DNA of 64,000 nt. It comes from Crambe crambe (Eukaryota > Porifera > Demospongiae > Poecilosclerida > Crambeidae). Shown here one piece after another: positions 1-64,000 of the stretch (its first letter is position 1; every line of letters begins with the position of its first letter). A model generated the notes under the pieces. The model was not told the origin of the DNA and ran no database searches. It saw only the letters and a program-made list of their open reading frames with translations. Position numbers and translations under genes: made by a program. Where the stretch lies: contig OZ004586.1 of the NCBI GenBank assembly GCA_963924555.1, positions 1,488,001 to 1,552,000 on the forward strand. The letters run 5' to 3'.

Positions 1-90
1 AGCTACCCAATTGACCATAAAATAAAAGGCATTGGAGATCCGTGTCCAGAAAATTTAGTTGTACTGACTCGATCCACAGTGGTCTTCTGA
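1..90 (+). CDS. 3' end of a Death-SH2 family gene (partial)
   Basis: Frame 1 reads from the window edge to TGA at 88-90. It gives the SH2 C-terminal signature SYPIDHKIKGIGDPC, matching RYPIDHRINGIGDPC near the end of the SH2 exon at 2074-2533. The downstream sequence (gatgcatgcacacac) also matches the 3' flank of that gene, so this is the previous member of a tandem array. The tail after the SH2 core ends in VVF and has no CAAX box. Everything upstream lies outside the window, so a Death domain is only inferred from the paralogues. Confidence 0.75.
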   Translation, partial: SYPIDHKIKGIGDPCPENLVVLTRSTVVF

Positions 91-684
91 TGACTCTAAC
101 TTGTCGTATTATTAGGATGCATGCACACACTTTGTGTACTGTTGTTACTGCAGTTTCATTGTCGTTAAAATTTTTTCATTAGTTGCTACTTATATCTGAT
201 TTCATACTTATTTTTGTGTGTGTTAACTAACTCTTTTAGCATTAAATTTCATTGTCAGATTATTATTACCACTACTGCTACTTCTTGTGTATTAACCCAT
301 GACATTATTATGTCATAGTATCTATAGCTATAGGTTCTAGGAATGTGTATGAATGGGAGAACATGACCTGAACTAATGCATATAGCAAGTGTGCCACTTG
401 TTTACTCACTTGCAAGAGGTATTGTTTGTTGATACATGCAGTTTTAATATCTTGAGCATGCTCCAAGCTGTTTGGTTACAGTCTGAAAATTCTTTGGGCA
501 CTAATTGTGTTGTGTTGTGTGCATTATCCAAGCTGATCTAAGCTGTTTAATGAGTACAAGAAATTAGCTAAGATCACATTGACAGGTTTGAATGTAAACA
601 ACAATCGTGTGTTGTAGTCACTTTAAATGGCTCTCTGTATGCATGAAGTACATAGTAATTATAGAGTAAAGGTAGTCAGTCAAG
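91..684. other. Intergenic region between Death-SH2 genes
   Basis: No coding signal seen. The last ~130 bases resemble the sequence before the next family member (2760-3057), including a match around 'attgacaggtttgaa', so the promoter region was copied with the gene. No clear TATA box or other element can be assigned. Confidence 0.5.
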
Positions 685-2533
685 ATGGCACAAGCAATGG
701 ATACAAGTAAGATAGCAAAGTACTAGATTGCTCATTATTTACTGATTGAAATTTAATATCCCAATAGCTATTGAGAAAGTTAATTCAGCAATTGATGTGC
801 TAAGTAAGTTAAATTCTGATGGTAGCTCATAGTGCATGAAAGACCATGATTGAGAAAGTTAATTCAGCAACTGATGTTTTAAGTAAGTGATCAATTTTGG
901 CAGCATTAAAGGCCATAATGAAATAGTGTCCAAGTATTATAGGGTATTATTTCAACAGATGAAGATGACTTATTTGATATCATGGAAGAATTAGAGTCCA
1001 TGGTTTCCAAGTGGAGAACCATAGGGACAGCTTTGGGCTTGAAGCAAGATGTCCTGGAAAGCATATGCCACACTGAACACAACGATCAAATGCAGATGAC
1101 CAAAATGCTTACTGAATGGTTAAGGAGGAACTATGATACACAGAGATTTGGTTTGCCTACATGGGAGAAATTGGTGGAAGCAATAAAAGCCAGAACTGGT
1201 GGAGGTAACACAGCACTCGCTCAGAGAATAGCAGAGAAGCACTTAGGTAAAAAAGAAATGGCTTAAGTCTGTATGCATCTTTTCTCCATGGTGATGCCAT
1301 AGTAATGGGAGACATGCTCTTTAGACAAATACTATTTTTCAAGGCTGCCTTAGATCCCGTTGCTATGTGGTTGCTATGTGCATTAAATCAGCAAGTGTGC
1401 ACTAATTCTGTAGGAGTGCACTAATTTTGTAGGAGTGCACATACTATTTTTCAAGGCTGCCATAGTCACTGTCACTGTGGAGAAAAGATCTTTATTGCTA
1501 CTTAAATGAGGTTTATTTATACAGTCATGATTGCTAGTTATCCAGAGCCACAACCAAGAGTAACTCCATTATCAGCTCAGTCTGAAGAAGAGTAAGTAAT
1601 AATCGTGCCCTAAGAAAATAAATTAATCCTCACTTTCCATGCATGAAGCCCTTCAAAGGGGAACCATTTCTTATGCTGTTGCTTCAAGACCACACCTAAG
1701 ACCTCTACCAATCCTATAATGTCGGTATCTCACTGTGAACCGTATGTTAAATAAATAAAATTAAAAATTCAATAGTACACTTAGTGAATAAACGAGTGTT
1801 AGTTAGCTATTTTCAATGTTCATGGTGATATTCAACAATGAAAATTAATCACATGAATATTAATTACCTTGTGTAAAATAGTGTAAAAGCTAATTACAAG
1901 TAAGCTGTAACAACATCATTATATATCATCCAATTTACAGCTTGTGTATCAAACCTGGCTGCATTGGGGGGGGGGGGGGGAGGGGGGGGAGGGGGGAGGG
2001 GGGTAGTAACCCGTTGTCTAGGTATTCCATATAAACAGGTGTCAAGGCAGCTATTTTGTCCCTCCAAATGCAGCTTAACCAGTGAAAGGATAGAAATAGC
2101 AGTTCCTTCATGGGCACTTCAAGATATCAAGAATCACCCCAGCTACCATGGTGCCATGACTGGAGCAGAAGCAGAAGAAAGGCTGAAGCAACATGGTGGC
2201 AACTGCTACCTCATACGATACAGTGATGCCAATGAGGTGTATGTCCTCTCAGTGATGAGAAGAATCGACAAAGCCAGTGTAATGGAACCAATATCAGCAC
2301 ATTTCAAGCTTAACATTATCAAAGGAAATCCTGAAGGGAATACATATGAAATTGAAGGAACAGAGAAGAAGTTTGATGATATTTCAGAGTTGCTGCATTA
2401 TTACCATAGGTACCCAATTGACCATAGAATAAATGGCATTGGAGATCCCTGTTCATGCAATTCCTCATACAATTCCTTATGCAATTCCTCACTAGACCTA
2501 GATGCTAAGACTCTATACTATACACCATTATAA
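685..2533 (+). CDS. Death domain + SH2 domain adaptor (gene 1)
   Basis: Five exons: 685-706, 768-803, 959-1246, 1525-1591, 2074-2533. All junctions use GT/AG and the phases agree, giving about 290 aa. The start ATG sits in the context tcaagATGGCACAAGC, shared by three paralogues. Residues ~20-115 form a Death domain (SKWRTIGTALGLKQDVLES, then PTWEKLV, then GNTALAQRIAEKH). A short Pro/Ser linker follows. The SH2 domain starts near residue 160: YHGAMTGAEAEERL, then CYLIRYS carrying the phosphotyrosine-binding arginine, then AHF with the betaD histidine. The last 25 residues are Ser/Asn/Tyr-rich with no CAAX. Death folds assemble oligomers and SH2 binds phosphotyrosine, so an adaptor role is inferred. 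No catalytic domain is seen. The last intron has a G-rich tract (1967-2004) before an acceptor with a good pyrimidine tract. Confidence 0.85.
849..882 (+). pseudogene. Decayed tandem copy of exon 2 of gene 1
   Basis: Bases 849-882 repeat exon 2 of gene 1 (encoding IEKVNSA-DVL) almost exactly, including the downstream gtaag donor. The preceding base pattern is accatg instead of an AG acceptor, so the copy probably cannot be spliced in. It lies in intron 2 of gene 1. Confidence 0.65.
1967..2004. repeat. G-rich tract in the last intron of gene 1
   Basis: Nearly pure G interrupted by single A residues. It could form a quadruplex and is error-prone in assembly. A polyglycine reading here is an artefact, because the real SH2 exon acceptor is at 2072-2073. 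Confidence 0.8.
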
Positions 2534-2948
2534 AGTATCAAGAGTCATGCTTGTTATAATTATTAGGATGCATGCACACACTTTTTGTACTATTGCCACT
2601 GTATTTTTTAGTTGAACTTTGTACTTACTTGCTTACTCATTTTTCTGTTTGTGTCTCATAGTTCTATTAACTATACCAAACCGCTTGGAGCACATGCATG
2701 CTCAAGATAATCTACATGCAATACCTCTGATCACGTTGTGCATTAATTAAATCCAAACTGTTATGTTACTATAACAAGTAAGAAAGCAGGTAAAATGACA
2801 TTGACAGGTTTGAAAGTAAATATCATAATGATAAGTTGAAAGTAAACAACACAACATCAAAGAACAGTCATGCATTGTATTATAAGCAATCACTTCAACT
2901 GTGTATATGTATATGTACTAAGTGGTTTCAGGGGCTCTCTGTAAAAGT

Positions 2949-3020
2949 GTATGTATGTATGTATGTATGTATGTATGTATGTATGTATGTATGTATGTAT
3001 GTATGTATGTATGTATGTAT
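2949..3020. repeat. (GTAT)n microsatellite
   Basis: About 18 uninterrupted copies of the tetranucleotide gtat, about 40 bases upstream of the start codon of the second complete Death-SH2 gene. The matching promoter at 25.7 kb lacks it. Copy number may vary between individuals. Confidence 0.95.
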
Positions 3021-3057
3021 ATACTATAATAGAGTGGAGACTAGCTAATCAGTCAAG

Positions 3058-4550
3058 ATGGTACAAGCAATGGATACAAGTAAGATAGCAAAGTAGCTAG
3101 TAGATTGCTCGTTATTTACTGTATCCTATAAAATAGCTATTGAGCAAGTTAATTCAGCAACTGATGTGTTAAGTAAGTTACAGTATTCTGATCAATTTTA
3201 TGGTAGCTCATAGTGCATGAAAGACCACATGTTAGTGTGTTACCAGAGACTCTAATGGTATTATTCCAACAGATGAAGATGATTTATGTGACATCATGGA
3301 AGAATTGGAGTCCATGATTTCCAAGTGGAGAACTATAGGGATGGCTCTGGGCTTGAAGCAAGACGTGCTTGATGCCATAAGCCATGCACATCAAAACGAT
3401 GACCAAATGCTGATGACTAAGATGCTGACTGAGTGGCTGAAGAGGAATTACAATGTGTCTAAATTTGGCAAACCCACGTGGAAGAAGTTGGTAAAAGTAG
3501 TGAAGGCCAGAGTGGGTGGAAACAATACAGCACTAGCTCAAGAAATAGCAAAGAAACACTCAGGTTAAAAAAAGGTAAAGAATTGGAGAAGAATATATTG
3601 TTTGCTTATATGCAGTGACAATAACAAAGAAGATATCAAAGCCAGCGACGCTTAATAGGAAGAAATCAAAGCTGAAAGAATTGTAAGTAGCTATAGGAAA
3701 TCCTTAAATGCTAATCCTTGCATCTTCAAGAGGAAAATACCAAGATGTTAATTATAACAGCATTAGCTATACTACAACAGTATAACATTAGAGACAGAAT
3801 CTCACTTCAGATAGTGATATAATCTCTTCATGTCACTTGAAATTCCATGCAGAAGCTCAAAGGTGACCTGCTTCAGCTCCTGTTTTAAGGCTAGAGAACA
3901 TGAGTCTATGCCATTGGGTGATCAACAAAATGGCAAACAAGCTTCATCTGAAGGCACAATCACTCCTACAGATAGCATCCCTCCAATGTCCATATCACCC
4001 CTTGATCTTTCTCCTGAACATACTAGTACCAGGTAAACATAAAAACATTTTGTGGAATATGGAATGGGCATATTCAATTATCTATACCATGCATGTAATA
4101 ATATTAGCCTCATAAAGTGGGGCCTGGGTATGAGGCTAGAAATTATAATACTCTCTCTACAGACCAATAAGGTCAGCAGTTGCCTCTTGGCAGCTCGAAG
4201 ACATCAAGCACCACCCAAGTTACAATGGATCCATGACAGGGAAGAAAGCAGAGCTCAGACTCCAACAGCATGGAGGAAACTGCTACCTCATTCGATACAG
4301 CGAGGCTAACTCAACCTACGTCCTTTCAGTTATGAAGAGATCGGCAGAGTACAAGAACGGACTAAAAGCAGCTCATTTTCAACTCAATGTCATAAAGGGG
4401 ATTGGTTTCAACGAGTATGAAGTAAGGGGCTCCGAGAAGACCTTTTACGACATCTTCGAGTTGCTTGAATACTACCAGAAAAATCCAGTGGATCACTCAA
4501 TACAGAGTATCGGAGAAGCTTGCCCCATGCAAAGAGATAGTTGCATATAA
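3058..4550 (+). CDS. Death domain + SH2 domain adaptor (gene 2)
   Basis: Six exons: 3058-3079, 3137-3172, 3273-3563, 3616-3682, 3853-4032, 4163-4550. The phases agree throughout, giving about 327 aa. Exons 1, 2 and 4 have exactly the sizes of their gene 1 counterparts (22, 36 and 67 bases). The Death domain reads SKWRTIGMALGLKQDVLDA ... GKPTWKKLVK ... GNNTALAQEIAKKHS. A very basic exon follows (KPATLNRKKSKLKE), then a Ser/Pro/Thr-rich linker exon absent from gene 1. The SH2 domain has YNGSMTGKKAELRL, CYLIRYS (binding arginine kept) and AHFQLNVI. The C-terminus is QRDSCI, with a near-terminal cysteine but not a CAAX box. The donor after exon 3 is the weaker gttaaa; not splicing there would end the protein after the Death domain (GGT TAA), which could give a Death-only isoform. 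A decayed duplicate lies at 25.8-27.2 kb. Confidence 0.87.
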
Positions 4551-5397
4551 GTATATGATTCACTGTTGAATGCTTATTGATATCCAAAAATTGAATTAAT
4601 TAACATGGAATTTTGTGGCTCTGAATTATGACAGTGCATAATATTGTTAGTATGGGACTTTTTGGGAAGTTTGCATCAATTTACAATAATTATAGAGAGC
4701 AAGTAATAATATTTGTTGTTGGGATTATATTCCATTCCATGTGAATATCAATCATGTTCCATTCCACATTACATTTCCATAAAGTCAAGGCAAACGTGCC
4801 ATTGCATCAGTCACATTAATTGAGTGAAGATTTTTTCCCCTCAGTGTGCATAAAGAGAACAAAGATATGGCCAGTAAGTCATACTATAAATTATGATAAG
4901 AATTACCAGGGTTCTCCCCAGGATGTACTGAAGGCATAGGGGAAAGACCATATGATCAACCATGAAGGGAGGGGCCCAACTAATACCGGAAATGCATCTC
5001 ATATAACATAAAGTGTTTTTACTGTGTATATAATTATACTGATAAGTGTATAGGTAAATTGGAGCTTCTTTTTTTTCAACCTTGACATAGCAGTTATATG
5101 TATGGACACACCACCAAAAGAGCAATGTGAATTGATGCTATTAGCTATGCACACAGTCACATGATGTTTGATGTATTGGACTTTAGAATAAACAAGACTG
5201 AAGTGCTGAGATAACATCAACAGTCTTATCATCTAGAGTAAACAATGTCTTAGATAGCCAGACTTGACTATACAGTTTCTACTTTAGACTATAAAAATGC
5301 ACACAAGAAGTTCAGAAATCAATTCTCTGAGCTGCAGTAGATTAGTTCTCTTCTTCCTGACACAAACACTCAGTGCTAATCAATAATTGCCAAAACC
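4551..5397. other. Intergenic stretch, duplicated at 27.2-28.3 kb
   Basis: No gene seen. Most of this interval recurs at 27218-28275 with small indels, as part of the large duplication. The ~200 bases before 5398 (through cacaaacactcagtgctaat) are conserved in both copies and probably hold the promoter of the downstream microexon gene. Confidence 0.6.
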
Positions 5398-7201
5398 ATG
5401 GACATACGTAGCTGTCACTGCCTTACGTATCAACCCATGAGCATAGCTACATGATGATTTTGACTATGATCCATAATGCAGGTGACTATAATGAAGCCAT
5501 CCGAATACGAAATATTGATCACAGCAGGCAGCCATACAACACCTATCCAGCCAATTACCCACCAAGAGCTGGTTTAGGAGGTATGTTGATGCACTGGTAT
5601 AGTTATGAGACCATACTAGCATGTGAAATGTTCAACTTCATGCCCCTTACCCATCTCATTAGCCTTATCCATGCAGGAAAGGCTTTTTGTTGCATGAATA
5701 TTTTCATTCTTTATTATTACAGACAGCCCTTATCGACATCAAGAACGAGGTAATAAATGTGTGTTATGTTTAACAGGACAAATCTCATGGTATTGGATCA
5801 TACTGAGCTCAATCAAAAGAAGCTAATGAGCCTGTCCATAGGAAAGGTTTTTTGTTGTTATATTTTCGTTCTTTAGCTATTATTACAGAGTATGATGACA
5901 ACCATTATCAACATCGAGACCGAGGTAATAAATAATGTCACTCTGTGTTATTTTAACAGGACAGATCTCAAATACTACAATACTGTCAAATACTATATAC
6001 TATTGTTAGTAGGCAATGAGGCTTTTTGTTGTTGTATGTTATTACAGAGTATGATGATAACCTTCATCGACATCAAAACCGAGGTGATAAATAATGTCAT
6101 CACACGTTGTATTATTTTTATGGAATTCCATCATTTTGAAGGTCCAAGAGAACCTCATGCCATTCCTGGAGAAAATGTATGTGAAATAGCTAGAAATCAT
6201 AATAAGGTAGCCTAGTCATCTCCTCATACACAGTACTGCAGGGGCCCAGAAGTATACACTCGCCAGTTTACTGGACCAGAAAGTAAGTCCCATCATAATA
6301 ATCATATGATAAAAAACAAGCAAGCAAGCAAACAAACCAATAAACCACTGTTATTCTAAATAATGCCCACCCCAGCAAGTATTCTATGGTGTGTGTTATT
6401 TAGACCTCTTTACCACGTGCATATCTGTAAAGCTCGGCTATTATTATTGAGGTACGTAGTACGTAGCTATAGCATCTTTTATACACATACAGTTCAATCA
6501 CAACTTGCTGACCAAAGACGAAGAGTTGAATCTGAAATTGTAGAGAGTCCCAGTCCCGCAGTAATACAACCAGCCGATGACCCGTCACCACAACATGTTC
6601 CACCCAATGGCTATGATCCGTCACTACAACCCACTCCACCAGATGGCAACGACACCCATATGCATAACAGCAGTCGACCTGGAATTGTACATAAGTATAA
6701 CATCAGGCTAGCTTAGCCCTAGAACGAACCCAATTGATCTCTATACTATATTGTAGTGTTTCTACCTGTACTGACACAGATACTAGCTATAACTGATGTA
6801 TTTGCATTATCCTACAGAGAACTGCATTAATTACATCCGTAGTTCCAGAAAACAGTTTAATGGGAGAGCATCAAAGCTATCATAACAATATCACTGGAGA
6901 AGAGGCTGTACGTAGGCTCAGGAGGCACGGTGGAAATTGCTACCTCACTCATTACAGCGAAATTCAAATGTGCTATATATTATCTGTGTATCAGAGAACC
7001 CCAACACGTACGACAAAACACTTCAAGATTATTTGTACAGGTGGAGAGTGCAGGATTGATGGGAAGATGAAAACATTTGGAGATATTGATCAGCTACTGG
7101 TGCACTATGAGGGGAATAGAATTGATCCAGCATTTCCAAATATAGGGGAACGCTGCACAGAAAATTGCCCACATCATAGGAGCACCTGTATCATACTGTA
7201 A
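5398..7201 (+). CDS. Microexon SH2 protein with CIIL CAAX box; binding Arg replaced by His (gene 3)
   Basis: Proposed exons: 5398-5407, 5482-5580, 5723-5749, 5889-5924, 6048-6083, 6493-6686, 6818-7201. The joined frame is open, about 261 aa. Exons 2-5 are short phase 1-1 exons encoding Tyr/Arg/His-rich pieces (DSPYRHQERG, EYDDNHYQHRDRG, EYDDNLHRHQNRG). Exon 6 is Pro-rich. The terminal exon is an SH2 domain (YHNNITGEEAVRRLRRHGG) ending in CIIL, a CaaL box expected to be geranylgeranylated. The SH2 core reads CYLTHYS: the normally invariant phosphotyrosine-binding arginine is His, whereas the paralogue at 9527-9910 keeps CYLTRYS. The start exon and the donor at 6686 are weak calls. A possible extra exon near 6242-6280 was not placed. 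It may be the 5' part of one gene that can use either this SH2 exon or the one at 9527. Confidence 0.7.
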
Positions 7202-7840
7202 GACGAATACACCGAAAATGAGACTTTGGACACTGTTCTTACTGTATATGGTTAATGACTTTGATACTTCTAAATTTCTACATGTACTTTTAATTGCTAC
7301 TGTTTGAATTTGATTATTGTTGCCATAAAAATAATTCCACGAACAATTATTTCTGCAGCAATATTTTTGAGTGTCTTGGAATAGTAAAACGTTTATACGA
7401 ATATTAGCTAAATATTAAATCTCATGGCCAGCTATATATAGCTAATTAATAATTACATCAGCATTCTGTCACATGATGCCACAAATAACAGTTACACTAA
7501 CCGTTTTTTATTTATATTCATTCAGGAATTCCCCACATTAACAATACATTACTAATGACAATAACTGCCATTCTTCTTGACACAATACTTATACCATAAG
7601 CTGCTTTCATTGCCTAAGCAGTCCTTTATATAGGTTGCTATACCTTCTATAAATGCAACTATTTCTGTGAAACTCCAGCATAATCACTGCTGCCTGTTCT
7701 GTTCTGTGTTTAGCTTCATAATATAATTATTGTGGACTGATGCTCAATATGAAGTAGGCATCTATGAAGAATGGCATATTGTAAGTGATGTATGTGATCT
7801 CATTGGATGACTTGATATCCCTTTTACTATATACATGCAG
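7202..7840. other. Spacer between SH2 exon and next microexon block
   Basis: No convincing exon. This interval, together with the SH2 exon before it, has no counterpart in the duplicate locus, where the 6.5 kb exon equivalent (29063-29200) is followed directly by the 8.08 kb exon equivalent (29256-29294). Confidence 0.5.
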
Positions 7841-9910
7841 TATCTCCTGGCTATGATAATCATCCAGGTGAGTAACTTGTCCACTGATCACACTATTTAT
7901 GGCTAAAATATAACAGATTCTGAGTTGGGCCAGAGATATGTTGATGGTCATGGCTGTATGAAATATTCCCATCGTGTTATGCGAACCATTGACGAAGGAA
8001 ATTCAAAAAAATCATGTGAGTATAATGAATATGCAGAGAGTTAACGTTAGGTAGTTGTATCACCCAATTCAAACAGCTATACATCACAATACTGGCATGG
8101 CAGCAAACTTCCAAGGTATGATGGAATGCCAATCCTATATACAACATTCATTGCATGCATTTTTGTAGATCAATATCACGGGGGCCCAAATGAACGAAGG
8201 TCATCAATTGTATCAACTGGCTCACAAGGTGAAATATAAATTATGCAGTTCTATGAGGTATAGTATCTCTTATCATATTGTGCACACAGCTCGTAGATCC
8301 TCTGTATCGTCATACTCTAGCACATCACAAGGTCAATTATTATTGGTGTCTATATAGCTATATAGTGCAGGGCATAATGCATGGATCATGTGATTAATAA
8401 TGATTACATAATTATTTATACACAGGATACAGCCCTAAACTATCCCAGCCAAATAGGGACTATAGGGAATCAGGTGAGTTTGCTGAGAGTGCAATTCATT
8501 ACGTGTTGTAGTAATGAGTCTATGCAATACTATACTTTACAACAATAAAGGCCTCTTGTATACTTGCTACAGGCAAGTATACAGGCTTGTATACTTGCTA
8601 AATACAGGCTTGTATATATGCACTAAATGCAGACTGGCCAAAACTCTATATAAAGCTATAATAACTGAAGTCCTTAATTACAATTGCACAATTGTACACA
8701 GTGCATAGGGCAGGCGGAGAACCCAGTCGTCATTCCAGACCTCCTGAATTTCCCAATGAGATGAACTATGAAGGTAATGTGAAAGCCATGGAGAGCAACA
8801 TCTAGAAAATGTGACAGTTAGATTCTGTGTGATTTACTTCCAGCATGCAACTATGTCCAAGGTAATCCACCAGCTGCAGTTCCACCAATGCCTCAAAATT
8901 ACCAGCACTACCAAGGTATGATTAACTAAAAGGTTGAGTTAGCAAGTGACTCACCAAATGGATGTAACTGCAATAGGAAATGTTTACTATCATATATGCT
9001 GTACCTTCCAGGTGAGCAGGACAATTACAGACCGACTGGGAGAAGACAGAGGGTTAGTTAATGAACAGGTTTTAGGCAACAGAGTATGATCACACATCCA
9101 CCCATGTAGCAAAATACCAGACTTATAACGCTAGCCGTCCCTGCCGAGAACATACTAGAAAATGAATACGCAGCACTTCCAAACCAGTCAAGTCATCAAG
9201 TGCCATACACCAACAACAGCCTAGGTAATCTTGTAAGCAATGCACACCCTTACTCTATAGGAAATGATATCTTATTTGAATAGCTTCTACGCATGATGCC
9301 AATCACAGACAAAGAGCAGCTAGAGGAGTGGAAGAAATTGAAGAAGATACACAGCCTAAAAGTGTGAGCACAATAATAATAGAGAAACCTCTGATGACAA
9401 GAATGGGAATTCTGATTGAACTTTATAAGATGTAGCTAGTTATAAAGAGTTATATATATTATGTGCACAAGTAAAAATATCAAATCAGATCAGCATAATT
9501 ATGTTCTATCTATAATAATATTACAGCCCACTACTCTCATCACACTAGCAGTTCGTGAAAATGATTTGATGGGAGAGCATGCAAGCTACCACCAAAGCAT
9601 CAGTGGAAAAGAGTCTGAACGTAGGCTCAAGAAGCATGGTGGGAACTGCTACCTCACTCGCTACAGTGAGGTTCAAAAGTGCTACATACTGTCAGTGTAC
9701 CAGAAGACCCCCACATATGTAGTAAAGCATTTTGAAATTGTTACTCAGAACCAAACATACAGCATTAAAGGAGCTGGACGTCAATTCAACTCGATAGATG
9801 AGCTCCTTCAGCACTATGAACGAAATCGACTTGACCCAGCACTGATGACCATTGGTGAATGCTATACACAAGAAAACTATCAACAAAGAAGAGAATGCAT
9901 ATTACTATAA
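7841..9910 (+). CDS. Microexon SH2 protein with CILL CAAX box (gene 4; 5' end unresolved)
   Basis: Twelve exons fit GT/AG and phase: 7841-7867, 7917-8015, 8077-8115, 8169-8228, 8290-8331, 8426-8473, 8702-8773, 8844-8915, 9012-9052, 9110-9224, 9284-9363, 9527-9910. That gives about 359 aa without the start. No start exon was found immediately upstream, so the block may be spliced from the exons at 5.4-6.7 kb. The linker is low-complexity, rich in Ser, Asn, Gln, Pro and Tyr. Many exons end in Gln-Gly split by the intron (NFQG, GSQG, HYQG). The SH2 exon reads YHQSISGKESERRLKKHGG, CYLTRYS, KHFEIV and ends RRECILL, a CaaL prenylation box after basic residues. A minisatellite follows the stop. Confidence 0.8.
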
Positions 9911-9929
9911 AAATGACCATTCTGTGAAT

Positions 9930-10045
9930 GATTAACTGTTAAAGAGTGATTACTTATTAGAGTGATTAACTGCTAAAAGTGATTACCTGTTAGAGTGATT
10001 ATCTATTAGAGTGATTAACTGTTAAGTGATTACTTTATCATTGTA
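9930..10045. repeat. Minisatellite, unit ~ gttagagtgattacct
   Basis: Six or so imperfect ~17-base units directly after the CILL stop codon. The same unit is expanded after the paralogous stop (31010-31245) and after 3' fragments at 37.5, 38.1 and 39.5 kb, so it travels with this gene's 3' end. Confidence 0.85.
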
Positions 10046-10137
10046 TTAACTCTTCAGTCTGCATACACTCAACAGAACATTATACTCACTTAACAATAAA
10101 AATGCAATGATATATATATATAGCTATGTTGCTCAAA

Positions 10138-10318
10138 TTCTACCAGAAAAATCCAGTGGGTCACTCAATATAGAGCATCAGAGAAGCACGGGAAATCCAT
10201 TTAGAAGTAGACATACTTGCCCCACCAATACGCAATAATACTATAAATAATATATCAAGCATTGGCAGACCATGTTCTAGAGATGGAAGAAGACAAACAA
10301 TGCCTCAGTATGAACAGC

Positions 10319-10349
<31 letters not shown>
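10138..10349 (+). pseudogene. SH2 3' fragments and a poly-C tract
   Basis: Bases ~10138-10190 resemble the end of the Death-SH2 exon (YQKNPV...SI, as at 4470-4515). They run into sequence matching the SH2 end of the 12.2 kb gene (SISSIGRPCSRDGQRQT, seen here as SSIGRPCSRDGRRQT at about 10250-10300). Both are broken and lie out of any gene context. A run of about 30 C follows at 10320-10349, an assembly risk. This looks like a recombination junction between two SH2 subfamilies. Confidence 0.6.
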
Positions 10350-10351
<2 letters not shown>

Positions 10352-10697
10352 ACAACCATTACTTGCTAAGGGGAAGGAAGGATATTCTGATTTCAAATTT
10401 GACATTGGGTGAGTCAAAGCCACCAGTGCACATAATAGTTATTATGAAGATTAAATTGATCACAATGTTCCTAATAAAAGTACATGATTGTGTGATTTTT
10501 TTTGCAGCAAATGATAAAGATGGCAGCATTCATTATAGCTACGTATAACACTGAGCATGAATCTCATTACTGTCACATGACTACCCTGAACAATTTTCAA
10601 ATCATGAATAACATTTAGTTACTTGGGACACACCCGATCATTATAGCTAGCCAAAGGGGATGAATATGTATATCAGTCTGTTGCCCAGAGCTAAATA

Positions 10698-12843
10698 ATG
10701 GCAAGTGGTGGTAAGTCATGTACTTATTATAGGTATGAGGCAGTGCCTAATGTTATAGGACAGTGATACAGAACACGGTTGAGCCATATGACTATGTGTG
10801 GCTGTAGCTGCATTTTATTAGGGCAATGTGCAGCATTATTGACAGCGAGCGAGCAAGTATTCTTTAGTGCTTCAACTCTTTAGAAGATTTTGCTGTTGAA
10901 TTTACATGTAGGCTAGAGCCTCTACAACTACTACCATAGCAATGTGCAGCATTTGACAGTGAGCAATTAAAGTAGCTGATAGGCTCTAGTGCTTGATAAT
11001 GCTGTAAGAGACAAGAGTCGTGTAAGTGGTGGTTCCAACCAGGAACATAGAAAGCTGTAAATGCTTACCACAAGCACTTAGATAAGCCAAGTGCTACTAG
11101 ACTAATTGGAGCAGTTTGGAGTGTAGACCTACGTAGATATAGATCTATATATATATATTTTACAATCTCAATGAGTCATGACCTGAGAGTCAGCTCGCTC
11201 ACTAAATTAGCAATTGAAGGAGCATAGCTATATCAATGATAAAGTAATCACATAAGCTATAGGTCTATAAATAAACAATGTCATGTTTTACTAGTTATAC
11301 CGTGAAAGAGCTGGATTTGAAACTATCCTGACTCTTAGCTATTATTACTGGTAAAAATGAACTGAGGAAAATTGTTCCCCTTAATTGCATTCACATGTGG
11401 TAGTATTACATAAAGTGAGCATGGACTTAACTCTCATGATATATATTCATTTATCAGGAAGTTCTCAGGGTCTCAGTCAGGGTATGTGAGATTATATCAG
11501 CTATGATACTTAATTACTTCAATTGTACCACCAAAGTAATCCCTATACCCGAGTAAAGTGAGTCCCCAAAAGGTAAAGATTGCTCTAGGGGCTCTTGGGG
11601 TTACCTGACACCACTATATTGGCATTCCATGCATGCATGCATGCATGCAGAACACCCAGCAGCAGGTACATTTTATGGTACACTGTATTGATATGCAAGA
11701 ACTCACTAATCCATATAACATATCACTAATTAGGAACCACAAACTTTGGACAGGGTGATAACTACGGATGTCATAGTAAGTTTGCTAGATAATGTGGTAA
11801 TTCTTATCTGCAATATGAAACATTTCCAGTGAGAGAGACCAATGACATTCAAACAGCACCAATTCAAGGTAGCTATGTATATTTAGCAATGGAATATAGA
11901 GTAATTATGATACAATCACAAGAAAAGTGGGAGTACACAATGGAGCATTATGAATGAAGATTTATTTTATGATATCTATTCCCACTATAAGGTCATCGTA
12001 ATGACTTTATACCATTTGGATCACCAGATCAAGGTAGTTATAACTAAGAGCATGCAATTAGCTGGCTATAGTGTGTTATCATTATGCCTTCATTGTAGAA
12101 AGAGATGAAGATCATGGTGCAGCAATTTTTTCGAAACCTGGAAGAAGTGTATGATAACTTATTATGTTAATTGCTCCTTTCTAATCAAATTCATGCTGTA
12201 GATGACAACGTTGCTGAAAATAACTCCATGTGCAACAGAAGAAATTGACCACATATCCTACCAAGGAGCGATAACTGGAAATGAAGCTGAAATGAAGCTG
12301 AAGAGAGAAGGAGAGCCTTGTTACCTTACAAGGTTTAGCATTAACTATCAACAGCACATACTCTCAATAATGACCAAGAATGAAGAGGGAACATTCAAAT
12401 TTAGTCACATTGCAATGAAAATCAGTGCTGACAATTATGAAATAGAGGGCACAGGAAATCCATTTGGAAATATTCAAGATATGCTCTCACACTATGAAGA
12501 AAATCCAATACACAATAATACTACAAGTATATCAAGCATTGGGAGACCATGTTCTAGAGATGGACAAAGACAAACAATGCTGCAACATGAACAGCATCAC
12601 CAGCCCAAATCCAAAGAAGAAAAAAAGGATGAGATCGTTCAAGGTTTTATGACTATGCATGAAAAGTATCTTGAAGAGCAAAAAAATATGTTGGAGAAAC
12701 AACATGAAATGATGGAGAAAAACTTTCAGCAACAGCTCAAAGAACAGCGTCAAGACTTTGAGAAGAAATTAGAACAGCAGCAAAAAGATTTTGAACAAAA
12801 ATTTGAAGCAAAAGAGAAGAAGAGTAAATGCACTCTAATGTAG
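10698..12843 (+). CDS. Microexon SH2 - coiled coil - CAAX (CTLM) protein (gene E)
   Basis: Eight exons: 10698-10710, 11458-11481, 11651-11665, 11734-11775, 11830-11868, 11992-12033, 12099-12148, 12202-12843. The frame is consistent, 288 aa. The start ATGGCAAGTGGTG|gtaagt encodes MASG. Five tiny phase 1-1 exons (one only 15 bases) encode Gly/Gln/Asn-rich linker. The SH2 begins near residue 90 (YQGAITGNEAEMKLKREGEP), with CYLTRFS keeping the binding arginine and SHIAMKI holding the betaD His. About 85 residues of charged coiled coil follow (many KQHEMMEKN- and QQQKDFEQ-type heptads), ending KKSKCTLM. CaaM after lysines predicts farnesylation and membrane attachment. Copies of the coil-CAAX tail and its 3' UTR recur at 43.07 and 44.6 kb. 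Confidence 0.85.
10821..11205. mobile_element. MITE-like element in intron 1 of gene E
   Basis: It begins gggcaatgtgcagcat next to 'cagcgagcgagcaag' and ends near 'gagtcagctcgctcac'. The same modules occur in reverse at 14549-17410 and in forward copies near 41571 and 42530. No coding capacity. A non-autonomous element is inferred; exact ends and target duplication were not settled. Confidence 0.6.
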
Positions 12844-13272
12844 TTAACATAATAGCTACATGTAGCTACATGCAATATTATAGAATAGCTATAGCTAATT
12901 AGTACTACTGTTCACTATTAGATGTAACAAGTGTAAGTGAAACAAATATGTGGCATGTGAAAATCATTTTTATAAAAGTCACATGGTTCCACACTTTGTG
13001 ACCATTCCATATGTTACTATAAACCATGATATAGTTCGACTGGCTTGTACTATTGAAACTACAACAGTTACTGTGGTTTATGGTATAACTACCGTTGCTA
13101 TAGATACAATACCAGATCTTGGTTTCAGCAGTATAAACTACAGGCGGTGCCTTTGATGCATGACTTCACTATTCTAATCATGTTAGCTACATGTGCAGAT
13201 CACATGATATCAGCTGCATAACACACCCACTTTGTGAGCTGCCAGCTACTGTATTCTAAGTGGCCTATAAAC
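12844..13272. other. 3' UTR/flank of gene E, present in three copies
   Basis: Sequence after the CTLM stop recurs after the tail remnants at 43090 and 44737 (for example 'gatgtaacaagtgtaag' and 'aactacaggcggtgcc'). It precedes the decayed first exon at 13273. No independent gene seen. Confidence 0.6.
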
Positions 13273-13566
13273 ATGAACCATCAAAATCATTCAGTTAGCT
13301 AGTTACTCAGACTAGCTACTCCATGGTTAGTCTTGTGCTGGCCCACACGAGACTATAGTATGGTGGAGCTATGGGTTTGCTTCCCTCTACAACCCCATAC
13401 AGCCTAGCCCTAGCCCCTAGCCCCTATAGCCATAGCTAGTTATTGGTTGCCATAGCTATAGCTGTTCTGTTCATGCATACAGGGGAGATATCACCAAATG
13501 AGCCCTGTCAGCAGCACAGTGGATCTCTACAATATGGATATGATGCCCAGCAAAACTATTAAGGAG
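13273..13566 (+). pseudogene. Broken copy of the first two exons of the 45 kb SH2 gene
   Basis: Bases 13273-13294 encode MNHQNHS, as at 45181-45202, but the donor gtaag has become ttagct. The second exon, 13483-13566, is homologous to 45376-45489 yet has CAA changed to TAA at 13560-13562 (the NYQGG motif becomes NY-stop). Both defects mark it as inactive. No SH2 exon follows; the region beyond is transposon-rich. Confidence 0.75.
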
Positions 13567-14460
13567 GTACTGCACTACTAGTTAAAAATTAATCTAGCAA
13601 GCCATGCAGTCCTGTATAGGTTTCCCACCAGTCCTGTGGGCTACACAGTAGTGCCTTAAGGCTACCATTATTTGTGGATACTAAGTTTGAAAAGCTTGCA
13701 AGGGGTATTACCTGCTGACTAGCTACATGTAGTCCTTTCTCTGGCTCATAATTTACCATGTGGCTCTTTCATTTAGCTAAAACATAATAATTATCTACAG
13801 CTATATTGCACCTATACTATGGTTAATGGTAATTGAAAAGGGGGGCCCAGGTCCCTTAGGCCCCTACCTGGATCAGCCCCTGTCATTGGTGGGCTTGATA
13901 TAGAGAGCCTTCAGTGTGCAATGGCATCATCGTAGTTCTCGCAGTGTTCAATATACTGTGGGCTAATGTAGTTTGTTAGCACTTGCAAGTTGTTAAGCCC
14001 ATCAGTAGAGATAAAATTCTCGAAGGTGTGAATCCAGTGTAGCTAGCAGGCAGCTCCTTGATGGAGATTTTTTTAATCACTTGCATTAGTTTCCTGAATT
14101 GATAACCACTTAGACACATTGAAAATATCTTAGCTGAGTAAGACAATATAATAATCCTCCAGAGCCATCTCTTTTCTAAATTCTGGCTACAGGCTCAGTC
14201 TTCTTCCGTGTTGTCAATTATTTAGGTAAAGATCGTCAGCGCGTGCGCAGACTGATATTAGGAATACTTGCTCGCTCGCTGCGACTCAAATGTTGTACAT
14301 TGCCCTAGTTGGCGAGCGAGCGAAGCCCCACACTAATTGGTCAAAATGGAAATTCGCGATATTTATATGTAACGTACGTCACTCAAAATGCGCATTTTTT
14401 TCTCCCCCCCTCTCTAGACGGAGTGCCATGACTTGGACTTGTTTGTTTGTCTGTGTATAA
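13567..14460. other. Repeat-rich intergenic region
   Basis: No gene seen. Pieces recur elsewhere: 13620-13700 matches 43620-43700, and 14255-14330 holds the 'acttgctcgctcgctgc' / 'acattgccctag' modules of the MITE family at 10821. About 40 bases around 14416-14455 are repeated at 17956-17993. Confidence 0.5.
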
Positions 14461-14610
14461 GGCCACTATTTATAGAATCCTAGTTTCCTGTCCAAGAAAA
14501 CATCCACAAGTGCTGCGGGCGGGCGGTTATTATAATTATTCTATTTGCAGCGAGCGAGCGAAGCGAGTGAGCTGACTCTCAGGTCATGACTCATTGAAAT
14601 TTTAAATATG

Positions 14611-14736
14611 TAATAGTTATTAACCAAGCGCTAGGTTTGTAGTCGAATTATAAGCACGAGGCCCGAGGGCGAAGCCCGAGGGGCGAGTGCTTATAATTCA
14701 CTACAAACCGCACGCGCACGGTTAATAACTATTTTA
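14611..14736. repeat. Palindromic hairpin
   Basis: Left arm 'taatagttattaacc ... gtttgtagt.gaattataag' pairs with right arm 'cttataattcactacaaac ... ggttaataactatt'. The loop is GC-rich (cgaggcccgagggcgaag). Probably a small foldback element. Confidence 0.75.
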
Positions 14737-14817
14737 TAGCCCGCGCGAGTGTACTACGCATGCTCAGTGCTTCTGTCTCTATAGCGATGTTACTTTTTGG
14801 CTGCTAACAAGAATTAT

Positions 14818-16348
14818 GGGTGTGTATAAACTTCGGACCGGACCGGACCAATGGACCGTGACCGATCTGCGTGCGCGGAGCGAGGCGGACCATGATTTGC
14901 CCGCTGCTGTTCTTTTTTGCCAGCTAAAGGATGGAAGCAATGAAGAACTAAAGTTTACTGATGTTTTGAAGTATTTTTAGCAAAATACAAATCTTAACCC
15001 CACCTATCCTCCTAGGAATGCAAACCTCCTAGGAATGCAAATGGTCGAGAAGTAAATCTTTACTTAATCCAGTTTTTTTGAAGTGAGCTTGCTTAACTTC
15101 TTTTCATACCACCATACTTATTCTGTAGATGACGATGGTTATCACTTGTACCAGAATGGGACCAAATTGATTCCTAGCGGTGATCTAAAATTTATTTTTC
15201 AATCGTTTTTCCCTCACAAAAAGATCTGAGATTTAAGCATCATGCCTATTTCCTTTTGGATTTTACCAAGTTTTAACTACATAGGAGATGAAAGTGTTGC
15301 TATAAACTTTCCTCATGGACATTCCAAGTCTGAAAACTGCATATTTCATCAGCTAATGTCCCTCTGTTCTGCTTCTGTTCCTCTAATGTGTATAAGAATT
15401 CTATTTTGTCCTTTATCAAAGATTTGTCCTCTTTTGGAGTCTCCTTTATTGAGGTTCCAAGATAGTTTGCTTTTGCCTTTCACTCATACAATGTCCATGC
15501 ATACATACGTAGGTCAATGTTCTCAAATACAAAAAGAGTACCAATCAACAGAGGTGCACACTGGTATCTAGCTATTGTAGACACTATACTATGCAGGAAT
15601 TGCGTTACTATGACTCCGAATACATCAGATACTTGGAAACAATCAGGTATAGCTAAACATATACGTTATTATTACAACATTGAGTTTCATTGTCTGCTTT
15701 TCTGATTCAGAAATTACCTAAGCAAGGCAAATCCCAATGTAGACTTCTCCAGAAGATGCTATGCCCAAAAGTATTAAGAATTTATTCCAAGTTATTTATT
15801 ATATTTTTGTTATTAGGATAATACCTATATGCAAACAAATGGTTATGACTGTGGTGTATTCACATGCATGGTAAGAATACTTCAATTAATATCAATATAA
15901 AACTAGCTAATTTTTTTTTGTATAGTATGCAAGATATCAAGCGGCCTTTTTCTTTCAGTCAGGTCAGATATACCATAATGTTGTGTTTTTTTGTTTTTTA
16001 GTTATTCCTTCCCTGCAGGATCTAGGAACACATCAGAAAAATAATGATTTTAGAGTTAAAAGAACAATCATTAATTGACTGACTAAAATAGCCTATAGTC
16101 AATGTTCTAGAAAAATTAATAGTGAACCAGATGTAAGTGGTCTATCAGACTAGCTAGCTACCAATATTTAGACCAATATAACAGTTTAGCTAGCTAGCTA
16201 TCTAACTGGGCTTCTAGGCATGAGGTATGAATTATCATTTGCTCAGGTAGCTACATTCTTCAGCGCAGCGCAATGGTCCGTCTTGCTCCGCGCACGCAGA
16301 TCGTACACGGTCCGTGGGTCCGGTCCGGTCCGAAGTTTATACACACCC
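14818..16348 (+). mobile_element. 1.53 kb TIR transposon carrying a Ulp1-like protease
   Basis: The left end GGGTGTGTATAAACTTCGG and the right end (its reverse complement at 16330-16348) begin inverted repeats that extend ~70 bases, including GGACCGGACC and GATCTGCGTGCGCGGAGC. The element is flanked by an 8-base direct repeat AGAATTAT at 14810-14817 and 16349-16356. An 8-base duplication fits hAT, P or KDZ-type elements; no recognisable transposase was found. Internal exons encode an Ulp1-type peptidase. Confidence 0.82.
15530..15962 (+). pseudogene. Ulp1/SENP-like C48 cysteine protease, decayed
   Basis: Segments in order match the Ulp1 fold. Near 15540-15590 is VPINRGAHWYLAIVD with the catalytic His in HW. 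At ~15600-15650, in a shifted frame, is LRYYDSEYIRYLETI with the YDS Asp. At 15711-15770 is NYLSKANPNVDFSRR. At 15817-15870 is YMQTNGYDCGVFTCM with the oxyanion Gln and catalytic Cys. At 15926-15962 is YARYQAAFFFQS. All four catalytic positions are visible, but a frameshift between the HW and YDS blocks and a poor donor at 15770 suggest it is inactive. Ulp1 proteases remove SUMO-like modifiers; within transposons their role is unclear. Confidence 0.75.
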
Positions 16349-16877
16349 AGAATTATGGCCATCCCACGTACTTCAACGTCGTGACTCATACGGTACCGAA
16401 CTATCTTTCAGTCTATAACCCACCCACTCACGTAAGGTAGGGGCACAGCGTCATAATTATGGCAGCTAGTGCAGAATACCAGCCACGCTGTTACACAGCT
16501 CGCAAGTTCTGCCTTTTATGCTGGCTACTCTCTGAAAAGCTTGTTGGGTTTGAAATGTGGAATGTGGTCAATGAATATCATTATAGCGTGCGCAACGTGT
16601 TCAATGAATAATATTAAAATTCTTTTCTGAGAGTAGTTAGTATAAGGACAGAACTCTATACTGTCACATACTCACCTTTCAGTCTGGTCACAACTCCTTT
16701 AAAGTGCAATATCAACTTTGCAGAATCTATATCTAACTTTTCCCTGTAAACACCACCCCAGGCTACAATTACATGCACTGTATCACATTTATAAATCCAT
16801 GTAAATCGGTCCGTTACCATGGCAACGGGCTATAAATATATATATATATCTAGGTCTACACTCCAAAATGCCCCAGG

Positions 16878-16904
16878 CGTACGTACGTACGTACGTACGT
16901 ACGT
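16878..16904. repeat. (ACGT)n microsatellite
   Basis: Six to seven tandem acgt units, self-complementary, within the nested transposon region. Confidence 0.9.
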
Positions 16905-17657
16905 GTCGTGCAATAGTAGCGCCTCTGCGCGTGCATTTATGCGCATGCTCCAGTTGCAATTGCTTGATTGATTTCTACATCGCTTTGTATATAGCATGGT
17001 GGATAGTAGGGCTAGGCTTATCTAAGTGGATTGTAGGCACTAGACATATCCAAGTGCTTTGTGGTAAGTACTTAGCTTTCTATGCATGCAGCTGCCTGCC
17101 ACTTAGCTACATAACACAACAGCAAAGCAAGCTCAACATTTCTACAGCCTTTTGGGCAGCAGGCACAAGAGGCTTATCTAAGCGGCTTGTAGGCACTAGG
17201 CTTATCTAAGTGCTTTGAGGTAAGCATGTATGCAGCTGCCTGCCACCACTTACATGACTCTTAGCAATATCAAGCACTGAAGCCTATCAGCTACTTTAAT
17301 TGCTCACTGTCAAATGCTGCACATTGCTATAGATACTCAACAGCAAATGAAAATCGTTGAAGAATACTTGCTTGCTCGCTCGCTGTCAACTGAATGTTGA
17401 ACATTGCCCTAGTACTGCTTCGTTGTTTGTCTCAAGGGTCCTGTCTTCATCATTCACTAGTCTCGCAGCCGCGAGACTAGTCATTCACCACGGACTTTCC
17501 CAAAAAGAGCTGCATGTGAAGCCAAATGTGCGCGCTCTACTGCGCGCATGAGCAATGGCGCATGGCAGGCGCTAGGCAGTAATAATATTTTTTGATGCGG
17601 TGACATTTTCAATACGCGGGCGGTGGACAAGAAACAATCATTCTATTAATAGTGGCC

Positions 17658-18392
17658 TAATCGAATTCCATTATTAATTATTATGACGTAAAAAAAAAAA
17701 AAAAAAAAATATTATTAGCTTGCCGCTCGGCAGGCTTGCACTTCATTCCTCTGGTAGCAGAAACATTAGGGGGCCTTGCTGACGACACAATTCAAACTGT
17801 TCGCTCCATTGGCAAGGCCATCGCAGACAGAGTGGGTACTACAGATTCCTCCAACTCTTCCAAGCACCTCTTTGGTCGACTAGCCATCGCCCTGTGGCGT
17901 GGCAACGCCTGTTTATGGCTACATCGCCTCCCAACTCTCCCCCCCTCTAGCTCTCTAGACGGAGTGCCATGACTTGGACTTGTTTGTTTGTCCGAATTCC
18001 ATTATTAAAAAAAATTAATTAATTAAAAAAATATATATGATTTTACATTCTTGCATGCGCATGCTCTCGCTGGAAGCATAATTTTTGTCTGAGAAGCACT
18101 TCAGCTAATACCTTACCTAATAATTCTTATAGTTTCAGGTGACCAGGCAAGTCTTCTTTGTCAATCTTGAGATTCTCAGCATACCTTGTGATAGATAATT
18201 CTCTGATACAGGTATCTAGAGCTCACTCTGAGTCGAGCTCTGAGTCTCTGAAAAAAATATTAGCTGCAAAACGACTAGCGCGCGCCCTAGCTTAGCTAAT
18301 CGCGTGGGCGGGTCTATCATGTGAGCTGATGAGCCGCACCCCGATGGTTTCACCGTCTAACTGATACTCAGGCTTCGAAACATCCATAAACC
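17658..18392. other. Upstream region of gene F, repeat-derived
   Basis: Holds an A20 run (17690-17709). A block at ~18125-18345 has an inverted, diverged copy at ~31975-32220 (matches include 'tcttctttgtcaatcttgag' and 'cgcgtgggcgggtctatcat'). Both blocks lie next to a first exon of the MATGN type (18393 and 31531), so this repeat may act as or contain promoter sequence. No coding signal seen. Confidence 0.5.
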
Positions 18393-21300
18393 ATGGCTAC
18401 AGGAAATGGTGAGTGGCATGGAAGCATTAGCTACATAAAACCTTTCAAGTCATGAACTAGCTGACATGTGTTTCCATATCAACATTGTGTATTTCTTTCA
18501 CCCCAAACTATAACTACTCTGGGCTCTAGAGTTTACTTGATAGTGGTAATTTGCATCCTCCTGTTCTAGTCTTCGAATGACAGCCTGTTAAAAAAAGTTT
18601 GTAGTTCTGATGTAGAAATCCATTTATGCTAAGAGTACCATTTGCAAGCCAACACTAAGCCTTGTAGTTCTGATGTAGAAATCCATCTATGTTGAAGCAG
18701 AAACGAGTATTCCTTGGCAGGGATGAAGCAGCTGAAACTCTAAGATAAGAGTTTGTAGATCACAATCACATTTTACATATGAATCTTATTAAAATTCCTT
18801 CACACCTCTCCAGTGGAAAAGGTCTATTATGTGAGCTACTTAGCTAGTACGTACAACCACATGAATTGTAAGAAGAGCACTGACTTCATTTGCTGGCATA
18901 TCCTATAAAATGTTTAATTATAACTCAGGATTGAGAATACAGGATTGAATATTACAGTGGTGACCATTACATCACCTGGTGGTGTTCAACACACACACTT
19001 TTATGAGCTGTGCTAAAATAGTGGGTGTGCTTTTAAAACGAATCACTTAGGTAAAATAGCTTCACCAATCAATATAGCAGGTGATTCTATGTTTAGTGCA
19101 GTGGAGCTAACTATATAGCTAGCTATAGACAGCAGTAGCTAGTTGTTGGATGTCTGTTCTGTTCATGCAGGAGATTTTTCACCAAATGAAGAACCTGTAC
19201 AACATCAACATCTCAGTGCATCACTACCATATGGAACCAACCACCAGCGATACTATCAAGAAGGTGCTGTATTATATGATAACTAGCTAAAATATCAGTG
19301 GCGGATTTAGGGTGGTTCTTAGGGTTCCATGGAACCCCCCTTTCGTACAATAAGGCTGGCAGATCGAGTCTTGGCAGAGACTATAAGTAACTTATAAGAG
19401 TCTCCTAACCTACGTACTAATTCGATCTTCTAGAGACTTATTCTATGATCGGTGGGCCCCGGAACCGTGTAAGTTGTTTAGCTAGAAAGGGAATTTCCCA
19501 CTTGTTGTTTATAAGCACCAACAGCACTGCCAATAGCAATGCAGCTTCTCTGGGCCATGGACTATTATACAGCCTAGTGGGTAAAGTTTAACCAAAAGGG
19601 TGTGGTTAGGTAAAGTGGGCGTGAAAATTTTTCCGCGGTTGTGTGCAGACACAATTGGAACCCTCCTTTCCATTTTTCTAGATCTGCCACTGAATATGAT
19701 CTAGTTACAAAAAACAAAAAAAAAATCATGAATAATTAATTAGTTAGCTAGCTAGGGACACACCCAATCATCATTGCTAGCTAAAGTGGGAGGATCAAAT
19801 ATTATGACATCAATTTAAATTGGTTTATCAGTCTGTTGCTCAGAGCTAATAATATGGCAAGTGGTACTCAGGCATGTGTAGAGTGTAGGCATGGGGCTAA
19901 ATGCTAGCATAATAATAGGGCCTCACTGGAGTCCCACCATAATAGGCTTAAAAAACGCTGCAGTTATTGTTATAGCTACTATTTAAGTGGCTATCAATAA
20001 TATTTTGGGATTAATGGCTATCAATCAATAACTTAAGAAAGTGTCGTATACGATGCTAGAGTATAGCAAATTGTAGAACTTCTGTGGTCTGGGGGATTAT
20101 ACGTTTCAGTTTCGGGCTTGACCAATCGAATCTTGCTTCCAACACCTCTCGCTCCTCTCTAGCCCTTGCCTGATTATCAAGTGCTGGCACAAAATTGATA
20201 CTGATGTGTGCATTTTGAGTGAGATTTTTAATTATTTTATATTTTAAAAGCATCCTTTTGGGGATAGAATTGTGCTAGCTACACACAATTCAAAAAGTAC
20301 TCTTTCTTGACATTTTGATATAAATATAGGCTACTATAAAAAGAATAATGGGTCTGCTAGGGGAGCACTGCAGAATAGAATAGGCCACAAAGAGCCCATG
20401 CCTAGTAGAGTATTGATTTATGTAATGTATTTGTGTGGTCATGTTACTTTTGTTTGTGGCATATTGTATTTCCTGTATGTGCACAGTAATGATTTTTATG
20501 CTGTCATTATTTTTATCAGTTCAGTTAATAGCTGAAAAGTTTTAACAACTGAAACACTACAATCAGCGGCAAAGATATTAGCTACTCATTTTCCCTCAAG
20601 ACTGTGGTTGCTATAGGCCGAATAAATCCTCTGGAGGTTTTCTTCACAGCCAACAACATTGCGAATGTTGCTGTATTACTCAGCTACATATGTAGTAGAA
20701 TTTATTGGCTCCAGCACTACTCGGTTCCAAGTCATATTTCATGGCTGAGCTACACTGGATTTCAATTTTGGGATTAAAGTTCTTCGTGACCAATTTGTGA
20801 GTGGGCTGTGTTGGATAAAGCAACACCCACTAGAGCTATTTGCCGCATTAGCCAGTGGTAAGAAGTTTACTACCTTCGACCTGTCTCAGGCACATCCAAT
20901 ATTACTGGATGACACCTTGGCAAAGTATGTTATCTTTACAAATAGCCTTATGGAGTACCATCTGCTCCTGCCATTTTTTAGAAACTAATGGAATACATTA
21001 AGTAGAATTCCCACATGTTGTTTGTCAATAATATGGGCAAAATACCTTAAAACATTGCAAAAGTTAGGGAATATCAGGAATCTGAATGAAAATTGGCTTG
21101 TGCAACAATTTTTAAGCAAGGCGAAGATTACCTTGGACTACCAATCCATTTAGTGGCCGATGCATTCACTTATGGTGTTGTCACACATATTCAGTGATGG
21201 TACTGAGCACCCAATAGCCTATGTTTCAAGGATTTTGTCCTCAAATGAGGAAAATTATGCCCAGATCAAAAAAGAGGCCTTGGCCATGGTATTTGGAGTT

Positions 21301-21817
21301 CGTCAATACATTTATGGGAGGAGATTCAAAGATGGGTATCCCACTATTAGATGCAGAGATGGTCTTTCCTTCAAACTCACTTTTTATCATTGAAAATAAC
21401 CTATAGTGTTTCAGCTATTAACTTTTCAGCTATTGTACTGATGACATACGCCACAAACAAAGTAAATAAAGATAATTAGACAATTACATAATTCCCTCCA
21501 GACTGAGGGTTTCTTGCCATAACCTCTTTGCCCACAAAGAACTCTCATGGTCATCATGAGTTTGTGTGGGCAAAATACACATGGATCCTCTTCCAGGGGC
21601 TCTAATGATGCCACAGGGGGAGATTGCTTGACTTCCTGACAGGAAATATCTTGGCGAATGTGCAGACATGACTTCTGGCTAGAAGTTAGTGACTGGAATG
21701 GAGTTCCTAGAGTACTCTGTCTCTCAGTTTTGAAAGTACCACAAGCAGCTGTCTCGGAGTAATATTAGCCAACAGTATAGAGATGCCATGTGATGAAAGG
21801 GGCGTGGTACCACACAC

Positions 21818-21880
<63 letters not shown>

Positions 21881-24341
21881 TAGGTGTGCATTATTTAGAA
21901 TATCACGGTGTAGATAGAAGCTGGCTGTTTGCAGCTCAAATGCATTTTTTAAACATTAGATTGTCACCTACTTGTGCTAGTTTTCGTCTCAAGGGTTGAA
22001 AATTCATCATCTTGGAGATCTGGTGCATGACACACACACACATACCAATTAAAGAAAAGGACTACTGTTGAGTGGAGGGTTAATAAACATTCCCCAATAG
22101 TCCCAATATGGCTGCAGGTCAGTGTGCTATCAACATAAAAGGTATTGGAACCTGAGTTGTAGATTTGACCAACATTGAATAGGGAAATATCTGATAAGAG
22201 TATCCGGATGCCCTTGTGGTAAGGCTGTCAGCGTTACAGTTGCTGCAGCCATATATTATGTGCAGATAATTAATATTAATTTTTACAAGATACTATACCT
22301 ACACTGTACTCTATAAACAGGTGAACATCAACATTGGTCAGATGCTAGCATTAGCCATCAACATGACAGAAGACTATTTACCACTCGTGGGCCACTAAGT
22401 ACTGGTAAGAGCCAAAGATTTCATACCATATGCACATGATTACAGGAGTGAAAGAGCTGCATGCATGGATTTGGCTGTTAAAGGAATAGGATTTGGTTTA
22501 ATTTGGTGGAGGAAAATTAGTTCTCTTAAATGTTGTGCATGCATTTCACACAAGGTAGTTCTACATAAAGTGTGTACATAACTCTATATTTATTTATCAG
22601 GAAGCTTTCAGGGTCTCAGTCAAGATCATGGCAGTGATCATCAGGGTATGTGAGATTATATCAGCTAGCTATGATACTTAATTACTTTGTATACTCATGA
22701 TAGAGAGGATGGATCCAGTGAGAGAACAAGGTACTATCTCTACAATGCTATTCATTCTGCCATGTTGAGACATTATGTATCTTTAATATAGAAAGGGAAT
22801 GGAATCATAGTGGACCTACGCGAAATGTAAGCTTTTATTATACACTTTATTTACTTGATCAGATGCAGCTCTCAAATAGTGACTGCATGTACCTGCACTT
22901 ACAATTAACGTTCACATTTAGCTGCTTTGCTCATAGATCAAGATATAGCTGAAATCAGTGTGTAATATTTTGAAGAAGAGCAGTTTTGATGCATGCAGCT
23001 TTTAAATGAAAATAAGTGTTGGACTGATGACCTTTTAGTTAGCTCTCCATAGCTTAGGCCACTATTTATAGAATCCTAGTTTCCTGTCCAAGAAGATATC
23101 CACAAGTGCTGTGGGCAGGAGGTTATTATAATTATTCTATTATTGCTTCGTTGTTTGTCTCAAAGGTCCTGCCTTCATCATTCACCACGGGCTTTCCCAA
23201 AAAGACCTGTTTGTGAAGCCAATTCCAAACGTGCGCGCTCTACTGCGTGCATGAGCAGTGGCAGTAATATTTTTTGATGCGGTGACATTTTCAATACGCG
23301 GGCGGTGGACAGGAAATAATCATTCTATTAATAGTGGCCTTATCTTTGCCCACAAGTTATTCATTGATACATGTAAAATAGACATCTCTCTCGAAATAGC
23401 AATGGCACCTTCCTGCATAATGGTAGCCATAGTGTCTGATTGAGAAAATAGCAGTACATTAACATTCTAGAATCTAGAGCATATCTATAGACCACTGAGA
23501 ATGGATAATAGTTGTAAAATTCATTTGATTTGTTCTTCAGTGGACCAGGCAAATATCTATAGTAAAACAGCCAGAAGTCGAGGCACATGTACTTGACCAT
23601 GCTTCTTTTAGTGGGAGGATAACTGGAGTAACAGCTGAACAAAAGCTTGAACAACGAGGAGAGCCATGCTACCTTACAAGGTATAGCATTGAAAATAAGT
23701 GCTATATACTCTCAACCATGACCAGGAATAAGGAAGGACAAATCCAATTTGATCACTTTGCAATCGATATTATGAATGATCGTTATAAAGTCAGGGGTGA
23801 AAATCAATCATTTGAGATGATCGGTGATATGCTTGATTACTATGAAAAGAATCCAATCGGTACCAATGTAGAGTATATTGGCAGAGCAGCACAAGAAGCT
23901 TCACAGGAAGGAATACAGAAGCGGCAATTGAAACAACCACCACAGCAAGGGGGAGAAAAAGATAAATTGTTTCTTGAGTATATTGAGAAGCAGAGACAGG
24001 AATATATACACTTACAAAACCAAATCCATGAGAAGGAGAAGAGATTGCATGAATACGAACTCCGAGAACAAGAACAAAAGTATCGAAGAGAATTAGATGA
24101 GCAGAAAGGAGAAATACACAAGTTAGCAGAGGAAGTAAAAAAGCTCCAACAGGAAAGAGTTGCACCACAGCCACAAGAAGCAGCTGCAGAGCAGATCGTA
24201 AATCAGATTCTACAAAGGCTGCCACAACCACCACCACCACAACCACAGCAGCAGCAACAACAACCACGACAAGTTGTAGTACAGAATGAGCCAAGAGAAA
24301 ATCCTCCACCACAAGAAAAGAAGGGATGCATTATACTTTAA
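18393..24341 (+). CDS. Microexon SH2 - long coiled coil - CAAX (CIIL) protein (gene F)
   Basis: Exons: 18393-18408, 19171-19263, 22321-22404, 22601-22645, 22704-22730, 22792-22826, 23541-24341. The frame is open, 366 aa. A second possible first exon, 22108-22117 (MAAG|gtcagt), would give 333 aa without the first two exons. Linker exons are His/Gln/Ser-rich and include SLPYGTNHQRYYQEG. The SH2 begins near residue 110: FSGRITGVTAEQKLEQRGEP, CYLTRYS (binding Arg kept), DHFAIDI. A long Glu/Lys/Gln coiled coil and a Pro/Gln-rich stretch follow, ending EKKGCIIL, a CaaL prenylation box. Introns hold a MITE (19296-19692), Ty3/Gypsy pol debris (20.6-21.4 kb), a CA repeat and a second MITE (23057-23339). 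The SH2 exon acceptor has a strong pyrimidine tract. Confidence 0.82.
19296..19692. mobile_element. 397-base MITE in an intron of gene F
   Basis: The ends CAGTGGCGGATTTAG and CTAGATCTGCCACTG are imperfect inverted repeats, flanked by AATAT on both sides (19291-19295, 19693-19697). No coding capacity. Confidence 0.78.
19740..19916 (+). pseudogene. Copy of the gene E promoter and first exon
   Basis: Sequence from 'gggacacacccaatcat' to the ATG at about 19854 repeats 10625-10709, including 'atcagtctgttgc'. The coding start MASG is kept, but the donor GG|gtaagt is replaced by tactcaggcatg, so it cannot splice as gene E does. Confidence 0.6.
20797..21393 (+). mobile_element. Degenerate Ty3/Gypsy pol fragment (RT and RNase H)
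   Basis: At 20820-20990 the reading QHPLELFAALASGKKFTTFD then LSQAHPILLDDTLAKYVIFT is the reverse-transcriptase start region, with the FDLSQA motif. At 21190-21340 SDGTEHPIAYVSRILSSNEE then NYAQIKKEALAMVFGVRQ is the RNase H region of Ty3/Gypsy elements. The catalytic RT YxDD block is missing and frames are broken. No LTRs were seen. It lies in the large intron of gene F. Confidence 0.85.
21820..21879. repeat. (CA)n microsatellite
   Basis: About 27 CA units with a single interruption near 21830. It lies in the large intron of gene F. Confidence 0.95.
23057..23339. mobile_element. Intact 283-base PIF-like MITE
   Basis: GGCCACTATTTATAGAATCC at the left is inverted at the right (...TTCTATTAATAGTGGCC), with TTA on both flanks (23054-23056, 23340-23342). 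It lies in the intron just before the SH2 exon of gene F and is the uninterrupted reference for the split copy at 14461-17657. Confidence 0.85.
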
Positions 24342-25777
24342 AATTGTGTGGAGTTCCAATAGTATCATATAAATTTTTTTAATGAGTGTTCACTTGCGTA
24401 GCATTTAGAACATTTATGATGACATTTGCTATAATTTTCTCAATTCTTTTTTTTTTCTGAATTTCAGAGACCAGCAGAGATATAGCTAGCACTTCTATAG
24501 GCACCAAGCAAATGATTATAGTCACACACTGTCTGTGCCATTTTGTCCTTGCTAGCTATAGCTAGCTACCTGTAAGAATTTTCATGGTCTTGCATCCAGC
24601 ACCAAGTGAGATTTTTTGTTGTTTTTTTCCAACCTGGAACTCTGTCCTGCTTACACAAACTGTTTCCTTCAATCAACAAAGATGCATTCAAATCATTGTT
24701 GGATGCTGCAGGGAGAATTGCCATCTCCACCTCCCAGCATATTTTTATGGCTAGGAGAGAAGTAGCTTGGAATGCTTCTCAACCCCTCCTTAATCTTGTT
24801 AGCTAAATACTATTCAATAATTAATTTTTGTTATTACATTCTTCATTTCATTTTTATTTATTTCATTTAGCCCTTGCTGAGACCATTCCTCCTTACACTA
24901 ATGGAACCTTGTTGCCCTAGAGTCATTTTTATCATTATTATTATTCTGTATATACATTCACTTCTAAATAAGAAATTGGTTTACCCCCCTACAGCAGGTT
25001 GCAGTGATCTTGCAACACGAAATCCAGAACAGCTGCAAAACCAAAATTAACATCTTTCAAAGGTGGCTTTGGAGTTGTGCTACATAATCTAGCTATGAAG
25101 CCATTATATAAATGTAATGATGATCAGATGGTCACGTGTTCTACAATAAAGCTTTGAAGAAGTCACTCCTTAGTACTGTATATATTGCACTGCAGATCCT
25201 CCCTAAAGACGACAAAACATTCTTCAGCTATAGGCTACGAAGAAAATGACAAATTCATTGCAAAATACCCTGAAATTTAGTTCAGGAGTGCATTGTCTTG
25301 ACTGGAAACAATTAAGTGACTACAAAAAATATCTTCTAAATAAAAAGTGTTAAGTAGGGATGGCCCAAAAATTTAGCTGGACTATGGCTGCAGCATTAAA
25401 CCAAGCGTGTGGCCCCAAAGTCTAGCTGATATGTATTATGACTGCAGCAGAGTAGGAGGATGAGCATCTGCAGTGCAAATGAGCAGTTAGAGCGTGCTAG
25501 TCCTTGGCACGTGCACGCACATGTGCAGTAGGCTTCAATATGGCATGTAAAATCACATTGACAGGTTTGAAAGTAAATATCAAAATGATAAGTTGAAAGT
25601 AAACAACACAACATCAAATGCATTGTATCATAAGCAATCACTTCAACTGTGTATACGTATGTATATGTACTAAGTGGTTTCAGGGGCTCTCTTAAGAGTA
25701 TATATGTACTAAAAACAGAGTGTATGTATGAAGTACTATTATTAGAGTGTATGAAGTACTACAGCTGGTCAGTCAAG
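24342..25777. other. Intergenic region between gene F and the duplicated Death-SH2 copy
   Basis: No gene recognised. An open frame at 24606-24806 is unassigned and may be transposon debris. 25330-25480 resembles the arms of the inverted repeat at 48654-49092 (agtagggatg, 'ggcccaaaaat', and 'ctg.tatgtat.at.actgca'), so a relic of that element family is present. From about 25550 the sequence matches the promoter region at 2795-3057. Confidence 0.5.
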
Positions 25778-27217
25778 ATGGCACAAGCAATGGATACAAG
25801 TAAGATAGCAAAGTAGCTACTAGATTGCTTGTTATTTATTGCTTGAAAATTAATATCCCATGCAATAGCTATTGAGAAAGTTTATTCAGCAACTGATGTC
25901 CTAAGTTAAATTCTGATTGAATTTCATGGTAGCTCATAGTGCATGAAAGACCACATGTTAGTGTGTTACTAGAGACTCTAATGGTATTATTTCAATAGAT
26001 GAAGATGACTTAAGTGACATCATGGAAGAATTAGAGTCCATGATTTCCAAGTGGAGAACTATAGGGATGTTGAAGCAAGATGTGCTTGATGCCATAAGCC
26101 ACGCACATCAAAACGATGATCAAATGCTGATGACTAAGATGCTGACTGAGTGGCTGAAGAGGAATTATAATGTGTCTAAATTTGGCAAACCCACGTGGGA
26201 GAAGTTGGTAAAAGCATAGATGAAGGTCAGAGTGGGTGGAAACAATACAGCACTAGCTCAAGCAATAGCAGTGAAGCACTCAGGTTTAAAAAAATGGGAA
26301 AAGAATTGGAGAAGAATTCTCTTATTTGCTTATATATGCAGTGACAATAACAAAGCTGATATCAAAGCCTGCAATGCTTAATAGGAAGAAATCAAAGCTG
26401 AAAGAATTGTAAGTAGCTATACGAAATTCTTAAATTGCTAAGCCTTGCATCTTCCTCAAGAGGAAGATACCAAGAGCATTAGCTACAACATGATCATAGG
26501 ATCTCACTTACAGATAGTGATATAATATTACTTGAAATTCCATGCAGAAGCTCAAAGGTGACCTGCTTCAGCTCCTGTTTCAAGGCTAGAGAACACGAGT
26601 CTATGCCACTGGATGATCAACAAGATGGCAAATAAGCTTCATTTGAAGGCACAATCACTCCTACAGATAGCATACCTTTAATGTCCATAACAGCCCTTCA
26701 TCTTTCTCCTGAACATACTAGTACCAGGTAAACATAGAAACATTTGCATATTCAATTATCTATACCTTAATTGCCATGCAATAATAATAGCCTTATAAAG
26801 TGGGGCCTGGGTATGAGGCTAGTAATTATAATACTCTCTCTCTACTGACCAGCAGTTGCCTCTTTGCAGCTCGAAGACATCATGCACTACCCAAGTTACA
26901 ATGAATCCATGACAGGGAAGAAAGCAGAGCTCATGCAGACTCCAACAGCATGGCGGCAACTGCTACCTCATTCGATACAGCAAGGCTAACTCAACCTACG
27001 TCCTTTCAGTTATGAAGAGATCGGCAGAGTATGAGAACGAACTAAAAGTGGCTCATTTTCAACTCAATGTCATAAAGGGGATTGGTTAACAAGTATGAAG
27101 TAAGGGGTTCCAAGAAGACATCTTCAAGTTGCTTGAATACTACCAGAAAAATCCAGTGGATCACTCAATACAGAGCATCGGAAAAGCTTGCCCCATGCAA
27201 AGAGATAGTTGCATATA
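25778..27217 (+). pseudogene. Decayed duplicate of Death-SH2 gene 2
   Basis: All six exons of gene 2 have counterparts: first exon 25778-25799, Death exon from ~25999, SH2 to 27217. Defects: a 9-base deletion removes three residues of the Death domain (RTIGMALGLKQ becomes RTIGMLKQ). A TAG at 26217-26219 stops the Death domain before its last helix. A 4-base insertion (catg/atgc) near 26934 shifts the SH2 frame. Further deletions around 27090 and 27110 remove SH2 residues. The exon 2 donor is also weakened. The end still reads RDSCI. A short Death-only product from the first three exons is possible. Confidence 0.85.
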
Positions 27218-28359
27218 AGTATGACTTTTTTCACTGTTGAATGCTTATTGATATCCAAAAATTGAATTAATTACAACAACGATTATTTACATGAATTTTG
27301 TGGCTCTGAATTATGATAGTGCATAGAGTCTAGTATGTATCAATTTACAATAATTATAGGGAGCAAGTAATAATATTAATCATTGGGATCATATTCCATT
27401 CCATGTGAATATCATTCATGTTTCATATTTCCATAAAGTCATGGCAAACATCAGTCACATTAATTGAGTGAAGATTTTTTCCCCTCAGTGTGCATAAAGA
27501 GAACAAAGATATTTATGGCCAGTAAGTCATACTATAAATTATGTTGAAGTGATAAGAATTATCAGGTTCTCCCCAGGATGTACTGAAGGCATAGGGGCAA
27601 GACCATGATCACCATAAAAGGAAGGGGCCCAACTATTTCAAGATGGTTCCTAGCTGGTGTGGAGAGAGAAGCTAGCCACTGCTTAATTAAACTGACTCCA
27701 TTTATACAAATAGCTAGTAAGGCATAGGGGAAGAACTGAAGACATAGTGCCTTAAGATGCCTGGGGAAAACCCTGATTACCCTATGTTTCAATCACCCTT
27801 GCTTATAAAATCAAATGCCTGAAGCTGCAGGTATAAATCACATAGAAATTAATAGTGAAGGGACCATGTATGTATTTTACTATCACAGTAAAAACTGTTT
27901 TGTCAAAATAACAGATATTATTTTATATGATGCATCATTTTCTCTATTAATAAACTTAAGCTGTTACAACGAATACTGGAATGGATCTCATATAACATAA
28001 GTAGGTGAATTGAAGTTTCTTTCTTCCAATCTTGACATCTGAATTGTGTTATGCACACGGTCACATGATGTTTGAATGATGCATTGGACTTTATAATAAC
28101 AGGATATCATCAACAGTCTTATCATCTAGAGTAAATGATGTCTTAGATAGCCAGACTTGACTATACAGTTACTACTTTAGACTATAAAAGTGCACACAAG
28201 AAGTTCAGAAATCAATTCTCTGAGCTGGAGTTAGTTCTCTTCTTCCTGGCACAAACACTCAGTGCTAATTCAAAACCATGGACATAGCTGTCACTACCTT
28301 ACGTATCAACCCATAAGCATAGCTACATGAGAACTTGTTGACTATGATCCATAATGCAG
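27218..28359. other. Duplicated intergenic stretch
   Basis: Counterpart of 4551-5481 with indels and a divergent insertion around 27640-27960. The start codon equivalent of the microexon gene (28277, ATGGACATA) has lost the four bases that hold the donor in the first copy. Confidence 0.55.
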
Positions 28360-30986
28360 GTGAATATAATGAAGCTTTTCCATTGCACAATATGGATCAC
28401 AGCAGGCAGCCATACAACACCAATTACCAACCAAGAGCTGCTTTAGGAGGTATGTTGATTTGCTAGTATAGTTATGAGACCATAATAGCATGTGAAATGT
28501 GCCCCTTAGCTACCTATTAGGACAAATCTCATGGTATTAGATCATACTGAGCTCAATCAATAGTAGCCAATGAGCCTATCCATGCAGGAAAGGTTTTTTA
28601 TTGTTGTATGAAATATTATTACAGAGCATGATGACAACCCTTATCGACATCAAGACCGAGGTAATCATCACGTGTTATATTATTTTTATGGAATTCCATC
28701 ATTTTGAATTAAGGTCCAAGAGAATCTCATGCCATTCCTTAAGAACATGTATGCGAAATAACTAGAAATCATATAAGGTAGCATAGTCATTCCCCCTCCT
28801 ACACAGCACCCTAGATACTGCAGGGGCCCAGTACACTCGTCAGTTAAGTGAATCAGAAAGTAAGTCCCAGCATAATATTAACTCATAATTATGATGCAAA
28901 AACAAGCAAACAAACGAAACACTAAACAATGCCCACTCCATTTTCCCAGCAAGTATTCTATGGTGTGTGTTATTTATACCTCTTCTTTATGACCATTCCT
29001 GATACCACGTGCATATCTGTAGAGCTTATTGAGGCAGTATAGCATCTTTTGTACACATACAGTTCAATTACAACTTGCTGACCAAAGACGAAGGGTTGAT
29101 GTCATCAGTTCCGCAGAAATACAACCAGTCGATGACCCATCACCACAACATGCTCCACCCGACCCATCACTACAACCCACTCCACCAGATAAAAAATTAT
29201 GTGAGTATAATGAATATACAGAGAGTTAGGTAGTTGTATCACCCAATTCAAACAGCTATACATCACAACACTGGCATGACGGCAAACTTCCAAGGTATGA
29301 TGGAAATATACAACATTCATTGCATGTACGTATTTCTGTAGATCAATATCACAGGGGTTCAAATGAACGAAGGTCGTCAATTATTGTATCAACTGCCTCA
29401 CAAAGTAAAATATAAATCATGCAGTTCTATGAGGTATACTCTCTTATCATATTGTGCACACAGCTCATAGATCCTCCGTATTATCTTACTCTAACATTAT
29501 TCGTGTCTATATATCTATATAGTGCAGGGGATAATGCAAGCATCATGTGATTAATAATGTACATATATACACTGGATACAGGAGAGTACAATTCATTACT
29601 TGTTGTAGTAATGAGTCTATGCAATACTACTTTACAACAATAAAGGCCCTCTTGTATACTTGCTAATTATCATACCTTGGCAGTGCTGGTAATTTTGAGG
29701 CATTGGTGGAATTGCAGTTGGTGGTGGTTGGTGACATAGTTGCATGCTGGAAGTAAATTACACAGAACATTTTGCTCTCCATGGCTTTCACATTAGCTAC
29801 CTCCGTAGTTTATCTCATTGGGAAATTCGGGAGGTCTGGAATGACGACTGGGTTCTCCACCTGCCCTATAATTTTGTGTGTATAATTATATGCAATCGTG
29901 CAATTGTAACGACTTGCAGTTATTATAGCTTTATAAAGAGTTTGGCCAGTCTGGATTTAGTGGCAAGTAGCCTGTATTTTGTGAGTATGCAAGCCTGTAT
30001 ATTTGCTACAAGGTTGAGTTAGCAAGTGACTCACCAAATGAATGTAACTTCAATAGGAAATGTTTACCATCATATTGTACGCTGTACCTTCCAGGTGAGC
30101 AGGACACAACTGGGAGAAGACAGAGGGTTAGTTAATGTTAGGCAACAGAGTTATGATCACACATCTACCCATCCATCCATGTAGCAAAACACCAGACTTA
30201 TGACACTAGCCGTCCCTGCTGAAAACACAGTAGAAAATGAATATGCAGTACATCCAAACCAGTCAAGTCATCAAGTGCCACACACCAACAACACAGGTAG
30301 TCTCATAAGCAATGCACACCCTTACTCTATAATATAGTGTGATATCTTATTTGAATAGCTTCTATGCATGATGCCAATCACAGGCAAAGAGCAGCTAGAG
30401 GAGTGGAAGAAATTGAAGAAGATACACGGCTTAAAGGTGTGAGCACAACAATATTATAGAAACCTCTGATGACAAGAATGGAAATTCTGATAGAACTTTA
30501 TAAGATGTACGTAGCTAGTTATAAAGAGTTACCTCACCATGTTCTTTATAGCTCAAATGTCAATCAGATCAGCATACATAATGATTTTCTATTTATATAA
30601 TGATATTATAGCTCATCGAGCCAGCAGTTCATGAAAATAAACTGATGGGAGAGCATGCAAGCTACCACCAAAGCATCAGTGGAAAAGAGTCTGAACGTAG
30701 GCTCAAGAAGAATGGTGGGAACTGCTACCTCACACGTTACAGTGAGGTTCAAAAGTGCTATGTACTGTCAGTGTACCAGAAGACCCCCATATATGCAATA
30801 AAGCATTTTGAAATTGTTACTCAGAACCAAACGTGCAGCATTAAAGGAGCTGGACGTGAATTCAACACGATAAACAAACTCCTTCAGCACTATGAACGAA
30901 ATCGACTTGATCCAGCATTGATGACTATCAGTGAATGCTATAAACAAGAAAACTATCAACAAAGAAGAGAATGCATATTGTTATAA
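28360..30986 (+). CDS. Microexon SH2 protein with CILL CAAX box, duplicate locus (gene 4')
   Basis: Exons that fit: 28360-28449, 28625-28660, 29063-29200, 29256-29294, 29342-29404, 30095-30126, 30185-30296, 30359-30438, 30612-30986. Joined in this order the frame is open for about 321 codons. It links exons homologous to both gene 3 (5.5-6.7 kb) and gene 4 (8.1-9.9 kb), with the gene 3 SH2 exon absent. Four gene 4 exons are lost: one has no donor (29462 area), one is deleted, and two lie in an inverted segment (29663-30004). The SH2 exon is intact: YHQSISGKESERRLKKNGG, CYLTRYS, ending RRECILL. The first exon is unresolved, so expression is uncertain. Confidence 0.7.
29663..30004 (-). other. 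Micro-inversion containing two former exons
   Basis: This segment is the reverse complement of ~8560-8925. On the minus strand it still carries the equivalents of exons 8844-8915 (PQNYQHYQ region, here 29674-29740) and 8702-8773 (here ~29800-29870). The flanks on either side continue collinear with the first copy. The breakpoints fall in 'tgtatacttgct'-type repeats present in both orientations in the first locus. Confidence 0.82.
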
Positions 30987-31009
30987 AAATGACAATTCTG
31001 TGATGATTA

Positions 31010-31245
31010 ACTGTTAAGAGTGATTATACCTGTTAGAGTGATTATCTGTTAGAGTGATTACCTGTTAGAGTGATTAACTCTTAAGAGTGATTACCTGTTA
31101 AGAGTGATTACCTGTTAAGAGTGATTACCTGTTAAGAGTGATTAAATGTTAAGAGTGATTACCGGCAATTACCTGTTAAGAGTGATTACCTATTAGAGTG
31201 ATTAACTGTTAAGTGATTACCTGAAACTGTTAAGAGTGTTTAACT
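31010..31245. repeat. Minisatellite, unit gttaagagtgattacct
   Basis: About a dozen 17-base units after the CILL stop of gene 4', expanded relative to the copy at 9930-10045. Confidence 0.9.
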
Positions 31246-31530
31246 CTTTAGTCTGCATATTTATGATCTTTTTGGACCACGTGGCAACTAACTTATCATT
31301 ACATATTCGTGAATTACATAATTGTGACATGATGCATGACTGTGATGTAATCATGACGTGAACTATGATGACAGAATTCATCATAACACCAAGCATAAAT
31401 ATTGTTACTATCAGATATTTACGTATGTGCACATGACTACCATGGTCACATGACTGTAAACATTTTTATTTTATAGCTACAAAGTGTTTCAGCAAGTCAA
31501 CAAAGCTACGCTTCAAAACATCCACAAAAC

Positions 31531-34500
31531 ATGGCTACAGGAAACAGTGAGTGGCTACATAAACCTTTGCAGGCATGAACCAGCTAACAATGAGGGCATG
31601 TGTTTCCATAGCAACATTGTATAGAGCTAACAACACTTAGTTTCCCTATATATGTGTGTAAAGTGAGTCCCCAAACTATAAATATTGGTTCTGGAGATCA
31701 CCTGATTCTGAAGTGAAGAACTAGCTACATGTAAGAGCATTGACTTGATATAATTATGTATCTGCTGGAATGTTAGAACTCCAAGTTGAGAATAGCTACA
31801 GGACGGCAAATAATGCAATTACACACCCACACCCATTTTTGTAAGCTGTACTAAAAAGTGGGTGTGTAATCTGCATGCATGCATGCAGACTATTCTAAGC
31901 AGCTTAAAATGAATCACAATACAAGGGAATTTAAATCATCCCATCATAGCTAGCTAAAGGGGAGGATATTCATTTTGTCGGGGGTGTGACTCATCAGCTC
32001 ACATGATAGACCCACCCACGCGATTAGCTAGGACGCGCGCTAGTCGCATGCTGCGTAGGGCAAGAAACAATGGCAGCTAACTAATAGTAATATTATTTTT
32101 CAGAGAGCAAGCTATAGATGCCTTATCAAGCATTTTACGCGATCCTATTGTACTTCTCTAGAAGGAAGGTATGCCGAAAAGCTCAAGATTGACAAAGAAG
32201 ACTTGCCTGATCCATATGGTACCTGAGCTAAGATGTTTAAGTGGCCAAGCATCCAGTTTGGAGATTTTAGTTGATAGGAACCTGTCCTTCTTCTTTGCTG
32301 TACCGCTTAGTGCAGCCTATAAGGAAATTCTTCAATACAGCTAGCCAGCTTCGAAGCTTCCGCCCTACGTAAGAACGATTTTTAGGTAAGGGTCATCATA
32401 CCTTCTACGGTATCATGTGACTACACACCCCCGACAAAAAATGGTCTATAGCGGGTATATTTCGAGGGGCTAAAGTTTCGCGGATTTCGCGATTTCTCTT
32501 TTGTCCGCAAATATTTAACCACGCGAATCACTTTGGCAAATCCAGACTCTAGATCTCAGACTAATCACTAGAGTTGCGTCTAGTTCATGTGTATCTCTGA
32601 CTCTACAATGGAGGATAAACTCACCTCGCTGAAAAAAATAGAGCCACATGATCAGATGGTCTGATGGCTTCGAGGCAGCAGAACATCTATCATCGCTATG
32701 CCACGGCAAAAGGATCGCTGCACTATAGTACCGTATAACGCTTCGCTAACTACGGCACTCCAGATATCTTAATCTGTCTAGAACGTAGTCTCAAACGAAA
32801 GATGGCCTAGACTTGCATGCCATCATAGCTTCTGATATAGCTAGCTCATAGCATAGATATTAGCATAGATATTATATATTATATATAAGAGGTTTTACGG
32901 GATTGGAAACGCCCAATGAACTGCACAAAAAAAAAAAAAAAAAAATGAACTGCACAACCGAGGCGCGTTGATAAATGCGCACGCGCATGCAGCATTAATT
33001 ATATTAATGGCTGTGAATATTCACTCCTTTCAAGGCAGTTAAAGTGATGTTCTGCCCCTACAGCTCGCAGAATAGTACAAGTATGCTAAGGGGAAGGTAT
33101 TGAAGAAGTGAAGAGTCAGAGAGTTGAAGTTGGAGAGTCTGAGGAAGGAAGCTATTAATTATTCATAACTTTTTTTCCTTAAAATTATAACTATGAGTAC
33201 CTATCACTGCTCATTATACATTAATTTTATGTGATTGATTTGAAAGAAAGGCCAAAATGACTCTTGGTATTAAAATTAGACATAGATTCATTATTATTAT
33301 AGCGTGCCCCGAAGTTATCTGCCAGTTTCTGCTCAGTTCTCCCTCATCAGCATTATTGCAATACTTCCAGCTTTTGGCTGTTGGATTTTGACACCAGTCC
33401 ACCTTAAGAATTCGGCTCAGTCAGCTGTCCTGTGGACCCTATGGATATTAAGAGGGATATATAGTAAGCTTGCCATCTCCATAGGATGACTATTGTATAG
33501 AAAACAAATGCACCAATTCCATTTACTGTTCTATCCTTTCCCTGAAATAACTAATACAGTTGCAATATTGTTAATCTATTTCTTGGGAGAGGGATCACAT
33601 TTTTAACACCACTTGCAAATGCTAGAGACAATATATGTCAGCTAATACAAAAACTAACATTATACTATTCCATGTAGCTAAAGTTTACATACCTAAAATG
33701 AGCAACAGCAATTGATTCCATGAAGCGTGAGAGGGAATACAGTCCCATTAACCACTACAGTAAATAAACTTGAAATTCTGAGCTAAAATTTATTTTATAC
33801 AGTAAATCTATGCCCTAGTATATTATAGTATCATTGGCATAAGTCTTACCTCATGGATCTTGTCAGAACAGCAACTTTGACAAAAGTGCTACGTATGTCT
33901 ATCATGTCAGCTGTCAACCCGCCTCGGTTGTTAGTTGCTAACAAGAGCACGTGATCCGTTTCCAATCCCGTAAACCTCTTACGTATATCTATGCTCATAG
34001 CTAGCTAGCTTTGTGCGCGCGCGCACATGCCGCTGGCCAGATTTTTTTTTCTAAACCGTGAATGATTTCCCAAGGTCTAGCTAATCGCGAAATTTTCGCC
34101 TCTCAAAATATACCCGCTATACGGTACTTAGCTAATATTATAGGCAGAACATGGTTGAGCCATATGACTATGTAATTATGTGCCTGTAGCTGCATGTATT
34201 AGGTATTATATTAGGTAAAATCAGTAGCAATTGAAGGAGCATAATAAACAATGTTATGTTTTACAATGTATAATATATATCAGAGTGTGCATGCGGTAGC
34301 ACTCTCTATGTAGGGTTAGTCCGGGATGGGCAGCGTGGCTTCTCTCATTAGAACAATACAAACTAGACTCTCTTTATCTCTCAACTAAACTTACATCTGG
34401 AAAACAATGCAGAAGATGATGATATGTCTGCTCATTATCTTTAGAGCAACCAACTTTATCATCTTCTCAAGAAACACAAGAAGAAGCTACACTTGGTATA

Positions 34501-37500
34501 TCAACAGGTAAATACCCTTTAGCATAATATCCTTAAACTCGTCTTATTATTAGGAGACCTTATTAATGCTATTATTTGCTTTCTAATCAGAGAGGATATA
34601 TTTATCCAACCCCCCTTCCCATCCCTTATTATTCAAAGTCCCCACTAGTAAATGCAACCCTGCATGGTGGCTATTGTCTTTGTAAAACAATAACTGTATT
34701 ACCTTTAGAGCAACCAACTTTATCATCTTCTGATAAAACACAAGAAACACAAGAAGAAGCAACACTTGATACATCAACAGGTAAGTACTTTTATCATAAT
34801 TTATCGTCTATATGCTAATTATTAGAGAGCTTATTAATAATTCTTTCATTAAAGTTAATTAGAGGATACATTTTATCCAAATCCTCTTTAAACCCCCATA
34901 CTTTTACCTATAGCAGTTTCTGGAACAAATGTCAAAACTACGTATGCTGCCTTCAATAATAATCCCTACATCACTGCCCAAACCAAGCAGAACACTTTTA
35001 CACTGATATGAATTAAAACAGCTTGGTGTGAGGCAGTGATGTAGGGATCATTATTGGAGGCAGCATAATTTTGACGTTTGTTCACCCCCCCACCCACCCA
35101 ATTCTTGGGCCATGAGCTAGTACAGCAGTTAGCTACAATGTAGCTACTATGCGTGTTGCATTCTATTCCTAAGTAAATGATCATTCATGACTCAGAGTAG
35201 GTTAACTATAAATGAGATTTTGCAGAACTTGAGGCAGTACTCTTCAGTATAGCTACACAGTGTCATTTATGGCTAGTGAGTGAACCTATTGTTCCAAGTA
35301 AATACACAAAGCAGAGGATCCTTAGCCTATAGTGGTAGTGCTACAAAGAATCTGCCTTAGTGGATTCCTCAATCAAACCAGACCCAGACATTGACACCTG
35401 TTGTTGCAGAACCTGAATAGGGGGTTGGGTTGATATCCTCTTTACCACTTTTTTTTTTTTGGTAGTGCTGCCAGTCAGTAGAAACCAGTAGCTTGTGGCA
35501 TGGTTGCCAGTGGTGTTGTGTCTGGGTTATCAGCGACATTGGCTAGCCTTTCCAGCTGATCGGCATCCAGTTTAAGGGTGGCCACACAGGCATGTGCTAG
35601 TACGAGCACTAATTAACCACAAACACTACTGCGCTAAAATAGTTGCAGAATCCTGAACAATGAACAAATCATTGCAACTCAGGAACTATGCATGGGAATG
35701 GGCAAATATTTTGCATATGGCAACAACTTGATAAGATCTAATAGTTTTAGTTTATAGCTAGTACAGAATGAGCAGGACACAAGATCCTGGATAAATAAAT
35801 AAGTAGAATATGAATTGACAGAAACTAGCTGAATGTATAAGAAGCTGTATATCAAAAATCAGCCAAGTGGCCATTGAAATGCAACACAGTTTACCTTGAG
35901 AATGAAATCGGTCATAACATCAGTCATCATGATTAGTCCTCCTCCATTTTTGAGTTGCGTATTGCATCAATTTTGACCACATCTAAAATTGACCGTATTA
36001 CAACATGGTAAGTCTACAGTAATAAACAAACGCAAATAGAGTCTAAGAAAATGTCTGCATTGAAAAATGTATAGAAAAAAATTACAAGCTATGGAGAGAA
36101 AATAGGACTTCAAGAGAAGTATTTATACTAGCTCATGTTACCCATCCCCATGGCTCCGGAAGATTGCTCTAAAGCTATGAAAACTATCGACTTAATTATG
36201 GTAGAATGGTAACTGCTGCAGAAACAGTGGAGCAAAACTTAAAAAAAAAAAGAAGAATGGGACGATATCAACAGGTGGGCAATGGTGGTCGATTAATGGT
36301 TCTTTAGTTGATGTAGTAGAGTGTTACAAAAATGATGTTACAGAGGATGAAATTATCTTCCCTATGGTTGTTGTTTGAGGCTTGATGACCATGATGGGTG
36401 CGAGGGGAATAGTCTGGTCGAAAATTAGTGCCTTACGCTATGCAGTACTATTTTGATATTAAATTTTAATAACTTGGTGCAAGTTAGAAATTTTTATCAT
36501 GAATAGTTTTGAAGTTAATTTTCCCTAGTACCGTCACCCTTAAGTTTACTGTGTTGGCTGGGTACTTTTTTTTGCAGCACATTTGCAGATTCCTACTTCT
36601 GCAGTAGGTTAATATGTGCCTGCTTAGGTGTGAAAGTAATCGATAACTTGGTATGCTGTTAGTGCTAGCAAAACGGCGCTGCTACCTCCTCTCTCGAGTC
36701 TCACCGCTGGTGATACTAGACTGAATAGATTCACATCTGAGCAGGTGGAGGAAGGGGAGGAGCTATTTACCTATTCTACGGTTGTCATACCTCATTGTTA
36801 TAGAGGCAAATTGGTGGTTGGTAGCAGCGCTTGAGACACTCACTTCCAGTGTGGCCTCGTTCAGCTAGATCACCCGTCGTAGTGCCGTTGTCCTCTGTGG
36901 TCATGCTACCAGCGTAGCAGTCGTAGTACTTATATGGAAGAGACAAGAAGCAGCAGCAAATGTTTTGTGCCAGCCAACTAAAATGAGAAATGAGCACACG
37001 GTTTTGCTGCTTCACCTTATAAGGCAAAGCTGGCTATTCCAAACGGCGGGTATTTCTGACTACTGAGACGTCTGAGCTCAATGTTGGAGGATATAATCTA
37101 CTATTATTAATAGCTTTCAAAATAGAGGGCATAAGCTCAAGAAATATTCGGAATATCCCCACCATTTGGAATAGCCCTTAACGGAGGAATCTGCACATGT
37201 GTCTGATTTTTAGACAGGCCAGCTTCCATTGCTCTCTCCGCGCCGCTGCCTGCTGACTCTTGTCTCTGCTGTCTCTTATCTCTTGTGAGTTACTCAGAAC
37301 CAAACATACAGCATTAAAGGAACTGGACGTGAATTCAACATGACGAATGAGCTCCTTCAGCACTATGAACGAAATTGACTTGACCCTTCATTGATGACTA
37401 TTGGTGAATGCTATACACAAGAAAACTATCAACAAAGAAGAGAATGCATATTGCTATAAAATGACCATTCTGTGAATGATTACCTGTTAAGAGAGATTAC

Positions 37501-40329
37501 CTGTTAAGAGTGATTACCTGTTTAGAGTAGAGTGATCACCTGTTAAGAGTCATTACCTATGTGATAGTACTCGAGAAAAGGGGTCTTATCACGCAAAAAC
37601 TCAAAACAGAGTTATTGGTATCATTCTAAAGCTCTTAAGCTGGAGATGTACATGGCTTTTGAATCAAATTTATACACCACTTTGTTCCTGAGTTATACTT
37701 AATTGAATTTTATATCTCATGTACATTTTATATGTAGCTTGTAAACCTTATAAGCGTTTAACATCTTTTAATGTTTTGCAGGATAAGACCCCTTTTCTCA
37801 AGTACTATCACTTATCAACTGTTAAGTGATTAGTACTTTAACTCTTTAGTCTGCATATACATTTATTTTAGCTTGTGGCATGGTTGCCGGTGGTGTTGTG
37901 TCTGGGTTATCAGCGACACTGGTTAGCCTTTCCAGCTGCTCAGCATCTGGCATCTCCCCAGTTTAAGGGTGGCCGCACAGAGTAACCAAGGCATGTGCTG
38001 CTCGGCATCTGGCATCTCCCCAGTTTAAGGGTGGCCAAGGCATGTGCTAGTATGAGCACACTATTGGTGAATGCTATACACAAGAAAACTATCAACAAAG
38101 AAGAGAATGCATATTGCTATAAAATGACCATTCTGTGAATGATTACCTGTTAAGAGAGATTACCTGTTAAGAGTGATTACCTGTTTAGAGTAGAGTGATC
38201 ACCTGTTAAGAGTCATTACCTATGTGATAGTACTTGAGAAAAGGGGTCTTATCACGCAAAAACTCAAAACAGAGTTATTGGTATCATTCTAAAGCTCTTA
38301 AGCTGGAGATGTACATGGCTTTTGAATCAAATTTATACACCACTTTGTTCCTGAGTTATACTTAATTGAATTTTATATCTCATGTAACATTTTATAGCTA
38401 TGTAGCTTGTAAACCTTATAAGCGTTTAACATCTTTTAATGTTTTGCAGGATAAGACCCCTTTTCTCAAGTACTATCACTTATCAACTGTTAAGTGATTA
38501 GTACTTTAACTCTTTAGTCTGCATATACATTTATTTTGTTCATGTATACAGGGGAGACATTTGAGCGTCTAGACCATGGATTTGGTCCAAATCTACGAAT
38601 CAACCCCAACCAGCAAAATTATCCAGGAGGTACTATATTACATGGTAGCTAGTTAGCTATCCAGGCCACATTAAGTATGTAACCCAGTCCTGTAGGCACC
38701 AGTTCTGTGAGCCACATAGCTAGTAGTACCGGCATAGTAGTACGTATGTTACCTGCTAACATAATAGTAACCTAACTCCAGTTAATGTCAGCATGCTAGC
38801 TATGCATCAAACTCGAGATCTCAGTGTTCACAAATTGCATGCAACTACAATGGTGGTAGCCTACAAGTCCTGGACAAATGTCTTGGGGGCTTTTATTGCA
38901 CATGATTCTTATTATTATTATGACACTTGATAACTTGCCACTGACGAACATGTTCACTCCACATACTTGACCATAGTAGCTACTGGAAATGCTGGCGAGG
39001 TGTTCCTTCTTCCTTCTTCTTTTCCTGGGTGTCTTGATATAGAGCTGATATGCTGAACTTTTCCACCGTCCTAACATAAATCATTAATCCCTTTGCTTGC
39101 TGCGGTGTGGCAGGTCCACTCCTGAAGCTGTCCTGAATAGGGGGTTGGGTTAATATTCTCTCACCACTTTTTTTGGTAGTGCTGCCAGTCAGTAGGAACC
39201 AGTTTAGCTTGTGGCATGGTTGCCGGTGGTGTTGTGTCTGGGTTATCAGCGACACTGGTTAGCCTTTCCAGCTGCTCAGCATCTGGCATCTCCCAGTTTA
39301 AGGGTGGCTGCACAGAGTAACCAAGGCATGTGCTGCTCGGCATCTGGCATCTCCCCAGTTTAAGGGTGGCCAAGGCATGTGCTAGTACGAGCACTAATTA
39401 ACCACTATTGGTGAATGCTATACACAAAACTATCAACAAAGAAGAGAATGCATTGCTATAAAAATGATGATTCTGTGATGATTAACTGATTACCTGTTAG
39501 AGTGATTACCTGTTAAGAGTGATTACTGAATGATTACCTCTTAAGAGTCATTACCTATTAACTGTTAAGTGATTAGTACTTTATCATTATAATAACTCTT
39601 TAGTCTGCATATACACTTATTTTGTTCATGTATACAGGGAAGAGGTCATCGAAAAGCCAATATGAGCGTCTAGACTATGGATTTGGACGAACCAACCCCA
39701 ACCAGCAATATTATCAAAGAGGTACTATATTACATGGTAGCTAGCTAGGCCACATTAAGTAGCTATGTAACCCAGTCCTGTAGGTTACATTAAGTAACCC
39801 CAGTTCATGTAGTCTCTCGGGCCGACCCTTTATCAACCCAAAGGAAGGGAAGGGTCTGGTCAAACTCACATGAGCATTTCGTTCTGCACACTCAGCAAAA
39901 TAGAACGTGCTAATGATTTGCGTGCATCACAGTGCATCACATATAATTGTGCGCATGGAATAGTGCTACAATAGATCTATGCTATATGCAGGTTAAAGAG
40001 CTTCTCTTCCACCTTCTGAGCCTGATGCTCTGCCGGGCTTCTTAATTATAGCTTTAGCTAAGAGCAAACCAGCAGCTGCTTTCTCCAGCAGCTCGATCTC
40101 GATCAATTGCTAGTTAATGCCCAAATGATTAAATTTACAAGCCAATTTATTCTTAACATTATTCATAGCAGTCCAAGAAATTCCTGGATCAGTAGAACGA
40201 AACGCTCATGTGAGTTTGACCAGACCCTTTCCCTTCCCTTGGATTGGTAAAGGGTCGTCTCGCGAGACTAAGTTCTGCCACATATATAGTATGCTGTTAG
40301 TGTTAGCAAACAGCTAGCTAGCTAGCTGC

Positions 40330-40360
<31 letters not shown>

Positions 40361-42358
40361 CAAGGCCTGCATGCTGGGCCCTCATAGCTTGCTGCTACCT
40401 CCTCTCTCGAGTCTCGCCGGTGCTGGTGATACCTGACTGAATAGATTCACACCTGAGCAGGTGGAGGAAGGAGAGGAGCTATTTACCTATTGTTGTATAT
40501 CAATAACAACAGACTACAATAGTAGATAACTGACAACTGGACAATTACAAAGACAAAAACTAAGGGTGACTGACAATACAAGATAATAAATACTAGGAAC
40601 AACAGTTCTAGAAAGTTTCCATGGGTAACATGTATAACATGAGTTGGTATAAGGTAATTAACATAAACAATATTAATAAGTTCATGCAGTCAGTAAGTCC
40701 AGGTTCTAATACCTATTCTATGGTTGACATACCTATTGGATCCTCACTGTTAGAGGCAGATTGGCAGTTGATAGCAGCGCTTGAGACACTCCCGTGATGA
40801 TGGCTTCCAGCATGGCCTTGTTCACGGTGGGTACTTCTGAACTGTTCAAATATTTCTGAAACTACTGTGACGTCTGAGCTCAATGTTGGAGGATATAATC
40901 TACTATTATTAATAGTAGAATATATCTTTCAATATAGAGCTCATAAGCTCAAGAAATATTCCCACCGTTCCAAATATAATATCCTTTAATGGAGGAATCT
41001 GCACATGCTTCTGGTTTTTAGACAGGCCAGCTTCCATCGCTCTGTCTGCGCTGCTGCCTGCATGCTGACTCTTGTCTCTTGTGAGTAAATTCCCAGCTTT
41101 CATAAAGGGCCCCCAATTAAGCTGAAGAGTCCTTCTATGTTAACTATGACTATGTTTAACTGATGGTTAATATCAATATGACAAAAAGTGATCTACCATT
41201 CCTTCATATAATCACATGCCAGATTTTACTAGCAAGAGTTAAAGATTTCATACCCCACATACAACTCTGATGATATTCCTTTATTATAGGAAGTTTCCAA
41301 GGTCCCAGTCAAGACCATGGCAGTGATTGTCAGGGTACATACATTGGAATATATCAGCTATAGCTAATACAGTACTTTATTATTACGTACTTTGCATATT
41401 GATAGAGAGGGAAGATCACAGTGCAGAGGGACAAGATATAGAAATGGAAAAAAATCGTAGTGAATATTCTCAGCGAAGAGTAAGTTTTTATTAGAGTCAG
41501 TCCCATGTAGCTATAAGCCACTTTACAGCACTTAGACAACATGAGAACCATAATTATGAATAATACATAGGGCATTGTGCAACATTTGACAGCCACACTA
41601 TCTCAAGGGTTTATTTCAGGGAGGGCTCAGCTGTAATGTCTACCACAAAGTACTCATGCACAGTGGCTGTTCCTGCAGCTGCATCTGTATGAAGCAGTAA
41701 TGTTTACTTCAAAGTGTTTAGACAAGGCTATAGAGCTAGCTAGCTAATGTATATCAATCAGAGCTTGCCTATTACAATTTTACATTGGAGTATGGAGTAT
41801 AGACCTATAAAGCTATATTTATACAAAATAATTTCAATTAGTAATGCTGACATATACTCACTGTGCTTTAATTGTTTGCTGAATAACTAAATTCATAATT
41901 ATTAATTATACCTATTACATAATTCATTTCGTTATGTTCATCAGTCAACTGGCGGGAAATATGAACTATCTACAGTACGCCGCAGGCTTGACCATGCTTC
42001 TTATTGTGGGAATATAACTGGAGAATCAGCTGAAGATAAGCTTGAGAAAGAAGGGGAGCCATGTTACCTTACAAGGTATAGCTCCAATAACAAGTGCCTT
42101 ATACTCTCAACGATGACCAGGAATAAGGAAGGACAAAAATTTGATCACTTCGTAATTAAAATTATAAATAACTGCTATGAAATCGAGGGTACGGATCAAC
42201 AATTTGAGACGATTGGTGATATGCTTGATTACTATGAAAAGAATCCAATCGGTGATAATGTAGAGCATATTGGCAGGCCATGGAATGCAAAAGGAATACA
42301 GCAACAAAACAAAGATAGAGTTTCAGAAGTGACTCCGAGAACAGGAACAGAAATTTAA
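31531..42358 (+). CDS. Long microexon SH2 gene with truncated C-terminus (gene G)
   Basis: Proposed exons: 31531-31546, 34445-34507, 34709-34780, 38552-38629, 39638-39721, 41290-41334, 41406-41479, 41945-42358. Phases agree and the product is 281 aa. Exons 2 and 3 are a tandem duplication (EQPTLSSS...TQEEATL...ST). Exons 4 and 5 are another (ERLD-GFG ... NPNQQ). The SH2 has YCGNITGESAEDKLEKEGEP, CYLTRYS and DHFVIKI. After the SH2 core the protein ends at TEI, whereas the paralogous gene F continues into a coiled coil and CIIL; the next frame here still reads EQEQKFKQQLQQQET, so a frameshift probably removed coil and CAAX. Linking the first exon over ~10 kb is the least certain step, because introns hold several transposons. 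Confidence 0.65.
31975..32220. repeat. Inverted copy of the gene F upstream block
   Basis: Reverse-complement similarity to ~18125-18345 in two modules ('cacatgatagacccaccc' and 'ctcaagattgacaaagaag'). Confidence 0.6.
32447..34121. mobile_element. TIR element (TATAGCGGGTATATTT ends) in intron 1 of gene G
   Basis: The left end TATAGCGGGTATATTTCGAG and the right end (reverse complement at ~34100-34121) begin inverted repeats that include 'tttcgcgat'. No transposase recognised. A second element is nested inside. Confidence 0.7.
32888..33979. mobile_element. Nested 1.09 kb TIR element with TA flanks
   Basis: AGAGGTTTTACGGGATTGGA at the left is inverted at the right (...TCCAATCCCGTAAACCTCT). Flanks are TA on both sides (32886-32887, 33980-33981), as expected for Tc1/mariner-type insertion, though the flank is AT-rich and could match by chance. 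Internal open frames are short and unrecognised. An A-run lies at 32926-32945. Confidence 0.68.
34924..35086. repeat. Inverted repeat hairpin
   Basis: 'acaaatgtcaaaactacgta' to 'ctacatcactgcc' (34927-34979) is repeated inverted at 35033-35084 with a few mismatches and a ~50-base spacer. Small foldback element in an intron of gene G. Confidence 0.8.
35087..37284. other. Intron of gene G with duplicated non-coding blocks
   Basis: No exon recognised. 35485-35620 ('ggcatggttgcc', 'cagtttaagggtggcc') recurs at 37872-38060 and 39199-39400. 36650-37280 recurs, diverged, at 40285-41090 ('acctcctctctcgagtctc', 'gatataatctactattat'). Antisense open frames in these repeats are not supported as genes. 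Confidence 0.5.
37285..37459 (+). pseudogene. 3' fragment of a CILL-type SH2 exon
   Basis: From VTQNQTYSIKGTGREFN to the end RRECILL this matches the SH2 exon at 9527-9910, but a TGA interrupts ERN-stop-LDP and the N-terminal half with the phosphotyrosine pocket is missing. The last ~60 bases recur at 38062 and, shortened, at 39404. The trailing minisatellite is attached in each case. Confidence 0.8.
37561..37811. mobile_element. 251-base MITE, first copy
   Basis: Ends GTGATAGTACTCGAGAAAAG and ...CTTTTCTCAAGTACTATCAC are inverted repeats of ~30 bases that include ggggtcttatc. Absent from the third duplicate at 39.5 kb. Confidence 0.85.
38224..38479. mobile_element. 256-base MITE, second copy
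   Basis: Same element as at 37561-37811, copied by the local duplication, with a tagcta-type 5-6 base difference near 38395. Confidence 0.85.
39811..40269. mobile_element. 459-base TIR element in an intron of gene G
   Basis: AGTCTCTCGGGCCGACCCTT at the left and its inverse at the right (AAGGGTCGTCTCGCGAGACT) start inverted repeats of ~75 bases running through 'gggtctggtcaaactcaca'. A related end occurs near 55190-55265. Confidence 0.8.
40330..40358. repeat. Poly-T tract
   Basis: 29 consecutive T. A likely assembly-length uncertainty in an intron. Confidence 0.95.
41571..41850. mobile_element. Relic of the 10.8 kb MITE family
   Basis: 'gggcattgtgcaacatttgacag' modules and 'tatagacctataaagctatat' resemble the ends of 10821-11205. 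It lies in the intron just before the SH2 exon of gene G. Confidence 0.5.
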
Positions 42359-42529
42359 GCAGCAACTACAGCAGCAAGAAACATGATAATACTATATTAG
42401 ACATTGTGTTTTATAGCTTTATAGTTTGCACATTTGTACATACACACGATCCTCTTATACATTATTACTCATAACAAGTGAGAGTAATTACATACCAAGT
42501 AGAAAAGAAAAAAATAATGTAATATAAAC

Positions 42530-42840
42530 TAAGGCAATGTACAACATTTGAGTCACAGCGAGCAAGTGAGCAAGTATTCCTATAGGCTTTTGTGCTGATA
42601 GCTATTCATTTGTGCATGGAAGATTTTGATGTGAGTTTTATATGCAAGTGGCAGGCAGCTGCATACATAGAAAACTGCAATGCTTACCTCAAAGCACTTA
42701 GATAAGCCTAGTGCCTAGTGCCTACAAGCCGCTTAGATAAGCCTTGTGCCTGCTGCCCAAAAGGCTGTAGAAATGTTGAGCTGATAGTTCATTTGTGCTT
42801 GCTGTTGAGTTATGTAAGTGGCAGGCAGCTGCATGTTAGG
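42530..42840. mobile_element. Relic of the 10.8 kb MITE family
   Basis: 'ggcaatgtacaacatttgag' with 'cagcgagcaagtgagcaag', then 'gcacttagataagcctagtg', as in the forward element at 10821. It directly follows gene G. Confidence 0.6.
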
Positions 42841-43072
42841 TAGAGTAGATTTTCAATTATCGACCGCCATATATGAACGGACACTGCAGAGGACAGCTTG
42901 GACATTAATAAAATAAAATTCCATGATGGAAAGATACAGTGCAAACGTTCACTAATTAAATATGAAGCGCAAGGATCAATGGAATAATACCGTGCAGAGA
43001 ATCCACCACAAAAGAAACATCCGAAGATCACTTAACATTGGGCAATCTCATTGATAATCGGATACCCCCTAG

Positions 43073-43600
43073 TAGAAATGCACTCTAATGTAGTTAACAT
43101 CTATAGCTACATGTAGCTATGCAATATTATAATGTACAGTATAGAATAGCAATAGCTAATTATATTTTAGTACTAATATTCACTATTAGATGTAACAAGT
43201 GTAAGTGAAACAAAATATGCGGCATGTGAAAATCACATGGTTCCACCAATATGCCCACTTTGTAATGTTACCATAAACCATGATATAGTTCGACTGGCTT
43301 GTACTAATGAAACTACAACAGTTACTGTGGTTTATGCTGTACTGTTGCTATAGATACAATAACTACAGGCGGTGCCTTTGATGAATGGTTTCACTGGCCC
43401 GCGCGAGACTATAGTATAGTGAAGCTATGGGTTTGCTTCCCTCTACAACCCCATATAGCCTAGCCCTAGCTAGTTATTGGCTGCCATAGCTATAGCTGTT
43501 CTGTTCCTGCATATCTACAGGGGAGATATCACCAAATGAGCCCTGTCAGCAGCACAGTGGATCTCTACCATATGGATATGATGCCCAGCAAAACAATCTA
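43073..43600 (+). pseudogene. Dispersed cassette: CTLM tail, 3' UTR and a linker exon
   Basis: Starts with KCTLM-stop (43076-43090), followed by the gene E 3' flank. It then jumps to the linker exon copy at 43522 (EISPNEPCQQHSGSLPYGY...), which breaks off after QQN. No start exon (MNHQNHS) remains here. Related to 12820-13566 and 44596-45489. Confidence 0.7.
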
Positions 43601-43879
43601 GCAAACCATACATGCAGTCTATCCCACCAGTCTTGTGGACTACACAGTAATGCCTTAAGGCTACCATTATTTGTGGATACTAAGTTTGAAAAGCTTGCGA
43701 GGGGTATTACCTGCTGATAAATAGTAGCCTTAAAAGGTTTGTACTCCAGTCCTGTCTCAGCATGCCTAACTACACATAAAAACTCAGCGTTCACAAAATT
43801 GCAGCTACCACAATGATGGTGTCACAGTGTGTACTCTATTTTGTTACATACTACAGCTTACAAATCCTGGACAACACCA

Positions 43880-44545
43880 GTAGAAGGAAGTCAACATGGA
43901 CAAGGAGCTCACCAAGGTGAGGTACTGGGTTCAACAACTCCTTCTCCACCTCAGCATCTATAAACCTTAATTCTGTCCTCATAACTGTATCTGCGTGACT
44001 TGGTTACTATGGGATGAATATCAGCAGTCAGGTTACTAAAGAGGTCAGGAGATTCAACTTTCAATGTGCTGAGGCTACAGATGGTGAGAGGAGGCTCCGG
44101 TCCTCCACAATGGAAGCTAACACTCTGGTGTTGCTTTTGGAAAATCAAGTCTGAGAATCAAATCCGAGCACAAACCAGGAAGTATTGACAGGTGAAAATT
44201 AGAGTATGTTCTGCCATCGAGTTCTAGGTTGGTAATGCAATATCCAAAGAAAGAGAAGACTGGGCCATGCAGATATCCCTGTACTTTTGGAGGTCAAGAA
44301 CATCCACAAGGTGAGGGTGGATAAAACTTTCCGTGCTACAGGAGTTTATGTTGGTGGAGTGCTAGAAGTGACTGCAGCTAATGTTGGGTACATAGCGGCT
44401 GCAGTGCTTCCCTGTCCATCAGTAGGATTGGACCTGCAGACCTTGGCAAAGTGCCCCTTCTTCTGACAGCTTCTGCAGGTTGCATCCTTAGCTGGGCATT
44501 TCTGACGTGGATGCTTACTGTCAGTTACCACAAACATGCATCATG
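43880..44545 (-). mobile_element. Ty3/Gypsy remnant on the minus strand (gag zinc knuckle and pol start)
   Basis: On the minus strand, 44346-44537 reads HPRQKCPAKDATCRSCQKKG then HFAKVCRS, a gag CCHC zinc knuckle. 43951-44148 reads FHCGGPEPPLTICSLSTLKV then ESPDLFSNLTADIHPIVTKS, the segment just before reverse transcriptase in Ty3/Gypsy polyproteins. The protease between them is truncated and frames are broken. No LTRs seen. Confidence 0.82.
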
Positions 44546-44595
44546 CACTGCCTCGTCCCTGTAAACAGCAGCAGTGACATTCTGAAAGTTAGTCC

Positions 44596-44736
44596 CTGGA
44601 GAAACAACAGAAAGATTTTCAGCAACAGCTCAAAGAACAGCATCAAGACTTTGAGGAGAAATTAGAACAGCAGCAAAAAGATTTTCAACAAAAATTTGAA
44701 GAAAAAGAGAAGAAGAGTAAATGCACTCTAATGTAG
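44596..44736 (+). pseudogene. Orphan coiled coil + CTLM tail
   Basis: An open frame matching the last ~46 residues of gene E (QQQLKEQHQDFEEKLEQQQ ... KKSKCTLM). No SH2 precedes it, only the Gypsy remnant. The 3' flank to 45060 also matches gene E. Confidence 0.85.
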
Positions 44737-45180
44737 TTCACATCTATAGCTATATGTAGCTACATGCAATATTATAATGTACAGTATAGAATAGCTATAG
44801 CTAATTAGTACTACTGTTCACTATTAGATGTAACAAGTGTAAGTGAAATAAATATGTGGCATGTGAAAATCATGTTTATATAAATCATATGGTTCACCAA
44901 TATGCAACCATTCCATAAACCATGATATAGTTCAACTGGCTTGTACTATTGAAACTACAACTGTGGTTTATGCATAATTATAACTACCGTTGCTATAGAT
45001 ACAATACCAGATCTTGGTTTTAGCAGTATAAACTACAGGCGGTGCCTTTGATGTATGGCTTCACTGTAGTATACTACATGTGCAAATCACATGGCTGACA
45101 TAGCTATAATATTCAACAGCTGCATAACACACCCACTTTGTGAGCTGACTAGCTAACTGTATTCTAAGTGGCCTATAAAC

Positions 45181-46712
45181 ATGAACCATCAAAATCATTC
45201 AGGTAAGATTATTTCACCATAAGTAGCTAGCTAAAAATTGCTATAGCTACTCCATGTTTAGTATGGTAGAGCTATGGGTTTGCTTCCCTCTACAACCCTA
45301 GCCCCTAGCCCTAGCTATAGCTAGTTGTTGGATGCCATACGTAGCTAGCTATAGCTGTTCTGTTCATGCATACAGGGGAGATGTCACCACAAGAGCCTTT
45401 ACACTATCCACAGCCCAGTGCATCTCTAGTATATGGATCATATGATGCAAGTCTACAAACCAACCCCAACCAGCAAAACTATCAAGGAGGTACTACACTA
45501 CATTGTAGCTAGTTAAAAATTGATCTAGCAAGCCATGATGTCAGCATGCAATGTTCACAAGATGGTGTCACATGCTGGTAGAGTACTATTGTGTGCTCTA
45601 TTTAGAAAATTTTTTGTTTATATACTAGCTACAGCCTGCAAATCCTGGACAACACCAGTAGGAGGAAGTCAACATGGACAAGGTGATTATATAGCCTCAG
45701 AGAGATTAAATCACCAATCTACATGTAGTTCTTTTGACTGTTTAATGTATACAGAACTGAATTGATGCTGAGATATGACAGTTTACTGTAAGTATGAATT
45801 CAGAGTTTTAATCGCTAGCTATACAGAAAGATACATAATAATATAACAGTGATTTAGAAGCCCAACCTTCTTTTAATCATCCCAGTTATGATCTTTGTTG
45901 ATATTATGTACTTGTATAGGTGGTAGAAGACATCGAAGTGGAAAATACACGAGTATACAAAATTCTCCAAATTATATTGTACCGTCATCAATTCGCCAAG
46001 CAGCCCCTCAAAGAAATCTCATGAAAAGTCATAAAAGCTATCATGGAAAATTAACAGGGACAGAGGGTGAATTGCTACTAAAACCAAATGGAGGGAATAG
46101 TTCCCACACCAGATTCAGTGAAAATCATTTTGTACCGTCACCAATTCGCCAAGCAACCCCTCAAAGAAATCTCATGAAAAGTCATAAAAGCTATCATGGA
46201 AAAATAACAGGGACAGAGGCTGAATTGCTACTAAAACGAAATGGAGGGAATTGTTACCTCACCAGATTCAGTGAAAATCATGAAAGATATATATTATCAG
46301 TAATGATCATGGGAAATCTTATGCATTATGAAATACATATTGACAATATAGAGAAGAAATATGGCATAGATGAAACCGACAATGAATTCAACACAGTCAA
46401 TGAAATGCTTACTTTCTATGAAAGTAATCCATTGAGTCCAGGAATAGAAAACATTGGGAGATGCTGCCTTTCAGAAGAAGCAAGAGAAAATTTAAGGAAG
46501 CAAGAACATGAATTGGAACTTGGTAAGCTGCAGCAAGAACACTTCCAAGAACTTTGTAAGCACTCCCAAGAACTTGATGAGAATCAGATGATAATTGCTG
46601 ATCAGAAAAAAAAAAATTGGAAGATCAGAAAAAAAAGTTGGAAGAACAAGAAACGTTAACAAATCAGCTTCAAGAAAGACTTCGATCCCGAAGAAAATGC
46701 ACTATATCATAA
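45181..46712 (+). CDS. SH2 - coiled coil - CAAX gene with half-SH2 duplication and frameshift (gene H)
   Basis: Exons: 45181-45202 (MNHQNHS), 45376-45489, 45635-45682, 45920 onward. The second exon encodes SASLVYGSYDASLQTNPNQQ, ending NYQGG. In the last exon a unit of ~135 bases is duplicated: the first copy covers only the SH2 N-terminus and its core is altered (GGNSSHTRFS), the second is complete (YHGKITGTEAELLLKRNGG, CYLTRFS, MHYEIHI). A coiled coil follows. The frame as read ends at 46659 (307 aa). A run of 11 A at 46606-46616 appears to shift it: the next frame continues LEDQKKKLEEQ ... RSRRKCTIS to a stop at 46710-46712, a CaaS box. Either the run is one base short (or two too long) in the assembly, or the allele is truncated. 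Confidence 0.8.
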
Positions 46713-46980
46713 TTGTAAATTTCTATAGCAGCTAGCTATCTTGTAAAAAATTATGTAATAAGGCACAATATTGGTTATATACAATTGAGTTTTCAACTTT
46801 TCATACATGGTGTGGTTCTTTACTAGCTATAGCAACACCTTTATCTGTAAATTGAAACCAAGAAAAACCCCATTATATGAGGAGTATGTATGAGCAATCA
46901 GCCTGGTAATCAGTTATGATAGAGAGACTGCTCATAGCATCTACAATAATAGCTTCATAATGTGTAGTAACTGGCTTATA

Positions 46981-47130
46981 ATTGGAGCAACTGCAAGAGG
47001 AGCATGAAGCTCTACAATGTCAGCTTGCTGAGCAACAAGAGAGATTGAATCAGCTTTCTAGAGAGCAAGGACAGAATTGTCCACATACAGCAACAGCCAA
47101 ATGCATTATACATTATACATGCTGCAGTTC
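46981..47130 (+). pseudogene. Coiled-coil fragment
   Basis: Open reading LEQLQEEHEALQCQLAEQQE then RLNQLSREQGQN ... AKCIIHYT resembles the coil of the CARD-coil genes (QRQLAEQQELIKQL). It ends a few residues past a CII motif. No upstream exon seen; remnant. Confidence 0.55.
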
Positions 47131-47347
47131 ATAAGTTCATTGTGTATGGTATTATCGACCAAAAATCCATGTAGCTATGTGTTCCAATACACTAGCACAC
47201 AGTGCAATAATTAAAGATAATAATATGATGACACAGTCAGTGCAATTGATGACACAGGCAGTGTTATGATGACATTACATGGTGACATTACATGTGACAT
47301 TATACAGTTTGTGTTATGATAAACAATGTAATTAGCAATTTCCACTA
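47131..47347 (+). promoter_or_regulatory. Upstream region of CARD gene A, conserved in gene B
   Basis: Imperfect repeats of 'tgatgacacag.cagtg' and 'atggtgacatta' plus 'aacaatgtaattagcaattt' just before the ATG are also found at 52390-52499 before gene B. Conservation suggests shared promoter sequence; no specific factor site is claimed. Confidence 0.45.
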
Positions 47348-50300
47348 ATGGGACCATGCAAACATCAGCTAAAGATGTCTACTAAAGAGAATATAGAATA
47401 TACTACGCTAGTCGAGCTCACAGCAGATATAACTTCAGAAATAGCTGCAGATCCTTTGGCTATTTCTGAGAAATTGCGAGCTAAAGGATTCATTGCGGAA
47501 GCACAGCACAATGCAGCAAGATCTGACAGCATAACCGACCAAGAAAAAGCCAGTAAATTATTGGAACAAGTCACTAGGAAAGTCAAACTCCGTCGTGAAA
47601 GATTTCATGAATTTGTGAAAATCCTTAGCGAGTTCATGTGGTTGAAAGATATTGTGGAGTCTATACAGGAGAAACTCGAACACAAAATATCCCAACAAGA
47701 TACTGAGGTAAGCAGTTGGCTATTGTGTGCATAGATTTAATCTTGAAAAAAATTAAATAAATGCACCAGCATTTATCACCGAATAATTCAGATGAAGGAT
47801 CAGATTCTTCTGACAAGGAGTATAAGAAAAAAGGTATGTTAATTTCACAGTAGCTAGCTAGCTTAACAAATCACTATACAGTTATTCAGAAAAGAAGAAA
47901 GAAGAAATCACTTTCCTCTGAGCTAGATTTCAACTCCCTACCAGGTACGTTGCAGAAGTAGACTTTTTTACCAATAGATTTGTGAGGGTGGTAGCTATCT
48001 GGGAATTAGAACTCACTAGCATATCGATGTGGTAATCTTTCAGTAATTTCATTTATTAAAATAACAGTCAGAAGGAACCATAGTGAGAGGAAAAAAAGTC
48101 CATCAGCAGGTTAGTATAAGTTGAATTGTATAATTATTATAGCTATGATTGTAGTCAACAATGAACTAACCTTTAGAGGTGTGATAATTAGGGGTACGTC
48201 ACAGGGTTCTCCCCTTATTGAATAGACCCCTGATACAATTCCTGTTGTAACTGTAGCCACAGTGAGGCGGAATAAAAGTGAGAAACTACCGATTCAAGCA
48301 GCAGACCGAGGTTTGTTTCATCCAGTCATACATTACAGTGGGACCTCTGAATAATGAACATACTTGGGACCCAACCTTTAGTCTTTTATAGAGAGGTTGT
48401 ACTCTCTTTTTCGAGGGCATTTCGTATAAAGTGTAGATACAAAAGTACTTTTAGATTGAGAAGTTTGTCCTCTTTCGGAATTTCCATTATCTGAGGTTCC
48501 ACTGTAACTACAAGAATGATATGAAAAAAGAGTTGTTTTTAAAAAATCAAATTTCTCACTTTCTTATAGTGCGTGCGAAACATCGGAGGAAAAAAAGATA
48601 CAGTATTTTGCTAAGGGACCACTCTAGAAGAGGTATATCTATAGCTATATACATGAATGCAAAAAATTTCTTCGAAATAAAAATGTGAAGTAGGGATGCT
48701 ATTATAACTGCAGCTTCATTATGAAAACCAAGTACTGCAGCATCGAAGCAGTATGGCCCAAAAATCGAGCTGGAATATGTATCATAACTGCATGCAAGAG
48801 AGTGAACTTAGTGAAGTGACCCTTACCCATCATCAAGTACGAGATACTATTCCTACTTCACTCCCTTGGCCCTTGATCATGGGAGTGAAGTAGGAATAGT
48901 ATCTTGTACTTGATGATGGGTAAGGGTCACTTCACTAAGTTCACTCTCTTGCATGCAGTTATGATACATATTCCAGCTCGATTTTTGGGCCATACTGCTT
49001 CGATGCTGCAGTACTTGGTTTTCATAATGAAGCTGCAGTTATAATAGCATCCCTACTTCACATTTTTATTTCGAAGAAATTTTTTGCATTCACTTGTTTG
49101 CATTCTTTTTCTTTGTGATTATGAAAATTGATAGACACTAAAGGCTTCCTTGATTGAACTAAATTTATTTAATGATCAGTATTTCATTCTGTTCAGGGAG
49201 GAGAGTTTGAAGGATGATCATCTGCAGTGTAATGGAGTACTGAAAGGAGTGAACATTTTAAAAAGTGAACAGCATTAGCTAATTGTTACATATGTGATCA
49301 CTGAAATAATTATTGAGATGGTACGTATGTCTTGCTTGAGGGAGGAGTATGGGGAGTTTATGCATTTGGTGTAGTGATCATAATAGTGGATGCCATCAAA
49401 TGGCCACATCCTGTGCAGGTGTTATATGAGGAGAACTGCTATTAATTGCCCCACCCCTTTTATGAGGTAATATCGCGAAGATTTTTTTCATACGAGGCTG
49501 CAGCACATTATAGATAGCCCAGCTAGATTTTAGGCTATCCCTACTTAACCTTTTTATTTGAAGAAATTTTTTACGCTCACTTGTTTCTATCCTTTTTCTT
49601 AGTGCTTGAAGTTGAATGAGGGAGGCTACAGTACAGTACTATACGAAGCCAGCTCTACATAAACCTCTTTTGTAGGTACATACAGTGTCTCTGGTTGAAG
49701 AATTTGTTTAGCTATTTAAGTTTTGTTGATATAAAACTTTACAGCAACAGCAATGTAAATGACATGTACACGGCATGGTGAAGTGAGCTGACTACACTAC
49801 AGCCAAGTACTGGCTATAATGCTACTATAGGATGAGCATCTGTACTGTAATTCAGCAAGGAGTGACTGGAACATCATCAGATAATGAATGAAGACCTTGG
49901 CTATAGCTAAACTTAAGCTTACGTGGCTCCGCCCATAAGCCCCGCCCCCTTCAAAATGGCGTAGAAAGATTAGCAGCTGTGTTCCGAGTGCTATCGAATA
50001 GTGAAGTAGAGCCTTAGTCAAAACTAATAGCAAAAGATCAGCCTCTAGGTGCCGCTCTAACAGATGGCCAAAGCAGAATTTTGATGACTATAGCCAGTAA
50101 GTCGGTACGTCGATCTTATTATTATTATTATAAAGAAAAAGAACGAAAAGTCAATTTTAGAACTCGTTTTTTTCTTATGTTGGCGAATGAATTTTTGGCT
50201 TTTGAACATTGTCCTCTCTTCTTTGTAGATATAATAATTCACTGTAGCCTTCTGAGAACCTGTAGAGTAAGGGTAGAAGAGAAAGAAGAGTTTTTAGTTT

Positions 50301-51210
50301 ATACTGTCCTATGGACTTTGACCTGCCATCCCTACTTAGAGAGTGCTACCGCACTCTCTGATAATATGTGCAGTCAAGACTGAAAATGAGAATAGACTTT
50401 TTCTTTGCTACATAGCACACTTATGTAGGTATATTGTATTGTGTATCAAGTTGCCTCAGTGTATTTTATATTCTGTAGTGCTTGGTGGGGACAGTGATGA
50501 AGGCATGCCATCAAGTGACTCTGAGTCATCGCCAAATGAGATGTTGTATCAGAAGAGGCGTCTAATCAGTGCCTATGCTTATGTCGCTCCACATTTCAAT
50601 CAGCAGTACTACTCAAGAGGTTAATAGCTATATCGATTAAAATCTGAGTGCAGAACATTATAAGTGATGCAAAAAAAGAAAAAGAAAAAAAGATGAGTAG
50701 ATATTAAACTTTAGATGTACTCACTTCTTCTAACTACTGCATGTATTGCCTTGGGGGTGAACCATTGTAAAACAAATGAATGGATGCATGCGTTTATACT
50801 AATAGTTCAGTGCCTCCAACATGTGAACTTTGATTTCAATATAAAATGCTCCCATTTTCAGTATTTTATCATGAATTATAAGCCATTTTATAAGTATAAA
50901 ATAGCTAGTTTAAATTTCCGTTTTTTTTGTTGTTGTTTTTTTGAAAATTCATGGTCAAATTTCAGTAAAAATACTGATGAATCAGTATGGTTGGAGGCTC
51001 TGATAGTTGTTCATTACTGTATTCCATGCAGAGAACGAAGATCGACAGAAGTTTCAAAAATTGCAGAATTACTTCACGGAAAATCTTGAATGGAAACTCT
51101 TTGAGCAGCGTCAGCAGTATCATGAATTGATCCAGGTTTTTCAGCAGCAGCTTGTCAGGCACCACCAGAAACTCATCAGCATCAGCTTGCTGAAATATTG
51201 GAGTTACTGA
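47348..51210 (+). CDS. CARD-like + basic microexons + truncated coiled coil (gene A)
   Basis: Exons: 47348-47707, 47770-47833, 47882-47944, 48068-48109, 48257-48310, 48570-48632, 50479-50619, 51032-51210; 321 aa. Exon 1 encodes a helical Death-fold domain best read as a CARD: LVELTADITSEIAADPLAIS, then LRAKGF, KASKLLEQVTRKVKL, FHEFVKILSEF, WLKDIVESI. Small phase 1-1 exons are Lys/Arg-rich (QKRRKKKSLSS, RRNHSERKKSPSA). The last exon starts the coil (NEDRQKFQKLQNYF) but a one-base deletion relative to gene B (caccaccagaaactc versus caccaccaggaaactc) leads to TGA at 51208-51210. Later indels also break the remaining coil (to ~51540). A second possible start is ATG 47375. A ~1.7 kb insertion with a long palindrome lies in the intron before exon 7. 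Confidence 0.75.
48654..49092. mobile_element. Near-perfect 212-base inverted repeat (foldback element)
   Basis: Arms 48654-48865 and 48881-49092 are almost exact reverse complements around a 15-base loop (ttggcccttgatcat). One visible mismatch is gtacgagatac versus gtacaagatac. The arms contain agtagggatgctattataac and gcagtatggcccaaaaatcg. Relatives occur at 25330-25480 and 49480-49590. Transcribed in the gene A intron it would form a long hairpin RNA. Confidence 0.9.
49093..50359. other. Rest of the insertion specific to gene A
   Basis: No gene recognised. With the palindrome it forms a block (~48651-50359) absent from gene B, where 53810 runs straight into 53820. It ends in a hairpin 'agagagtgctaccgcactctct' split as agagagtgc/gcactctct at 50338-50359. 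Related hairpin tips occur at 34283-34310 and 52238-52264. Confidence 0.6.
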
Positions 51211-52499
51211 AGCAGTTTCAAATGAGACCCCTACTACCGCCACAAGATCCCATGCAGTCGAACGAAGTCCTCCAGTGTCAGCTTGCTGAACAACAGGAGC
51301 TGATAAAGCAGCTTCAAGATAAGGTCCAGAGCCAGAAAGCTGAACAGGAGAAGATAATAAAGCAACTCCAAGGAAGGATTCTAACACAACCAAGATAATG
51401 ATTCCAAAAATTCTGCACAGCAAAAAGCTCTCCAGTGCCAGCTTGCCAAACGACAAGAGTTAATTGCTCAGCTTCGACAGAGGCTTTCCCTCACACAACT
51501 CAGAGAAGCTTCATGGAGTGATCAACATGATTCGCCACAACCAGTTGTATGGATGGCTGTGTATGGTTCAAAAAAGTTCAGTAACAAGAGAATGAACTTC
51601 AGTCAAGTAACCCCTTAGCTACCCGAGCTTAAAGTTCACGTATTGTAGCTATGTAGTTCATTGGAGGTTTCATCAATGAGCCGAAAATTTCTGGAAGGAC
51701 TAATACTATCTATACAGTTTATAATAAGATTGTCAGTGATCTAATTTTGTATAATTTTTGGCCTTTACTGATATGTACCTGATATACTGTTGCATATAAC
51801 CAGAGTAGTACCTAGGGTTTATGCTCTGAGCATCGAGAGACCAACATCAAGAGAGAAGTTAATGACTGATTCTCTAGTCTATTGGGGCAGGGCATAAAAT
51901 GTCTGCCATGTTGTAGGTTGAAAACTAGCAAGTTGGAAAATGAGGTGCTAATTTTGAACATGTCGAGTTAAAGGTAAAGGATTATAGTGCAGTCAATTTT
52001 GAGTATAGCTAGTGTGGTATTGAAATAAGTTGATGATGATGAACGATCAGATGAAAACAGCAGCTAGGGATGGCATGGATTCCATTGGATTAATACTTAG
52101 TATTTTCTTTCATAACTCCAGAATACTTCCCTCCTACAGTTAGCAACTCCTAACTTGAAGAGAGAACACCTTCAATGTGCTAGGACTCAAGTGGAAGAGC
52201 AGAAGACAAAGCAGTATCATTTTACAGCGACTTTTAAACTTAGAGAGTACTATATCATACTCTCTGATATCAGAAATGAATGTCCATACCTTGGGGTTCA
52301 TCAAGTTCATTGTCACTGTATGACAATTACCATGTTCAACATAAAAAATCCACATACAATCAATATGGTCACTAATTAAAGACTTAAGCAACACTATGAT
52401 GACACAGACAGTGCTATGGTGACATTGCATGGTGACATTATGCGTTATGATAACACAACATAGTGTCAAATGAGCACAATGTAATTAGCAATTTCATTA
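51211..52499. other. Broken coil remainder and intergenic region
   Basis: 51211-51543 is the out-of-frame continuation of the gene A coil (LQCQLAEQQELIKQLQDKV and later pieces). 51544-52390 shows no gene; a hairpin lies at 52238-52264. 52390-52499 matches the gene A upstream region. Confidence 0.6.
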
Positions 52500-55044
52500 A
52501 TGGGACCATGCAAATATCAGCCAAAGATGTCCACTAAAGAGAATATAGAATATACTACGCTAGTCGAGCTCACAGCAGATATAACTTCGGAGATAGCTGC
52601 GGATCCTTTGGCTATTTCTGAGAAACTGAGAGCCAAAGGCTTCATTGCAGAAGCACAGCACAATGCAGCAAGATCTGATGGCATAACCGACCAAGAAAAA
52701 GCCAGTAAATTATTGGAACAAGTCACTAGGAAAGTCAAACTCCGTCGTGAAAGGTTTCATGAATTTGTGAAAATCCTTAGTGAGTTCATGTGGTTGAAAG
52801 ATATCGTGGAGTCTATACAGGAGAAACTTGAACACAAAATATCCCAACAGGACACTGAGGTAAGCAGTTGGCTATTGTGTGCACAGATTTAATCTTGAAA
52901 AACATTAATGAACCAGGATTTATCACCAAACAATTCAGATGAAGGATCAGATTTCTCTGACAAGGAGTATAAGAAAAAAGGTATGTTAATTTCACAGTAG
53001 CTAGCTAGCTTAACAAATCACTATACAGTTGTTCAGAAAAGAAGAAAGAAGAAATCACTTTCCTCTGAGCTAGATTTCAACTCCCTACCAGGTACGTTGC
53101 AGAAGTAGACTTTTTTACCAATAGATTTGTGAAGGTGGTAGCTATCTGGGAATTAGAACTCACTAGCATATCGATGTGGTAATCTTTCAGTAATTTCATT
53201 TATTAAAATAACAGTCAGAAGGAACCATAGTGAGAGGAAAAAAAGTCCATCAGCAGGTTAGTATAAGTTGAATTGTATAATTATTATAGCTATGATTGTA
53301 GTCAACAATGAACTAACCTTTAGAGGTGTGATAATTAGGGGTACGTCACAGGGTTCTCCCCTTATTGAATAGACCCCTGATACAATTCCTGTTGTAACTG
53401 TAGCCACAGTGAGGCGGAATAAAAGTGAGAAACTACCGATTCAAGCAGCAGACCGAGGTTTGTTTCATCCAGTCATACATTTCGGTGGAACCTCTGAATA
53501 ATGAACATACTTGGGACCCAACCTTTAGTCTTTTATAGAGAGGTTGTACTCTCTTTTTCGAAGGCATTTTGTATAAAGTGTAGATACAAAAGTACTTTTA
53601 GATTGTCCTTTGTTGAGAAGTTTGTCCTCTTTCGGAATTTCCATTATCTGAGGTTCCACTGTAACTACAAGAATGATATGAAAAAAGAGTTGTTTTAAAA
53701 AAATCAAATTTCTCACTTTCTTATAGTGCGTGCGAAATATCGGAGGAAAAAACGATGCAGTATTTTGCTAAGGGACCACTCTAGAAGAGGTATATCTATA
53801 GCTATATATACATAATATGTGCAGTCAAGACTGAAAATGAGAATAGACTTTTTCTTTGCTACATAGCACACTTATGTATGTATATTGTATTGTGTATCAA
53901 GTTGCCTCAGTGTATTTTATATTCTGTAGTGCTTGGTGGGGACAGTGATGAAGGCATGCCATCAAGTGACTCTGAGTCATCATCGCCAAATGAGATGTTG
54001 TATCAGAAGAGGCGTCCAATCAGTGCCTATGCTTATGTCGCTCCACATTTCAATCAACAGTACTACTCAAGAGGTTATAATAGCTAGCTATATCAATTAA
54101 AATCTGAGTGCAGAACATTATAAGTGATGCAAAAAAAAAAGAAAAAGAAAAAAAGATGAGTAGATATTACACTTTAGATGTACTCACTTCTTCTAACTAC
54201 TGCATGTATTGCCTTGGGGGTGAACCATTGTAAAACAAATGAATGGATGCATGCGTTTATACTAATAGTTCAGTGCCTCCAACATGTGAACTTTGATTTC
54301 AATATAAAATGCTCCCATTTTCAGTATTTTATCATGAATTATCAGCCATTTTATAAGTATAAAATAGCTAGTTTAAATTTCCGTTTTTTTGTTTTTTTTT
54401 TGAAAATTCATGGTCAAATTTCAGTAAAAATACTGATGAATCAGTATGGTTGGAGGCTCTGATAGTTATTCATTACTGTATTCCATGCAGAGAATGAAGA
54501 TCGACAGAAGTTTCAAAAATTGCAGAATTACTTCACGGAAAATCTTGAATGGAAACTCTTTGAGCAGCGTCAGCAGTATCATGAGGAATTGATCCAGGTT
54601 TTTCAGCAGCAGCTTGTCAGGCACCACCAGGAAACTCATCAGCATCAGCTTGCCGAAATATTGGAGTTACTGAAGCAGTTTCAAATGAGACCTCTACTAC
54701 CGCCACAAGATCCCATGCAGTCGAACGAAGTTCTCCAGCGTCAGCTTGCTGAACAACAGGAACTGATAAAGCAGCTTCAAGATAAGGTTCAGTGCCAGAA
54801 AGCTGAACAGGAGAAGATGATAAAGCAACTTCAAGGAAGGATTCCAACACAACCACAAGACAACGATTCCAAAAATTCTACACAGCAAAAAGCTCTCCAG
54901 CGCCAGCTTGCCGAACGACAAGAGTTAATTGCTCAGCTTCAAAAGAGGCTTTCCCCCAAAGAAGCTTCATGGAGTGATCAACAGAATTTGTCACAACCAG
55001 TTGAGCAGCTGGAAGCTCTGCTAAAGCAGCTTCAGAGACCATAG
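52500..55044 (+). CDS. CARD-like + basic microexons + coiled coil (gene B, intact)
   Basis: Exons: 52500-52859, 52917-52980, 53029-53091, 53215-53256, 53404-53457, 53727-53789, 53930-54073, 54491-55044; 447 aa. Every junction is GT/AG and the phases fit. Start ATG 52500, with ATG 52527 (MSTKEN) as an alternative. The N-terminal ~120 residues form the CARD-like domain, almost identical to gene A. The middle is basic, then an acidic/Ser/Tyr exon (GDSDEGMPSSDSESSSPNEM ... YAYVAPHFNQQYYSR). The last exon is ~180 residues of Gln/Leu/Lys coiled coil in repeated blocks (LQRQLAEQQELIKQLQ, LQRQLAERQELIAQLQ), ending LLKQLQRP without CAAX. CARD plus coiled coil suggests an oligomerising scaffold, as in CARD-coiled coil signalling proteins; that function is inferred. 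Gene A is its tandem, damaged duplicate. Confidence 0.82.
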
Positions 55045-55470
55045 CTATAGTTACATGATAATTTGGTACAATTTGGTAGTAATTTGCTTTTAAAAAACCT
55101 TTGAACTCCATTTCATGATGTCATCCAAAGAATGTGTGGATTAATGTAGTATGACTTAAACCCTTTAGTACATAATTTCGCAGGCCGATTTACCAAACCC
55201 AAGGGAAGGACAAAGGGTCTGGTCAAACTTACATGAACAATTTGTTCTGCACACTCAGCAAAATTATGTGCCCTGTTATTTTAGTCCGCGTGATCATAAT
55301 ATCCCGATCCAGGGATCCAAGCCTGGCTACGAAGTTTAGGGATAGCGCTGATTTGTTTCAAAGTTATCACAGTTGAGTTCACCAATGAAAGAAAATGAAG
55401 GCATGTTAACCACACGCTATTCAGGCTAGCCACAGTAGCCACTGAACTAAAATTTCAGCTACAGGGTAAA
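55045..55470. other. 3' flank of gene B
   Basis: The first ~100 bases (to 'agaatgtgtggatt') are copied at 62500-62610 and 63510-63550. A MITE end like that at 39811 occurs near 55190-55265. No gene seen. Confidence 0.55.
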
Positions 55471-57831
55471 TAGTATAGCTGTTTAGCTTAAAAAATAAAA
55501 GGTTATGTGCATTTAACGATAAAAGCGTGAAACTTTGTATGTAGTTTCTATACATAATAAAGTTATTTTTCAGACGTAGAACCACCTCAGAATTTGACCT
55601 TTAGTGACCTCTAGGAGTAAATTAATTGTTTTTACCAAAAAAATTTCCAAATGTACATAATATGGGTATCAAATTAAAGGTCTCAATGTAACAAATAATT
55701 TGGTACTTGTATTATATCCATATTTCATTCTGTTCAAATGAATTAGTGAAATATTGTAGGTTGCAAGTTGTGTTTAAACATGGTACAGCTTTAACATGTT
55801 CCTGAACAAGAACAAAGAGGAGTACACTTCAGTGCAGCCTTCAAATATTTACACTTCCCTCTACACCTTTTCTTGCAACTGCAGTGAATGAGCTCATGAC
55901 AAGACTCAGAATCTCAGAATACTCAGTAGTCCACAAAGGTTTCCATCCCACACTGTCTTTTTGCCATCCCCAGTCTATTGGGCATGGAAGACTAGGATCC
56001 AGACACAGGACACAGGGCTCTGTTCCAGCAATTTGCTTGATAGCTTGCTTGTTTGATATGTTGTACAAGTGCAGCCTGTGTTGGTGGTAAGTTCTCTAAG
56101 CTACGTAACTTCTGTGTAAACAGTTGCTTCCTAGCATTGTTGATACTCACTTGATCACTATACAAATCGTTCCAACACAGACATTACAGAATCACTAATA
56201 CATGTAACTTCCATCAAAAGGAGGTGTTCTAATGTTTCAGTAATGTCAGGAAAACTTGCCAAAATTTCCAAGCTCTTTCCTCTTCCACTAAAAGATGAGA
56301 TAGTATCACATTCTGTAAATGCATGAAAAATTCCTGGGGTTCTAACTATACGTGTGACAGCATGAAGTTTCAGTGCTACATAACCGGAACAATGCTCAGA
56401 GCTGTGACAAACAGTAGAAGTGGAATGCAGAGCTCGTGTGTGTTTGACACTGTTAAACATCAGGAGCTGAGAAATGTAATAGGATGCTTTTGTATCGGCT
56501 GTAGTGACAAGCTGAGTTTGGTGCTTTATGTTGGGACGTACCTTCTGACAAGAGCGAATAATGACTGTGGTACAGCTTTTTGCAAGGATTCTTCACTGAA
56601 TGTACCGAAAAGGCTTGGCTGAACATTTCTTTTCTTGCTACTTTTGTGCTGCTTGTGCCAAATGCATAGTATCATTATCACTGTCATGATAACAAGCTTT
56701 CTTAAGAGAATCACCAATATCAAATGACATTTCTCCCCAGAAAGCAACCTCAGTTTTAATCTTGATGTATGAACATGACCTTCAAATACAACTCCCAGTT
56801 CTGGCATTTCTAGCTCTGTTATACAATGCTACAAGACAAGGGCAATCATGTCACCTTGGTGCCAATTTGGCTAAGAGAGAAGTATCTTCAAGCTCTAGTG
56901 TTCATTTGCGAATTTTCCTGTCGATATCGTAGGTAAAAGCATTGTGTAGACATGCAGAACCAGCTGATTCATCTCAGAAGAAGCATCTGTCCTCACACTC
57001 TCATTGTTAGAACAAGTCTGCATAGGCAGTGACTTAGCCATCTCCTCTCACTCTTCACATCTGTAAGTCTTTTTTCCAGCCACTCAAGCTTGGTCTGGTT
57101 AAATATTACACGACATGCTTTATGCCAACAAGCATGTTGCCTCATCATCATAGCTTCAATACCATCTCCATCATCTAGCCTTTTATCTAGTGGCATGCAA
57201 TCATGCATCTGAAACTGAATGAGGTGCTCTGCTAATGATTTGTAGCTCACTACCAATAGGTGCTTTGGACAACCTAGCTGGATATTCCAAATCTGTTTTG
57301 TGTTCTTTTGATAAAGGACACAAAACCTCCAGTCTGTGATGTAAGGTTTCTTGAGAGGCATAGGTGTAGAAGCATCCACCAATGAATGCCGCTTTGCCAT
57401 AGCAACAGAGCCTTTCAATAATCTAGATCATCTTACCATGTGTGCCAACTGAATTCTATTTGCCAGCCTGCAAGTACAAACCACTATACAGAAATACGCT
57501 AATAAACAAGATTTCGACACATTTCAAGGTATAAAAATGGTCATAACTTTAAAACCAAATTAATTATGAACTTGATTCAAGTTTCAAAATGTTCCTTAGA
57601 ACATGACCATTCAAATGATATCCAAAATGGGTAGATTACAGTGATATGTCAAGATTTAATAGAGAAATTTGCTATTCTTGTATGCAAATTAGCTAACACA
57701 TAAATTTACCTAAATGTCAAATCCAAGATGGTTCTACGTCAAAAAGTATAGTCCATTATGTGTAGAATTAATGTGCAAAGTTTCACGATTTTATCGCGAA
57801 GTGCACATTACTTTTGCTATCCAGCTATACT
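55471..57831 (-). mobile_element. 2.36 kb TIR transposon with minus-strand ORFs
   Basis: The left end TAGTATAGCTG...aggttatgtgcattt..cgataaaa.cgtgaaactttg and the right end are diverged inverted repeats of about 120 bases, including 'gacgtagaaccacctcag' against its reverse near 57728-57745. A TA target duplication is possible. The internal coding frames run on the minus strand. Family not identified. Confidence 0.75.
56158..57418 (-). pseudogene. Decayed element-encoded protein, minus strand
   Basis: Three minus-strand pieces: 56993-57418 (MAKRHSLVD, ITDWRFCVLYQK, then ACWHKACRVIFNQTKLEWLE), 56526-56807, and 56158-56460 (GIFHAFTECDTISSFSGRGK). The HAFT.CDT.S.F.G.GK motif recalls a family of repeated, transposon-like ORFs in invertebrate genomes; that is from memory and unverified. 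Frames are interrupted. A CxxC-like start and conserved WHK/FN motifs may mark a zinc-binding N-terminus. Function unknown. Confidence 0.55.
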
Positions 57832-57833
57832 AA

Positions 57834-57970
57834 AAGAGAAAGAACAAAAACATCATAATGTTGAAAGATATCTCAAGCAAAAAGTCGATCCGCGATATTT
57901 TGATTTGAAGCAAGAGTTTCAACAGGAAATTCAAGGTGCAGGTGGAAATATAGAAATCTCATTATGCTGA
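57834..57970 (+). pseudogene. Coiled-coil exon fragment next to the transposon
   Basis: Reads KEKEQKHHNVERYLKQKVDP then RYFDLKQEFQQEIQGAGG and stops at TGA 57968-57970. The pattern resembles the coil start in gene D (QKLENIVRKQVERR). The transposon abuts it, so the insertion may have cut an exon of a CARD-coil relative. Confidence 0.5.
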
Positions 57971-58425
57971 GAAACAAGGGAAGGAGATTCAAGAACAGAA
58001 CTAGCTGAAGCTATAAAACTTGCTAGCTATAATGAATTCGTCTGGAGAAGCATCAGTTTGCTGTGATATGAGAGTCTCTAAATTTCAACCACAATCACCA
58101 TCAGGAGTAGCACGAAATGATCAGGCTCTCTTTTAGACAGGTCACAAAAGAGTACCTGGGGCTGAGGCTAAGTCAGAAGTAGTCTGGTGTAGCTGATCCT
58201 TTACCAGAAGTACATCCAAAAACCGGACCTAGTACTTAATAGAATGGGTGTTGTGGCACATGGCTACCCTAATCTGGCATAGCCGACCTTTTTCTTGGGG
58301 GAAAGAGTCTGGTACATGGTGTCAGCACAGCTATTGTTGTGCTCCAATCAGATTGCAGTATTCGAATTATTTCAAGCACGAAAATCTCGTTGCCCGCACT
58401 TGTTTCTAGCTAGCTAGCTATAGCT

Positions 58426-58524
58426 ATGGAGCTTGAAATAACGAAGGTATTTGAGCAGCTAGGATGTCCATCCATCAAGCCTGAACAACTAGCCAAAGGG
58501 ATGTCTTTGCTGATAGACTCTTAG
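58426..58524 (+). pseudogene. Possible RecQ-like helicase N-terminal remnant
   Basis: Short open frame MELEITKVFEQLGC then PSIKPEQLAKGMSLLIDS. The 'F..LG.PS.KPEQ' pattern recalls the start of RecQ-like helicases, but no Walker motifs follow before the stop. Weak evidence. Confidence 0.3.
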
Positions 58525-58920
58525 CCTTCATAGTCATTAGTGGTAATTTCTGCATAGAGCCTGGAGTCAGAATAGTTTCCTCAGAGACACTGCCCAAAAT
58601 GTCTTATTTCTTCACAAGCCAGGCAGTCTATCTTCGAGTTCAATATTAGCTATGCATTAACCTTGTACTGCATGTATAAAAGTCATTGTGCATGTACAAG
58701 TAGTTGACTGACCAAAGCTGTATGAACTTTGACACACATATACCCCACACATGCACTATGCAATGTTATTCAAACTGAACAAAAACTGAAAACCCACAAC
58801 CTACAGTGTACATAAATATACAGCATGTTTAAGTAGTATAGATATAGTACTGTATAGCTACTTGCCATTATACATAAATACTGCTAAATATGGTCATGAT
58901 TAGCTATGTATGTTCACTAG

Positions 58921-59362
58921 GAAGTGAAGAGCTGCATACCAAGGAGAATATAGAATATCTTGTTTTACATGACTGTAGTAGACCGAGTACTAGAGATCTA
59001 GACTACCCAGAATCAGATTAGTAACTATTTTAATCAAAGGGCTAACAAAACTCTCACTAAAACTCTCTAAAACTCTGAAACAACTCTCAAAAAACTCTCT
59101 AGAACTGTCTCTGCTACCTACTTTTATACAAAACTCAACTAACATGAAAAAACACGGAAAAACAGGAAAAATCTCGCACACAAATTACAACCACACAGAT
59201 GACAGGACAGCAGAATACAGAACAGGTTTAGACATGCACAACTAATTAAACCACACTACAGGATAATAATTTTAACTCACACCTACACACATACAAACTG
59301 TCAATGAGTCCATCACAATGACCTTGCAGCAGATATTGCTTTGGTATTGCTGAAGATCGATA
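58921..59362 (+). pseudogene. CARD first-exon fragment split by a solo LTR
   Basis: 58921-58973 ('tgaagagctgcat', KENIEYLVLHD) and 59318-59362 (DLAADI...AEDR) are the two halves of one CARD exon start, as in 59640-59745. The tail after 59362 is not CARD. Confidence 0.78.
58974..59317. mobile_element. 344-base solo LTR
   Basis: Starts TGTAGTAGACC and ends CCATCACA, i.e. TG...CA termini, flanked by a 5-base duplication ATGAC (58969-58973, 59318-59322). It sits precisely inside the CARD fragment, and removing one ATGAC restores the reading. Typical of an LTR retrotransposon that recombined out. Confidence 0.85.
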
Positions 59363-59661
59363 CTGTGTAATTTACAAGCATGCACATTCACTTGTTAGCC
59401 GTGTGGATTATCAGAAGGTCTGAACCCATGAAACATTCACGAGTTCAATATTATGTATTAACCTCTTACTGCATGTGTAAAAGTCATTGTGCATGTACTA
59501 GTTGACTGACCAAGATTATCTAAAACCGTATGAAGTTTTGATACACATAATACCTCACACATGCACTTATGCAATGTTATTCAAACTGAGCAAAAATTGA
59601 AAACCCAGTGTACATAAATACTGCTAAATATGGTCATGATCACTAGGAAGTGAAGAGCTGC

Positions 59662-60457
59662 ATGAACATGGCTACCAAGGAGAATATAGAATATCTTGTT
59701 TTACATGACCTTGCAGCAGATATTGTTTCAGAAATTGCTGAAGATCCTGTGGCCATTTCAGCCAAGTAATTAGAAGCGGGATTTTTTCCAGAAGCTCAAC
59801 ATAATTCAATAAAAAAGCAAGAAAATGACGATAAGTCAAAGGCCAATGAATTGGTGGAGCTGGTGAAAAAAAAAGTCAGACTAAATCCTAAACGATTCAA
59901 GGAATTTATCAATATCCTCAGTGAGTTCCCTTGGCTCAAAGATATCGTGGAATTGATGCGCAGGAAAGAGCTTGATGAGCGTACTAAAGAGTTTGATAAG
60001 CATTAATCTGGTGAGTCATTATATATTAATTCAGGAAAAATTACAGCATTGATGTTTAACATATGCTATACAGCACTCTGACAAGGATCATGGAAATAGT
60101 ATTGGGCAGCGGTCATTTTCTTGTAAGATCACAAAAACTTCAGTTGATAAGAGCTTTCTATGTATAACCATATACATGTAAACTGATCTAGGTGGTACCA
60201 CTGACCAGAGGCCTCAAAAGTTGAAAAGGAATACACTGCAGCCTATTAAAGAGGGCCAACAGGGAGAAAGTGAGAAGGTGGAAGCTCTTAGTCGCCGGAT
60301 AGATCAACAAGAAAGGGAAATAAGGCAACTTAAGGAAGATAGGCAACTTCTATAAGCAGAGCCTCCACAACAGTCTGAAGAAGAAGATCAATCAAGGCTG
60401 ACAGAAAATGAACATGTGAATGAGATTAGTAAAGAGAGGAAATGTATTTTATCATAA
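59662..60457 (+). pseudogene. CARD-like + coiled coil + CAAX (CILS), two internal stops (gene C)
   Basis: First exon 59662-~60010: MNMATKENIEYLVLHDLAAD then IVSEIAEDPVAISAK, then TAA at 59767-59769, after which the same frame continues EAGFFPEAQHNS ... FINILSEF ... WLKDIVELM. A last exon from about 60192 reads GTTDQRPQKLKRN, EKVEALSRRIDQQEREIRQL, then TAA at 60353-60355, and goes on to KERKCILS before the final stop (60455-60457). The CILS box predicts farnesylation. Two nonsense changes with intact flanking frames indicate a recent pseudogene or, less likely, read-through. Confidence 0.82.
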
Positions 60458-61034
60458 TAATTATCATGGGAACTGTATATTGGTGCAGCCATGTGACTGC
60501 GTTATTATGATACGTAACTAAGTTCGTCATTAGCTGCTAAAAATCATATTTATGAAACAGTTCTTTTGTTAGTTCTATTTTTAGGTGAATTTTTGGAGTA
60601 CAAAGGTCATCTTTATAATACCTATGTATTTCATAGGAAGGTATATGTATGTAGGTCTATAATCAAATATTTATGCATGCATGTACAGATGATCTCATCA
60701 TTGATCCAGCCATCGGGGACATCAAATCTGATATCTCCATAACTACGTGTGTCAAAATAATTATGCCGCCATAATCACTAAAGTTTATACAAGCACCTGC
60801 AAAGCCCTACATTAACATCCATGCACTGCCTATAGCACATGCATAGATGTGGACACATGTTAGTCTCATTTCCAGACCGCTAGACACATGTATCATCATA
60901 GATAGCCGCTTCTGGCACTGCTCCTTTTCCAGCACTTGATCAACATGACAAACTGGTAGCTACATAGCTACCACATTTGACCTTACTACTAAGACTACTG
61001 CTTCAATACTATCAGCTAGCTACATGGGATACAC
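60458..61034. other. Intergenic region
   Basis: No gene or clear repeat structure seen. Confidence 0.4.
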
Positions 61035-61100
61035 ACCTTCAACAGAATTTGCCACAACTAGTTGAGCAGCTGGAAGCTCTGCTAAAGCAGCTTCAGAGAC
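61035..61100 (+). pseudogene. 3' end of a gene B-like coil exon, split by a transposon
   Basis: Reads QNLPQLVEQLEALLKQLQR, like residues near the end of gene B. The rest of the 3' end and flank resumes at 62491 after the inserted element. Confidence 0.82.
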
Positions 61101-62490
61101 GGGTGTCTTGATTCGGTGGAATGGACTAGTGGAATGGAATAGTGGAATGGAATACTGGAATGGTGGAATGCTTCAGAGTGCATACCTTATCAAGATCATC
61201 CAGCACATTATTCAGCTTGGGTGTCTAGATTCAGTGGATTGGTGGAATGGGAATAGCTATACTGGAATATTAACACACGTTCCAACCTTGGCTTCCATGT
61301 TCTATATTGCACCAATTGTACCAATTCAGATGCAGGAATCTATAGCATGCATCAGTGTGATGCAGTTAAAGGTGGATGTAGCAGCTTTGTATTAAACATA
61401 ACCATGAAAAAAAATGCTTTTGCAGAGGGTTGGAGTGCACAAGAGGAGACGTGATCATGTTGATCACCTGTTACTACTATGGATGTTTGCTGAGTAACAT
61501 ATCTACATAGGCCCATGGATTGGGAACAGTGGAATGGAATAGCTACAGTGTGCACAAGAGGAGACGTGATCATGTTGATCACCTGTTAGTACCATGGATG
61601 TTTGCTGAGTAACATATCTTGAAGGTAGCTAGTAGGCCCGTGGATTGGGAATAGTGGAATGGAATACAGTGCACAAGAGGAGACGTGATCACCTGTTACT
61701 ACTATGGATGTTTGCTGAGTAACATATCTACATATCACTTGAAGGTAGTGTGGATTGGGAACAGTGGAATGGAATACTGGACTAGAATACTACCAATACT
61801 ATTGATCTAGCTAGCTATTAGGTCCAGTTAACCTATAATTCATTTCTTCAATGCTAACAAACATGCCCGTACCAATAATTATCTATTGCTCCTCAAATCA
61901 TGTATGGTAGTTAAGTGATTGTTATTACTGAAACCTAATATAGAACTTGTAAGATCATGCAGCTCTTGAGTATTGTATCTGTCATATTATGCTGAATCCC
62001 ACATCCACATTCCATATTACCATCTGGTCAGACTGATACTGTAGCTATAAACTATAATTCTCAGATATTGCTCAACGCTTCTAGATATACACTCAAAAAA
62101 AATGATGCCAGCATTATTTATCTGGGCCTACTAGCTACCTTCAAGTGATATGTAGTCATTACTCAGCAAACATCCTCAGGGAACTATAGTAGTAACAGGT
62201 GATCAACATGATCACGTCTCCTCTTGTGTTGTGCACTCTAACCCACTGCGAAAAGCAATTTTTTTCATGGTTATGTTTAACACAAAGCTGCTACATCCAC
62301 CTTTAACTGCATCACACTAGCTGCATCTGAATTGGTACAATTGCAATTGTTGCTAGCAATCATAGATTTAATACCCATGCAATATAGAACATGGAAGAAT
62401 GTGTGTTAATAATCAAAATCTCAGATTCCAGTATTCCATTCCAGTATTCCATTCCATTCCATTCCACCAATCCACTGAATCTAGACACCC
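61101..62490. mobile_element. 1.39 kb foldback transposon with 9-base target duplication
   Basis: Left end GGGTGTCT and right end AGACACCC, flanked by TTCAGAGAC on both sides (61092-61100, 62491-62499). The inverted arms are several hundred bases long, including GGAAT-rich terminal repeats (61115-61170; inverted 62427-62466) and 'aaggtggatgtagcagctttg' modules. Inside, a ~110-base unit ('gtgcacaagaggagacgtga', 'gctgagtaacatatct') is repeated three times at ~61433-61780 and once inverted at ~62150-62240. A 9-base duplication fits Mutator-like elements; no transposase. Confidence 0.88.
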
Positions 62491-62640
62491 TTCAGAGACT
62501 GTAGCTAAAGTTACATGATAACTATTGTTAAACCATTCGGTACAATTTGGTAGTAATTTAACCTTTGAACTCCATTTCATGATGTCATCCAAAGAATGTG
62601 TGTGATTAATGTAGTATGACATAATGCATTAGTTAGCTAT
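62491..62640 (+). other. Resumed 3' flank of the split gene B-like copy
   Basis: 'ttacatgataac', 'ggtacaatttggtagtaattt' and 'tgatgtcatccaaagaatg' match 55050-55140 after the stop of gene B. Confidence 0.75.
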
Positions 62641-62762
62641 ACAGGATAAACCATTCACTTAGCAGTTTACTTTGAGTGTAAAAGCTTTATTTTTAGTACT
62701 ACAAGGTGAAGAAACATAAGTGAAGAGTTTAGACCTGCAAGAACACGGCTACCAAGGAGAGT

Positions 62763-63349
62763 ATGGAATATCCTGTTTTACATGACCTTGCAGCAGATTC
62801 TGACAAGAATCCGATTCCTGGAAACAGTATTAAGCAGCAGCTATCTTCTGGTAAGATCTCAGAAGCTTCTATAGCTATGACAGCTTTTTTATGCATAATC
62901 ATATAACTAATCTAGGTGTTATCACTGACCAGAGGCATCAAAAGTTGGAAAATATTGTTAGAAAACAAGTTGAACGGAGATTTGCTAGCAATCTTGAGTC
63001 AGTGCATCGGGAGCTACTGGAGTTATTTCAAAAGTATATCACTGAACTTCCAATAAGTCAATTGGAGAATTTGAAAAAAAATCTTGAACCTACACTGCAA
63101 TCTAAAGAGGACCAAAAAAGAGTGAGTGAAGAGGTGGAAGCTCTTAGGCAACAGATAGCGCGACAAGAGGAGCAAATAAAGCAACTTAGGAGCGAAATGC
63201 AGCTCACAGAAGAGGATACACAAGAAGAGACTCCACAACAATCCGAAGAAGAAGATCAAACAAAGCTGGTAGAAAGTCTACGCCAAAAGATTGACCAGCA
63301 AGAGAAAGAGATAGAGAGGCTGAATAAGAAGAAATGTATCATATTATAA
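62763..63349 (+). CDS. CARD-deleted coiled coil + CAAX (CIIL) protein (gene D)
   Basis: Two exons, 62763-62850 and 62916-63349, joined in phase 1; 173 aa. The first exon starts MEYPVLHDLAAD, the opening of the CARD exon in gene C, but then jumps straight to SDKNPIPGNSIKQQLSS, homologous to the second exon of gene C (~60070-60120). The rest of the CARD is deleted. The last exon is a Glu/Lys/Gln/Leu coiled coil (VITDQRHQKLENIVRKQVER ... EEVEALRQQIARQEEQIKQL) and ends NKKKCIIL, a lysine-preceded CaaL prenylation box. The coil would allow dimerisation at a membrane, possibly as a dominant partner of full-length relatives (inference). Confidence 0.75.
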
Positions 63350-63783
63350 TGTTATGGGAACTGTATAAAGTTGGTGCAGCTAAGTAGTGTGCTACAATTA
63401 TAGTAATTAAGGAAATAGTATGTTAGTTGCCAATTTAAATGAAGTCTTACATACTTTTCAGTTGTAAACATTCTACATGTGTGAATCAGCTAGTTATATT
63501 TCGTGTCTTAATCTTTGAACTACATTTCATGTCATCCAAAGAATGCGTGGGTTATTCAGTACACGTGTATCATAATACAAGCCTCATAGTAACATAATAC
63601 CTGTATGTCACTAATGAATATCACAGACATGTACACAACTAGCCCTGCAGTCCTGTAACTTAATTATGCATGTTCCTTTGTATGTATTACATCATTACAA
63701 TAAGATCGCCATGGTTTCATACTACAAATGGAGCACTCACTTCCTGTTGAAGCTGTCCAGTGGCATCACACAACACTCAAAAT
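63350..63783. other. 3' flank of gene D
   Basis: Contains a copy of the gene B 3' flank around 63510-63550 ('tcatccaaagaatgcgtgg'). No gene seen. Confidence 0.5.
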
Positions 63784-63980
63784 CCTATTCCGATACAACC
63801 ACAAGACACTGCACAACAATTATGCATAAAAAGTCTCCAGCACCAGCTTGCCAAACAAGAGTCAATAGCTCAGCTTCAGCTTTTCCCCACACAACTCCTA
63901 GAAGCTTCACTGAGCAATCAAGAGAATTCGCCTCAACCGGTTGAGCAGCTGGAAGCTAAAGTAGCTTCAGGGACTGTAGC
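63784..63980 (+). pseudogene. Gene B-like coil fragment
   Basis: Resembles 54840-55035: 'accacaagaca', then coding like LQHQLAKQESIAQLQ, and 'gttgagcagctggaagct'. Small deletions break the frame before the tail. No upstream exons in this copy. Confidence 0.75.
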
Positions 63981-64000
63981 CACAGTTATGTATAACTATT

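What the first reader, a model, noticed from the sequence alone, without database searches (positions are those of the whole stretch)
1..64000. A cluster of Death/CARD, SH2 and CAAX modular adaptors
At least fourteen gene copies, intact or broken, combine a small set of parts: Death domain, CARD-like domain, SH2, coiled coil, CAAX. SH2 directly joined to a Death domain is not a standard animal adaptor layout, and no kinase, phosphatase or other enzyme is attached. Clustering, tandem duplication and pseudogenes point to fast birth and death, as in immune or self-recognition families. The domain calls come from visible motifs; the immune role is inference.
Basis: partly seen in the sequence, partly recalled or inferred. 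Interest (0 to 1): 0.9.

Follow-up and report, generated by a model that had tools for sequence, protein, structure and literature searches.

The report
Death-SH2 adaptor gene array in sponge
A sponge-like genome carries a long row of tandem genes that join a cell-death signalling domain to a domain that reads tyrosine phosphorylation, and the two domains look as if they have been mixed and matched between neighbouring genes, which suggests an expandable set of adaptors from tyrosine-kinase signals to death-type signalling, though no function has been tested.

Summary
The window is the left part of a one-strand array of about 137 kb (C9:1476879-1614382): 22 Death exons, 21 followed directly by an SH2 exon (0 of 20,000 shuffles). 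Two complete Death-linker-SH2 genes splice in phase in the window: 685-2533 and 3058-4550. Pfam confirms Death and SH2. The 'CARD-like' domain misses Pfam's CARD cut-off but has a CARD-like predicted fold. CAAX ends sit mainly on SH2-only genes; 8 of 19 Death-SH2 tails look like PDZ ligands. New here: Death and SH2 exons have different histories. In ten units Death exons diverge equally whatever the SH2 class (mean dS 0.26/0.27), while SH2 dS is 0.35 within and 1.36 between three classes; each exon's data reject the other's tree. This fits exon-wise gene conversion or shuffling. No class of sites clearly above omega 1 was found. Best reading: adaptors that couple phosphotyrosine sites to Death-fold assemblies. 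Immune or self-recognition use is untested; no RNA data were available.

The parts
1..90 (+). 3' end of the SH2 exon of unit u02 (Death-SH2 gene cut by the window start)
   Evidence: SH2 exon model C9:1487702-1488090; SH2 hit
685..2533 (+). Gene A (u03): Death-linker-SH2, exons 685-706, 768-803, 959-1246, 1546-1591, 2074-2533; 283 aa, tail YYTPL
   Evidence: manual in-phase model; Pfam
3058..4550 (+). Gene B (u04): Death-linker-SH2, exons 3058-3079, 3137-3172, 3273-3563, 3616-3682, 3877-4032, 4163-4550; 319 aa, tail RDSCI
   Evidence: manual in-phase model; Pfam
6797..7201 (+). SH2 ORF without Death exon, ends CIIL; the one copy of 27 with His at the FLVR Arg site
9446..9910 (+). SH2 ORF without Death exon, ends CILL
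12202..12843 (+). SH2 followed by a Glu/Gln/Lys-rich (coiled-coil-like, by eye) stretch, ends CTLM
23529..24341 (+). SH2 followed by a Glu/Gln/Lys-rich (coiled-coil-like, by eye) stretch, ends CIIL
25962..27215 (+). Broken Death-SH2 copy (stops in the Death and SH2 parts), relative of gene B
30612..30986 (+). SH2 ORF without Death exon, ends CILL
37289..37456 (+). SH2 relic
41906..42358 (+). SH2 ORF without Death exon
45892..46659 (+). One intact SH2 behind a degraded SH2 fragment
47336..47734 (+). CARD-like exon, copy 1
   Evidence: fold; sequence weak:
52485..52892 (+). CARD-like exon, copy 2 (99% identical protein to copy 1)
54466..55044 (+). Coiled-coil-like ORF (by eye) behind CARD copy 2; join inferred
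   Evidence: no Pfam hit at 0.01
59647..60003 (+). CARD-like exon, copy 3, with one in-frame TAA
62855..63349 (+). Coiled-coil-like ORF ending CIIL behind CARD copy 3; join inferred

Best explanation
A tandem array of genes for small non-enzymatic adaptors. Main type: N-terminal Death domain, short low-complexity linker, SH2 domain, short tail (often PDZ-ligand-like, once CAAX). Companions: SH2 alone or with a coiled-coil-like stretch and a CAAX tail, and CARD-like exons beside coiled-coil-like ORFs, one ending in CAAX. Proposed working: the SH2 docks on phosphotyrosine of a receptor or scaffold, the tail places the protein at the membrane or a PDZ scaffold, and the Death domain nucleates or joins a Death-fold assembly, so tyrosine-kinase input becomes Death-fold output. 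The array evolves module by module: similar Death exons are found in genes whose SH2s belong to different classes, so a common output is paired with several inputs. Shown: domains, order, in-phase structure of two genes, exon mosaic, kept phosphate-binding Arg. Inferred: expression, phosphotyrosine binding, assembly, lipidation or PDZ binding, physiological role.
Against: No RNA or protein data. The automatic per-unit model joined Death and SH2 in 14 of 19 units only and did not reproduce the two manual models. A phase-1 GT in the 34-nt stretch searched would often occur by chance; its constant place (+1, +4 or +7) is what counts, and several score poorly. Death matches to solved structures are weak and partly below chance-looking kinase hits. 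One SH2 copy has His at the Arg site. PDZ-like tails are a lead only: paralogues are not independent.
Confidence: 0.6

Rival explanations
1. Decoys or negative regulators: the proteins occupy phosphotyrosine sites or cap Death-fold assemblies and so block signalling.
For: No effector or enzyme domain above cut-off in the scanned product; small size. The sequence cannot separate this from a positive adaptor.
Against: Death domain and tail are both kept under purifying selection on average, and a plain SH2 would do as a decoy; this is argument, not test.
Confidence: 0.22
2. Death and SH2 exons belong to separate genes or alternative transcripts that only lie side by side.
For: No RNA data; 4 of 19 automatic models did not join them and 1 gave none.
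Against: Genes A and B join in phase through linker exons; constant order in 21 of 22; most SH2 exons of Death units have no upstream in-frame ATG (several do, e.g. C9:1555325, 1564465, 1567007, 1586673, 1610047).
Confidence: 0.08
3. A decaying cluster without present function.
For: Broken copies at 25962-27215, 37289-37456 and 59647-60003; three Death exons of the array are broken or lack an intact SH2 partner.
Against: 19 of 22 Death exons are paired with a stop-free SH2 domain; omega about 0.27.
Confidence: 0.05
4. About the mosaic only: stronger protein-level constraint on Death, not exchange, explains similar Death exons.
For: Mean protein distance is lower for Death (0.37) than SH2 (0.48) over 19 units.
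Against: Synonymous divergence differs in the same way, u11 shows the reverse pattern, and both trees are rejected by the other exon.
Confidence: 0.05

Closest known systems
Amphimedon Death-like + TRADD-N proteins (PMC8195603; passages seen)
   Same: Sponge expansion; N-terminal Death-like domains with variable C-termini that can include SH2.
   Different: No TRADD-N hit in the gene B product and only a short linker; Death goes straight to SH2. Overlap with that paper's 357 proteins was not tested.
Artificial chimeric adaptors joining DED to SH2 or PTB (cited in PMC2575513; passage seen)
   Same: A Death-fold domain and a phosphotyrosine reader in one small protein.
   Different: Engineered, DED not Death; this one is natural and in many copies.
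FADD/MyD88-type Death adaptors and GRB2/CRK-type SH2 adaptors (recalled)
   Same: Small, no enzyme, link two partners.
   Different: Those carry Death with DED or TIR, or SH2 with SH3; not Death with SH2 (recalled).
CARD-coiled-coil family, CARD9/10/11/14 (PMC5978004; search listing and abstract start only)
   Different: Small; one coiled-coil-like ORF ends in CAAX (recalled as absent there).
Zebrafish NLR-B30.2 family (PMC4852459; abstract and passages)
   Same: Gene conversion acts differently on two exons of a clustered family.
   Different: Receptors, with positive selection reported in B30.2; here adaptors without detected positive selection.

Membership tests
Death domain (PF00531) | Curated Pfam cut-off 22.6 bits | tested here: met
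   29.5 and 30.7 bits in the window; 5 of 5 further array copies at 23.4-29.7
Death domain (PF00531) | Assembly with other Death-fold proteins | not testable with these tools
   needs protein
SH2 (PF00017) | Curated Pfam cut-off 21 bits | tested here: met
   23.6-43.6 bits in nine window ORFs
SH2 (PF00017) | Phosphate-binding FLVR Arg | tested here: met
   26 of 27 copies; His in one
CARD (PF00619) | Curated Pfam cut-off 23.9 bits | tested here: not met
   best 14.2 bits; 2 of 6 members at E up to 1; none of 51 genome hits coincides with the 22 Pfam CARD hits
CARD (PF00619) | CARD fold | tested here: met
Death-like + TRADD-N family | TRADD-N domain behind Death | tested here: inconclusive
   no hit at E 0.1 in the gene B product; other products not scanned whole
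CARD-coiled-coil family | CARD joined to coiled coil in one transcript | not tested
   neighbouring ORFs only
Positively selected recognition family | Site class with omega clearly above 1 | tested here: not met
   extra class omega 1.01 (Death) and 1.04 (SH2), although M8 fits better than M7 (p 1e-4 and 0.004)

The most novel reading that the evidence does not exclude
A natural, expandable switchboard from tyrosine phosphorylation to Death-fold signalling: exon-wise exchange keeps a shared Death output while several SH2 input classes and several membrane or PDZ addresses are tried in different combinations, giving the animal a polymorphic adaptor repertoire for immune or self/non-self decisions.
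Probability: 0.3. Interest if true: 0.85.

Novelty: new variant of a known kind. Interest (0 to 1): 0.64.

Why it matters
Tyrosine-kinase and Death-fold signalling are linked indirectly in well-studied animals (recalled). A natural family that joins them in one small protein, in an animal of an early branch, would show a direct route and could be tested with existing assays. The exon mosaic gives a clean case of module-wise evolution of signalling adaptors, parallel to what was described for fish NLR receptors (PMC4852459) but in proteins that look like downstream adaptors.

Tried and rejected
A homologue search with the spliced gene B product found nothing at 1e-3 among 626 candidates. Searches by exon alignments worked better: Death profile 236 proteins of 3459 candidates (120 listed), SH2 profile 12 of 77 candidates. 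No contig length other than 894,434 is shared between the two listings, so no second species with both exons was shown; the SH2 proteins P0124, P0127 and P0128 (best 50-59% identical to array SH2s) suggest relatives elsewhere.

Positive selection was tested and not found; M8 fits better than M7 there, but the extra class has omega about 1, so I do not read it as positive selection. Models were my own implementation on fixed trees.

The C5 cluster appears to be SH2-SH2 genes with Kelch-like repeats and no Death (Kelch by eye, not scanned). Death hits upstream of SH2 hits outside the array, at C9:4.31 and 4.56 Mb and C19:1.74 and 0.27 Mb, are neighbouring hits only; the DNA was not read.

Rows dropped: of 22 Death exons, three were left out of the unit statistics (the broken one in the window, C9:1513995; one without an SH2 behind it, 1571418; one with a truncated SH2, 1572948). 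In one search the tail of u16 was left blank; one search reads it as ending SLYN, which fits neither PDZ pattern, so I count 8 of 19 and 6 of 19. The ten lineages behind the binomial figure are my own grouping, so I do not lean on that figure.

Literature: searches (SH2, Death domain, sponge, Amphimedon, amphioxus and related terms) listed no paper that I recognised as describing this array; I saw titles and abstract starts only, apart from the passages cited. Structure prediction of the Death alignment and a Foldseek search of the CARD model were not accepted.
Full report
What was checked. The window is G000:C9:1488001-1552000 of a 143.1 Mb genome in 119 contigs. Pfam confirms Death at 943 and 3236 and SH2 at 1904, 4149, 6797, 9446, 12202, 23529 and 45892, and at 30612 and 41906. 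Local profiles add a broken Death-SH2 copy at 25962-27215, an SH2 relic at 37289-37456 and three CARD-like copies.

Extent. With neighbouring stretches fetched and iterated profiles, the family forms an array on one strand from C9:1476879 to 1614382. In the 152 kb examined (C9:1470001-1622000) no hit of these Death or SH2 profiles lies on the minus strand. After merging of fragments there are 22 Death and 32 SH2 copies; Death is followed directly by SH2 in 21 of 22 cases, against a shuffle mean of 13.0 and 0 of 20,000 shuffles. A genome search with one Death exon of the array scored 150 of 586 candidates; the best 21 all lie in the array (48-100% identity to the query), the 22nd array copy (46%) ranks lower, and the others are 29-46% identical. 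The matching SH2 search gave 43 hits, 30 of them in the array.

Gene structure. Gene B (3058-4550) has six exons and gene A (685-2533) five. In both, all introns are GT/AG, all joins are in phase, and the first two exons are 22 and 36 nt. A phase-1 GT lies 1-7 nt behind 21 of 22 Death domains; some are weak donors. An automatic model of each unit in isolation joined Death and SH2 in 14 of 19 units; 4 were not joined and 1 gave no model. That run did not reproduce my manual models of genes A and B, so linkers outside those two should not be relied on. The fusion rests on the two manual models, the place of the donor and the order.

Tails. Five SH2-only ORFs of the window end in CAAX (CIIL, CILL, CTLM) and one coiled-coil-like ORF in CIIL. 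Of 19 Death-SH2 tails, 8 fit a class I PDZ ligand, 6 the looser class II pattern and one is CAAX (KKCVIS); composition predicts 3.4% and 8.1% for the two PDZ patterns (which scored 18 of the 19). Paralogues are not independent, so this is a lead. In the second assembly the tails RCTTV, RDSCI, KKCVIS and CRIL recur, a relative of u01 (70% identical) has KTTSV where u01 has KTTQV, and P0123 has another tail.

Mosaic of exons. Nineteen units with stop-free Death and SH2 domains were aligned (three Death exons dropped). Distances of the two domains correlate (Mantel r 0.53, 0 of 10,000), as expected of joined genes. Yet in ten units (u08-u10, u12-u18) Death exons are 86-94% identical in DNA whatever their SH2. 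Mean Death dS is 0.26 for 17 same-class pairs and 0.27 for 28 different-class pairs; SH2 dS is 0.35 (0.10-0.65) and 1.36 (0.97-2.14). Unit u11 shows the reverse: SH2 dS 0.29 and 0.33 to u13 and u15, Death dS 2.07 to u15 and saturated to u13. AU tests reject the SH2 tree for Death data (p 4e-11) and the Death tree for SH2 data (p 8.5e-64). Of 14 pairs compared for block ends, 8 are of different class; in five the main match is a block of 324-358 bp around the Death exon, and in three (u12/u15, u08/u12, u15/u16) it runs on for 408-595 bp. Protein-level selection alone would not give such unequal synonymous divergence in the same genes; gene conversion or unequal crossing-over can. I cannot tell which, and block duplication is also at work.

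Duplication and decay. In the window, 2786-10033 is repeated in pieces at 25543-31111 (74-86% identical), and the CARD-like unit 47247-51547 in two pieces at 52397-55003 (94.6-94.7%). Broken copies lie at 25962-27215, 37289-37456 and 59647-60003. Site models give omega 0.26 (Death) and 0.28 (SH2) with no class clearly above 1.

Second assembly and relatives. Fifteen of the 120 listed Death relatives and 6 of the 12 SH2 relatives carry the contig length 894,434. Of these 21, 19 are 91.5-100% identical to an array member; P0131 is 70% identical to u01, and P0011 reaches 64% because its nearest array exon (1572948) was not in the comparison set. Three Death proteins resemble u02/u03 at 91.5-93%, where this genome has two such units: this fits another haplotype or individual with some difference in content. 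The other 105 listed Death relatives lie on other contigs, but only 6 SH2 relatives do, so in that search this SH2 family is much rarer than the Death family.

Literature. PMC8195603 (passages) reports 357 Amphimedon proteins with TRADD-N, most with N-terminal Death-like domains, and variable C-termini that can include SH2. PMC2575513 (passage) recalls artificial DED-SH2/PTB adaptors that redirect tyrosine-kinase signalling to apoptosis. PMC4852459 (abstract and passages) describes gene conversion acting differently on two exons of fish NLR genes. PMC12909245 (passages) gives Death and CARD counts in another sponge. None of the passages seen describes a Death-SH2 array.

Verdict. The architecture combines known domains in an unusual way and the array shows module-wise evolution; I file it as a new variant of a known kind. 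The adaptor function is the most likely reading (0.6). An immune or self-recognition role remains open.

Noticed in passing
C5:1464001-1524000 (L042-L047, minus strand): Another tandem SH2 cluster: predicted SH2-SH2 products with Kelch-like repeats (by eye) and no Death exon; CARD-like and Death hits lie about 35 kb away at C5:1427255-1430122.
   Followed up: partly
whole genome G000: Very many Death exons: 965 first-look candidates for Pfam Death, of which 150 were scored and all 150 matched.
   Followed up: no
window 2786-10033 and 25543-31111: A block with gene B and two SH2-CAAX ORFs is repeated in pieces at 74-86% identity, one piece inverted.
   Followed up: partly
C9:1579131-1580551 (L035): Predicted exons inside the array that remind me of a HECT-type ubiquitin ligase (by eye, not scanned).
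   Followed up: no
window 56158-57427, minus strand: Open frames that look like a mobile-element relic by eye; no Pfam hit above cut-off.
   Followed up: partly
P0128 (unnamed 750-bp contig): A relative of the SH2-CAAX ORFs from another contig (51% identical) also ends in CIIL.
   Followed up: no
C9:4.31 and 4.56 Mb; C19:0.27 and 1.74 Mb: Death hits 2-3.5 kb upstream of SH2 hits on the same strand outside the array, possible further Death-SH2 genes.
   Followed up: no
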